Shown here one piece after another: positions 1 through 64,000 of a stretch of DNA of 64,000 bases. This DNA comes from Owenia fusiformis (lineage: Eukaryota; Annelida; Polychaeta; Sabellida; Oweniidae). The DNA is taken from the NCBI GenBank assembly GCA_903813345.2, contig CAIIXF020000011.1, positions 3,434,571-3,498,570 of the forward strand. The letters are read 5' to 3'. How positions within the stretch are numbered: position 1 is the stretch's first letter; every line of letters starts with the position of its first letter. A model generated the notes under the pieces. The model was not told the DNA's origin and did not search any database. It was given only the letters and a program-made list of their open reading frames with translations. The position numbers were made by a program, and so were the translations under genes.

Positions 1-3000
1 CGATTGCAATATTCCATATTGATCATTTATAAGATTGAAAATACAATTATATTCCCTAATAATACAAAATAAAAGTGAAACACCTTTTTATGTTGCCATA
101 TTTGTGGCACCAATTGCAATTTATGAAGCCCACCTTATTACGTATATGATTTAAGAACCGACCGAACCGAGAGACAAGAACCGAGAATCGTACCGAACCG
201 AACCGAACCGTGACCGACCCTTCTCTAGAAATAACCAGACGGTCAATCCTCTTCATATCGCACTTGGATGATGATAATATCATAGTAATACATTGTAAAA
301 AATATGAGCAACATCTAATGTCTGAAACTTAAGTTATGCTGACCCTGTACTGCATCCTTAAGTGTCAGTCCCTCAATCTAGTGAGATATAACATGAATTT
401 ACTGAGCAATAAAAGTAAATAAAAGAAAAGTCAAAAGTCGGGGCAAAAGTAAAACCCCACTTGCGAAATCATCCCGGATACAGGGGAGGCCCGAAGCAGG
501 GTGGGGGCGGCTTAGCAGTTTTCGCGCGACTTTTGGCAAAAATTGTCATATTTGAAAAATCAAACAAAATCTGAAAAATACACTTGCCAGTGAAAACAAA
601 TAAGTGTTAAAAATAGGGATTTTTCATGTAATTGAACATAGCTGAAACAGAACGTATTTTTGCTCAACATTTTATGTATTCTAAAATAGAATGCCTTTAT
701 CTGAAGTACGTCAGCATACTTTTTGATCGTTTCGATTGTAAGTAGCGTTGATATCTGGCTCCAAAATTGTGAATTTCGGTGAAATTGCCAATGTAACAGG
801 ACAACACGCTTTTGAAAACATGTCATATCTCAATAATAAATGGTCGCATCTTTTAATTTTGGTTATGCTGGCATAGAGAACATTCATTCAGGGTGTGATG
901 AGAGCACCGGATTTGATCTCCACCTATTACCGAATATATAGACTCAATAAAGTAAATGTAAAATTTATTCTGTGAAAATCGACATGGTCGTTAAAACACA
1001 CCCACAGGGCATTAGGGGAATCCGAAAAAATTGGGTTATATGTGGTTGGCAAGTCCTTGATTCATTTTATCAGACCATCGTATTCCAAATCGTGATAATA
1101 ATTGTGATTGAATTATAATGAGCATTATCTGAAAATATCTGGAAATTCACCATTTTTCTTGTGAAAAACGACCAAGATGTAATTCAAACATGGGCAGCAT
1201 TCTTGTGTAAAGATGGACAGTATTCAAGAAAACATTGTATCCACTCTATTTCAACGAAAAGATTTTACGAAATAACCAGCACGACCCAATCTATGAGCGA
1301 ATATGGTGTGAAACTGTGACAATCGACATGCGTGAAAATCGACATGGTTATACCATTGTGAGTAATATAACATTGGTTAAAATACATTGATGAAATATTA
1401 AGGGCAGCTTTAGTAATGAATAAGGTAATGTTGTTCAGTTTCAAATTGGCTCAGTATAGCGAATACGGTATGTTAGTATACTTTAAGGAAAAGAGAGCTT
1501 GAGCGACTTTCAATTATCATTTGGCATAAGCGTGTCTGATTTTGGCATACACATGTCGCATTCTGGCATAATCGTTCATATCATAAGGAAAAGTAAGTTT
1601 GCTTCCACACGAGGTACTTGTTCCTTGTCTTGAATGTCATTGTATCCATGTAACTAACCATGTTTCATAAGAAGTATGATGGGATATGTCGGGCTCGTTC
1701 CAGACATTATGTAAACAATCTTCTCACAGAATCTCTTCCACATTGCATTCCAAAGGAGGTTGATCTATGCAATGTAATTCTTAGCAGTTTGTGTGTAATC
1801 TATTTTGGGAAACCTTCTACAGAAATGGGAAAGTACCTCTTGTGGAATTCGGCTGTAAATGGTGAGGCAAAACGTCTTGAGAAACAGAATCTATTACCTT
1901 AGAGGCAAAGCGCAGTTTGAAAGTCAATATCAGTGTAGTAGACTAATGTCTGGGTATAAAAATGTGAACAAATGAGACAAGGGCTAGTAGATGGCATGGA
2001 TTGCGGGTTTGAAGAAAGATAAGAGGAGGTTAGCGAGGGCAAGATAGAAAAGTACGATGGGTTTGGAAAGTGGAGGAAAGTTTAAGATCTGAAATTGGAA
2101 TTGTGTAGAACTTCGTACAATTGGAAATTAGAAAATAAAGTGAAGATGAAAACTATAAAAAGTCTCGGCCTTAATGTTTAGGAACTTTAGATCCGTTTAC
2201 CAATAATGGACACCAATGACATTGATCACAAAAGACTTTAATTAATAACGAACATTGATGGTCAAGGTGGTGCTCATTTTAAATTGACGGACACCATTGA
2301 ACTCAAAGCAGTAAATTAGTCATTTGTATAAATCACAGATGGATTAATTTGATTTTATATGATTACCAATGCTCTGATAACACATTTATAACAGTTTTAT
2401 GGTAATTTACGTATAACGATCAATTGATAGACATTGAAAAGATAACAGCTAAAGAGTTTTCTCTTTGTTCAGCGTACCTTTTCCATTTTATACGTCTTTA
2501 CAAAAATACGTTACATGCAAGCAGATGTCAAGTTATTTGGAACTTCCATAAGCATAATTTACCGAAAAAAAATTGCTACAAAAATCACTATGAAGACCAT
2601 TATAACCCAAAATGTGTCAACCTCTGTAAATAGTGTTTCGTTCAGTGCATTCCCGGGGATTGCTGACTGCAATCATAAAGTCTATTAACGTTTGGAATCA
2701 GTTTCCCTTTCAATGAATGCATCATTCTCAATGGTGAACAGCATAAACAGGCATCTCTAATTTGTAATATGAACGATTTTCTAGCTTTTCAACGATGTCT
2801 ATTTGCTTATTATTACTTTCTAATTTCATTATTACGATCTGATCTACTAGATACATTACGATCTGATGTGCAACATTCGGAATTCCCTCGTCAAACGTAA
2901 TTCGTTGCAAATCAATGTCCGAGAATAAAAAAAATCAAAAAATCAAGAGATGAGGTGCATAAAATTACGTTCCTCATTGAAAAATATCGCCAATCAAATT

Positions 3001-5000
3001 AACTAGCATTATAGAAACATAAAGCACAAGGTGCGCCATCGACGATAGAGGCAACAAAAGCGAGATGATTTTCTTCGAAAAATAAAACCGGGGGTAGACC
3101 ACTAAAATATATAGACTTCAAGAGCTTCAAACAAAACATCAGAAGAAACAAATTTAATAGCGAAAGTTAATTGTGAGATGTGATATCGGAAATCCGGAAA
3201 AGGGATCGAGTCTGACAAGAAAGAAATTTGTTTCTCTAAAGCGGAAATTATAGCGGCTAAAACAAAAATCTCAGAATGAAGAAAGCATAGTAATAAAAAC
3301 ACTTCCGGTGGTCATGGAAAAAAGTCTTGTGCTAGGAACTTGGAGAGGGGGGGGGGTTAATCGGCGAAGCGCTCCGCAGATGATGGTGTCAAGAGAAACG
3401 TCTCTACACCGGTGCAGATTATTTTTATGATTGAACTATACGTATACGTTAGCCTTACTGGACTCGACTCGACATCAATATCATATGTTTCAATTGACAA
3501 CGTACACTCGAGTAGAATAAGTATCGGGTTCTTGATTTGAAATATGTTTAAGGGACATTTCAGATCTAGAAATCTAGATAGATGCTGATTGCACTCCAAT
3601 ATTACGTAAATGGTTGTCCTGTTGTTGTGATACATGCAGGAAAAACGTTACTAGGAAGGAAAAATTACTCAAATTGTAAAAACAAGGCAAGGTACCAAAC
3701 CTGGTATATGAGATAAAAGGGAAACATATGCCAAGGGTGTCAAAAAATATTTTAACGACATGGCATCTGTCACCCAATTCTCAATCAATCTAAAAATGTA
3801 AACCCTTGTCTCATGAATCAGTGTAATGTTTTGGTAAAGTTGGTGTGAAAAGGATGTAGAAAAGATGTGTTCAGTGCATATAGACTTTGCGGACGTAATA
3901 CGTACATGTCCTAAGTTTATTTTCTTTGACGATATTTTAGAATAAAATCTGGAAAACGACAGGATTCTCCAAATCATGTTTTACGTATGTCCTGTTTTGA
4001 CGGGAAATTTTACATAAACGTGGTCATATTTGGATGCAAATACAAACTGTGTGTTTCTCAATTCAGCTAGTTATATCCTACATATCAAAAATGTCGATTC
4101 GTGAAGTAAGCGTTCCCTAAAATGAACTTTCTAAATCATTGTCCTTTGTTTCTAATTGTCTTGTGAAAATCGACATGCGGTTGAATAGTGAAATAGCGTA
4201 ATGATCAATTCTTCCCAAATAAAACTGTTATCATTTTTCATCGTCTTTAGGATCATTTTTTTATGATCGCATCGATTCACGTTTCAATAAAGTCGACCCT
4301 TTCAATTTATTCAAATGAAAAACAAAAGTTAAGTAAAAAAATCGAGAAAAATGATAGATTTTATTGGTTCATGTTGACAAGTGATGCACATCAAAAAGGA
4401 AAAGCTTGCAGTCCAAATCCATTTGCGATTTTAAAGGACAGTTAAGTACCATGAGGAACTTTCTTGGTTTTTTGAAAATGTTGCATTCTAATTTGAATAG
4501 CTTGATATATTAATCAGGGGGTCAAGATGTGAAAATCGACAAGTTTGAGACGGACCCTAATTTCAATTTGAAATTTCGTCTATTTTTCCTAGGAGTTTAC
4601 TTCAATGCCTTGGGTAACGAATGTACAATTGTATACAGATATATACTATATGTCTATTTGAAAAAAATATTTTAGAATTTTTTTCACTTTTTAACAAAAT
4701 TAATTTCACACTTAAGTGGTTTTGAGTGTTGCGTAATTACACTAATTAAACACCGACATCTACTGTAGAATTATAGTATATTTTTACATTATGAATATCT
4801 ATTTTTTGTTCGTATGCTTAGAATAACGCTCTGTGTCTTATAAAATGTATAAAAGTTCGAATCAAATTATTTACGTTTTTTGACCCCTTGTGATGAAAGA
4901 CATTTTTCGACCCGAAAGCCGGAAGTTTTTTCAGAAAATGGTATTTCAAAAGAATCAAGACATATACACCTTCATAAATATTGTTTCAAATAGTGCTGCG
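1..5000. other. non-coding stretch, no gene recognised
   Basis: No ORF here looks like a real exon: all are short, low in complexity and without plausible splice sites or family motifs. A short motif, GTGAAAATCGACATG or a close variant, recurs near 972, 1332, 4163 and 4529, with weaker forms near 1161 and 1316. A CCGAA-type microrepeat lies near 154-221, and a short G/C-richer patch near 435-530. Nothing else was identified. Confidence 0.6.
154..221. repeat. CCGAA-type simple repeat
   Basis: Imperfect iterations of GAACCG/ACCGAACCGA interrupted by a short unique spacer. It is a low-complexity simple repeat. The ORF crossing it on the minus strand is a by-product. Confidence 0.7.
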
Positions 5001-5662
5001 CTATAGTGTGCTACGGATCCTTCATATTCGGAAGTCATACCATGGACTAATAGCTTGATGATGATTTGGATATTTGGTGCTACATGGGGTTCCACATGCC
5101 AATATTTTAACGGGATAGAGGATGAATACCATGTATCCAGTGAGCTAGGTTAAAAAATTCGGTCAATTACCTCGCAGGGACTTGCACAGATTCCAACATG
5201 TTTTCCGCTGAAATGAGGTTATTGAGAACAGTGCAAACTGTGATTCGCCTTGGATCAAAACGGATAATGACCACTATGGCTAGCCACTGTTGCACCACCT
5301 AGTGCTCAAGTTAATGTTGCTTAAACACAAGCCTTTTAAACTGGTGCTCATGGTGGTAATGCCCTAGCAGCATGCCTCGCAAAGTGGTCAATAAAACATC
5401 ACTATGGAAGTCAACTGCTAACAATTTTCTAGATGTATGCCAAGTTATGGTTTCAAACCAAGTTTCGTTATGGTTCACTCTGCATTTTATCAACTGAAAA
5501 TACCACCAGTGCTTTACAGTGATGCGGAAGCTATTTAGTGTAGGAATTTAAAAGTAAACTCCGAAATAGGATATTTGCTAATAGATGTTGTAAACATCGA
5601 TGTGCAATAGGGCAAGGCAACACAAATGGAAGGAATGTATAAGGTCATGTGTAAAAAATGCT

Positions 5663-5955
5663 GACAAAATCATCATTTTCTAACAATATGACACCATCCG
5701 ATTGAAAAACCATTGTTTTCCTGTAACATGAATAGATGTTTAATATGTCCACTATTTTGATCAATTATAGCCTTCAATCTTGGCATAAACTTGGCGATAG
5801 CATCATTGATATGCTTTTGAAATAATGAATACCATTTAAAAACAACTCTGTTCTGAATATATGTAAGGGGTTCATGGTACACCAACTCTGTTAGTTCTCC
5901 CATCGCGGTCGTTGGCATCGGGTTAACTGGGGGGGGGGCAGTGATTAAGGGGGAT
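5663..5955 (-). pseudogene. Tc1/mariner-type transposase C-terminal relic (minus copy)
   Basis: The minus strand encodes a fragment ending in RLKAIIDQNSGHIKHLF, which resembles the C-terminal end of IS630/Tc1/mariner-like transposases (a pattern like RL..CI...GGH.EHL). It is homologous to, and inverted relative to, the fragment at 5964-6352. Matching homopolymer C and G runs lie at the shared inner edge. The reading frame is short and there is no complete DDE domain, so this is a dead fragment. Family assignment rests on motif resemblance only. Confidence 0.55.
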
Positions 5956-5963
5956 GAATCAAT

Positions 5964-6352
5964 ATGTCATACACAGACGACTTATTCCTGATCTCATATT
6001 CGGATCATTACATTTTCCAACAAGATAGGGCTTCAAGTCATAGATCCCACAAGACATTCAAATATTTAAAGGAGAATGTGCCTCGATCCATCTTAATCAT
6101 TGCCCCCCCCCCCAGATCACCCGATGCCAGCGTCCGCCACTACCACGTATAAGGAGAACCAACAAAATTGTGATGAACATCTTACATCTATTTAGTCCCC
6201 CAAGGAATGAAGTGGAATTCATAATTTCAAAAGCATATCAATGATGCTATTGACCAGTTTAGGCAAAGATTGAAGGCTTTAATTGATCAGCATGAAGTAC
6301 ATATTGAACATCTGTTTCTGTTGACAAAAAAACTTGTTTTTAGATTTTGAAA
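5964..6352 (+). pseudogene. Tc1/mariner-type transposase relic (plus copy)
   Basis: The plus strand reads FQQDRASSHRSHKTFKYLKENVP and then PPRSPDA. This matches the second catalytic-Asp block of Tc1/mariner transposases (normally QQDGAPAH...) followed by the WPPxSPDxNP block. Further on, frameshifts separate it from RLKALIDQHEVHIEHLF, the family C-terminus. Several stops and frameshifts break the frame, and the third catalytic position is degraded. The plus copy and the minus copy at 5663-5955 lie head to head. Confidence 0.65.
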
Positions 6353-6359
6353 ACCTGTT

Positions 6360-7715
6360 TTGAAACTGGTATTTAATATAATATGTTTCCATCAATATTT
6401 ACTTTTGAAACACGAGTGTCCCATTTTTGCCGATTTCACTTTTTCTTATTTTTGTACTACAAACTGTATATAGATATATTTTTTCCAAGAATAACATGCA
6501 TACCATAGAACATCGTTAGTCAGTGTCCAATGATTTCCAGTTGCTCGATTGCCCTTACAGAGCTTGCGAGTCGATTAAATTTTGTAAGATGGCTCGAATT
6601 TGGAGCCAGAAAAATGACCTCCGCATTTTTCCTAAACAGAAACACGATGTACAATCTGTTCTAAATTGTTTAACATGTTTAACGTGATCGTCTTCGATAT
6701 TAATATTTAGAACGCAAATTTGGCATTAAAGGAAATTTTGCTCAAATGGAAACATCTTAATATTAAGCCCATGATATTACGCATGGTCAGTTCTTTCTCA
6801 TTTTCATAAAAAAATGTACAAGAATAATCTGTGTACTGCACAAAACAAAATGGTCGCGAGACAGGGGTCGACCGTTAGAATCGTATACCAAGACATCACT
6901 TGTTCAATCGGTCACATGTTTGATCTGTCAATTTTTAAAATAAAGTTTCTCTAATGTCAAACATTAAGCGGCGTAGATATTCAACCATGTGACACATTCA
7001 CTTTAGCTGTATGTTTTGACCGTGTACGTCATCTATTCATTTAAGTTATTCAAAAATACGTTCGTGAAAGTGTGCGTGCCCATATTTAAAGATCTTTGAA
7101 CTGTCAATGCTGTTTTCTACGCGAGTGATTTTTTCTCACTTCCATAGTCATGATAGTTTTATTTTCAATATTCATAATCACAATCTGTTCTGAATCGTTT
7201 ATCGTCTTCGATATACTTTTAATGGTCAGAATTACTTTTTATCATTATTTTTAATTTTCATTATCAATTCATTGATAAAACAATCAATTAAGAATGATTA
7301 ATACAATGACAATTAGTCAAGCCAAGTCAAAACGAGACATGCCGTCAACAAAAAGTTGGAGACTTTAACAATATGTCATCATTCGTGGTGGTGACATAAC
7401 AAACAAAATAAAACTTATTTGCTGAAACTAATTTTGTTGTATTTCTAGATTACTGCTTTACAAAGTACTATATCTAGTAGGACGTGTTAGGTGTTATATA
7501 GCGGGGGAGTGGGGTGTGGTCAAGCCTCATTTTATAAAGTTGCATAAATCGACGAAACTTCATCCTCTTGGAATCATCGAAACAATAGATTTAAACATTT
7601 TTACAAAGCTTTTGCACATATTAACCCCTCCCCTACTTTCCACATCTGTGTTGATCCATGTTATTCATTCTCAACATTTATTCACACTGGCGCTTCTTTG
7701 TAATTGCTCGTTGGA
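6360..7715. other. intergenic, nothing recognised
   Basis: AT-rich sequence with no credible exon, RNA gene or repeat array seen on either strand. The short ORF at 7516-7719 has no family signature and abuts a TIR element. Confidence 0.5.
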
Positions 7716-7719
7716 TTAG

Positions 7720-8110
7720 GTAACTTTGACCGTTAATTTGAATTTTTGGACCTACCAGATGCTTGAAAATCAAGGATTGCGAGTCTCATACTGCACCGTT
7801 TTTCTTCAAACCTATACCATTAAAAGCAAAACAAAATTGTCTTTCTGTCGGTGCATTGCTTTATTGTAAAGAGTCCCTCGTTCTAGCAGCGTTTTGATAC
7901 CCAGCTGTTAGAAGGCTTTCTTACAGCTGGGGACCAAAATACCGCTGGAAGTAGGGATTCTTTTTAAGAGAATAATGTACCATCAGGAAGGGATTTTTGT
8001 TATGCTTTGAATGGAATAAGTTTGAAGAAAATGGGTGCAGTATGAGACTCGTAATCCTTGATTTTCAAATATCCGGTAGGTCAAAAAATCAAATAAACGG
8101 TCGAAGTTAG
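7720..8110. mobile_element. MITE family A, copy 1
   Basis: The two ends are inverted copies of each other for about 90 bp. The left arm contains TTGAAAATCAAGGATTGCGA and TGCACCGTTTTTCTTCAAAC, and the right arm is the diverged reverse complement. No coding capacity lies between the arms. A second copy with the same arms lies at 45205-45514, so this is a dispersed non-autonomous DNA-transposon family. The target-site duplication is unclear. Confidence 0.7.
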
Positions 8111-8243
8111 GACAGCGTGGATATACATTTTTTCAGAAATATATGGAAAATGAAGCAAGGGTGTTCTAGATGCAAAATGAATTAAGAATTTACAGCTTCG
8201 TCCTTACGCCTCTCATGTATTTAATTCTGTCTGAATTGTTTTA

Positions 8244-8495
8244 TTATATTTTTGGTTCTTTATATGTTTTCGTTGTGTACTTCTTTGACGCAAACACAAA
8301 GTTGCTTGGCACCCAACCATATACCCACTTCTTGTTTTCGTCGAGTTTGTAGCCTTTCACCCATTTCTTCTCGAAAGAACCGTTATTCCCCAGATCTAAA
8401 TTGAGCACTAGGGGTTGCTTCTGGTTGAAGTTAAGGTAACCCTTCTTGTTTGGTGTATATTTATAACGTCCAAAATAAATTCTCCACGTGTTATC
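8244..8495 (-). CDS. secreted SH3 protein, exon 3 (SH3-like domain and stop)
   Basis: The exon begins after GTTTTCAG at DNTWRIYFGRY and ends with KEPKI and TAA. An AATAAA on the minus strand (8240-8245) overlaps the stop codon and could serve as, or mask, a poly(A) signal. SH3 hallmarks are the aromatic-rich first strand, the double-Trp segment KKWVYGW and PSNFV. Confidence 0.7.
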   Translation of the reverse strand, partial: DNTWRIYFGRYKYTPNKKGYLNFNQKQPLVLNLDLGNNGSFEKKWVKGYKLDENKKWVYGWVPSNFVFASKKYTTKTYKEPKI

Positions 8496-11400
8496 CTGAA
8501 AACATAAATATTTTAAATATATGTTTATCAATCAATATATGACAATCAAATTTTTCATCGGGGTCGGTCTGGAACAAGATATACATTTACAAATCATTAA
8601 ATACTCGGTTGTCTCAAATCTTATTGTCAAGTATACCATACGCTTCGTTACACTTATGGCAACGTGACATTGAATGGCGTAATTTCGACAGTCGCATCTC
8701 TATATTTTAGATGCAGTTGGTCGCCTTGAAATTTTAGAATTTTAGCGCTGAGTTAAAGTTACTTTGTATCAACTACAAAACGTTAAAGTTACTATTATAT
8801 ATGTATGAAATACAAAATGTTAAGGTTACTATTATACATGTACCAAATACAAAATGATAAGGTTACTATCATATATGTATCAGATACAAAACCTTAAAGT
8901 TACAATTATATATGCAAATACAAAATGTTAAGGTTAATATTATGTATGTATCAAATACAAAATGATAAGGTCACTATTATATATGTATCAGATCCGAAAC
9001 ATTAAAGCTACTATATACAGGGCGTTCATTAAGTTTGTGCAAAGATACTCTAAAATTTGGGTTTCAATCTGGCTGAAATTTTGACTCAGTATACCTCCAC
9101 TATTCATACATTGAAATCCAAAATTACAAGGAATGGGTTCATAAAGAAAAAATATATGGTTTCTATCGCAACCTGAGTCGGGGTTAGGCGGAGCAGGCAA
9201 AAGGATCTGTTTTGTTTGAATGTTCACATTTTTAAATGTTGTCCTATTTATTTTACTAATAGTATCTCAAGGGTATAGGTGTTCAACATAGTGTCCATCA
9301 TGGTCTATTAACCTATACTGTCTCACTACCTATTTCCGCAAGCAGATGGCGGAAGCCATTTGAAAAATATCTGGCAATTGATCCTTGCATGGATGCCATA
9401 AATTCTCCTAATAGGTCGAATGACGAATTTCACTAAATCATTCCTCACATATGCCATTCGCAAGAAGAGAGTAATGCATGAAAAACCAAGGGATCCCAGC
9501 TACTATACTTATCGTGATGATACCCCCCCCCCCCCCCAAGTAACACCTCATATCTTGTCAAGGATATTTTCTCAAACAAATTGAAGATGGGTCGACAAAA
9601 TCAAGCTCTCTACTCACCTGACAAGGCACCCCTTGACTTTGGGGTTTCAGGAAGAATTGTGAATGATTTTGGTGGAATTCATCATTCGACCTTAGGAGAA
9701 ATTATGAGATCCATACAAGGATCAATCGCCAGATATTTCCCAAATGGGTGTCCCCATCTGTCCTTTAGATACTGTTAGAAAAATAAATAGGACAAAATAA
9801 AAAAATGAATAGGACAAAATAAAAAAATGAATATTCATACGGAACGGATCCCTTTGCCTGCTTAGCCTACACCCGACTCTCGTTACTATAGCAATCATAA
9901 CCTTTTTTCTTTATAATTTAGGATTTCAATGTGCTAATAGTGGACCTATACAGAGTGAACATTTCAGCCAGATTGACTCAGAAACAGAATTTTTAGAGTA
10001 TCTTTGCACGAACTTAATGAACATCCTGTTTATGTATCAAATACTAAATGTCAAGGTTAATATTATATTGGTTCAAATACAAAATGTTAAAGGGTTCCGA
10101 TTAGAATCCCGTAAAAAACAATATGGCGGCTCCAGGCGAATCAACTGGATCAGTCCATTTTTAAGAAATAAGGGGAGTTCTGTAAAATCCAGTTTATTGA
10201 AATTGTCTTTGAGATAAAGTAATCCGTTTATAATGATTTTGAAAACGTTATCCAAAGAGTGATTGCGATCAAAGAATATATGTACAACAGCCAATATAAA
10301 TCCTTGTATTAGAAACCGGTTTGTCTTGCTTTGTTTCATTTGTAGGATAGTTCATATGCCAAGATGTGTGCTATTACGTTATGGGGAAATTTAGATGCCA
10401 ATTTTTCCTTATTATTCACAAATAGAAGATCCTGAAACTTCACCAATAAATGTGGAATTGATTTGTCAAAATAAAAATCACCCTTTTATAAATGTGTGAC
10501 GATCTATAATATACTTATGCTATATAACAGTTAGAGGTGTTGACACAACAACCTCGAACCTGTGAACCCTTGAGTATTATTCCGGGATCGGGCCTTTTAT
10601 ACTAAACGGTGAGCAACACCAGAAACGAGCGTTCGATTTGCTAAACGATATGCGTCACCCTTTAAGGTTACTTTTATACATGTATCAAATACAAAACGTT
10701 AAAGTTACTATTATATATGGAAATGCAAAATGTTAAGGTTACTATTATATATGTATCAAATACAAAATATTAAGGTTAGGCTACCATCGTGTTTACTCGT
10801 GTTTAACTGTTAAATATTAGAGCTCCGACTAATATAGTCTGATATTAAGTTGGAAAGAAATGACACGATCGACACGGATGCCAAGTTGGCACGAATTTTG
10901 TCAAAATCAAGCGTTGTATAAATGAAATAACATGTATGGCCACCGTCGGAAACTCCAACAGCTACAATTAATATATAAGCGCAAATTCCAAAGGGAATAG
11001 TGACTAAAAACTTTAAAGAAACCCAACAAGAAAAGCAAACTATAAGTGTAAATCTGTCATAAGAAAAGTATACCCTATATATCCCAAAACCATAATCTAA
11101 CTTGAAAAGAAACAATGTCTAACATCCCCCTACCCCCGTCCAATCGAGAACCAATATAACAATCCTGGACCAGAACACCAAGGGACATTTCATTCATACT
11201 GAAGTCATTACAATACATGTTGAACAAAATTGCAAAATTGATAGCCAATACTCATAACATGAAAAATAGTTGTAGATACTAGTGCTCATACAAGAGTATT
11301 CAGTCTCAAATGATGTGGGATAGATAAAATCCAGTCTCGATGGAGATTAAGAGTATGATTTAAGCATGGAATAGACAATTTGAAATATACAGAGTTTTAA

Positions 11401-14400
11401 TATTGCCAATAGTATTCTTTTCTTGGCACCGTTTGCTTAGTATGCCTATCGTTACCCTAACGCTCCTGTAATACCATGGCACGTATCGCAAACTTGTTTC
11501 TTCAGTCAATTTAAATTTTAAATATGGCGCCTATTCAGATGCGTGACGACCCTGACAATAAATCTCCGTAGAACGACCACTTTCGTTTGGTAATATTGAC
11601 TGTTTTAAAATATATTTGAGACAACTGGGTTTATGGCTTTAGAATGTCGATGTTTCTACGCAAGCCTATAAGATGCAAATAAATGTTATTGTTTTGAGAA
11701 CAATTAGAATAACTCACTGATTCTCGAAAGAAACAATTAATAATTATGCTGAAATGACAAGTCATTCGTAAAAAGGTAGTATGTATCCTTTCTTCTCACT
11801 TAGAAACTGTTTTACCATATTATGTTATGCATAACTTTCTTAGTTAAAGAAACTTCTATATATTTTTTGAATCAGGAACATTTTATTCACTCGGGATTTT
11901 CAAAATACACTTAATCAAGTAGATAGGAACAAAAATCAACGTTGCACCCAACAAAGTTATATCTTTATCTACCTATGCATCGTCGTCAAATCCTGAACAA
12001 AGATACAATTCACAAATAGTACGTAAAATGATAACCGATGTTCAACTAAAATCAACAGAAAAGTATGCAAAATTCTTGCATTATAAACATGTGCGAATCT
12101 TCAGCCTTTTGCCAAAGTTTTCAAGATAAAAATACACGAGCAATAATCAAACAACGTGTGCGGCTTTACCGACACATAAAGTTAACATTGCAACTAACAA
12201 AACAAACCAGAAATGAATCGCAGATGACCAAATAATAAGCTGCGACTTGAACCAAATGTTCGAGAATTTCTCGACGGGCACTGTCTCACCCTATGCTTAG
12301 TGAGCAGACCTAATTTCAAGGGTGATGGTAAAGACGATGCATGGCGCCCAAACCTGGCCTGTAACTAGGTGCACTGATGCTTTCTTCGCAAATTACATCG
12401 CCATTGCTCGTCATCGAAGTTCTGATCGCCGAATAGTAAACATTCATTTTGTATTGGATGTACATAACTAGAGACCGCCTTATTTCGCATATATGAAAAA
12501 ATAAAACATATCTAGGTACATATATCTTTATATGTGACATCGATCAGGAATTATTGACATATTGACAATATTAGGTTGTAATTTCTTGCGGTAAATTCAA
12601 ATTGTATCTTTAAACGACTGTTTCATCTTAACTATTCGTTTTATTGGATGTAAAGCAAACGGTATGCATAGTTTAACACCTTTCACTTCTAAAACAGCAT
12701 AAAATATCACAATATCATCACCTAATGCTGCAATAATACGACTTAAAAGATTATGGTACTAATATTCTTTGGTTTTTGGGCGCCATGCCTCGTCTTTACC
12801 ATCACCCTTGAAATTAGGTCCGCTCACTAAGCATAGGGTGTGTCTGAAAATGGCGAAAATATCTTCCCAGATTCTGAGATTTGAAACTTAAATTATCTAC
12901 CAAAAACAAAGCTCAACTCACCGCTAGATACACTCCCCTCCATAAGTTTGGCAACCTTTTTTCCCCATTGAACTACGTGTTAAAGCCTCTTTACGTTTGA
13001 ATTTTTATTTACTTAACCGGCCATGAAATAACTTATAATATTGATGGAAACGTAACCTGACTTTATTTCCAATACCTCCAAATTTTCTCAATTTTTTTCC
13101 TCAATTACTATAGGTCGACAATTGATGATAAATTTGATGAATTTTTGAAAATCGACATTCCCATGTAATCCAATGGGAAATGGAGGGTTCGGGGCAAATC
13201 AGAAATCAGGATACCTTTTCAGTAAAAGATTCAGCATAAAATATTTTTATATAGAAAATTGAATTGTCTAACTTTTTAACACTAAATGTTTAGTTTATTT
13301 AATGAATATTTAAGTTACAGCGCTTCAAACTCATGTTTGAAAATGATTTTTCGCCTCTTGTGTTATTTCAATGGGAGAGGTTCTTTGAAAAAAACAATTT
13401 TGACTTTAAAGCCCTATAACTTTGTTGAACCTGGATAAACATATCAATTCTTTGTTAAATAAAGTTAGCAAATTCAATTGCCTGCCTAACTCGTATTTTT
13501 TGCAAGGACTCGGATGGATGGATATTCCGTCATATGATTTGCGGCAAACCTACCATTTCCCATTGTTTTACATGGGAATGTCGATTTTAAAAATTCATCA
13601 AATTCATCATCAATTTTCGACCCATTGTAATTGAGGAAAAAAGTGAGAAAATTTGGAGGTATTGGAATTAAAGTCAAATTACGTTTCCATCAATAGAATA
13701 AGTACATTTCTATCGCAGGTTAAGTAAATAAAAATTCAAAGATAAAGAGGCTTTAACACGTAGTTCAATGGAGGAAAAAAGATGTCAAACTTATGGAGGG
13801 GAGTGTACGTACCTCTTTTAATGACATACTAGTAAGGTATTCAAATAGCGATTGTTGATTTTTGTTTGCTCAACTAAATGCAAACACAGTCACTATATTT
13901 TTGAAAAAAATTCTTACCCGCTTCGCAATGTCAAGTCCCTCTTCTCCAACTGAACGTTCTTCTGTATTGATGAACGAGTCGATGTAATCAAGAGTCTCCC
14001 TGAAAATACGAAAAAACATTCTGAGTGCACATACATTTACTCAACGTTTCCATGTGTTTAAAATGCGGATAAACATCAATCTGATAAATACGTTAAAAAT
14101 ACATTTAAGAAAGACTATTATTTAGATAACGTTTCACTATTTTATACAACATTAATACATCTAATAAAATATGACGATCGTAAAACAAAAGATACGCAAA
14201 GTAAATAAGAACGCTTGACACAATAATTATCGATAAAAACACAAAGTAATGATGATATGCAAACCAATTAAACATCCCAATTAAAAATCACCTTGCCAAA
14301 AACCAATCAGTATCACCCTAAGCCGACTGAGCGCGGTTCACACATCAAACATTCCATATATATTATAACGGAGCAAAACGTTTTTGAAACAGAGTTGGAG

Positions 14401-14651
14401 AAAGTATTACGTAGTGCAAGTGCTGACTAAATTTTCTAACTGTAATACATTGTCAATCTGATCACTTATTGTTCACAAGGTGAGTGAGGATATTACCATA
14501 TCAGATGTTTTCCTCAATGATTAGAAATATTTATGATTAATTGTAAATATATATAATCGGGAACATACCCATATTCTTCTCCTGGCGCGGAACTTGCTAT
14601 GTTCACCAGACACACAAGTGCCAGTCCTCCCAAAATTATTTTGTTCAACAT
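8244..14651 (-). CDS. secreted single-SH3-domain protein (3-exon gene)
   Basis: Exons run 14651-14569, 13999-13918 and 8495-8244 (stop TAA). Junction phases fit (27 codons plus 2 nt, then 82 nt, then a phase-0 exon), giving 138 aa. Residues 1-22 form a signal peptide: MLNKII, a hydrophobic core GGLALVCLV, then NIASSA. Residues 28-55 are acidic and end in the dibasic pair KR. Residues 56 to about 124 form an SH3-like fold: GRYKYTP (the ALYDY position), GYLNFNQKQPLVLNL, KKWVKGY and GWVPSNFV (the conserved GWxPSNYV strand). A basic tail (KKYTTKTYKEPK) follows. Donors are GTATGT and GTAAGA; acceptors are TTTTCAG. The mature chain has no cysteine. SH3 domains are usually cytosolic; secreted ones are known in the MIA/otoraplin family, but similarity to that family is not obvious. 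An additional phase-0 exon hidden in the 5.4-kb second intron cannot be excluded. Function unknown. Confidence 0.72.
9018..10028 (+). mobile_element. Tc1/mariner-like element relic with long TIRs
   Basis: The ends CAGGGCGTTCATTAAGTTTG and its diverged complement (AACTTAATGAACATCCTG) begin inverted arms of roughly 240 bp. Between them a short plus-strand ORF (9581-9778) contains SPDKAPLDFGVSGRI, resembling the SPDLNPLDFxVWG block of mariner transposases. Only this C-terminal fragment remains, so the element is non-autonomous. It sits inside the tandem repeat described at 8750-10790. Confidence 0.65.
10090..10661. mobile_element. TTAA-target non-autonomous DNA element
   Basis: Termini are AGGGT...ACCCT, flanked on both sides by TTAA (10086-10089 and 10662-10665). 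Removing the element and one TTAA restores the exact host repeat unit AAATGTTAAGGTTAC, which is direct evidence of a TTAA duplication. TTAA targets are known for piggyBac and Kolobok elements; the AGGG start fits Kolobok better. No transposase was recognised. Confidence 0.6.
10800..12290. other. intronic sequence (SH3 gene intron 2), nothing recognised
   Basis: No exon, RNA or repeat is supported. The minus ORF at 10810-11115 is hydrophobic and has no family signature, so it is not called. Confidence 0.5.
12297..12840. mobile_element. MITE family B, copy 1 (CAC termini, 5-bp TSD)
   Basis: TIRs of about 68 bp begin CACCCTATGCTTAGTGAGC at the left, with the matching complement at the right. 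The element is flanked by the 5-bp direct repeat TGTCT (12292-12296 and 12841-12845). A near-identical copy lies at 46247-46807 with a different 5-bp duplication. No coding capacity. A 5-bp TSD with CAC ends is the hallmark of Transib-type (RAG-related) elements, but without a transposase that assignment is inference. Confidence 0.88.
12931..13805. mobile_element. Tc1/mariner-type MITE with TA target duplication
   Basis: The ends are CACTCCCCTCCATAAGTTTG and its complement, flanked by TA on both sides (12929-12930 and 13806-13807). The arms are inverted copies over roughly 270 bp. The arms contain the AAAATCGACAT motif also found scattered in 1-4.6 kb. No transposase ORF was recognised; the ORFs at 13422-13677 are by-products of the arms. 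Confidence 0.8.
13918..13999 (-). CDS. secreted SH3 protein, exon 2
   Basis: The exon is 82 nt between TTTTCAG and CGG|GTAAGAA. It encodes GETLDYIDSFINTEERSV and then GEEGLDIAKR. It is bounded by strong splice signals and keeps frame with both neighbours. The acidic, helix-like segment could be a propeptide ending at the KR pair. Confidence 0.7.
14569..14651 (-). CDS. secreted SH3 protein, exon 1 (signal peptide)
   Basis: ATG at 14651-14649. The exon encodes 27 residues plus two bases, nearly all signal peptide, and ends GG|GTATGTT. The start is chosen because the hydrophobic segment begins four residues after this Met and no better upstream in-frame Met precedes it within an exon-like context. 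Confidence 0.7.
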
Positions 14652-14659
14652 CTTTTTCT

Positions 14660-16520
14660 CCGAGTTCTCCTTTACAAGCTGTTAGCTTCGCTGCTGTTGT
14701 CTTCTCGGCCTCCCAAGTCAGATTAGATAAACTCAAATGGTCAACTTGATTTCTACACATTTTATGCACGATTTACATAATTTACAAATATTGCCAAAAA
14801 ACGAGGTTACGAAATTCCGAGGTTTAATACTCTCCGGTCGGGTCAAGGTGAATGCCAACTTGATATGGGATTTTTTCTGCATCTTTATTCGATTTTCACA
14901 CGTTTGTATTCGATTACAACCATTCGATATTCCACTCTATCAAAACAATTCGAAACAGGTAATAAAAGACCAAGTGCAGAATGGCAAGTGATTCTAGAGA
15001 GTCATATCTTTCACCATGATTACTTTCTAGCTTTTCTGGCTTTTATTAAAACAATATGTTTTCTTTCAAGTGAGGTCCCAATGATAGTAAAATATCAATC
15101 CAATTCTCTGAAAAATTATGGATTAGGGCCCACCCTGGCACTTTTTGAAAACTGTTAGGCTTATTTTCTAAAAAGAAGATCTTGTTTTTCTCAATTTAAA
15201 CATATTGAAAGTCTCCTGTACACTATATTAACATGATAAACAATTTCTGAAAAGGGGATGGGTATTGAAATGAGTTAAAAATAAAAATCACATATCCCAT
15301 GTTATTTCCACATAGGGAAAACTCGTGCTATCCATTGTTTTCAGCATTGTTTTGGTCATCGAAAATTGATATCTTCAAAACTAGACTTTCAATACCATTC
15401 TATTTTTGAACATGCCTTAGACCCCTTGTTAAATAATGTTTTCATGCAACAAAAAATCAGAAAAGAAGATCCTCTTTGAGTAAATAGGTTCAATATTTTG
15501 AAAAAAATGCTGACATGGGGTCCCTATTCATAATTTTTTGAATTGTTTGATTTATGTTTTTATCATGTGTACTTCACTTGAATGAAAACACATTGTTTTA
15601 ATGAAAACCACTGTATTTATGCCCAGAAAGTACTCATGGTGAAATATATGACTGTCTAAAATCACTTGTTAGTAGCTAGTAGTTCCAATATTGTCTAGAT
15701 ACATATCCCCTTATTTGTATATTTTATATTTTGTACACTCTCATCCACTGATTTATGACTTTTTGAAAATTCTCTTATTTTTAACATGGGAAATCTTCAC
15801 TCCAACAAATCCATGAATCATTTATTGAACCATGAATCAATGTTGTTTAGTACTGTAGTCTCATTAGTGGGCTAACCGTTCGCAACCATGTGGGTAATTT
15901 GGGGCATTGGTTTTTTAATCATTGTATTTGGCATGATGTAGGATATCTTGCTGTGAAACTATTTGTTTTGCCAACTGTGTATACAATGCCGTACCCCGTC
16001 GTCAGCTCCAACGTATCCACATGGTGGCGAACGGTGATGGTGGGCACACACGGCCAAAATGTGACAGCTCCACAAGTTTTCCAAGCGAACCTTATACCGT
16101 GTATGTAATATGATAATTATACATAATTGAGAATTAAAGCTGCTATTCTTGACCTAGTTGCTATGGAGTTTTCCAGCAATAAAGGAAAGGTGACCAAAAT
16201 GAAATATAAAATGCTTGCATGGGAGAAATATGGAGAAACCTCTTGTAACAACGATTCCAGATGGATTTGAACACAGATAAGAGAAAGATATGTTGAATTG
16301 GCTGTAAGTCATGTTGTTGCTCATTATAATGAATAAAATTAGATTTGCTAATTTTTTGTTGAAATATTGAAAACTAGGCAATATGTTTATGATTGCAATA
16401 TTGCAATATTTATGACTAATAAGATCGCTATTTTGAAATGCTTTGTATAATAAACTGTATAATTCTAAGTCTTGTAGACCTTCTGAATGCAGACTTTGTT
16501 CACCCTTCACCTGTTCACCA
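14660..16520. other. upstream of SH3 gene, nothing recognised
   Basis: This stretch should contain the promoter of the minus-strand SH3 gene, but no core element can be supported. The short plus ORF at 15890-16108 ends near a GTAATA and might be a stray exon. Evidence is too weak to call it. Confidence 0.4.
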
Positions 16521-16521
16521 C

Positions 16522-16690
16522 AAAGATATTAATGTAAATAGCATACAAATAAGCTATTCACCAAGAGGAATTTGATATGGGGAATATCGCAAGGATGATA
16601 TCAATATTCCTTCATTTCAAAGATATTAATGTAAATAGCAAGTAAGTTATTCACCAGGAGGGATTTGATATGGGGAATATCGCAAGGATA
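16522..16690. repeat. 97-bp direct duplication
   Basis: The segment starting AAAGATATTAATGTAAATAG occurs at about 16522 and 16619, both ending with GGGGAATATCGCAAGGAT. It immediately precedes the foldback element at 16691. Confidence 0.8.
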
Positions 16691-16812
16691 AGCTAAGTTC
16701 ACACTCTCATGTTCACACCAACGACGCCCTGACGGCGCTTTATTGCGGCGTGCAAAGTGGCTTTGCACGCCGCATTAAAGCGCCATCAAAGCGCCGTTGG
16801 TGTGAACTCAGC
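16691..16812. mobile_element. GC-rich foldback element (near-perfect hairpin)
   Basis: Nested inverted repeats: an outer GCTAAGTTCAC / GTGAACTCAGC, a middle GTTCACACCAACG / CGTTGGTGTGAAC, and an inner GCGGCGTGCAAAG / CTTTGCACGCCGC separated by only three bases. The stretch is strikingly GC-rich against its AT-rich surroundings. It is best read as a small foldback MITE able to form a long hairpin. Confidence 0.75.
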
Positions 16813-16814
16813 TT

Positions 16815-17440
16815 TAGGAATATTAATATTACATATTATCCTGACCTAGCGTGCATTGAGTATTTATATAAATATATATATTCTGATCGATATTCTGTAC
16901 CATATATGGAGATATCGTGATACAAAATGTGAATGCAAACAGCCGCCATTTTGTCCACTTCAACATTTGAATCGTGAATTTTTGGTCTTATTTCCTAACA
17001 AAAAATTCCAAAACTCACACTGCGTGAATTATGGGATTCCAACTCTTGACACGTCTAGAAACTGGTATTTGCACACCAGGTTTCTAAGCGTGCCAATTAT
17101 TTACACCTCTTGGCAAGCAATGAATCCAACTCTTTACACATCTATGCACTTCTTGGCACACAACGTGCAAAGCAGTGCAAAAACCATGCCAAAAGTATTT
17201 GCACACGCTGTTTCAATTGTTGGAATATCTTTGCCCGCTCTTGGCACACTGAACAACCTATTTATGTGTAAACAACTGACCTAATTACCAAAAGCAATCA
17301 ATACATACAGTATTTTGTGAAAGAAATTACGGTCCCCCAGGGATTATGGTCCCCTTTCTCAACGGCCCTTACTGGCCCTGATTGTGTATAAGATAATAAG
17401 GGAAAGGGGTCATCATATAAATCAATGGAGAGTAGGACCA
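16815..17440. other. no gene supported
   Basis: An open frame of 142 codons (16856-17284, plus strand) covers most of this stretch. It is low in complexity, with many TTGGCACAC / TTTGCACAC-like variants, and lacks any recognisable domain. Confidence 0.4.
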
Positions 17441-17559
17441 CAAATAAATAGGACCTCCTACCCTTTTACACCTGTTAATAAAAAAGAGTATTGAAGTTGT
17501 AAAATTTTCCACTCCACGGAGTAGCAAATCCCACCGAACAAAAATATTTTAGTTATTAC

Positions 17560-18960
17560 AAACAGAGCTACTGTGTCCCTAGGCATCAGCTTATAAAATT
17601 TGAACAAGATCCATTCGCTGCTATTTGAGTTATCAAAGATTACATTTTTTACAAAAAATGGCGGCCATTGTAAATTCAGCTGCCATCTTGAAATTACTTT
17701 GTCAAACACAGGCACTGTGTCTAGGCATCATCATATAAAATTTGATCTAGATCCGTTCACTCATATTCGAGATATCGAAGATAACGTTTTTACAAAAAAT
17801 GGCCGCCATTTTGATATTTAGCAGCCAATCTAAAAATCTCTTTAGTGTAGCTACTATGTCCCTAGGCATCAGCATATAAAATTTGAACCAATTCCATCGA
17901 CTTGTATTTGAGTTATTAAAGAGTACGCTTTATTTATGAAAAACGCTGGCCATTTTGTAAATTCAACTGCCATCTTGATCCTTGATCTTGATCTTGATCT
18001 TGATCCCAGGCATCATCATATAAAATTCTGACCAAACCCCCCCAAAAATTGCGAAAAATTTTGATATTTAGCAGCCATTTTTAAAAACTCCTTTTCAGTG
18101 TATCTCCTTTGTCTAGGCATCAGCATATAGAATTCGAACCAAATCCGTCAACTAGTATTTACGTTATCAAAGACTAAGTTTTTTACGAAAAATGGCATAC
18201 ATTTTATTAAAATTCTACTGCCATCTTGGAAATGCTTTCTTGAACAAATCTCAGAATCTACTTGTCCATAGCCATCATCTTATGAAATTTGAACCAAATC
18301 CGTTATTTGGTGTTTTGGTTATCAAAGGTTACGTTTTTTTTACGAAAAATGGCCGTCATTTTGATATTTAGCAGCCATTTTGAAAATATGTTCTTCAGCT
18401 TAGCTGTTTTGCCTCTAGGCATCAAAACCCGTCAACTAGTATTTGAGTTATCAAATATTACGTTTTTATGAAAAATGGCAGCCATTTTGAAATTCAGCCG
18501 CCATCTTAAAAATACTTTTTCGAACAAATCTACTTTGTCCCTAGTCATCATGTTATAAAATTTGAACTAAATCCGTTCACTGGTATTTTAGTTATCAAAG
18601 ATTATGTTTTTTTACGAAAAAATGGCCACCATTTTGAAATTTAGCAGCCATTTTGAAAATCTCTTAAGCATAATTCCTTTGTTCCTAACTTCCTAGGCAT
18701 CAGCATATACAATTTGAACCAAATCCTAGTAATTTAAACCAAAAACCAGGATTTGAGTTTTCAAAGATTATATTTTTTACGAAAAATGGCGGCCATTTTG
18801 AATTAAGCGGCCATATTGAAAATTCCTTCTCGAGCAGAGGTTCTATCACCATAAGGCATAAGCCTATAAAATTTGAATGAACTCCGTCAACCGGTATTCG
18901 AGTCATTGCCCGGACACACGAATGGACGGACGGCTTTTCTGTATCCCCCGCGAACTTCGT
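17560..18960. repeat. diverged ~145-bp tandem repeat family
   Basis: About ten units share the order TAGGCATCAGCATATAAAAT, then TTTGAACCAAATCCGTC, then GTTATCAAAGATTACG, then ACGAAAAATGGCCGCCATTT. Unit starts are near 17580, 17720, 17863, 18006, 18113, 18270, 18416, 18543, 18690 and 18852. The block ends in CCGGACACACGAATGGACGG. A partial copy with the same end (CCGGACATACAGACG) is at about 62300-62520. Short ORFs across it are by-products. Confidence 0.75.
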
Positions 18961-19679
18961 TCCGTGGGATGATCATTTAAAGGGGTGACACACGCCTAAC
19001 CATCTACAAGGTACAGTGACAAAATATACCGTAGTACACTTTAGATGTACGATGTCACTATTTAACCGATTTGAAGCAATGACAATGATGTAGGTTTGAT
19101 GTAGGTTTTAAAAAAATAATCTGAGGAATGCATTAAGGATTTCATGTTAAAGTTTTGTGTATTCGTTTAGGAAGACATTTAACTTTCAAATAATGTTAAA
19201 AAAATTTCGAACAGTGCTCGATTTTCTTCGTCGTCAATCTACCCATATACTTGGTCGGTTGGATCATGTTGTGTTTTTACACATTTCCTTTGATCATTTC
19301 CTCCCCTGTCGTCTAAGAGTGTCGATGATTTTTATGAGAATATGTTTCTTTAAACAGCACAATAAAGGTCCAAGATTTTAAGGTTGAAGATTTAACATTT
19401 TGGCTAGGCCTATAATTTAAAAAATCATAGGTGTACGCTGTCAACTCGAATGCATGTTGTCCCATTGAATTTACTCAATTCACTGTTAATCCTTATGCAG
19501 ACAACGTATTTTTCATAAAACTATCAGACAAGGGTTGGGGGGGGGTCAGATGCATTCAAAATTGAAACAGAACAGTTACAGAACTACTTCAATTTGATTG
19601 ATTGTATTCAAAACATTAAACAAAATAATAGATTACAACAAAATAAACTTAAATATGAATCACAATAGAGAGAACCAAT

Positions 19680-20581
19680 GTTAGTAATTTTCTTGGCACT
19701 CTAGTCGACGAAAATTTATCTTGGAAGCGCATATAAAACATGTTGAGACTAAGATATCCAAGATACTAGGCGTTCTTCACAGAATAAAGGATAACTTAGA
19801 TCAAAAAAGCCTTAAAACAATATATTACTCATTAATTTAGTCACACTTAAACTATAACATCCTAATTTGGGGAAGTGTTCCACATACAAATTTATTGAAA
19901 TTATACACTTTTGCAAAAACAATTTGTAAGATTGTATGATTTAGATTGCAAGATACGTGACCATACACATCCTTTTTTCAAAAAAGCTGGCATATTAAGC
20001 ATATTTCAAATTGTCCATTTCAATATTGCTACATATGTATTCAAATGCATTAAAGACGTAAAGAAAACATATTCCCATCAATTCAGATCCTACTTCACTC
20101 TTAATTCTGATGTACACGCTCATCAAACCAGACAAATATACAATCTTATATATAGTACGTTCAGAACAAACATGGGAACATACTCTATAACTAAGACAGG
20201 GCCAGACCTGTGGAACACTTTACCTCATAAACTTGCTCATTCTAATACTCTTTCCACCTTCAAAAAGAATTTAAAATCACACTTGCTCAACAATTAACAT
20301 CATTACTTAATAAAAGTCTAACTTTTCTGGAGACAAATCTCTTGCGTAAAAAATTCACTTTTATAGCGTGGGTAGAGGAGGATGGAGGATGGGACCAACC
20401 GAATGTGAAATATATAGTGTCGATCTTTAATTCTAATGAGCACTGATTTCTTGTATGAGTTTTGCTACTTGTAAATATTTTCTGTTTAATATAACGTGGA
20501 TTATATGCCCCTCGGGGTATCTTCCACTATTGTGATTGTACTTGTATTATTTGGAATTTAGGAAATAAATAAAACATAACT
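19680..20581 (+). pseudogene. non-LTR retrotransposon 3' end (reverse-transcriptase C-terminus)
   Basis: Plus-strand frames give NFLGTLVDENLSWKRHIKHV, then SHLNYNILIWGS, then (ORF 19911-20297) TGPDLWNTLPHKLAHSNT and STFKKNLKSHLL. These are the usual post-catalytic blocks of LINE polymerases (LGVxLDExLSW, SHLxYxxxxWG, LWNxLP, FKxxLK). Stops and a frameshift separate the blocks, and the catalytic core is absent, so this is a 5'-truncated dead copy. It ends in an A-rich AAATAAATAAAACATAAC tail near 20580. Confidence 0.75.
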
Positions 20582-21241
20582 ATTGAAACCTTTTAGATAT
20601 ATCATAAACGGGATTTTAAAAAGTCATATTCAATAAGCTAGTATAGATAAGTAGATCTATCTATCAACGTAACTAACAAAACGTATGGTACAAACGCCAA
20701 ATAATCAAACAGTCTTGAGGCAGTGCTAGTCTTCAACATATTCTATTCCGAGACACTGGATGGGAGTTTGAGCTGTAAGCTAACACCAAATGGGCACAAA
20801 TTAACCACCACCACAATACTTTCATAACATGAAAAATCAAAAAAGAATACTCGAACATGTTCGTTAATAAGATCACTTGTTACTCATAAAAACCCTTATG
20901 ACTCTTGAAATGAAATCATTACATTGTTTAATATTACGTATATCTCATGAATTTCAATTACAGGGACAACGTACATTCGAGTTGACAACGCACATTTCTG
21001 ATTTTTTTAAATTACAATAAATACTCGAATATTTATTAATTTCCACCCATCCTAAATTGTGTAGTGTTTTTATAGAAACATATTCTCATAAAAATAATCG
21101 ACACTCTTAGGCAACAGGGGAAAAAATGATCAAAGGAAATGTGAAAACCACAACATTTTCCAACCGATCAATTTTCGTGGGTAGATTGACTACGAAAAAA
21201 TCGAGCAATGTGCGAAAATCTTTAATGTTATTAGAAAGTTA

Positions 21242-21821
21242 CCCTACTATCACACCAAACTTGTTCTCACTACGTTCTCGAAAACGGGCTTAAACTGTGC
21301 ACGAACGGATTTGACGTACTAAGATCCCTCTAAGAACCGTTTGGGATCCGTTTGGGAACTTCATGAAACTACTAGAACGAGTAGGTCCTCCAGCACTTAG
21401 AGCATACTCAAAATTTTCTGGTGATCGTCAAAACGTTGCCGAATCGGTTTTAAACTGTGTGCGAACTGAATGAACGTAGCTACAACGTTCTACGGTTTGT
21501 TTACGAACTTCATGGACTTTCCAGGACGGGGTATGTTATTTAGAATTTTGAATCGATTCAAAATTCGATGGCGACAATACCGTTCTGTAATCAGGTCATG
21601 ATGACCTTCTAGACTAAGGGACGGTTTATACTACGTTGCACACCGACATGGTGCGACCTGAACGAACTGCGAATGAGATGGACGTATTGAAGACTGTTTA
21701 TGAACGAAGTAGCTAATTATTTTAGACATATATCCCGACCGCAGCCAGATTGAGCCCGTTTTACGACATTTTCGTAGGACTGGCAAGAACGGGTAAGAAC
21801 TAGTTTGGTGTGATAGGGGGG
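21242..21821. mobile_element. nested TIR element, TTA(A) target, in the foldback right arm
   Basis: Ends are CCCTACTATCACACCAAACT and GTTTGGTGTGATAGGGGGG. The left arm of the host foldback element supplies the empty site: its complement reads GAAAGTTAAATGTC, whereas here GAAAGTTA and TTAAATGTC are split by 580 bp. The duplication is therefore TTAA or TTA. CCC termini plus TTAA fit a piggyBac-type MITE. No coding capacity. Confidence 0.72.
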
Positions 21822-22500
21822 TTAAATGTCTTCCTAAACGAATACACAAGAAATTTAACATGTCTTTCAAGTATTCCAAAGATTAATTTTTTAAAACCGA
21901 CATCACACTTGCATCATTGTCTTTGCTTCAAATCCGTTAAATAGTGACTTCGTACATCTAAAGTGTACTACGGTATATTTTGTCACTGTACCTCGTCGAT
22001 GGTTAGGCGTGTAACAAGGACTGTAGAGAAAATTCGACTTTTTTTCATTTTTCTGAGCTATGAGGTCAATATTTGGTTTGACATACCTATTTTCTTAAAA
22101 TGTGTGGATAAACTATCATTTTCAGCATTAAGAAGTGTAAATTCGATTCAAAGCTTCTATACTGGGAGTCCCACTCATAGATATTTAAGATCCACCACGT
22201 TTGAAGAGGAATATCAGCTGAAATCACATGCTATCTATTGCAATGATTTTAAGTTTCGCAAGGATCCTACCATGACCATGGTAGTGTTATCGTGAAAGCC
22301 TGGTATAACCGTGACAATGCCAAGAGGCTTTCTCCTGGGGAGAACGCTTCAAACTCCAGTCTCACAAACATTTTATATTGATATTTCTAAAGTGCTAGTT
22401 TGAAAGACTTTTTATATAGACATTTACATTTCTGAAGATTAAATTACTAGATTATCATAATTGCTACCATTGTTCTTTCTCTCAGTGCAATATTTAGAGG

Positions 22501-22613
22501 TTATGTCACTATCGTGGCATATATGCCCGAGGTCTCAGTGATATATGGCCCGACCTTGGGAGGGACATTGATCTCTGAGAACCGAGGGCATATGTGCCAC
22601 GATAGTGACATAA
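22501..22613. mobile_element. 113-bp palindromic foldback element
   Basis: TTATGTCACTATCGTGGCAT followed by ATATGCCC at the left is mirrored by GGGCATATGTGCC and ACGATAGTGACATAA at the right, giving about 28-bp arms with one or two mismatches. The 57-bp middle contains further partial complementarity. Confidence 0.7.
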
Positions 22614-22618
22614 ACGAT

Positions 22619-22872
22619 TTATAACATACCTATGATGATGTAGACTGGTCAGAGAGTACCGTTTTCTTATAGAATTGACAAACAAATGGATTGAAAATGA
22701 TTGAAATGAGTTTAGAAAAATTGCTCGCACAGTTTTATCTTCGATTGATTGGCTATGACGTCAGCGCCTTGACCAATCAGAAAGTTAGCGGGCGCGGGCT
22801 TTTCAAAACTTATATTGGCCCGCTGTCTTGTGTACACTTTGCACTAAACATCATCATAGGTATGTTATAATA
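22619..22872. mobile_element. short MITE carrying CCAAT/CRE-like motifs
   Basis: TIRs are TTATAACATACCTATGATGA (left) and TCATCATAGGTATGTTATAA (right). The interior (about 22740-22800) is G/C-richer and holds ATTGGCTATGACGTCA and CCAATCAG, which resemble inverted CCAAT, CRE and CCAAT boxes. It abuts the hairpin at 22501-22613. No ORF. Confidence 0.6.
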
Positions 22873-22879
22873 CTACTTT

Positions 22880-23370
22880 GATTATAATGTTCTCTATGAT
22901 GATTTTATGTAAATAAACATTTGTATATATTGTATATTTTTACATTGCTTGTCATGTTGCATATGTGTTGCATGCTATATTTGATCTCACAAGCTCTGTT
23001 GAAAAGTCCCATTCCCCTCCCCGTTTCGTCCGGTTACATTTGGTGGCAGCTTACAGACAGCAACAACTCCAGATTCAGATATTTATTACATTTTTGAAAA
23101 ACATACATGACATTCAATACAACATGACGCTCTCGAGAGTATATGTTGAGATACGTCTGCGTCTCCGTCATACGCAATAGCATAATGCACATCAGAATGT
23201 GAATTTATTTTAGGCATTCCCTGTCCAGGCCTTTGTCCATTTGTCCACTTTCGGTGCGCGGACGCTATAATGACAAGAATTTGCATTGCTGGGAGTGTAA
23301 GATTGGTAATTTTGAATCCCGCTCCTTGTTTTTCTCATCTGCCTCTTGTAAAAAAAGTTACTGAAACCAC
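22880..23370. other. nothing recognised
   Basis: No exon or repeat is supported. Short ORFs on both strands show no family signature. Confidence 0.4.
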
Positions 23371-23373
23371 TGA

Positions 23374-23880
23374 TTTAACATTGTCACGATCATACCAGGC
23401 ATGGTCATAAAATCTGTGACCATCATGTTAGTCTCAGATACAATTTAACATTGTCCCGATCATACCAGGCATGGTCATACAATCTGTGACCATCATGTTA
23501 GTCTCAGATACAATTTAACATTGTCACGATCATACCAGACATGGTCATACAATCTGTGACCATCATGTTAGTCTCAGATACAATTTAACATTGTCACGAT
23601 CATACCAGGCATGGTCATACAATCTGTGACCATCATGTTAGTCTCAGATACAATTTAACATTGTCACGATCATAGTCCTACCAGGCATTGTCATATAATT
23701 TAACATTGTCACAATCATACCAGGCATTGTCGTACAATTTAACATTGTCACGACCAGGCATTGTCATACAATTTACCTGGCATTGTCATACAATTTAACA
23801 TTGTCACGATAATACCTGGCATTGTCATACAATTTAACATTGTCATGTTCATACAAGGCATTATCAATTCATATATTTTA
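23374..23880. repeat. 71-bp minisatellite grading into shorter units
   Basis: The first units repeat every 71 bp (TTAACATTGTCACGATCATA, CCAGGCATGGTCATACAATC, TGTGACCATCATGTTAGTCT). Downstream units are shortened forms keeping TACAATTTAACATTGTCAC and CCAGGCATTGTC. No relation to an exon was found. Confidence 0.85.
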
Positions 23881-23899
23881 ACAATACCACGATCATCCC

Positions 23900-26360
23900 A
23901 TGTAACATATTTTAGCATTCTTACGAATAGGAGGGAAACACCAAGACCTTAGATATGACCTCATAACTTTGATTGATTGCTGTTCCAAAGGAATTGAGTC
24001 CAGAGGTGCTCTATTAACCTGTGTATTCTAGGCTCTTCGTTATTTTTTGTTCGAATCTCTGCAGATTTTAAACCATTGTGATTTTATGAATATATTGGTT
24101 GTTTCAAATGAAAAAATGCACTCGAGCAAGTTACCCCAGGGGGTAGCAGGGGGTCAAAGCAAAAACAATATTCTGAGGACAGTTCTTCATATACCACCAT
24201 TAAATAACTTTATACAATCAGCAGATATAACGAAAAATTATTTTCAATGTTTTTTATTTAATATCTCCCTGCAAAATCAATATTTTAATCAGTTAATGTC
24301 CAGTGGTGCTCAATGTTGGTAACAAGGATTTTGAAGATATTTTGTCATAATTCTAAGATCTTTTCATATTTATTGATGAAAAAATTCAGGTAGATAGCTC
24401 TTATATCACTCTATAAATTCAATGAATTTCAAATCATAAAAATAATCAACGAGTGAGAAAAAAATCTTTTTGCACTCAGCTAAGAAGCAAGATGGGGGGG
24501 GGGTAGTCCAGGATCTTCATCTTTTTTTTTAGAATCACTGCAGAAATTAAGTCATTAACATTTCATGTATACCCGAGCAAGTTTCTCAGTCACCTTTTGT
24601 CCCAAAATTGATATTTTAACCCTTTTAATATCCACATTTTCAAAGGATGTGTCCGGGTATATGCCCTTTTGGTCCCTCAGTCAAATGTATGTGAAATATG
24701 GTTTTTATTACTGTCCTAGTTATATTTGATAAGTATATTTACTTTTTCATGAGTTTTGATGCATAATTAACCCCCTGCTGAGAGTCAGAATTAGTATCTT
24801 AACAAAAACAAAAATAGTCATTATCATAGAAAAAAACGCCAATGGCAACATGTATAACATACAAAGAAGAAATAACTAACGACCCATGAAGAATTAAAAA
24901 GAAAATCATATTTTTGAAATATGTTTAAGGATTACATTTTTTTTTCAAATTTTTGAATTTCCCGCCAGTTTAATTTGAAGGGGGAAAAACAAGATGGTTG
25001 CCATTTGATGTAAGAAATATCAGAAAAAAGTTGCTTCACTTTTAGTTTTCACAATGAACACAGTTTTCCGGTTTAGGTTTTTTGACTGATTCTGACTCTT
25101 CATCACCAGGGTCATGTATAGAGATTATAAAATTGGAACCAAAATGTTGTGCTCAGCATGAATTTGACTGAAATATGTGTAACATCACCAACACAATTGA
25201 AGTCTCAAAACTGGATGCTCAGTAACTTTGAGTGACTATAATCCCTTGATTACCCAGATAAAAATGTTTTGGAAGATATGTTTCAAACTTTTTGCATAAA
25301 TAATTCATTTAATATTTGCCTTTGATTTTTTTCAATTCTGACAAAGTGATATGCACTGTCTTTGATGCCAATATTCTTCATCAATTGTGATACAAATTGA
25401 TATTTTTGTAATCTCAGAAGAAGGATAAGGTATTGAAGTTTAATAATATGTGTGATTGAGTTGGTTTTTCAGACATTACAATTTTCAATATTTTTAAGTC
25501 GATACCCAGACTCATTCCCAGACTCATCCTTTTGTTAACATTGACTTTTAGGATTTTATATAAGTATATACATGTATATAAGTGTATATTCTAAGAAATT
25601 TTGATATTTAGTGAAGAAAAATCAGGGATAACGTTTTTTCTATGAATATTTATTTTTCTATGAATCTTTAATTTCAAATTATAAAAAATATCAATGATGG
25701 AGAAAAAGGATTTTGCCTCTTCAGTGTGTGTGTGGGAGAGGGGTGGCAGAGGGCGGGTGGGGGCTAACAAACTCTCCCTGACTGTCTTGAAAAAACTTCA
25801 TAATAACTGGTTAACTAATGTTTCCCTCATGTAATACGAGACAGAGATGGGGGACAACTGAGAAGATATTTTAAAGAAACTCTTACATTTGTTTTAATCG
25901 ATTCGAGTTAACGAGTTTATCAATTCTAGCAAATTTGAAAGAACTAATATCTATTAATATGAAAATAAACAGCAAAACTACATGCTAGTACCCTGGAAAT
26001 TTGCAATTTGCCATAAATGTTCCTTAAATTATGCATGTACTGTTCGTCTCAGGCCTTAAATAGTAAAACAGTGTGCTTGTGGCTTTATCTTAATATGTAG
26101 CATTACATGGCATTTTGAGGTTGTTTTTTTTAAGATAGACTGATATCATGATTGGCCATAGTTTAGGATAACATATCTAAGACCATAAAATACGGTAACT
26201 AGTCAAATCCCATATGCTCACCGTGTGAGCCAAAAATCATGTTTTTTGTACATTTCTCCCTCCTTCCCCCTCCAAGGATCAGTTTTTATATGAACAAAAT
26301 GTTAATAGACATACTTAATAATAGTAATAGAAATCTCATGGTTGATATAATAAGGATAAT
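23900..26360. other. intergenic, nothing recognised
   Basis: AT-rich sequence downstream of the dsRBD gene with a few homopolymer G runs (for example near 24495). No exon, RNA gene, TIR pair or array could be supported by eye. Confidence 0.5.
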
Positions 26361-26363
26361 GTA

Positions 26364-26369
26364 TTTATT
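26364..26369 (-). terminator. candidate poly(A) signal of the dsRBD gene
   Basis: AATAAA on the minus strand (TTTATT on plus), about 235 nt past the stop codon at 26602-26604. It was chosen by position only. Confidence 0.35.
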
Positions 26370-26601
26370 GTATGAATCAATATTAAATCCCCTCCAAAAG
26401 AGGTTGAAGGGGATGGAATGATCTTTATCCATATTATTTAGATACATCACTGCCATAATTTTTTGATCTAGTAAATGATATTCCAGTAATTTAATTTAAA
26501 AATCAACTTTTCTCTAAATTTGAGAGTACCACATGGCGTTTTATGCATATATGACGCTACGTCTTTGTTAACATTATATGGATATATTTGATCATGTTGC
26601 A

Positions 26602-26979
26602 TTATGGCGATGACATCTTATACAAGGTGGTCTTAAGTCCACCAGTTTTAAGCCTTCTAACAAGATCATGTCCCTGCAGCTTGCGTTCTAAAAGCAAATA
26701 CTTTTTCTTGGTGTCTGTTGTGAAATGAATACTAGTTCCAAACCCACTTTCCTCGGCAACCTTTTGAATGAAGTCGCGTTCATCGTCAACAAAGTCCGGG
26801 TGGCAGTATGCCTCTAGCTGACAGCGACCCAGAAGGACCTTGAGCTTAGTTTTGTCTTCAAACTTCTTCAGAAATCTCTCGTCGTCATTGTCGAAAAGAT
26901 CACTGGGTTTGATTGTGTATACACTGTTAGATTCATCTCCTTCTGATTGCTCTGGGAATGGACATCCAATAATTGTTTT
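26602..26979 (-). CDS. dsRBD gene exon 16 (R3H-like C-terminus and stop)
   Basis: After ATGTTTCAG: KTIIGCPFPEQSEGDESN to KMSSP and TAA. The segment DDERDFIQKVAEESGFGTSI followed by KKKYLLLERK has the spacing of an R3H domain (RxxxH, small-Gly turn, then a basic strand), but the His is Gln. It is a tentative domain call within a secure exon. Confidence 0.8.
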   Translation of the reverse strand, partial: KTIIGCPFPEQSEGDESNSVYTIKPSDLFDNDDERFLKKFEDKTKLKVLLGRCQLEAYCHPDFVDDERDFIQKVAEESGFGTSIHFTTDTKKKYLLLERKLQGHDLVRRLKTGGLKTTLYKMSSP

Positions 26980-29900
26980 CTGAAACATTTTTTTGAATTG
27001 TTATTTATAAAATTCAATTTATTATTTAATTTTTTCAATTTTATTGAACTTGGGAAATTTTTGGCTCCAGAAACATTGTTTTTTCTGGAGGCAATTAAAG
27101 TTGAATAAGAAGAAAGTAAGCCAAGAAGAGTTATCAAAAGTAAACTTGAGAGGTGTTCTGGTTACAAAAGTTCATTTTACATTACTTGAATGGGTTATCA
27201 CTTATATGGTGTTTCAATTATGAATTATGTCCAAAACATAAAATTCAACTCACCAATATTCTTGGATTAGTAGGTAGAGCTTCAAATACTTGAGAAGCTG
27301 CATGTGCCTTTGCTTGGTCTTTAGTAAGTCCTCTTCCATCAGCCACTTTGTAGCCCTCTAATGACACATAACATCTACAACATCAATGGAAAACTTATTT
27401 GGAGATTTGGACTTTTGGACTTTTTGTTTAAGGTATTCAGTATTTGATACATTGTGTATTTGGTATTCAATGCTACTTTGTAGCCCTCTAATGACACATA
27501 ACATGTACAACATAAATGGAACACTTATTTGGACTTAACGTGTTTAAGGTATTCAGTATTTGATACATTGTGTATTTGGTATTAAATGCTACTTTGAAGT
27601 GCTCTAAGGACACATAACATCTACAACATAAATGGAACACTTATTTGGACTTAACGTGTTTAAGGTATTCAGTATTTGATACATTGTGTATTTGGTATTA
27701 AATGCTACTTTGAAGTGCTCTAAGGACACATAACATCTACAACATAAATGGAACACTTATTTGGACTTAACATGTTTAAGGTACTTAGTATTTGATACAT
27801 TGTGTATTTGGTATTAAATGCTACTTTGTAGCCCTGTAATGAAACATAACATCTACAACATAAACGGAAAACTTATTTGGAGATTTGGACTTAACATGTT
27901 TCAGTTATTTGATACATTGTGTATTTGGTATTCAAAACTACTTTGTAGCGCTCTAAGGACACATAACATCTACAACATAAACGGAACACTTATTTGGACT
28001 TATCATGTTTAAAGTATTCAGTATTTGATACATTGTGTATTTGGTATTCAATGCTACTTTGTAGCGCTCTAAGGACACATAACATCTACAACATAATTGA
28101 AAAACTTATTTGGAGATTTGCACTTAACATGTTTCAGTTATTTGATACATTGTGTATTTGGTATTCAATGCTACTTTGTAGCCCTCTAATGACACATAAC
28201 ATGTACAACATAAATGGAACACTTATTTGGACTTAACGTGTTTAAGGTATTCAGTATTTGATACATTGTGTATTTGGTATTCAATGCTACTTTGAAGTGC
28301 TCTAAGGACACATAACATCTACAACATAAATGGAACACTTATTTGGACTTAACGTGTTTAAGGTATTCAGTATTTGATACATTGTGTATTTGGTATTCAA
28401 TGCTACTTTGTAGCGCTCTAAGGACACATAACATCTACAACATAAATGGAACACTTATTTGGATTTTACATGTTTAAGGTATTCAGTATTTAAAACATTG
28501 GGTATTTGGTATTCAATAGTACTTTGTAGCACTCTAAGGACACACAATATCTACAACATAAATGGAACACTTATTTTGGACTTAACATGTTTAAGGTATT
28601 CAGTATTTGATACATTGTGTATTTGGTATTCAATGCTACTTTGTAGCCCTCTAAGGACACACAACATCTACAACATAAATGGAACACTTATTTTGGACTT
28701 AACATGTTTAAGGTATTCAGTATTCTGTGTAACAACTCAAAACTTTTTCATTTTTTAAACATCCATTTCCAAAGATGGCAATTCTGTAATCTTTATAAAT
28801 AACTAGATATTGTCTGATGTTCAATAGAAAAAAATTATTTAACAATTGAAAATATCCTGATACCCTAAAGTATCAGAATAGGACTTACAGGTGAACCATG
28901 TCATTGTTAATGACTGCCGACATATGTTTGTATTCTAAGAGCATGTTACTGAAGTCTGCACATCTGTCTAGAGATGTCATAGGATCCTTTAAGGGTACTT
29001 CACCATCTATTTCAACAATAATCAGCTCTTTAAAGTGGCGCTTTGATTTCCTGGTCTTGGTAATCTAAATTCAAGTATATCAAACAGTAAGGTAATATAA
29101 AAAGCGAGTTTCATAAACAAAAAATATCAAATTTGTAAACATGTATGTTTATTTTGTATGATTGATGTTGATTGTAAGTTAATTTTAAAGGAACACAAAT
29201 AAATGTTATTTAAAAAAATAATCAAACAGTTAAACATTGGTCAAATGAGGTTATAGTATCCTTCAAGAGTTGTTCATCATCCCCTTCTTCACTGATTTGG
29301 CTGTTGAATTTTCTAGTCCTGGTAATATTATATGTGTTAGGCTAGTGAATTTATCATTTGAGAGATTTAACTCTCTTTTCATTTTTGTACTTTAAATATT
29401 TTCACCATTTTGTAACATATTGCAAATCGTTATAATTCTACCTTGATCAGTATTAAGTTTAAACATGGATATCCAAAAGAAAATATATAAAATACTATAT
29501 AAATATACAGTGTACGGTATGAATATTACTTTTTATGTAATTGTCATTTTGATTCATGTCTTCAAAAAGCAGTGAATGGTATCTCACCTCTGATTGGTTG
29601 GATTCAGTTTCATCCAGCGTAAACTTGTTTGCCTTGACAAATTGCATATACTCTGGTTCAATCAGTTCATATTTCTTCGTCTTTCCACCTAATGCTTTAA
29701 CAGCCTTGAATATGTCTTCTACCGGATATTTGGTCTGAAATAACCAACATTGGTGTTTTACACGTAAATTCAAATGAAATTTATAAGACATGTTTCATTT
29801 GAATATTAAGTTCACGCACATGTAAAAATAACTGCAAAATACACTTTTAAAGTGTTACAACATTGAATATGCTTTGAATCTTTTAAATGTGATCTATACA

Positions 29901-32900
29901 TTGTTGGCATTTTTGAGCCTCCTTTCAAAATATTATGATCCATTTTGAGTGAATGGCCATTTTTATCATATTTTCAAATAAGGGTAATTTACTAAAACAC
30001 ATTTCAGACCTCGTCTGGTTCATCCATGCAATTCACAAACTCTACAAAAACAAATAAGTTCTAAGCGGAAAACTTACCTTAAATATAAGGTGATCCTTAA
30101 CTGCCTTTGATTTATGAGAGAGGTGAGGGAATGGGGCACATATCTCGCGCAGACGTTGTTTTTCACGCTGATTGAAGCCTTGATGAAAAACCAGGTCATC
30201 ATCTGAAGCCTGGTGATATACACAACAAAATATAATTAAAATTATAGTAATATACAAAGAAACTAACACCGAAATTTCAAAATATTGTTTTTCAAGTGTA
30301 ACCATTGACTGAATACATTATGTCTTAACCATAACCTACCTCCATAGTTGCCATTTTTTCTTCAATCTTGGCCATCTCCACCACTGTGAAGTCTCGATCA
30401 TTCGTTGGTACATCAGGCATAGGTAAAAACAGTTCCTCTGGTTTTATAATGTCTGGATACAGTTCAGATGTTTCTTCTAACTCCATTCTCTTAGCAATAT
30501 CATGAATCTGAAATAACAGTCAGTCAGGGTTTTTGGAATAAAAAAACACAAACAACCTTTTCATTTTTATATCTAATATCTGCATACATACGCTAATGTT
30601 GTAAAACCTTGCCAATTAGCTAATTGAAATCGATTGTAATTGTTAATATTAGAAATAAATTAATACCATGAAAAAAAACAGTCAGTTTTATGTTATCTAG
30701 AAAGTTTCCCTTTTTTGGCACAAGTCTTAAACAAAGCATTAACATGCAAAATGCTACTACCAGCCATTTGTTACAGACCCAAACCCTGACAGCTAAACAC
30801 CATCCACAATAATAATATGTCACCACTTGTGGTGATGATATAAAAATCCAATTTCACAAATATATTTTTAGCATCTATTTATACTGTGCTCAATAGGTGC
30901 CATTAGATCTAAAAATGGTGTCAACTTCATTCATATAAATCTGACCAAATGTGAGGTAATTTTTTCCAAATTGCTTAAAAGTAGGAGGCAGGTTTCATTT
31001 GTCATAATTATCACCAACATATAACATGCAGATCAAAATAGGTACAAACGGTTCAAACGGGTGATTCGATACTCTCTGAAAACTAACAGTCAACCGGTTA
31101 GTATTTTCCAAGCATCAGGTAAATGCCGATGCTTAGGGTACTTACTTTTACCGTCCAACATAGTTTCTGTAGTTTTCTGTAGACTACTTTGTCCGCCAAG
31201 TGTTTAGCCTCCGCTTGGGTAGACCCAAGTCCCCGACCCACAAGGATATCAAATACTCTTATGCTGCACCTAGAACATAAGCAAAAATAGGTACATCTAC
31301 ATTAGTATTTGCATTCTAAGTTTATTTAACATGGGAGTCAATGGTAGGAGAGAAGGGACCAAAAAAGTGTTCAGATTTGGAGGTGTTAAGATTAGTCAGG
31401 TGTTTGGATTCAGGGTTTACTCTGTAATATGTAGAGGTGTCACGGGTCAGATATCTTTCGGGTTGGGCAAGCAAAAAAGTGTGCGGTTGTGTCAAAAGAA
31501 AACAAACACAAACTATACCCATTCGTAATTTATACATATTCAAGAAAAAGAAAGCCAAAAGTTTGAAATTTTGCAGGAAATATAAAGAATTTTACGATAA
31601 TTTTTTATAATTCTGAGTGTTCCGACCCAACCCAAAATTGGTAAGAAGTTGTTCGTGACCCGAACCGAGCCCTATGACCCGAGATTTGGGTCGACTTTGG
31701 GTCGATGTGACCCCTCTAGTAATATGTAGTGTGTGACAGAAAACCTCCTCTAATAACATGAGGAATTTGTAAATTTACAATACTATAAAAACATATTCAT
31801 AATAATCTTAAAATACGCTTGATTAATACATAAGTACATTAATTATTAATCATGAATTTTAAGTATTTTCTCCACAAGAGATACACAATATAAGAAGTTT
31901 CTCCAGATTGTAAATATTGCACTATTAGAGAGGTTAAGCAAGGCAATTTTTTATGATTTGAACCGCAAACGTAAGCCTTTACGTTCCCGTTTACGTACTA
32001 TGAACAAAAGTGCTTTAAGCTGAGCAAACCTCAAAATGATTTTTTTTCTTATCGACCTTCGTTCTATTTTCTACTTTAAAAGTATAAAAAATATCATTTT
32101 ATTGACAAATTGATGAAAGTGTTTACCAAAGGAGATGTTTCACAGCCTGGCAGTGTTCTATGACATCTTGAATCTTACATAATACAACATAATACAACAA
32201 TAATATCTTTAATGTCTTTGAAGCATTCATAGTTTTATTACTATGGTGTCACAATATGTATAGTAGAATTAAGATGAGTTGACATGTGCGCAATATTGCC
32301 ATGCCCAGTTGCCATGCATGTAATCTCATCAGATTTTACATATGAAATGGGTGCCTCAATATTCAAGTTATATTTGATTAGATTGGACACCAATGATCGC
32401 GATATAAACACAGATTTGTGTCAAACATATTCATGCATTCTACCAATATCATATTTATCTCAATCAAACTTGATAAAGTACTAAAAATCTTTTACGGAAC
32501 GACCTACCTAGACTTTGATTTTTCACGTTTGGATGTACGTAAACCGGGAAATAAGTAGAACAATATGACGTCACATCCTGAGAAAAACCTGCGTGCGCCT
32601 TCCTGTTCGCGGTTAACGTTGTAAAAAGTAGTGTTGCTTAACCTCTCTATTATTAGGTCTTCTAGGTCAACAAATACATGAAATAGTACAGTTAATACTT
32701 ACATTGTAACCTCAAGGCCTCCTTTCAGAGTCACTGATTCAAAGGCGTGCTCCGTTTTAGCCAATGAGAATGTGGAACTCTCTTGTAAGATCATGCCTGC
32801 TTGGTAGCTGGGCTCATCTAATAAATAATGTACAATTGTAATAATATTCATTATTACTTGGGATAATATGGTATGATGTGGCATTGATGTACATCATTTA

Positions 32901-35900
32901 TACAGCTGTTGATTCACTACTCATACATACAAAAGGGTTATGTACTGGGAGGTTTTGGATATGGGGTTTATCCAGAGGGAGATATGCATATCAACCTGAG
33001 GGATCGTAAGGACCAAAGTGTTTCATTCATTAAATAGTAACATTTTTTGAACAAACAGTGCAGATTCTTCAGATCAACACTCATATCTTTTTAAAACAAC
33101 CTGCAGTCTTTTTTCTTGTACTTACTCAACATTTCTTTCTGAAGTTCAAAGTAGAACTCTGCCAGGTGGTGTTTTACGTCATCATAGTTTGAATCCTCAA
33201 ACAACTTACGCAGTCTATTATAATTAGTGGTTTTATTTTTGAAGGTGCGACTCACAATCAGACCATCAATGTTTTCCAGGGAAGGAGTTTGTAGCGTGTA
33301 GCGGGCACTATTGTAATCTGCAACAACAATCACTTTGATATTTAGCATTCTTTAGGCTTTAGTACATGTGATGGAATGCCATTGGAATCTACTTATGTAT
33401 GCAAAAGAAAGTGCCAAAGGCAAAGGAGAAACAGTTGTTACAGAGCGTAGCAAGAATGAGAAAAAATATAATTTTTTTTTAATTAGAGGTGTTTCATGAC
33501 TAACATGCAAAATATGACAGATACTTTCTAGAAATCTTAACTTAAATGTTGCAAAAAGTTATAATTGAAAATTCAATCTTTCAAAGTAAAGGAATCTATG
33601 CCAATTTCATGCCAATAGGGTCAGGACCAGGTTCAAACAAAATTCCTACAATTTTTTTTCCACAAAATTATGAATACAATGGCCATTCATGGATTGGTTT
33701 GTTTTGTGAAATTAGAAGTAGATTTCAATTTGAAAAATAAGTTGTACTAAATTATTGCTATTTCTAAGAAACATGTCATGCTCCGGCCAGTTCCCTAAAT
33801 TATACGATCGCATCACATGAATAAAATTTGAGAGTTGTAGAATAATCAGAATAAAACTTGCTGAGTTCTTGACAAGTAAAACCTTATTAAAAAACAATTG
33901 TAATTCTACAAAACAAGAGACAATTACCTCTTGGTAATAAGACCCTAAAATATCATAACATTAATCATACCTTTCTTTTCTAAGTGGCCTACGATTTCCA
34001 TGGCAGTCTGTCGCAGTGAGATGGCTAAATACTTCACCCCTTCTATATCTTTCTCTGTTGCCTTGAAGTCTTTCTTTATATACTCTTTAATCTCCTTGAA
34101 GTCTCCGTTAGGTGCAGTTTTGTCATAAATGAAAATTTCATTCAGTGGTTGATTCTCCTGGAAGAAACTGCACTTGCAATGAAACTGCACTTGCAATGAC
34201 ACTGCACTTGCAATGAAACTGCACTTGCAATGAAACTGCACTTGCAATGAAACTGCAATTGCAAATGAATTTGTATACAAATTTTCAGGCATTATATAAA
34301 TTCAATACTATATATTATCATCTTTGGTGAGCTATATGGTTTAAGAAAGGGCCAGCCAAGATTGAGATTGTGCTGGGCCATTTGTTTGTACTTCTTCAAT
34401 ATAAATACCTTCAAGTCTTTCAGTAACATGTCGAGGTTCTTGAGTACTTTTACAATTTAAATACCTTCAAGCCTTTCAGTAACATGTCGAGGTTCTTGAG
34501 TACTTTTACAATTTAAATACCTTCAAGCCTTTCAGTAACATGTCGAGGTTCTTGAGTACTTTTACAATTTAAATACCTTCAAGTCTTTCAGTAACATGTC
34601 GAGGTTCTTGAGTACTTTTACAATTTAAATACCTTCAAGCCTTTCAGTAACATGTTGAGGTTCTTGAAAATTTTAACAATATAAATACCTTCAAGTCTTT
34701 CAGTAACATGTCTAGGTTCTTGAAAACTTTTACAATATAAATACCTTCAAGCCTTTCAGTAACATGTCAAGGTTCTTGAGTACTTTTACAATTTAAATAC
34801 CTTCAAGCCTTTCAGTATCATGTCAAGGTTCTTGAGTACTTTTACAATTTAAATACCTTCAAGCCTTTCAGTAACATGTCGAGGCTCTTGAGTACTTTTA
34901 CAATTTAAATACCTTCAAGCCCTTCAGTAACATGTCAAGGTTCTTGAGTACTTTTACAATTTAAATACCTTCAAGCCTTTCAGTAACATGTCGAGGTTCT
35001 TGAGTACTTTTACGATTTAAATACCTTCAAGCCTTTCAGTAACATGTCGAGGTTCTTGAGTACTTTTACAATTTAAATACCTTCAAGCCTTTCAGTAACA
35101 TGTCGAGGTTCTCAAGTGCCCCTTCATTCATGGACCAAGGTTGAGCTGCATCACATCCCAGACTCTTCACTGACACAGGAAGTGGGTAATCTGTATTCCT
35201 CGGAAACAGTGTCGTTGGGTTTGTGTCTGCCATCTGACAATATAAAAGAATGTATGAAAAAATATGCAGAGATTCATTAAAAAAGTTAACTTTGTCAATA
35301 AAAGAAATATAATGGATTTTGGAAAAAGGCAAAAATTGGCTGTTGGCTGATGTTTATGAAAATCCTATCATATGCCTTACCAAGGTCATATCTAATGATG
35401 AACACAAGAAATGGTGTCAGTTTTTTAGTTGGATTAAAAAATGATCGGAAAACTGATTCTGCATGATATAAGTCAACTAACTTACCTTTACAGTTGGAGC
35501 TGTCAGTCGCAAATATGTCAATGCATTTTGAGCTGCCTCATTCTGTGCTTCGCTTGCTGTATGAATTATATCCGAACCAGATTTCCCGACGCAACGCATG
35601 GTGTGTAGGCCAAGAGTTCCAATGAAGGCTTCACACCTGAAAAAGTACAAAAATATAGTTTAAAACTACAAACATAACATCAAACATGGAAAATAAACAT
35701 GAAAATAAACATGGAAAATAATCACCACCTGCCATTTGTAACAGATGGCAATTGCAAAACACAAACTGCCGCTTCCTTTATAAACCAAAAGCTGGTAGGG
35801 TTTAGATAAAGTCCCCTTTGCATTAATTTGACTTCACTTCCTATAAGAGAGCTGTCTTCACTCTTTCAGTTTACAATAACTCTCTGATCTCACCAAGGCG

Positions 35901-38900
35901 ATCAGAGTTTGTCGTTAAAATAGGGACAACTTTCTATTTGGTAATTTCCTCTGACATTATCGCATAGTTAATGAGCATGTATTTTGTTCCTTCCACTTCG
36001 CTGACTGGTTGAGAAAGTGTCAGCGTGGTAGATTTGAAATGATTTATTTCCTTGGCTGTCACAGGCACCAATATTTTGGTCTGCTAAACTGTAATATAGT
36101 CTATACAAGGCAAAGGGTAGTTTATAACTAGACTCTGTGTGCAGGGTGATATTAAAGGTCTAATGAGGACACATTTGAGGGTGATCACTGCAACAGAGTC
36201 TGTCAAACTATTACTCACTTATTAGTTTCACTCTCACTATTTGGTTCACTGGCATCTTCCAGAACTAGTTGTACAAGACATTGACTAAATGTGCCTGATT
36301 CAAGCAGCTTAATCAAACTATTACTCACTTATATGTTTCACTCTCACTATTGGGTTCACTGGCATCTTCCAGAACTAGCTGTACAAGACAATGGCTAAAT
36401 GTGCCAGATTCAAGCAGCTTAATCAAACTATTACTCACTTATAAGTTTCACTCTCACTATTGGGTTCACTGGCATCTTCCAGAACTAGTTGTACAAGACA
36501 ATGGCTAAATGTGCCAGATTCAAGCAGCTTAATCAAACTATTACTCACTTATAAGTTTCACTCTCACTATTGGGTTCACTGGCATCTTCCAGAACTAGTT
36601 GTACAAGACAATGGCTAAATGTGCCAGATTCAAGCAGCTTAATCAAACTATTACTCACTTATATGTTTCACTCTCACTATTAGGTTCACTGGCATCTTCC
36701 AGAACTAGTTGTACAAGACAATGACTAAATGTGCCTGATTCAAGCAGCTTAATCAAAATAGTACTCACTTATACGTTTCACTCTCACTATTGGGTTCACT
36801 GGCATCTTCCAGAACTAGTTGTACAAGACATTGACTAAATGTGCCTGATTCAAGCAGCTTAATCAAACTATTACTCACTTATACGTTTCACTCTCACTAT
36901 TGGGTTCACTGGCATCTTCCTGAACTAGTTGTACAAGACAGTGACTAAATGTGCCTGATTCAAGCAGCTTAATCAAACTATTACTCACTTATAAGTTTCA
37001 CTCTCACTATTAGGTTCACTGACATCTTCCAGAACTAGTTGTTCAAGACATTGACTAAATGTGCCTGATTCAAGCAGCTTAATCAAAATAGTACTCACTT
37101 ATACGTTTCACTCTCACTATTGGGTTCACTGGCATCTTCCAGAACTAGTTGTACAAGACAGTGACTAAATGTGCCTGATTCAAGCAGCTTAATCAAACTA
37201 TTACTCACTTATAAGTTTCACTCTCACTATTGGGTTCACTGGCATCTTCCTGAACTAGTTGTACAAGACAGTGACTAAATGTGCCTGATTCAAGCAGCTT
37301 AATCAAACTATTACTCACTTATAAGTTTCACTCTCACTATTTGGTTCACTGGCATCTTCCAGAACTAGCTGTACAAGACAGTGACTAAATGTGCCTGATT
37401 CAAGCAGCTTAATCAAACTATTACTCACTTATAAGTTTCACTCTCACTATTGGGTTCACTGGCATCTTCCAGAACTAGCTGTACAAGACAATGGCTAAAT
37501 GTGCCTGATTCAAGCAGCTTAATCAAACTATTACTCACTTATAAGTTTCACTCTCACTATTGGGTTCACTGGCATCTTCCAGAATTAGCTGTACAAGACA
37601 GTGACTAAATGTGCCAGATTCAAGCAGCTTAATTGTAGGTGAGGTTTCTTTATCAGTCTCCAGAACAGCAAAGTCCTAGAAATAATAATTATACAATAAT
37701 TAGATTCATAAAATTATAAACAGCAGTCAGGGAGAATAGAATATTAGTACAATAAATACATAGGTAAGGTCAACTATGGTAAGATTGACAGGTCCCAAAT
37801 CAGAGGTCACATGACCAGTGACGCCAGACACAAGTTGTAAGTCAGTTACCAAAATTAGTAATGGGCAATTTTTCGAAATTGATAATATATTTTCTGATTA
37901 TTCTCATTTGTTTATGTACAGAGAACAACCGTCATTCCTAGATCACATGGTACAAAATGTTTAATATCACATGAAAACTTATTCAATTGTGGACTTATTA
38001 ATTCTTGAAATAAGCATACCTTAAATGAGACCTGAGTTTGCCCTATCAGTCCAGCCATGTTGGAGATCTTAGTATGTCGCTTCCCACGTGTGAAGTGATC
38101 AAAATCAGTGTTATTGAAGTGAAACTTCTCTTGGAGATGAATGCCCCGATTTTGGAAGAAATCTGGAGGTTTTTGCCTAATCTGTTTAATAGCGGCATCA
38201 ACTGCATCTTTCCTCGCTTCTTTCTTCGAGCTGCCTCTAGCGCTCTCAATGAATACAGCACCGATGTAGATACTAGCAGAGACGGAACTAGTCGCAGATG
38301 TGGAGTATTTGTAGACCAGTGTATATGAGAGTCTGTTTGAGTTGCAAAGGTCAGCGAGTTCCTCGTGATGGTCATCTCGTTTCTCGTCGAATTTTTTTGG
38401 GAGTGATTGCTTGACCCGCGAGAATTTTATGTGATATGGAGCTTCCTGTGGAGGTACAGCAGCTCCACCACGTCCTCTCCCTCCTGCCAGTGGCAATGGG
38501 GGTACGCCTCGCCCCCTTGGAATCATACCATGTCCACGAGGGTCCATCCCTCGGGCTCTCATGGCCATCATACGTCTTCTCATCACTGCATGTCTTGCCA
38601 TTAAAGGATCTACAGGACCTAACATACCCCTAGCTCGTCCCCTCCCCGCCATACCCCAGCCTGGAGCCATCATTCCACGTACACCCCGCCCTCTTGGTGG
38701 AATCATACCACGGCCTCTCGGTGCAAATCCTACATCATAAAACTCATCTTCAAAATCATCCAGTCCCATGTCATAGTCATCATATTCCTCCTCAAATCCA
38801 ATATCACCACCTTCATCCATAGATTGGCGCATTAATGCTGTATTTATCTTGTCCACATTTGACGTTCCCATGATTCTTTGCTGTCGCGCTTTGGCTAATT

Positions 38901-41900
38901 CTTTCTCTAGCATTTTTTCATGCTCGGATGGTCCCTCAAAATCGGTAAATCCTTTTTCTTGACCATCCAAGATATCTTCTGCGTAAGCACCTGGATCCTC
39001 AGTGGCTGAGGTTGAGGTTGCTGATTCCATGATTCCTTTAGCGATTCCTAAAATATAAAGCATTCAAATCAATGAATGCCTTAATAAAGTAGGCGAAGCC
39101 CTAGAAGCCCTAAGGGGGTCAAAATGACCCCACCTGTTAATTTTTTTCCTAATAACTTTTTATTGGCATCTGGTAGAATCTTCAAATTTCCAGTAGCTGA
39201 AGGTACAGATATAACAAATGTTTTCTGGAAAAATCAACGAAATTGCACATAGGGTAATTGATTTATTATGATGTAATCATCAGCTACGATAGACAAAATC
39301 AGACAAAGCTAGCACTATTTCTACAATACTGGTGTCTTTAGAATAAAATTACGCAATCTTACATCATCATGGCTGTTAAAGTTATTACACCAAGTTGTAG
39401 AGAATTGAATGAAGTATATTTGGGGAAAATTTGAACATCCTAGCTCTATTAATAAATATTTTACAAGGGGGGTGCCCTTTTGACCCCCCTTAGGGCTTCT
39501 AGGGCTAGCAGAAATTGAAGAATGTTTTAAAAAATACAAATAAATTTTCAATGGTTTGTATTACACATCCTGCAGATTTTGATAACTTTATATACCATGT
39601 ACTTGTATCTCTATTCTCTATAGTTCAACATAAGTTATATGATTCCATATTCCACATTACTTTAACAACTGATTGATAAACTGTATCTAAATAATTGACT
39701 CATACATGATAAAACACATTTTCAACTTCAAAAATACAAGACACACGCCTATTGATATTGACCCTTAAGAAAAAAGCCATGGTAACCATGGTATTCCATG
39801 GTCCGCCCATGGTAATCCATGGTTTTCCATGGAAATTCATGGTTTTCCATGTTATTTTCCATGGAAATTCATGGACGCCCATGGTAATCTTCCATGGATA
39901 TTTACCATGATTTTCCGTGGTAATTGTTGGTTTGGTAATTGTTTTTTAATGGATGTGTCATGGAGATGTAAAATCAACAATTTTGGTAGGATTTGTATTT
40001 ACCAAAATCTCCAAAATGAATGTTTTGATGATATATCCCAGTTAGACTGAGACTTATCATTGAGAAAAAAGGGTGGACATTTCATTTTGAAGGTATAGCA
40101 AGAACATTCATCGAATGTTAGACTCGGCTTACAAATGAGAAAATATGTGAAACAGCAGAGCAGAGAGTAGGCCACAAGATTTCAAAAACAATTGTGCAAA
40201 GGTCTTTTGTGTAGATCAAGACTAGATAGAGATTGCTTATTTTTTAGGCCAAACACTTCTTTCCTTTGAAAAAGATTAAGTCAAACTAGCCCAAGCTCTG
40301 TTTTATTTCAATACTTTCTTTAATTTTCAGTTTTAAAAATCAATATGAAGTAATTTAAGAAATGAATAACTCATTTTCTTAAATTACATTTCGTACATTT
40401 GAGAATACAATCAAAAACCATGGTTTCTTTCTTTGAAGTTGAGAAAACTGCAATCAAAAGCCATGGAAGACGGTTGATTGCAATCGAAAGCCATGCTTTT
40501 CCATGGTTATTTCTTTGATGTTTTGGAAAGTGCAATCAAAAGCCATGGTTTTCCATGATTATTCTTTTGATCTTTTGAAAGTCCATGGTTTTCCATGGGC
40601 TATTTGTTTGGTCTTTTGGAAGCAGAAAAATGAATAATACATTATGTTTCTAAATGAACTTCTCCAAATTAAGTCCCATTCAACTTTAATAAGCATATTA
40701 TCTGAAAAAATCCACAGAAAAGTATATACTTTTACAGAATTTTGACTTGAAATTGAGATGGGGGATTAAACACAAGCATATGGCTGCAAACTGAAATGTT
40801 ATACCTAAGTGATAAAAATTCAATTTGTCTATGTAAGAATATTATATTTAAAAAGAAGTTGCATGAAGGAAGGGGAGGGGGTTAACAACACCATTTGGCT
40901 TAAAACATGAAACATAGTATAAGTAATTAAAATTGATTTGTCTTTGAATAGGAATAAATAATCATTTGCATAATTTTTAAATATTTGGTTGCCATTATTC
41001 TATGTTAATTAGGTGTCTTAACTCTCAAATTAATGTCAAAAGATTAATCTCTTTACAACAGATTATAAGAGTTCATTTGCATAATTCTTAAATATTCTGA
41101 TCTTTATTGTTATTATATATGATAATCTTACTCTTTCTAATGCTCCCTCTTCAGTAATTATTATTGTCTGTGAGTGTAGACAGTGCAAGTCAAAAACTCA
41201 TTGTTGATCAAATAAAACCAAATAGGATTTACTCCAAGTAAAAATGTTTATTCAGTCTGCAATAAGGGAATCCAGTGAGCTGATTTTATCACTTATTTTG
41301 TCTTTTTTTACATACATGCCAAAGTTAAATGATAGCAAATCCCAGCAAACAAATTATTACTTTTAATTGTGGGGTCAAATCATCAATTAAAATAATATTA
41401 AGTAAACAGTTCTTTGTCATATGACACTATGTACAGAATGTACTAAACATATATTCAGATTGTAAAAACATGGTTGTATTTCAGGCCTGAAACCAGCTTT
41501 TGTCAAGAAGGTTGACTTTCTCAAAGATTTTGGGGTGGGGGGGGGTGTCATATTCTTTTATCTATGATTAATGAGACTAATTCTCAATCCAGCTTGGATT
41601 CATTCGTTAAAATATTGATTCAATTTTGAAGATTTTAGTAAAAACAAAACCTGCCAAAATTGTCGATTTTACAACTCAAGTGTCATGGTAAAAACATGGC
41701 ATGTTCATGAAAAAACAATTACCAAACCACCAATTACCACGGAAAATCATGGTAAATATCCATGGAAGATTACCATGGGTATCCATGAATTTCCATGGAA
41801 AATACCATGAAAAACCATGAATTTCCATGGAAAACCATGGATTACCATGGACGCACCATGGAATACCATGGTTACCATGGCTTTTTTCTTAAGGGGAGTT

Positions 41901-44900
41901 TAATAAGCATATCCATAGGCATCCCAGAAAATTTTGGACAGATTAAATGTAAAAACCCCAATGACATAGGACATATCAGACTCCTGACTTTTTTAGAGTA
42001 AATCCTATGATCCCATTACCTTGAATGATCCGCCCTGCCTCTGCCAATGTACCTCCCATCTGCGGTCTAGAGCCACCTGCCCCTCGGCCACTGTAAAAGC
42101 CTCCCCTCTTGGCTGGGGGTCCTCCTCCTCGGCCATTTGGACTAAAATTTAAACAGCAAATAAAACTAATTTGGTACAAAAAGTTTGAAATACTTGATAG
42201 CTTCAGGAGTTGAAAACGGTCTCTTTTTGCACCGATGTATGCGAAATGAATAAATATATTGCATGCATGTGTACATATACAATTTGTATTGTACAATATG
42301 TACATATACAATTTGTATTGTACATATACAGATGGATACTCAATTTTATTCACTTAAAGTGCTAGTTTTGACACATATAACCGATGCTTTGCATTTAAGA
42401 AACTTTGGACATTGATTGCGCATATATATGCTTTTCGTAAAATTATTTGCAAACGCATATATCTTCACAGTTATTTGTATCATTAGCTGTAACCGAGTGA
42501 GTGTGGATTCTTTAGAAGTCATAAGTGTACACCTGACATAAATGACTTCTTGACATCCCACAAAGACATGAAAAACCTGTGAATATATTTAACAACATTT
42601 AAGTCCTACTTCATCCAGCTTCCCGAAATTGACTTTACAAGTCAGTATAAAATGAAACGCGAAGTAATTGTCCAAAGGTCCAAACATTTCCTTCATGACC
42701 ATTAATCACTTCATTTTGAACAAATTAATTCACAAATGCGGTGATTATTCAGATATTAACGAATTCAAATCAAATGATAATTAATTAGTAGAAAAAACGA
42801 TTAGCCGATATGTTCCGACAATTAATATTTCATATATATTTAATTTTGCGCGCTCAATTTAAAGTGGACTTTCATCTAACGTGAAAACAAAATTATTTCA
42901 CACCGTTGATTCCATTTCTTAAACAATTATAAATTGCTACAAATACTTTCAGTTGAAATGCTATCATTAATAGGATATCAAACTTAATTTAAATCTAATA
43001 TATAGTTACACTTATCTTAATATTATTATTTATTGTGTACCACAATGTTTCCTGCTTAGATATTCATAAATGGTATCAAACTAAATTAAACAGATGTGTG
43101 TCTGTATGTATATATTAGCTTCAAAATGTATTATACTGTACATATTATATCCACCACACGGACGAAATGGTGTTGCACAAATATACTGAATAGACTATAT
43201 CCGTTAAAACCAACTGATTTGATCGACCGATCTGACAATTATCGCAGATAAGATTCAATGGTTCTTATGTATTGTAAAATGAGAATTTTTTGCATGTTTA
43301 TAGTTCAGTCAATTTTTCATATATTTGTACCGATAAATTTGGCACTTAATCTTTGTATGAAAATCTTATATATCATGGTGTGAAGCAGATTTTGTACAAA
43401 ACTATATTTTTGGTAGGCTATTTTTTTTTTTTTCTACACATGCAAAAAACCTTAATTGGCAATATGAGGATTGTTCCAGAACTATTGAACTAATTGTTTT
43501 AGAAATCTGAGTTTTTGTTATTTAAGGCAAATAATTCTTCTGTCCAATTTTCATACACACAGTACACTGGAATACATAATAATTGGTAAACAGAATTTCA
43601 TGAATTTAAATACATTAAGCGTACATGTATGAAATTTCAGCCCTAAATAATAAAAACACTTAATGATAGAGCAATTAGTTCAGGATTTCTGTTTCAACCT
43701 TCATATACATTATTAAAATAAAGTGTGAACCGAGCCGAAAAGACGATTATCCCGAATTAGTATTTCTTCACTATGTACCTACACGAGAGCAAATAATCGG
43801 GTGCTCTTTAAGTAAAAAGTTATTAGCGCATCTGAAACTCTGAGCTGAGGTCAACACGACAGCTCATTTTTGATGTAGTACGACACCGCATCTGTGAATA
43901 GAATAAGAGTTCATTAAAATCGTACATATAGCTTTCTATTTTGATCCTCATAGATATGAGAATAAAGGAACACATTTGGGTTCTGAGAGACTAATTCGGC
44001 ACGGCAGGCATTTGCGAAGTACAGTCAAGTAAACAAAGCAAGATGCAAGTAACATGTGGGTACGATAGTTTTAATTCATTGTTTACTTTCCACAAACCAA
44101 TCGTCCTTGTTCATCCTCCAACAATTCCAAGATGAAGATGCATTTGTAGGATATCGCTGAAATAAAAAGAAATAAAAAAAACATTCAAACAATTGACTCT
44201 TATTAGATCTTTAAATAAAAAAGCATTGGCTTAAGAAATGGTAGGCAGAAATGGTAGGCATGTGGTTGAATAAACTGGAATGTTTATATGTAAACTGTGA
44301 ATAAACTGGAATGTTTATATATAAACTGTGAATAAACTGGAATGTTTATATGTAAACTGTGAATAAACTGGAATGTTTATATGTAAACTGTGAATAAACT
44401 GGAATGTTTATATGTAAACTGTGAGTCAACTGGAATGTTTATATATAAACTGTGAATAAACTGGAATGTTTATATGTAAACTGTGAATAAACTGGAATGT
44501 TTATATGTAAACTGTGAAAAAAACCGGAATGTTTATATGTAAACTGTGAATAAACTGGAATGTTTATATATAAACTGTGAATAAACTGGAATGTTTATAT
44601 GTAAACTGTGAATAAACTGGAATGTTTATATGTAAACTGTGAAAAAACCGGAATGTTTATATGTAAACTGTGAATAAACTGGAATGTTTTTATGTAAACT
44701 GTGAATAAACTGGAATGTTTATATGTAAACTGTGAATAAACTGGAATGTTTATATGTAAACTGTGAATAAACTGGAATGTTTATATGTAAGCTGTGAATA
44801 AATTGGAATTTTTCAAACTGCAGGTAATCTCTGCCAATCTGCAGACTCGATGTATTCAAACCCTTAATTGGCAGTATGTTGTGCCTAGTAAAATAGAGTA

Positions 44901-46928
44901 TGTCTCAGTAACTTTGGGGCTAACTCAATAAACATGTTTGTAAGCTTCTCTTGGACGATTCCTTGGTTCTTGAACAGACACCTTGAAAAAACATGCATGA
45001 TGCTCAAAAGCAGCATTCACAGTTTTACTAAAAACAGATGCATTAAATATGCCTAAAAGTCAAGTTTATTAAAGAGTAAAAGTTGTAAAACTTGAAGATT
45101 CTTGAACCACAAATCTAATAACCATTAGAAAATAATTTGTCAATCAATACAGCAAGCAATATTATCATTCCCCAAAGAGACTGCAGATGACATCATCAGT
45201 GATTCATCATGCGGTACTAACTTCGACCATTAATCAATGATCACTTGGTACGAACTTTAACTGTTAATTTGAATTTTTGACCTACTGGATGTTTGAAAAT
45301 CAAGCATTGCGAGTCTCAAACTGCACCATTTTTCTTCAAACTTGGTCATTTCAATCCATAACAAAAATGCAATTCTGTTGGTACATTATTCTGTTATACA
45401 GAGTCTACAAGTTTGATGAAAAACGGTGCAGTATGAGACTTGCAATCCTTGATTTTCAAACATCTGGTAAGTCAAAAAGACAAATTAACAGTTAAAGTTA
45501 GTACCGCATGATCATTGATGCATTTGTTATGTCACCCCGATGTCTACAGTTAGATTGACGTGGTCTGTGCATTATACCGAAACAATATGTACTGACATGA
45601 CTTGTCTCAATTGACAACCATGATACAGGCAAACACTAGAAAATAAAATTGACAAGCAACTCATAAAAGCACCTAATTACAAATGTTCTACAATCAGAAT
45701 GATCGTTTCCATTCTAATAAATATTATTTTTGATGAATACCTGTGACGATAGAATGAAATATTTGTATGTATTCCCAGACAAGAAAATTTATCATCACTT
45801 TCATGTTTCCTAAACACCCTTACACAGTGGTCAAGGTATGAATTGAAAATAATGCACAATGACGATTCAACAATACTTATAATCTAAATCTAGCTTACGA
45901 TCCTCATAAATACGAACAATTAAACAGGTATTGGGATAACGGTTTTCAGTACAATGCGCATCGGAATAATGGATCATGGTTACACGTGCATAATTCCATT
46001 TCACTAAGGCTATAGCCTACATGTACATTGGTGTTATGCTTATCATGGCTGTTGGTATAATGAGCTTATCCCGATTTGACAAGGGTGGTTCAACAAATGT
46101 TCCTTTTCAACTACTTTAATCAATTAATTGAATGAAAGTATTTCAATAATAAAAAAAAGAAACTAATCTAAACTTTGTCAGTATACTTGTAATGATACTG
46201 AATTATTCAAATAATTTTGGAAAAATCATTTTTCTTTTAGCAAACCCACCCTATGCTTAGTGAGCGGAGCTAATTTCAAGGGTGATGGTAAAGACGAGGC
46301 ATGGCGCCCAAACCCGGCCTGTAACTAGGTGCACTGATGCTTTTTCGCAAATTACATCGCCATTGCTCGTCATCGAAATTCTGATCGCCGAATAGACACT
46401 CTAGTAAACATTCATTTTGTATTGGATGTACATAACTAGAGACCGCCTTATTTCGCATATATGAAAAAATAAAACATATCTAGGTACATATATCTTTATA
46501 TGTGACATCGATCAGGAATTATTGACATATTGACAATATTAGGTTGTAATTTCTTGCGGTAAATTCAAATTGTATCTTTAAACGACTGTTTCATCTTAAC
46601 TATTCGTTTTATTGGATGTAAAACAAACGGTATGCATAGTTTAACATCTTTCACTTCTAAAACAGCATAAAATATCACAATATCATCACCTTATGCTGCA
46701 ATAATACGACTTAAAAGATGATGGTACTAATATTCTTTGGTTTTTGGGCGCCATGCCTCGTCTTACCATCACCCTTGAAATTAGCTCCGCTCACTAAGCA
46801 TAGGGTGAAACCGGCGAGTGATGAAAAAATCACATAAAATTTGGAAAAATTGTCATTATATTTGTCAAAAGAGATTCTTACCCCCTTTTGAAAGGTCCCC
46901 TGCTACCTCTAGGATGTCCTCTATACAT
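26602..46928 (-). CDS. multi-dsRBD RNA-binding protein (16 coding exons)
   Basis: Exons, in order: 46928-46882, 42141-42020, 39047-38020, 37675-37539, 35636-35486, 35233-35081, 34157-33971, 33317-33126, 32817-32703, 31269-31146, 30507-30340, 30209-30078, 29734-29588, 29064-28889, 27374-27254, 26979-26602. All 15 junctions are GT-AG and phases agree throughout, giving 3378 nt and 1125 aa. Residues 1-56 are Gly/Arg-rich. About 135-162 is acidic and 163-255 is RG/Met-rich (PRGRGMIPPRGRG). dsRBDs lie at about 283-349, 414-488, 677-750 and 939-996; each ends in the family's GxGxxxxxAKxxAA-type helix (for example GRGLTKDQAKAHAA). About 1066-1100 (DERDFIQKVAEESGFG) resembles an R3H domain with Gln in place of the usual His. 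dsRBDs bind duplex RNA. dsRBD plus R3H recalls NF-kappa-B-repressing-factor-like proteins, but this is longer and no G-patch was seen. Orthology is unproven. Three exon edges carry tandem arrays. Confidence 0.85.
27254..27374 (-). CDS. dsRBD gene exon 15 (second half of dsRBD 4)
   Basis: The acceptor TATGTTGTAG-type site at 27375-27376 opens CYVSLEGYKVADGRGLTK, then DQAKAHAASQVFEALP, with donor GTGAGT. Its first ~33 nt and acceptor form one end of the 12-copy array to its right. Confidence 0.82.
27360..28735 (-). repeat. 12-copy array over the exon 15 acceptor (116-117 bp)
   Basis: The marker ACATAAC (or ACACAAC) recurs at 27366, 27496, 27612, 27728, 27844, 27961, 28077, 28194, 28310, 28426, 28542 and 28659. 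On the minus strand each unit carries TTATGTTGTAG (a 3' splice site), about 33 nt of exon 15 start (ATGTTATGTGTC and CTACAAAGTRGC), then intron. The copy at 27366 continues into the real exon. The others lie in the intron. Confidence 0.9.
28889..29064 (-). CDS. dsRBD gene exon 14 (first half of dsRBD 4)
   Basis: After TGAATTTAG: ITKTRKSKRHFKELIIVEID, then FSNMLLEYKHMSAVINNDM, then CT|GTAAGT. A decayed copy of its first part lies upstream at 29222-29326. Confidence 0.82.
29222..29326 (-). pseudogene. decayed duplicate of exon 14
   Basis: The minus-strand reading ITRTRKFNSQISEEGDDEQL followed by LKDTITSFDQC parallels exon 14 (ITKTRKSKRHFKEL... then LKDPMTSLDRC). It lacks an AG acceptor and meets TGA soon after. 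It is an old, diverged exon copy on the intron side of the acceptor. Confidence 0.55.
29588..30507 (-). CDS. dsRBD gene exons 11-13
   Basis: Exons 30507-30340, 30209-30078 and 29734-29588 are all phase 0 to 0. They encode IHDIAKRMELEETSELYP, FHQGFNQREKQRLREICAPF and EDIFKAVKALGGKTKKYELI. The segments are charged linkers between dsRBD 3 and 4; no known domain is assigned. Confidence 0.8.
31146..32817 (-). CDS. dsRBD gene exons 9-10 (dsRBD 3)
   Basis: Exon 9 is 32817-32703 and exon 10 is 31269-31146. Together they give EPSYQAGMILQESSTFSLAK, then SVTLKGGLEVTMCSIRVFDI, then GRGLGSTQAEAKHLADKVVY. This is a dsRBD with the conserved Gly-rich turn and C-terminal helix. Donors GTAAGT are strong. Confidence 0.82.
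33126..33317 (-). CDS. dsRBD gene exon 8
   Basis: 192 nt after GTTGTTGCAG. It encodes DYNSARYTLQTPSLENIDG and then FEDSNYDDVKHHLAEFYFEL, with donor GTAAGT. No family recognised for this linker. Confidence 0.8.
33971..34157 (-). CDS. dsRBD gene exon 7
   Basis: It starts after TTTCTTCCAG at ENQPLNEIFIYDKTAPNG and ends at GHLEKK G|GTATGA. It is charged and probably helical. The preceding intron end is made of 17-bp repeats. Confidence 0.8.
34160..34266 (-). repeat. 17-bp repeat abutting the exon 7 acceptor
   Basis: About six units of GAAACTGCACTTGCAAT on plus (CATTGCAAGTGCAGTTTC on minus). Every unit supplies a GCAG upstream of the true TTCCAG acceptor, so the array fills the polypyrimidine and branch region of this intron. 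Confidence 0.85.
34405..35098 (-). repeat. 13-copy array over the exon 6 donor (56 bp)
   Basis: ATACCTTCAAG recurs every 56 bp from 34405 to 35077 (13 times). On the minus strand each unit is about 31 nt of exon 6 end (AACCTCGACATGTTACTG, AAAGGCTTGAAG), the donor GTATTTAAAT, and 25 nt of intron. The copy at 35077 belongs to the real exon. The rest are intronic. Confidence 0.92.
35081..35233 (-). CDS. dsRBD gene exon 6
   Basis: The exon is 153 nt, phase 0 to 0, after TTGTCAG. It encodes ADTNPTTLFPRNTDYPLP up to LENLDMLLKGLK, then donor GTATTT. The final 31 nt and donor are repeated in the downstream 56-bp array. No domain recognised. Confidence 0.8.
35486..35636 (-). CDS. dsRBD gene exon 5 (second half of dsRBD 2)
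   Basis: CTTTTTCAG acceptor and AAAG|GTAAGT donor. It encodes CEAFIGTLGLHTMRCVGKSG and then SEAQNEAAQNALTYLRL, the C-terminal strand and helix of a dsRBD. Confidence 0.85.
36205..37634 (-). repeat. 13-copy array over the exon 4 donor (110 bp)
   Basis: The donor complement ACTCACTT recurs at exact 110-bp steps: 36211, 36321, 36431 and on to 37531 (13 copies). Each minus-strand unit has ~90 nt of exon 4 (CTGCTTGAATCTGGCACATT through AGTGAAACTTATAA), GTGAGTAA, and a short AT-rich spacer. The copy at 37531 is continuous with the true exon. Between-unit differences include several third-codon-position changes. Confidence 0.93.
37539..37675 (-). CDS. dsRBD gene exon 4 (first half of dsRBD 2)
   Basis: It starts after TATTTCTAG at DFAVLETDKETSPTIK and continues LLESGTFSHCLVQLILEDAS to a codon split AA|G at donor GTGAGTAA. 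Its last ~94 nt plus donor are the head unit of a 13-copy array. Only the first donor keeps the reading frame, because a TGA follows in frame if it is skipped. Exon 5 completes the Lys codon and the domain. Confidence 0.85.
38020..39047 (-). CDS. dsRBD gene exon 3 (acidic, RG/Met-rich, first dsRBD)
   Basis: The largest exon (1028 nt). An open frame runs past both splice sites, but TTTTAG|GAATCGC and AAG|GTATGC set the ends. It encodes a charged segment, an Asp/Glu-Tyr block (EEEYDDYDMGLDDFEDEF), RG and RMMAMRARG repeats, and a first dsRBD (LADLCNSNRLSYTLVYK through SSKKEARKDAVDAAIKQI). Confidence 0.85.
39762..41895. mobile_element. 2.1-kb TIR element with CCATGG-iterated arms
   Basis: The arms (~190 bp) begin CCCTTAAGAAAAAAGCCATG and are well-conserved inverted copies. 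Each arm contains about nine CCATGG hexamers plus CATGG/CCATG variants at roughly 10-15-bp spacing, so each arm is itself largely palindromic. More CCATGG-bearing repeats lie near 40415-40610. It sits in intron 2 of the dsRBD gene. No transposase was seen and the target duplication is unclear. Confidence 0.75.
42020..42141 (-). CDS. dsRBD gene exon 2 (RG-rich)
   Basis: The exon is 122 nt between AATTTTAG and CAAG|GTAATG. It encodes GRGGGPPAKRGGFYSGRGAG and then GTLAEAGRIIQ. Phases are 2 in and 1 out. It shows the high GC and RGG content typical of RNA-binding tails. Confidence 0.8.
42150..44240. other. intron 1 of the dsRBD gene, nothing recognised
   Basis: AT-rich intronic sequence. A short dyad TACATATACAATTTGTATTG recurs near 42270-42330. 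No exon is supported. Confidence 0.5.
44268..44815. repeat. 31-bp minisatellite, ~18 copies
   Basis: The unit AAACTGGAATGTTTATATGT followed by AAACTGTGAAT repeats with few substitutions. It lies wholly within intron 1 and does not overlap an exon. Confidence 0.92.
45205..45514. mobile_element. MITE family A, copy 2
   Basis: The ends are ATCATGCGGTACTAACTT and AAGTTAGTACCGCATGAT. The internal arms match copy 1 (7720-8110), including AATCAAGCATTGCGAGTCTC and the right-arm complement. No coding capacity. Confidence 0.75.
46247..46807. mobile_element. MITE family B, copy 2 (CAC termini, 5-bp TSD)
   Basis: Starts CACCCTATGCTTAGTGAGC and ends with its complement. It is flanked by AAACC at 46242-46246 and 46808-46812. 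Very similar along its length to 12297-12840. It is inserted 74 bp inside intron 1 of the dsRBD gene, close to the start-codon exon. Confidence 0.9.
46882..46928 (-). CDS. dsRBD gene exon 1 (start codon)
   Basis: ATG at 46928-46926, then YRGHPRGSRGPFKR and GG|GTAAGAA. It joins in frame to exon 2 (PNGRGGGPPAKRGG), continuing the same RG-rich composition across a 4.7-kb intron. The base order TGTGCAGA just before the ATG could be an acceptor from a 5'UTR exon. A MITE lies 74 bp inside the intron. Confidence 0.75.
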
Positions 46929-47510
46929 TCTGCACAATACTTAGTCGAACTATAGCGAGTTAGAAATAGATTTTATTAGAAAACTGGAAAATAGCACCTC
47001 GAAAATAGAGAAGTACGAGCTCTTGCGCATGCTCGAATATAATGTTGCTCTAAAATTGCGATCGTCTTTGACATTTTGTTCGTTTATTTCAGAAAAGATT
47101 GCGTTCGTGGAACTTACGCATTTGAAAAGAACAAAAATGGCGTCATGTGAGAAAAAGCAAAAGCAAACTTACTTTGGATAATTCTCTTTTGCCACTTAAA
47201 GGGAAAGAAGTCTTTGGAACCACATCGTTGCTAAGAACATAGCGATCCTAGAGGTACTGTATTTCTCAATTGTAGGCCTACCTGCAATCCTCCTTTGCAA
47301 GTCTAAAGTAAAAGTGGGTCACAAAAATTCAAGAAGTTCAACTCTCGGTTCAACTTCAGTCAAGTTCATAGCACTTTAGTTTATACCATAAAAGAAATTA
47401 TCTAAATAATAATAACCACTAGTCTAATTCATCTTGTGATTGTGATTTTATTGTTCCTTTAAAAATTGATAATTTGGTCGCGGACTTGAGTCAACGTTTC
47501 TTTCATAACT

Positions 47511-48164
47511 TACTAGAGTCAATACGTCCAAATCCAAACAGGGGGGTAAACACGAACGGGTTCCAAATAATGGCAAGCAGATCATTGAATTGAATAATAG
47601 TACCTCTACTACCTCTACATAATATTTATAGCCTGAAAGATACAATATAATGATGTATACCAACAATCTTACACTAAAATAATCAATTATGATGATTAAG
47701 GTGTTCGGAATTACCCCCATGCTAGTGTTTGGAATTACCCCCACAAACTCTGTGCGTTTAAATAAATAGATGTCAGTAATAAATGATTTAAATTTGGGTT
47801 TCTTGATATGCAGGGGTGACAGGATCCAGTATCATAAGTTAAGGGTATCATATAATGATATACCATCAATCTAATAATTAAAACAATTAAGTTTAAGTTA
47901 AGTGTTTGGAATTACCCCCATGCAAGTGTTCGGATTTACCCCCCAAAAAAACTCCCGTTCGGAATTACCCCCCTAAAATACCTTGTAGTAAAAATGGAAT
48001 AACCCAGATATTTTTTACGATTTTTCGTAATTTTTTCTGCAAATGCATTCTACAGTGGATAATACACATAATATATATAGAATCATAGCATAGATGTGCA
48101 GTACAGCCAAGCTAACTACATTTTTTGATGGGGGTGTTTGGAAATAGACGTACTGACTCTAGTA
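47511..48164. mobile_element. probable TIR element with GGAATTACCCCC repeats
   Basis: TACTAGAGTCAATACGTC at the left is mirrored by GACGTACTGACTCTAGTA at the right, with complementary flanks over about 35 bp. Inside are several copies of GTGTTCGGAATTACCCCC. No ORF of note. Confidence 0.5.
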
Positions 48165-48381
48165 CAGTAGGGGACAAAAATAAAACTCAACGTTCACAAG
48201 TTGTCAAAATGAGCTTATTTCCAAGTTTCGTGGCTCAAACTCTCCCAAGCGGTAGAACAATAATTCCCGTTCACTAAAGTAGCACAATAAATGAATCCAA
48301 AGCTTCATACCTGCAAATAATGGATAAATCCCTACCAAATCGAATGAATGTTTTCATGAATCGCCATGTTTGTTATCCAAG

Positions 48382-48508
48382 GACGGTTGACTCCCAGAAT
48401 GCAACATCAGTTAACCGTATTTACCATGACAGGTTTCAAAATGGCGGAACAGCATTTTGAAAGCTGGCACGTGTCATGTTGCATTCTGGGAGCCAATCCT
48501 CCGTTCTG
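48382..48508. repeat. short inverted repeat
   Basis: GACTCCCAGAATGCAACAT is mirrored by ATGTTGCATTCTGGGAGCC about 85 bp later. It could be a small foldback element. The crossing ORF is a by-product. Confidence 0.6.
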
Positions 48509-48674
48509 GCGCAATCGGGCGACAAAATCACCTCAACATTTGAAGAGTCGGCATAACATGTGAATATCCAATTCAACTTTTGAAGTTCTTATTTGTCATT
48601 AGGGACACAAATTCCACTATATTTGGACTTACCAAGACGGAGAAAATAGAGCACTGAATACACTGAGGTAAGAA

Positions 48675-48826
48675 TTTATTACATGTGCGAAAGCATGTAA
48701 TTTTCATAGCTTTTGCAATTCTTTATGATCCCCACTGTATGTATCCATACACATTTATTACATGTGCGAAAGCATGTAATTTTCATAGCTTTTGCAATTC
48801 TTTATGATCCCCACTGTATGTATCCA
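48675..48826. repeat. 79-bp direct duplication
   Basis: The block TTTATTACATGTGCGAAAGC through CCCCACTGTATGTATCCA occurs twice, essentially identically, followed directly by a perfect palindrome. Confidence 0.85.
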
Positions 48827-48854
48827 ACAGACCGAATATGATATTCGGTCTGTT
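48826..48854. repeat. perfect 14-bp-arm palindrome
   Basis: AACAGACCGAATAT, a single G, then ATATTCGGTCTGTT: exact complementary arms around one base. It lies at the end of the second copy of the 79-bp duplication. Confidence 0.8.
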
Positions 48855-49681
48855 ATGATTGATATATTTCCTGTGGAAATCGCGGTGATATTTTTTGCAC
48901 ATAAATTTCTCGTTTATTACAAGAATGTTCACCTTGAAAATTGGTGAATATGTTGAAGATATGTTCATCTTAAACTAGAAGCAAAAATATTTGTATAAGG
49001 CGGGTACAAGTTGATATAAAATAATGAAATGTTCAGACTCACCAAAACTTCAGGATGTGTTCATAAGTAGATCGCGAAATCAATGTCAAGGACGTTTGAG
49101 TTCACGAGATCCAAACGAGATATGCAAATTTTTGAACTTTGACAACACATGACCACTTGATTACCTCGGCCTTCTTCATGAATATTTCCGCTCTATTTAC
49201 TATAAATGACGAAAATTAATCGGGATAATGATAATAAATGACTAGATCTAATAAATTCCCGCACAAATGGAATTTATCAATACGCTTCCGTAATGTTGCT
49301 CCGTCCACTCCACGTGTTATTTGTTTATAGACTGACGTCACTGGCTAAATCTCGTTTATCGTGAGAATTGGCATTGCCAAAATGGATTGACCTAATCAAT
49401 GGCTTCGCTACAAGAAGCGTCTGTACATTTTATGAATATCTTCAGTAAGAGAACAATATACGAAAAAATAATATTGTAAGTTCTTTATAAGGTAATCATT
49501 TTATCATTAAACAAACTTATTTGTAACATTTATAGAACACCACATTTTACAATAGGTGACTTACAGTCTGAATTTATTCAGACGAAGGATACAGTCTACA
49601 TAACTTACTGCCCCCAGGGGGGGGACTGGTCAAATTTGTAATAACCTTCGATAGCAAGTCGCTACTACAGTCTCAGTTGTA

Positions 49682-49960
49682 GTGGCTAGCCTTTATGGTT
49701 CAGGGGTAGAGCGTCTGACTCGAGAGCGGGAGGTCTTGGGTTGATTCCCGAACTGGGCATTGAATTTAGCACATTCTCTTTCGAGTCTAGTACATGTATC
49801 TTGCTTGGTACACTACAGCTCCCCGACGAGCGTGCCCAAGGGTCTTTACAAAGTCTAGCATCTGGTTTGGTACACTACATCTGCCTGACGAGCGTGCCCA
49901 AGGGTCGTTACAAATTTTTGTGTACAGGGATGCCGCTGAGACTCAAAATATCTACCCACA
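49682..49960 (+). mobile_element. tRNA-derived SINE-like element
   Basis: The head resembles a tRNA with RNA polymerase III boxes: GGTTCAGGGGTAGAGCG (A-box region) and GGGTTGATTCCC (B box), with GACTCGAGAGCGGGAGG between. The anticodon stem does not pair well, so it is not called as a functional tRNA. The body holds two copies of TGGTACACTAC...GACGAGCGTGCCCAAGGGTC. Confidence 0.55.
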
Positions 49961-49969
49961 TATAAGGAT

Positions 49970-51490
49970 TTTTTCTCTAAAATGGACCCACATCTAGGGT
50001 TTTTCTTTCAAAAATAGACCACTTCAAGCTCAAGGTAATTTTTTAAAAACAAGACCCACTTCAGGCGATTTTTTCAAAAACAGTATGTCTATGTCAATAA
50101 TCTGCAACACGGCTAATAAGCCCATATAAAGCAGATATATAATTTAACCCATATCTAGGGTTTTTTCTTCAAAATGGGTTATTGGGTTATAGGTTACTGC
50201 CATACATGTATAATTTTACCAGGATTGTAAACACAAGCATCCAGCTTAGGCAGAAGGTCACGTGATCACCTCTTCAAAAACAGGTATCATTGGTTAACTC
50301 TTGGAGAACGTGTGCTTGTGATTGATCATGTGATCATATTGTGCTATTTGATTGGTCATCGTATAGATTTTTAGACTGATGTACATAATTCAGAAAATGT
50401 CATCCATTGCCAAAACTCTGACTGGATCTTACCTGTCAACAAGACACAGTCAAATGAGCCTAATCAATTCAATGACAGTTACATTTATTATTTCAATTGA
50501 TAGGATACTATAAGACTCTTGTCAATATAGCTGTGCAAGTTCAAGTCACCAAGAGCTAATTAAGGCGAGAATGGAGAAATAAAACAGGTAACTTTATTTT
50601 TGGAATTCCTGTTTCCAATCCTGGTAAAATTATATGGCAGTAAGCCTCGTAAGAAACGTTGACTCAAGTCCATGTATTTGGTGCAAAAAATCCTCTGGGA
50701 TTCCCACAGGACAGACCATAAAGTTGTCAGACTAACTTGTAGTCAGTCTCAGTCTGTCTGAATGCAGACTAAGGAGTTCCCTCATTGGTCTGAATCCCAT
50801 TTGCCTGAATCAAACTGGTCTGAAACACAATGGTCCGAATCCCAATCGTCTGGATTTTTGACAGAGCTGGCAGAATTCAGTGGGAACCATATTTGTAGAC
50901 TCATTAAAACTGTGCAGTCATTAGAGAAAATACAATAAATTAAATATCTGTCTAAAAGAGACTTAATGGACAATATCGTCTAGGTCTGTCCCCCTGACAA
51001 TCACGAAGGTCCATTATAATTGCTCATAATATTTTACACACCTAAGATATATCTTGAGAGCATATTGAGGGCACAGTATCACCAATATTTTGAGAAAATC
51101 AACAGAACAACCAACTGTCGGATAAAACGCAATTAGTCCAAATCAACATACAACCATTTTATCTATACAATGAAACCCTTGAAAGAACCAAATGTAACTA
51201 AGTGTTATGCAGAAAGATAACTAGAAATGTGTTGTGGTTCAAAAATAAAAAAAAAATTTCAATTTCATTTAGACTTTATTACTACCCAGGAGAAAAGTAA
51301 TATCTGTGAACAATCATCAAATTGATTGCGTTAGGAATAAGTTGAGGCTTCAAAGTACATCTTTTAGGGCCAAAATATCAGGGGGTTACTCTAATTGTGT
51401 TTTTATCAGACATTGCACCTTTAAGTGTGTGTGTTGAGCATGGTTTTTGGAAAAAAATTGAAAATGCATATATTCACTTATTCATACAAC
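49970..51490. other. upstream of the zinc-finger gene
   Basis: Near 49970-50170, short repeats of ACCCACATCTAGGGTTTTT and TTTCAAAAATAGACC are seen. Near 50760-50860 a GGTCTGAATCCCA-type short repeat occurs. Promoter and 5'UTR exons of the zinc-finger gene must lie here, but none can be placed. Confidence 0.4.
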
Positions 51491-51507
51491 ATCTTTATTT
51501 CAGAAGC

Positions 51508-52164
51508 ATGGAGAAACCAAGCACAAGATCCTCCCAGAGGAAACGCACAAGATCAAGTCGTCTCACTTCCCTAGAAGATTTACCAAGTGGAAAAAACAAT
51601 GAGCCTAAATCATCAAATGAAAAAGTTGAACCAAATAAGAAAAATAGAAAAGTTAACGATGATCCAGGAAATGACTTGAAAGCAAATAATGATAAAAAGC
51701 CTAGTGCATCTAGTAAGAATACGGAAAAAGGTTTCCAGGGTAGACATTTAGAGAAGAAAAATAAGGATACTCTGAAGGAAATTGATACAGATGATAGAGG
51801 GAGCACAAAGCCTAATAATCTTACGAGGAAAAATGTATCACCTAAGAAAAGTGACATGGTTGGTGATGACGCAGTTGATTCGAAAACAGTAGAGAATAAC
51901 AGTAATGATGCTAAAATGAGTGCAGAAGTCACTGAGGAGGGTAATGACTGGGTAGTCAGAATTGGTCAGAATAAAGAATTAATATACACCTCTAAAACAC
52001 CTGATAAAAAGAATGTTAATGTGTCTCCTAAAAAGAATGGTGAATTAAGTGATGAAGTGAATCGATCAAAATCAATGATTGGTGCACCAAATCAGAATAG
52101 TGAAGTTTCTGAAGATGGGGCAAAGGGTGTTACAAGGTCTGGGAGGAAAATTAAGCCCAAGAAG
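51508..52164 (+). CDS. zinc-finger gene exon 1 (disordered, basic)
   Basis: TTTATTTCAG|AAGCATGG precedes it, so a 5'UTR exon lies upstream. It encodes 219 residues rich in Lys, Ser, Asn and Asp, ending TRSGRKIKPKK|GTGAAT. The larger open frame starting at 51397 runs through the intron and is not used. Confidence 0.75.
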
Positions 52165-55100
52165 GTGAATCTACAATTATACCCTTTTCAAATTTTATTT
52201 AGTATAGGGCAATCACTTGTGGATTAGTTCATAAATAATGTACTCTTGAGCAAAAAATAATCCTTGACTGATTTTCAATATCATTCATTATCAACAATTA
52301 GATTATGTTTATCAAAATTCAGCTTTACATGATTTTTATGCATTTATAAGTGCTTACATCTATTTCAAATATTCAACTCCAATGAAAGACATTTCTATTT
52401 TTGTGTTTTTGTGATCTTATCAGCTCTGATATTGTACGTCCTAGTGAATCTATGTAATTTAATTTACTTCCAGATTTATTCCGATGTTTTAGCCTTTGTA
52501 AAGAATAAACGAGAGACTGCATCCAAGCCCAAAACTCAACACTCTTCTGGCTCAAGCAATTTTAAATCTATAAGGAATCTTCTCAACAATATTCCCGAGC
52601 AAAAACAAGATGATAACAACCCTACCGAACATACTATTGATGATCAGCAGCAGGTGAATGTTGAAGGTTACATCGAGCCTAACAAACTACCAGAATCCAT
52701 CACAATCGAGACTCTGGAGGTTCCGATTGCCACAGGAAATGACGCGGGGGATAATCAGGTCGGCATACAGGAGAGTCAGACCGTCATAAATATTAATCTG
52801 GGTAGTGCCCAGTTACAGGATGTTGGGGTTGTTGCTCAAGAGCTTACTGCGACTATTGATAAGTCTAATGAAGCAGAGGCTGGACTATTTAATGTTGTAG
52901 AAAGTGAACATAATACAACAGAAGGGCAGACTATTGCTTATCAGTATGTAGAAGACAGCAATGCTATCCCAAGTGAAAATCAGGAAAATTCTACAGCAAT
53001 GGAATCTGGTGCTATAGAGGGTGAAACTGTAATTTTACAAGGCCAACCTGTCACATTAGAAAGTCAAGGAGTCTCATTAGGAAGTCAAGATGATACCACA
53101 TTAGAAAGCCAAGCTGCCACATTTGAAAGTCAAACAGATGCTAGCCCAACTGTTAAAATTACAAGTATTGAACCAGAAATCGATGGGTATATTCTTCAAC
53201 AACATAGTGCCCAGAATACAAAGGTAACTTCATACAAATTTTGTATTTTTATTTCACCACCACATGCTCATATTTCAGTTGACTGAGATTAGATGTTGTT
53301 ACAATGGCTGTGACTATATTACAGTACATTCTTGTATTTCAGTTGATTATATATGTGGCTATACTGGCTGTTAGTACATTACAGGGCTTGTATTTCAGTT
53401 GATAGAAATTAGATGTGGCTACAATGGCTGTGACTACGTTTACACCTCAAGTGAAGATATGAATCAGCATTTACAAGAGATGCATAAGCCTGGGCAAGCT
53501 GAGGAGGCTTCGAAAAATGTACAGTCTACTCTACAGGCAGTTTCTGATGAACGGCATCCAGGTTATTAATGTACCCTTTGCCAGAGGACAACTTTGGCAA
53601 AAGGTACTGTTAAGATTAATGATAAATAATTAAACCAATCAGTGCTCATTTCTCTTGTCCTTCAAAGTGAATTTTCTGTATATGTTGACATAATATGCAT
53701 CTGTAGAGCTCCAATTACTTTAAGATCAAATTGTAAAGTAGTCAGAGCAAAATGAATGGCATATTTAGTGTACTGTTGTCCTTATATATACCTAGCAGGC
53801 TCGTAGACAGGATTTACCAGGGGGGAGCAGTTTTACCAAGGGGGAAGTTTTTGCCAAATTTTTGCCAAGAGGGGGCTTTTTGACATTTTTTGGCAAAAAA
53901 TCAAGTGCTCAGAATGGTGAAAAACTGCATGATTTTGAAATAATTTCTGGCCAGGGGGGGGGGGGGCAGCCGCTCGCTCCGCTCCCCCCTGGCTACGGGC
54001 CTGCCTAGTAGATAAATATGAGTTGATTAGTTTTCTGAGGTAGCTATTTAACCATAACAAAATTAAATTTGTTTTTCCACGACTATTGATAACATTACAC
54101 CATCCCTTAATGAACAATATCAATTTATTTCAAAACAGTGAAAAAGACAACGGAATTAGATGACCAGAAAACAGAAGTAGAATACACCTACAATGATGAA
54201 ATGTACCATCAATTTCTGGAAGATGAGAGAGTATACATGTGTACTATATGTATATTTATAACATTATATCATCCCTTAATGAACAATATCAATTTATTTC
54301 AAAACAGTGAAAAAGACAACGGAATTAGATGACCAGAAAACTGAAGTAGAATACACGTACAATGATGAAAAGTACCATCAATTTCTGGAAGATGAGAGAG
54401 TATACATGTGTACTATATGTATATTTATAACATTATATCATCCCTTAATGAACAATATCAATTTATTTCAAAACAGTGAAAAAGACAACGGAATTAGATG
54501 ACCAGAAAACTGAAGTAGAATACACGTACAATGATGAAATGTACCATCAATTTCTGGAAGATGAGAGAGTATACATGTGTACTATATGTATATTTATAAC
54601 ATTATATCATCCCTTAATGAACAATATCAATTTATTTCAAAACAGTGAAAAAGACAACGGAATTAGATGACCAGAAAACTGAAGTGGAATACACCTACAA
54701 TGATGAAATGTACCATCAATTTCTGGAAGATGAGAGAGTATACATGTGTACTATATGCTCATATAAGGAGAGGAACTGGAAAAAACTTTTGGCGCACCTG
54801 AAAAGTCATCAATCTTTTAAGCCGTATGTTTGCACCAATGGACATGCGGAGCCTTATAAAAGTAAGAAACAAACAGCTGATGACATTACAATTTTGTAAG
54901 ATGGGCTAGAAAATACTCAACTCAAAAATTACCTAAACTGTATATATTGATAAATGGGGGGGATGATCAATAAGTAATGGATGCTTTATCACACATATGC
55001 TATTTATAGACCAATCTCTCTTTTTTACCTTTTCTGCTGTGTGGTTTTAACTGTGAATATGGTAATTTGAAAATCGACTTAGAACTATTTGTATGTGTTG

Positions 55101-58100
55101 TATATCCTCTGACCCCCAAGGGGTAGCATAGGCCATTAAAGACTTGAGATATTCCTTATTTGAGCTGCCTCTAAGTACAATATGATGTGTCACTAAAGAT
55201 TCACAGTGGTGTGAGGATTCATGTATGCACAATGACCCAAGGGGTAGCAAAGGCCTGTAAATACTTGAAATGTTTCTCGTTTTAGCTTCCTCTAAGTACA
55301 ACATGATGTGTCACCTAAAGATTCACAGTGGTGTGAGGAACCATGTTTGCACGATTTGCAATAAGGCATTCTCTTTCAAACACAAGGTAAATATGAGATC
55401 ATTAACCTCTTGAATACCAGCCTCTAAAAAGGGTTTGAAACCAGAGCATTTTCCATTTTCTGCTATTTTACTGGATATTTACATCTAAAAACACAATGTT
55501 TGATATTTGATTTCATAAGAATAGTAAACATAGACCCCTTATATACATTCTAAAACATAATTTGTGAAGATTGGATAAAAAATGCCAAAGTAAGAGCAGT
55601 TTTAGTGAAAAATTCTGTGACAGATATATCTGTCGCTCTGGGTTCCAAATGGATTTCATTTGTGACAGATATATCCGTCATTCTGGGTATTCAAGAGGTT
55701 AAATAATATGAAATATTGAAATGAAATAAAACAAAACAATACTTTTTTATCTTTTAAAAATTTAATGTCACCACCAGAAGTGATGAAATATGATAAAGTT
55801 TCAAAAATTTTGTGACCAGTGATCAGTAGTTGTGGTTAAATAGTGTGTGTGTGTGTAGCAGTGTTGAGCATTTGTTCTAAATGGCAGGTGGTGACATTTT
55901 GTTAATGTCTTGTTTCATCATTATATTGATGTTATGATATTTTGATAGCGGTCATTTATTTTTACATGAAAACATCATTAAGTACACTACCATTACCGAT
56001 TCATTCACCAATATGTACACCCTGTATATGTGCAACAATTGATTTTGTTAGTACATCAACTGAAATACTCGATTCTGATTGGTTGATTAGCAGTCAACAA
56101 TATGTACAACAGTAGTTTCTCAGTTAACAGTCTCGGTATACAATTTTGCCGGTTGACCTCTTGAGAGGTCAACAATTGTATACTATTGTTTTTTATGTTC
56201 TATGAATGTTTTAGTTGACAGTTCATATGCAGTACCATAATAATGTAAAGAACCATGTATGTAGTCAATGTGGCAAGACATTCAACAATACATGTACACC
56301 CTGTATATGTGCAACAATTGATTCTATTGTTTTTATGTTCTATGTATGTTTCAGTTGACAGTTCATACGCAGTACCATAATAATGTAAAGAACCATGAAT
56401 GTAGTCAATGTGGCAAGACATTTTCCAATACATGTATATGTGAAACAATTGTTTATTTCAGTTGACAGTTCATATGCAGTACCATAATAATGTAAAGAAC
56501 CATGAATGTAGTCAATGTGGCAAGACATTCACCAATAATTGTATCTGTGAAACAATTGCATTTTTCAGTTGACAGTTCATATGCAGTACCATAATAATGT
56601 AAAGAACCATGAATGTAATCAATGTGGCAAGACATTCAACAATACATGTGTATATGAAACAATTGCATTTTTCAGTTGACAGTTCATATGCAGTACCATA
56701 ATAATGTAAAGAACCATGAATGTAGTCAATGTGGCAAGACATTCACCAATAATTGTATCTGTGAAACAATTGCATTTTTCAGTTGACAGTTCATATGCAG
56801 TACCATAATAATGTAAAGAACCATGAATGTAATCAATGTGGCAAGACATTCAACAATACATGTGTATATGAAACAATTGCATTTTTCAGTTGACAGTTCA
56901 TATGCAGTACCATAATAATGTAAAGAACCATGAATGTAATCAATGTGGCAAGACATTTACCCAGTCGTCGGATCTCAAGAAGCATGTGAGCGGTGTACAT
57001 ACCAATGGTATGTACCTTCTTATGTATTACTATATCTAGTACCTTCAAGGAGGGCGTGTTGGGATGATAGTGTAAAGCACCACAAATATAGTCAATTTAA
57101 GAAATGAAATTAAGATTATGACGGGTTTTTCCTAAGGGTGGATTTTTGGGTTACTTTGACCCAGGTCATCATTTGTATGCATATCTTGTATGCATACAGT
57201 GTGTCGAATGAATATGTTTTCCCCCTTAATTTCTAAAGTTCGAACCTTGGTGCATGAATTTCCATTTTTGAGAGTATTCAACTGTTAGAAAAATAGCAAA
57301 ATCGAACTTTACATTTAAGATTTGACCTTCAGTGACATTTTCAAGGTCAGAAAAAGATACAAGTAAAAAAGATCAAAAGGGTATTTTTTCTACTTGCTTC
57401 AAATTGACTAAATTCTTTTTTTCAAAATCATTTACAAGTTATTAGAAGTCCAAAACTGACTTTAGATTTAAGATTTGACCTTCAATGACCTTTTCAAGGT
57501 CAAAAAAGGTCAAAAAGGTATTTTTCAACTTGCTTCAAGTTTTTCTCAAAAGTTCAAATCTGACTATAGATTTGACCTTCAATGATATTCTCAAAGACAA
57601 AAAAAGATTTGACCTTCAGTGACCTTCTCAAGGTCAAAAAGGACTTTTTTCAACTTGCTTCAAATTGACCAAATTTTTTCAAAATCATCTACAAGTTCTC
57701 AGAACTTAAAAATCTGACTTTAGGTTTGAGATTTCACCTTCAATCACCCTCTCAGGGTCCAAAAAGGTATTTTTTTCATCTTGCTTCAAATGACCAAAAT
57801 CATCCACAGAGTTCTCAGAAATTTAAATCTGACTTAAGATTGAACTAAAAATAATATTGTGAGCAACTAGGTGGTGACTTTGTGTCATGTTAATGCCTTG
57901 TTATATATGTATGGTATGCTTTCAGTGAGGTCATATGAGTGTTCGATTTGTGGCGAGGCATGGAAGAACAAACAGACTTTAACCAGACATGAGAAAACAC
58001 ATGGGGCACGGAAGAGTTTGAAATGTGATGTAAGTTTCGAAAGAGAATCCATTTCCTTAAATATAGTATCAGATCTAGCAAAGAGAAGTCAGAGAAAGGA

Positions 58101-61097
58101 TATGGTAGTGCTTGACACAAATGTTGTTTCGTTTTTAGAACATTTTTTGTTCATATTATCATTCCTTGTCAAGTCTTTTTTCTGAAAAACCCCAAAATGT
58201 ATACTTAAATTAATAAAACTTAAGATTTTCACAATTATGTGCAGTTCATTTTTCGGGACTATTTCTATTCAATTTGCAATAACTTACAAAGTGGTGACAT
58301 TTTGTCATGTAAGTCGCCTTGTTTTTATGGTTGTTATTTTTCAGGTTTGTGGTAAAGGATACACTTCTAAACAGACTCTCTCACTTCACAAAAGATCCCA
58401 TTTTATGCTGTACCATTGCGAGATATGCGACAAAAGTTTCTCAAGTTATTCAGGGTTCATGTAAGGAGAAAATATTAATCCTTTGTAAATGTTTTTACTC
58501 ACAATATCAACTTTGTTTGAAGTAAAAGTGTTAAGAAATATAGTGTAGTGTAGTGTAGTTTAATGAAGTTAAGTATATGATAAACTTTGTTTTTTAACTT
58601 AAGTAGTGTAGTGTAGTTAGTGTAGTTTAAGGAAGTTGAGTATAGGGGCTACTACCTATCTGATTTCCTCAATGTTTACAAATTGTAATGTCCATTCATT
58701 TGTATAGATGTATACTACACGTATGGTCACTTTATATACATTAAACATAAACATTCAAATTTAACAATTATATTCCAGGTTTTACAATTGTTCTGTATAT
58801 TTAGAAATGCAGGTTGTACATTTGTATTTCAGGGCTCATAAAGCAATGCACAACCATGATGATTTTGTATGTTTAAACAAATATTGTACATTTGTATTTC
58901 AGTGCTCATAAAATTTTGCATGACAATGATGGTTTTGTATGTTAATATACAGGTTGTACATTTGTATTTCAGGGCTCATAAAGCAATGCATGACCATAAT
59001 GGTTTTCTATGTTTAAACAAATATTGTACATTTGTATTTCAGCGCTCATAAAATTTTGCATGACAATGATGGTTTTGTATGTTAATATAAAGGTTGAACA
59101 TTTGTATTTCAGGGCTCATAAAGCAATGCACAACCATGATGGTTTTATATGTTAATATACAGGTTGTACATTTGTATTTCAGGGCTCATAAAGCAATGCA
59201 TGATCATGATGGTTTTGAGTGTGAACTTTGCAATAAAATACTGATGACTAAGGGCAGGTGTGTATTGATTTGTAGTTAGAGCCTTTCGATAGTTTTAAAG
59301 TATTCGCCATTTTAGAAAAAGTGTAGATATTGCCAATGGAGGGCCAAGTCTTGTTTTAAAAAAAGTGACATGACAAGTTATTCAGTCTCTGTGATTTTTC
59401 AAAAACACAATGTACCTTATATTTCTTGATGAAATTAGGAAACACCACAATTCAAAGTAATTTATGACAAAGAAAGAAAGCAAATCGAGAACCATTTTGA
59501 TTAAAATGTATCAAGTATCAAAAACTATAGAGTAAAATGTTTGACTATTTCTGTTTTTTTAACATAAATATTTCTTTCTGAGAGGATTAGAGGAAGCATC
59601 AGATAGGAATGATTGTATAGGAAAGAAAAAGTTGTAGGGCCTCAAAATATTGGCCATTTTGGGCATAACTTTGCCTTTTTGGGACTTTTCTGGTCAAATT
59701 ACCACAAAATGGGCTTCAAATGTTCAAAATTTGGGCCCAAATTTAGGTTCTGGATACACCAGTGGTGTGCACATGTATATATATAAGAAGCACCCTAAAT
59801 AAGTATTTTATTCCTTTCAGTCTGAAGAGACACCACATAGTGACACACTCAAACATGCGACCATTCCTTTGTCCATTGTGTCAAAAAGCACTTAAGTCGA
59901 AGGAAAGCTTAGCTGTAAGTTTAACATGCTTATTCTTTGAAATAAAAAAATTATAAAAAAAAGTTTGATTGTTGCATTATCTCTGTTTTATATGCCATGA
60001 AATAGTAATGGCATATTTCAGGTTCATATACCAACGTAGCCATTAATGGTAATATCTCAGATTAATATGCCATAATAATGACTATACATCAGTTAGACGT
60101 ATAAAAGAGAATCCCCTCTCTAGTCAATCATGGCCTTAGAATCACACTATGAATTATAATTGTCAAAGGATTATGCTACTCTAAAAATGAATATGCCATT
60201 GAATCTACATGTAAGTTACAATATTGATTCGATCTTTGATTTCAGCAACATATGATTACCCACAATTCCGACAAAACTTTTGAGTGTCCTGAATGTGGTT
60301 TATGTGTCAAACGACTGGACACACTACAAGTTCACATGCGGATCCATCAACAGAAGAAACCGTACAACTGTGATATATGCCACAAGGGATATACCCAGAA
60401 AAATGCGTTAATTCGGCATATGGAAACCCACTCTACATCTGTGATGACTGGTACACTTTTCAATTGCAGCACTTGCGATGAATCATTAACCAGTCGCCAA
60501 GCTCTTCAGAACCATATTGTAGAAGAACATCTGAGTGAAGATCTCCGTGATAATAAAAAAGCTGAAAATGAAAACGAGGCTGCCATCGCAACAGCTGAGC
60601 CCTCTATCGGAGAGCTTATGTGGGTGTGTGAATTATGCGAGGAATTATTCGTATCTCAGGACACCCTTGCGGTTCATATATTATCGATGCATATGAAGCA
60701 TGGCCTTGTTCTACAGGGAGAAAATGCTGGAAATCAAACGAATGTCAGCCTCGAAACTGGGGATCTAGAAACTTCTGAAACTCAGCCAAGTGTCAGCCTT
60801 GATACTGGGAATCTAGAAACTTCTGAAAATCAGGAAAATGCCAGCCTTGAGTCTGGGGATCTAGAAACTATAGATAACAATGAATACCTTGTAGAAAACG
60901 CAGAGGAGAGAATGGAAACTATTGAGAAAAGAATCAATGAGGGTGTTGATAATAAAACACATGATACAATTGTTGTTCATGTGAATGATACAACAATACA
61001 AAAGGGTGAGATCATTACGACTCCCCTTACACATGCAGTGGACAGCATCATGACTGACCAAGTTGAAGAGGGTGAAATACTAGCTGCCATGCAGTAA
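51508..61097 (+). CDS. C2H2 zinc-finger protein (11 coding exons)
   Basis: Exons: 51508-52164, 52474-53223, 53399-53561 (or to 53603), 54646-54861, 55286-55386, 56890-57007, 57926-58029, 58345-58460, 59183-59257, 59821-59914, 60246-61097. Phases agree throughout, giving about 1081 aa with the short exon 3. The first ~469 residues are disordered: Lys/Ser-rich (RSSQRKRTRSSRL, KKNRKV) and then Gln/Glu/Thr-rich. About 13 C2H2 fingers follow from residue ~475 on. Many are built across introns, for example CEICDKSFSSYSGFM|AHKAMH and CTICNKAFSFKHK|LTVHMQYH. Expected to be a nuclear DNA- or RNA-binding regulator. The linkers are not the TGEKP type of KZFP arrays. The tail is acidic with three SLETGDLETSE-like repeats. 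Five acceptors and the stop region carry tandem arrays. The start is the first Met after acceptor TTATTTCAG. Identity of the orthologue is unknown. Confidence 0.85.
52474..53223 (+). CDS. zinc-finger gene exon 2 (disordered, Gln/Glu/Thr-rich)
   Basis: CTTCCAG acceptor; IYSDVLAFVKNKRETASKPK at the start, AAG|GTAACT at the end; 250 codons, phase 0. It holds short LESQ/GSQ-type repeats (VTLESQGVSLGSQ, TTLESQAATFESQ). No folded domain seen. Confidence 0.78.
53279..53440 (+). repeat. 3-copy array over the zinc-finger exon 3 acceptor
   Basis: TATTTCAG|TTGA followed by a diverged copy of exon 3 start (AGATGTGGCTACAATGGCTG or similar) occurs at 53279, 53343 and 53399. Only the last continues into the exon. 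The first two are more diverged than in other arrays, suggesting an older event. Confidence 0.75.
53399..53603 (+). CDS. zinc-finger gene exon 3 (first finger; two possible ends)
   Basis: LIEIRCGYNGCDYVYTSSED then MNQHLQEMHK is a C-x4-C...H-x4-H finger. Two donors, CCAG|GTTATT (end 53561) and AAAG|GTACTG (end 53603), lie 42 nt apart in the same phase. Only the short form avoids the in-frame TAA at 53567-53569. After the TAA the frame reads CTLCQRTTLAK, finger-like. Neither donor is strong. Confidence 0.6.
53796..54003. mobile_element. MITE with CAGGC termini and 5-bp TSD
   Basis: Left CAGGCTCGTAGACAGG and right CCTGGCTACGGGCCTG are inverted, flanked by CCTAG at 53791-53795 and 54004-54008. 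The G- and C-homopolymer interior is non-coding. hAT-like termini are suspected, but no transposase is present. It lies in intron 3 of the zinc-finger gene. Confidence 0.75.
54092..54757 (+). repeat. 4-copy array over the zinc-finger exon 4 acceptor (169 bp)
   Basis: TTTCAAAACAG|TGAAAAAGAC recurs with exon-like starts at 54139, 54308, 54477 and 54646 (exact 169-bp steps). Each unit has 111 nt of exon 4 start, and the copies are nearly identical. The first three then switch to GTATATTTATAAC instead of GCTCATATAAGG. The fourth is the functional exon. Confidence 0.93.
54646..54861 (+). CDS. zinc-finger gene exon 4
   Basis: VKKTTELDDQKTEVEYTYND, then finger CTICSYKERNWKKLLAHLKS H, then KPYVCTNGHAEPYK and donor A|GTAAGA. 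The second Cys-containing motif continues into exon 5 with irregular spacing, so that finger is probably degenerate. Confidence 0.8.
55100..55335 (+). repeat. 2-copy duplication over the zinc-finger exon 5 acceptor (121 bp)
   Basis: CTGCCTCTAAGTACAATATG at 55165 duplicates CTTCCTCTAAGTACAACATG at 55286, with matching upstream intron (AAGGGGTAGCA-AGGCC). The upstream copy has TTTGAG in place of TTTTAG and a TAA in frame, so it is decayed. Confidence 0.85.
55286..55386 (+). CDS. zinc-finger gene exon 5
   Basis: SSKYNMMCHLKIHSGVRNHV and CTICNKAFSFKHK|GTAAAT. The finger is completed by exon 6 (LTVHMQYH). Confidence 0.8.
55764..55898. mobile_element. short MITE (AATGTCACCACC termini)
   Basis: AATGTCACCACC at the left and GGTGGTGACATT at the right, 135 bp overall, non-coding. 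Similar GTGGTGACATTTTGTCATG ends appear near 57870 and 58290. Confidence 0.55.
56205..56965 (+). repeat. 7-copy array over the zinc-finger exon 6 acceptor (107 bp)
   Basis: TTTCAG|TTGACAGTTCATATGCAG recurs with exon-like starts at 56215, 56355, 56462, 56569, 56676, 56783 and 56890, i.e. 107-bp steps after a first 140-bp step. Each unit has ~72 nt of exon, including codons for ECxQCGKTF, then AAACAATTGCATTTTTCAG intron. The first copy has TTTTAG. Minus-strand ORFs here are by-products. Confidence 0.93.
56890..57007 (+). CDS. zinc-finger gene exon 6
   Basis: LTVHMQYHNNVKNHECNQCG, then KTFTQSSDLKKHVSGVH and AATG|GTATGT. It supplies the His half of one finger and all of the next (C-x2-C-x12-H-x4-H). 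Confidence 0.85.
57300..57840. repeat. diverged tandem repeat rich in TCAAGGTCA
   Basis: About four to five diverged units of TTTGACCTTCAGTGACCTT, CTCAAGGTCAAAAAGG and CAACTTGCTTCAAATTGACC. It lies within intron 6 of the zinc-finger gene. No coding potential. Confidence 0.7.
57926..58460 (+). CDS. zinc-finger gene exons 7-8
   Basis: Exon 7 (57926-58029) encodes CSICGEAWKNKQTLTRHEKT H and LKCD|GTAAGT. Exon 8 (58345-58460) encodes VCGKGYTSKQTLSLHKRSH and CEICDKSFSSYSGF AT|GTAAGG. The CD|VC split finger and the GFM|AHKAMH finger are both completed across introns, which confirms the splicing. Confidence 0.85.
58817..59224 (+). repeat. 6-copy array over the zinc-finger exon 9 acceptor (70 bp)
   Basis: TTTGTATTTCAG|GGCTCATA (or TGCTCATA/CGCTCATA) recurs exactly every 70 bp with AG at 58831, 58901, 58971, 59041, 59111 and 59181. 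Units contain ~34 nt of exon 9 start (AAAGCAATGCATGACCATGA). The intronic copies then read GTATGTT, where the real exon has GAGTGTG. Confidence 0.93.
59183..59914 (+). CDS. zinc-finger gene exons 9-10
   Basis: Exon 9 (59183-59257): AHKAMHDHDGFECELCNKIL then MTKG|GTGTGT. Exon 10 (59821-59914): SLKRHHIVTHSNMRPFLCPL then CQKALKSKESLA|GTAAGT. The fingers CELC...HHIVTH and CPLC...HMITH span the introns with canonical spacing. Confidence 0.83.
60246..61097 (+). CDS. zinc-finger gene exon 11 (last fingers, acidic tail, stop)
   Basis: QHMITHNSDKTF, then fingers CPECGLCVKRLDTLQVHMRI H, CDICHKGYTQKNALIRHMET H, CSTC...HIVEEH and CELC...HILSMH. The tail carries three ~55-60-bp coding repeats (VSLETGDLETSE, VSLDTGNLETSE, ASLESGDLETID) and ends EEGEILAAMQ, TAA at 61095-61097. 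Confidence 0.87.
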   Translation, partial: QHMITHNSDKTFECPECGLCVKRLDTLQVHMRIHQQKKPYNCDICHKGYTQKNALIRHMETHSTSVMTGTLFNCSTCDESLTSRQALQNHIVEEHLSEDLRDNKKAENENEAAIATAEPSIGELMWVCELCEELFVSQDTLAVHILSMHMKHGLVLQGENAGNQTNVSLETGDLETSETQPSVSLDTGNLETSENQENASLESGDLETIDNNEYLVENAEERMETIEKRINEGVDNKTHDTIVVHVNDTTIQKGEIITTPLTHAVDSIMTDQVEEGEILAAMQ

Positions 61098-61230
61098 TAT
61101 TATTATGGACAGCATCATGACTGATCAAGTTGAAGAGGCTGAAATACTAGCTGCCATGCAGTAATATTATGGACAGCATCATGACTGACCAAGTTGAAGA
61201 GGGTGAAATACTAACTGCCATGCAGTAATA
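61038..61230 (+). repeat. 3-copy duplication of the coding end and stop codon (65-66 bp)
   Basis: GGACAGCATCATGACTGACC through GCCATGCAGTAATATT occurs from 61040, 61106 and 61171. The first copy carries the actual C-terminus and stop. The next two lie in the 3'UTR and repeat both codons and stop. Confidence 0.92.
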
Positions 61231-61349
61231 TTTATAATCCTTATACATCATGAGATATCACAGTGTCCAATCAGTAAAAACATTCTTTGCAAACCAGAGA
61301 TGGTCTGAGTATCAGAATTGTCCTAATATGGACTTATGCATGTCTCTAG

Positions 61350-61355
61350 AATAAA
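61350..61355 (+). terminator. candidate poly(A) signal of the zinc-finger gene
   Basis: AATAAA about 250 nt after the stop codon; placement only. Confidence 0.4.
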
Positions 61356-61508
61356 ATAACGATGGTATAATTGCGCTACAGTGGCATGTCAGTTTCATCA
61401 CTTATAGGTCAGCCCGTAGAAGGAGAAGCCATTCAATTGATCAATTGAGGGTTAGGCTTAACTCATGAGTTTCTTGTATGCACTATAACAATAGTGATCT
61501 TTGTACAC

Positions 61509-62075
61509 TTGTTGAGTTTGAAATGTTGGAAACAACAATATTGATAACCATATACTTCTTGTTGAGTTTGAAATATTGGAAGCAACAATAGTGATAACCT
61601 TATACCTCTTGTTGAGTTTGAAATGTTGGAAACAACAACAATGATGACCTTATACTTCTTGTTGAGTTTGAAATGTTGGAAACAACAATAGTGTTAACCT
61701 TATACTTCTTGTTGAGTTTGAAATGTTGGAAACAACAATAGTGATAAACTTATACCTCTTGTTGAGTTTGAAATGTTGGAAACAACAACAATGATGACCT
61801 TATACTTCTTGTTGAGTTTGAAATGTTGGAAACAACAATAGTGTTAACCTTATACTTCTTGTTGAGTTTGAAATGTTGGAAACAACAATAGTGATAACCT
61901 TATACTTCTTGTTGAGTTTGAAATATTGGAAACATAATAGTGATGTCCTTATACTTCTTGTTGAGTTTGAAATATTGGAAACAACAATAGTGATAACATT
62001 ATACCTCTTGTTGAGTTTTAGATGTTGGAAACAACAATAGTGATAAACTTATACCTCTTGTTGAGGGTGCAATGT
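61509..62075. repeat. 50-bp minisatellite, ~12 copies
   Basis: CTTGTTGAGTTTGAAATGTT followed by GGAAACAACAATAGTGATAA and CCTTATACTT repeats at 50-bp steps from about 61509, with decayed units to about 62175. It lies just past the zinc-finger gene and could be in a long 3'UTR. Confidence 0.9.
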
Positions 62076-62289
62076 CGAAGTGGCACACAACAATAATGAT
62101 AGCTAAATATAACTCTTGTTTAGTGTAAAATATTGTAGACATCAATGATGATAACTTTATACCTCTTGTTGTTATAACACCTTGTTACCTTGTGATCAAA
62201 TTACCCCTTGTTGAAGAGAAAAATAGATGGATTACATTCTGATATGAAACCACAAAATCAAAAAATTCAATATTCTCATATTCAAAAAT

Positions 62290-62520
62290 AATCCCCATTC
62301 TAAAAATAGACTGTTATCATTAAATTTGGATCAATTCCATCCATTCCTATTTGAATCATCAAAGATTCAGTATTTTACGAAAAATTGGTGGCCCCTTTGA
62401 AATTTAGCTGCCATCTCGAGCAGAGATCCTACATCAATAATATACACGTTTATCAAATTTTGATCAAATCAGTCAACCAAAATTGAGTTATCGCCCGGAC
62501 ATACAGACGAACAAACAAAG
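62290..62520. repeat. single copy of the 17.5-19-kb repeat family
   Basis: GATTCAGTATTTTACGAAAA followed by AATTTAGCTGCCATCTCG, and the end CGCCCGGACATACAGACG, match the units and terminal block at 17560-18960. Confidence 0.6.
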
Positions 62521-62589
62521 TAGGGAACAACACATTCTTAACTTCATGTACAACTTATTAGAAACCATATATCCTCCTATGTATCTTCA

Positions 62590-63180
62590 ATATTTGAAGA
62601 CTTCAAAAATCCAGCCACCAGAAGAACAAGCAATACAGAGGTATACCACATTTCTATAAGGTCAACTGCCCAATTTATTAAATATCCTATTCCTAATGCA
62701 ATATCACTGTGGAACAAATTACCTAAACCTCTTTTAGAATATGCCTTAAAATTTTCCCTACCATCGTTCAAAAAAGAAATAAGTAAACACTATCTGCCCA
62801 AGAGAATAATCAGTTCAACGTCCCTGATTAATTTAACAAGGTCCCGAGAAATCACTATTAACAGAGCTCGTGTTGACTTATTTTTGAAAGCAAGACTTTT
62901 TGCACACCAATTTACTTTTATAGACTCGGCTCATTGTTCTTGCGGCAAACCTGAAACACTAAAACATTTATTTTTCAAGTGTTCTCTATGCCAAATTAAT
63001 AGGCATGCCCTGATGGAGGAGGTCAACAATAACTTTTATAATAAGATCAGCCAACTAACAAACATGGATGATAAACTTAATTTTCTTTTAGGCTTATATG
63101 GTGACGAGACATTATCTTTAGCAGAACTAAGAAAACTTCTTATCATCGTCAGCAATTTTCTCCATGACAACAAGGTATAG
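62590..63180 (+). pseudogene. non-LTR retrotransposon 3' end (C-terminal Cys/His motif)
   Basis: The frame gives NAISLWNKLPKPLLEYALKF, SLPSFKKEISKHYLPKRI, RARVDLFLKARLFAHQF, CSCGKPETLKHLFFKCSLC and a tail ending HDNKV stop (63178-63180). The LWNxLP and CxCGxxET.xHxxxxC blocks are typical of LINE ORF2 C-termini. Upstream parts are in other frames, so it is 5'-truncated and broken. Confidence 0.72.
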
Positions 63181-63189
63181 CAAAGAGGT

Positions 63190-64000
63190 ATCATCTAAGC
63201 CCTGGAGAACTCATATAATATATTAATCTTGTTTTTACACATCTACTTGGCACAAACCTCTCTGGTCCCTGGGATACCCTTCGATGCACAGTCGTCCTCA
63301 AACAGCTAAATACTATTTACTTAATTTTTTACATGTAAGTGATGGCCAACCTATAATGCCAATATGGCGATTGGTGGCCGAAAATGTATTAAAAAAACAG
63401 ACGGAAAGGCGTACAGATTTTCTATATCCCACTCGTTTTACTTAAATTATTTGGATCGAAACGCAAGTTGCGGCACTGCGCCAAACTACTTAAATGTGTG
63501 TTCCAAGTTCAATAATAGTTACATTTTACTGTATGTAAAAAATAAATGAAGGAAATAAGTAATCAACGGTTAGACTTCAACTGTTTAATAACTTGGTCCT
63601 CATTTCATGGGATTTTATCGTCGTTAATTATGTGCATGTATTAAACTCTTGTGATGATATTTCATAATATGAAATCCCAAATTCGATCAAATGGGTCGTG
63701 AATCGTCACAATATATAGCGTCTTCGATATCGTCAATGAAAACGGAATCTGAATATAAGTAATTTAGAAAGACGGCGTATGGTAATTACAGTCTAGATGC
63801 TCTATTAAACATGCAGTTCATGAAAATCTAATTGAAGCGACGGTTATGTCCGCCATTTGTGACAACAGACTGAACCGTTGTCAGGCTATTCTGGTGTGAG
63901 TATGATATCTCAGTCAATAAAAGTCCGCTTTGTTATATAACTTGTTTGAAAGTGTATATACAGTTGTCTGTATTCAAAAGAAAGGAGCACGTAAGTTATC
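63190..64000. other. window end, nothing recognised
   Basis: Probably the 3'UTR of the LINE tail and then unique sequence. The ORF at 63364-63549 has no family signature. Confidence 0.4.

Follow-up and report, generated by a model that had tools for sequence, protein, structure and literature searches.

The window analysed here, a stretch of 64,000 nucleotides from the 498 Mb genome of the annelid Owenia fusiformis (contig CAIIXF020000011.1, positions 3,434,571 to 3,498,570), holds two neighbouring genes in which several exon ends lie within tandem arrays (Table 1). One gene is referred to as the dsRBD gene, its product having a match to the dsrm Pfam family that lies right at the cut-off (23 bits), while the other is a C2H2 zinc-finger gene. 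Both gene models were re-derived base by base, with two edges adjusted to preserve the reading frame (the start of dsRBD exon 15 at 27374 and that of zinc-finger exon 5 at 55286). Each gene comprises a complete spliced frame without interruption, and 25 of the 25 introns are of the GT-AG type.

Table 1. Genes, exons and tandem arrays in the window (positions in window coordinates; ZF, zinc-finger)
Feature	Position	Strand	Description
dsRBD gene	26602..46928	-	16 exons, 1125 aa; one open frame, GT-AG introns
dsRBD exons 1-8	46882-46928, 42020-42141, 38020-39047, 37539-37675, 35486-35636, 35081-35233, 33971-34157, 33126-33317	-	
dsRBD exons 9-16	32703-32817, 31146-31269, 30340-30507, 30078-30209, 29588-29734, 28889-29064, 27254-27374, 26602-26979	-	
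C2H2 ZF gene	51508..61097	+	11 exons; one open frame, GT-AG introns; zf-C2H2 matches
ZF exons 1-6	51508-52164, 52474-53223, 53399-53561, 54646-54861, 55286-55386, 56890-57007	+	
ZF exons 7-11	57926-58029, 58345-58460, 59183-59257, 59821-59914, 60246-61097	+	
Array, acceptor of dsRBD exon 15 (edge 27374)	27345..28724	-	116-bp unit, ~12 copies, ~32 bp exon per unit
Array, donor of dsRBD exon 6 (edge 35081)	34388..35112	-	56-bp unit, 13 copies (32 bp exon + 24 bp intron)
Array, donor of dsRBD exon 4 (edge 37539)	36203..37633	-	110-bp unit, 13 copies (95 bp exon + 15 bp intron)
Array, acceptor of ZF exon 3 (edge 53399)	53271..53437	+	60-bp unit, ~3 copies
Array, acceptor of ZF exon 4 (edge 54646)	54084..54757	+	169-bp unit, 4 copies (112 bp exon + 57 bp intron)
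Array, acceptor of ZF exon 5 (edge 55286)	55115..55352	+	121-bp unit, 2 copies
Array, acceptor of ZF exon 6 (edge 56890)	56170..56961	+	107-bp unit, ~7 copies
Array, acceptor of ZF exon 9 (edge 59183)	58810..59217	+	70-bp unit, ~6 copies
Array, ZF stop codon (stop at 61097)	61039..61232	+	64-bp unit, ~3 copies
31-bp array in dsRBD intron 1 (contrast case)	44267..44813	.	off edges

With Tandem Repeats Finder, applied with a minimum unit of 30 bp and a minimum score of 100, 17 arrays were found in the interval 26602-61232, nine of which lie over an exon edge or the stop codon and eight elsewhere (at 39823, 40479, 41755, 44267, 48674, 49798, 57568 and 60741, the last within zinc-finger exon 11). 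An earlier sequence-only reading had placed eight named splice edges and a triplicated zinc-finger stop region in such arrays, with units of 56 to 169 bp and 2 to 13 copies; the rebuilt gene models and the repeat finder bear this out. The eight off-edge arrays contrast with the single one inside the interval, and one past it, that it had recognized. That the intact copy always adjoins the exon body, as that reading had noted, is a matter of geometry, common to any tandem duplication across an edge, and carries no weight as evidence. The exon parts of the arrays at dsRBD exon 15 and zinc-finger exons 3, 5 and 6 were assigned by hand, and the array at dsRBD exon 15, for which the finder span begins at 27425, was extended by eye to 27345 across a diverged copy.

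The introns contain other repeated sequences. A 17-bp array of about six copies (34164-34269) immediately precedes the acceptor of dsRBD exon 7 and, falling under the 30-bp unit limit, was not counted. CCATGG-rich palindromic stretches in dsRBD introns at 39777-39945 and 41700-41890 form an inverted pair, sharing 101 of 180 12-mers in inverse orientation and 2 in direct, and are perhaps a small mobile element. Intron 1 of the same gene carries an inverted repeat (46230-46340 against 46740-46830, with 45 of 80 12-mers in common in inverse orientation), and zinc-finger intron 3 was seen by eye to hold an insertion-like stretch with a poly-G run at 53790-54010.

Because an array grows from one duplicated unit, chance overlap was judged preferentially by placing the original unit in sequence from which the arrays had been collapsed. 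The edge arrays were listed manually once they had been inspected, and for this list the null predicts 2.3-2.6 edge arrays in the window against the nine of 17 seen (P = 7e-5 to 2e-4). When the arrays are placed at their final length, a null that is too generous to chance, 4.3 to 6.0 are expected to touch an edge (P = 0.007 to 0.055), or 3.8 if the exon is required to extend past the array (P = 0.002). It should be emphasized, however, that the window itself had been noticed for its edge arrays, and an independent sample was therefore taken. The first part of this sample consisted of 34 windows of 7.5 kb at kinesin and myosin genes, selected by a rule that is blind to repeats and was applied by hand (a kinesin or myosin gene with at least three matched exons within 10 kb). 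Five windows were added last, on one dsRBD gene and four additional kinesin genes. Exon predictions came from a simple gene finder whose training set comprised both genes of the window and Pfam-matched exons. Of 96 Pfam-matched stretches entered, some of which had served in training, it found 92. Two predicted 'exons' that were reading frames of arrays (L021 859-1403 and L010 55-667) were removed, and the exon edges in L006 and L011 were set from Pfam matches together with the sequence. One array whose unit begins at a donor (L010d) was scored as non-edge, while two with 4 bp of exon (L019 and L023) were scored as edge.

In the first 34 windows 13 of the 29 arrays lie over an edge, where 5.0 to 6.0 are expected across three exon thresholds, and the five further windows add two of three. 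The whole sample of 39 windows, again scored from the hand-entered list, thus gives 15 of 32 against 5.4 expected (P = 3e-5), and omission of the richest window leaves 12 of 27 against 4.1 (P = 9e-5). In the first 34 windows the excess is retained when only Pfam-supported exons are considered and scoring is automatic (9 of 29, 2.9 expected; P = 8e-4). Arrays overlap edges more often than under random placement both in the window and in other genes on other contigs. In total the sample contains 15 edge arrays to 324 predicted exons, and its 32 arrays show 76-100% identity. A further kinesin gene on contig C2 (L035), which we take to be KIF4-like, surfaced in the kinesin search with an acceptor covered by an array of 18 copies. 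It was placed outside the chance test, although the gene meets the selection rule, since the array had led to it, and was kept in the variant counts described below. One kinesin gene (L010; C6:40703546-40711045) carries five arrays in 7.5 kb, three of them scored as edge.

It could be argued that the excess reflects a mutational process that favours tandem duplication at exon-intron junctions, acting for example through RNA-DNA hybrids or through breaks where base composition changes. The presence of the excess in both window and sample agrees with such a process, as do three donor arrays whose units begin 0-4 bp from the donor site (L010 1-712, which is L010d; L019 1429-1598; L023 4637-4772), with the result that their copies start donor-like. 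In the sample, however, the excess is restricted to expanded arrays: of those with at least three copies, 14 of 21 are at edges against 3.9 expected, a value reached in none of 500,000 draws, while those with fewer show 1 of 11 against 1.5 expected (Fisher P = 0.003 between the copy classes, the three-copy cut having been picked after the data were seen). In the window the arrays scored below three copies are in excess (5 of 12, 1.7 expected), which speaks for targeted duplication, bearing in mind that the copy classes use the first listed period and so place zinc-finger exons 6 and 9 in this group, although shorter units give them 5.7 and 5.8 copies. Edge and other arrays show no significant difference in copy number itself (P = 0.09). 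A second point against targeting is that the position of the edge within the unit does not depart from uniform (P = 0.12 in a KS test of 24 arrays after unit correction, L010d excluded; P = 0.48 as first measured on 23 arrays, four with mis-measured units), and no fixed breakpoints relative to splice sites were seen. A third is that both kinds of junction are affected, with nine donors and 14 acceptors among the 23 tabulated arrays. We therefore regard duplication aimed at junctions, which the sequence-only reading had suggested, as rather unlikely. The pattern of copy classes and edge positions leans towards birth at random with better expansion or survival at edges, although it falls short of proof because the weak arrays of two copies may have arisen in more than one way.

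Variants in the surplus copies bear on how the arrays are maintained. Copies from 20 edge arrays were aligned to the working copy, L010d, L019 and L023 being omitted for their exon parts of 0-4 bp. The exon parts contain 55 synonymous and 65 nonsynonymous variants, where 28.3 synonymous are expected, and none of these 120 variants is a stop (4.4 expected). For the 15 arrays of four or more copies, a distinction was made between variants shared by at least two copies and variants confined to a single surplus copy. The shared class is strongly biased towards synonymous change, with a synonymous to nonsynonymous count of 27:15 where 10.0 synonymous are expected (P = 3e-8). The single-copy class, which may include assembly errors that would look neutral likewise, is distributed as under neutrality (9:28, 8.6 synonymous expected), and the two classes differ from each other (Fisher P = 6e-4). 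The shared synonymous fraction is 0.64, with a bootstrap range over arrays of 0.43-0.83 and all leave-one-out P values at or below 2.1e-5. The signal is, however, uneven, being strong in dsRBD exon 4 (8:2) and the C2 kinesin array (6:1) and absent from dsRBD exon 15 (1:4) and zinc-finger exon 9 (2:5). In two held-out arrays the bias was in the right direction but weak (shared 2:3, single 1:6), and one of the single variants was a stop. In 18 of 20 arrays, splicing at the closest surplus site would either break the reading frame or run into a stop, which makes translated alternative copies unlikely for these 18 and leaves little room for codon selection on the surplus copies where they lie. Shared variants with a synonymous bias, in copies whose use would break the frame, have thus probably passed through the working copy, where they once stood, and array and exon end probably exchange sequence with the working copy as the filter.

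The mode of this exchange is less readily modelled. Divergence from the working copy did not rise with distance from it in the 11 arrays tested, contrary to growth from the exon end alone. Simulations, which were simple and small, gave synonymous fractions of 0.28-0.35 for block duplication and 0.36-0.43 for conversion in the three settings with more than 20 shared variants, all below the 0.64 observed; the other five conversion settings produced 2 to 11 shared variants with fractions from 0 to 1. Shared, synonymous-biased variants may reflect concerted evolution within a cluster, yet simple exchange models underpredict the extent of the bias.

An alternative that invokes no special process is that duplications occur at random, those in exons are purged, and those at edges remain recognizable for longer because the exon part of one copy changes slowly. 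Consistent with this view, identity is higher in edge arrays (P = 0.007), copy cells differ from the working copy about half as often in exon as in intron (173/8505 against 174/4589), and sample arrays of at least ten copies are no rarer off edges (5 of 17) than at them (5 of 15). Restricting chance to tolerated placements, however, barely lifts the expectation, from 5.04 to 5.19, and slow decay alone is insufficient to make shared variants synonymous far beyond neutrality while private ones look neutral; we consider this alternative unlikely. The sequence-only reading had also suggested that surplus splice sites are held as reserves, and they could be useful or regulatory sites under selection. 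Indeed, a changed splice dinucleotide is seen in just 4 of 274 copy cells, where the intron rate predicts 11.9 (3 events against 6.5), AG or GT being intact in the other 270, so that the copies do carry splice signals, and in one array (L038) AG is kept by 17 of 17 surplus copies. Intact sites are, however, equally predicted by passage through the working copy, and the signals are not uniformly kept: both donor bases vary among the copies of L002, and in L039 the G of AG is present in seven of 13 surplus copies and replaced by T in one, with five unaligned. Private variants, moreover, look neutral, and the nearest surplus site yields an open, in-frame product in just 2 of 20 arrays. A role as reserves thus appears very improbable. 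It might finally be argued, given that tandem arrays are difficult to assemble and that these are known from one assembly, that the arrays are artefacts; their occurrence in many genes and contigs, the variety of their units and the spread of identity among the sample arrays make this extremely improbable, and a codon-level bias is not expected from an assembly error.

The reading we favour, with a probability of about 0.58, is that these are exon-edge minisatellites of the kind termed 'mirages', in which duplication is random, sequence is exchanged with a working copy and arrays persist longer at edges. Under this model a short tandem duplication would arise at random, and where it spans an exon edge the copy adjoining the exon body would keep the normal splice site while the extra copies drop into the intron with little harm. 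The adjoining copy gives the shortest exon and would be the one favoured by exon definition, leaving the others presumably silent in splicing. The working copy, constrained by selection, would go on exchanging sequence with the rest by unequal crossing-over or gene conversion; such exchange could hold the array uniform, in keeping with the higher identity of edge arrays, and make expansion and persistence likelier than for a purely intronic duplication, and expanded arrays would thereby accumulate at exon edges.

Duplication of an exon edge has a precedent in human CBS, in which a 68-bp insertion duplicates such an edge. The insertion, 844_845ins68, lies at intron 7-exon 8 and is masked by splicing, and gene conversion from carrier chromosomes has been proposed (PMC2630376, in its available text). 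It is a single two-copy variant of one gene, in contrast with the recurrent, multi-copy arrays of O. fusiformis. Intron gain by tandem duplication, as presented in the accessible part of PMC4974935, likewise ties intragenic tandem duplication to intron-exon structure, but makes a new intron, whereas the arrays here sit on an existing edge. The closest parallel is with the lancelet 'mirages', described in the available text of PMC3087553 and PMC3902484 as minisatellite-like tandem repeats across exon-intron boundaries in the Adh3, globin, TnC and PGBD5 genes, which affect donors and acceptors, have units of 10-160 bp and copies with AG/GT signals, and undergo concerted evolution within a cluster. 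The O. fusiformis arrays resemble them in spanning exon-intron boundaries (eight in the window and 15 of 32 in the 39 further windows), in affecting both donors and acceptors, in their varied units and in the AG/GT of their copies. They differ in belonging to another animal group, one whose muscle myosin scores closer to that of scallop (229 bits) than to vertebrate myosin (205 bits), in that the edge excess has been measured in a gene sample blind to repeats, and in the synonymous footprint in the surplus copies, neither measure being reported for lancelets in those portions of the two papers. The kind is thus already known, and what is new is its occurrence in another animal group, the measured excess and the codon footprint. 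Queries of open-access full text, made with no annelid or mollusc terms, returned no general account of edge arrays beyond the lancelet papers. Among annelids, the earthworm metallothionein gene has intronic minisatellites and exon duplications, with no edge arrays described in the accessible text (PMC12783039).

This study bears on the relation between satellites and coding sequence in that, should the ratio of edge arrays to exons in the sample extend genome-wide, several percent of exons would adjoin arrays of their own copies, and exon-end variation, splicing and protein change would be coupled to satellite turnover. More tentatively, and with some doubt, many exon ends across the genome may both pass sequence to, and receive it from, intronic satellites built of their own copies, with the exon end filtering what spreads and the array forming a standing store of variant ends that could be copied back into protein. 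Such loci lend themselves to asking, in a natural setting, how spliceosomes choose one of many identical sites, how introns evolve and how non-coding copies convert coding sequence. A different form of repetition within a gene was seen on contig C9 (G000; C9:37986009-37994334), where twelve consecutive matches to one myosin-head stretch (profile 18-84) follow one another; we presume that these are probably mutually exclusive muscle myosin exons.
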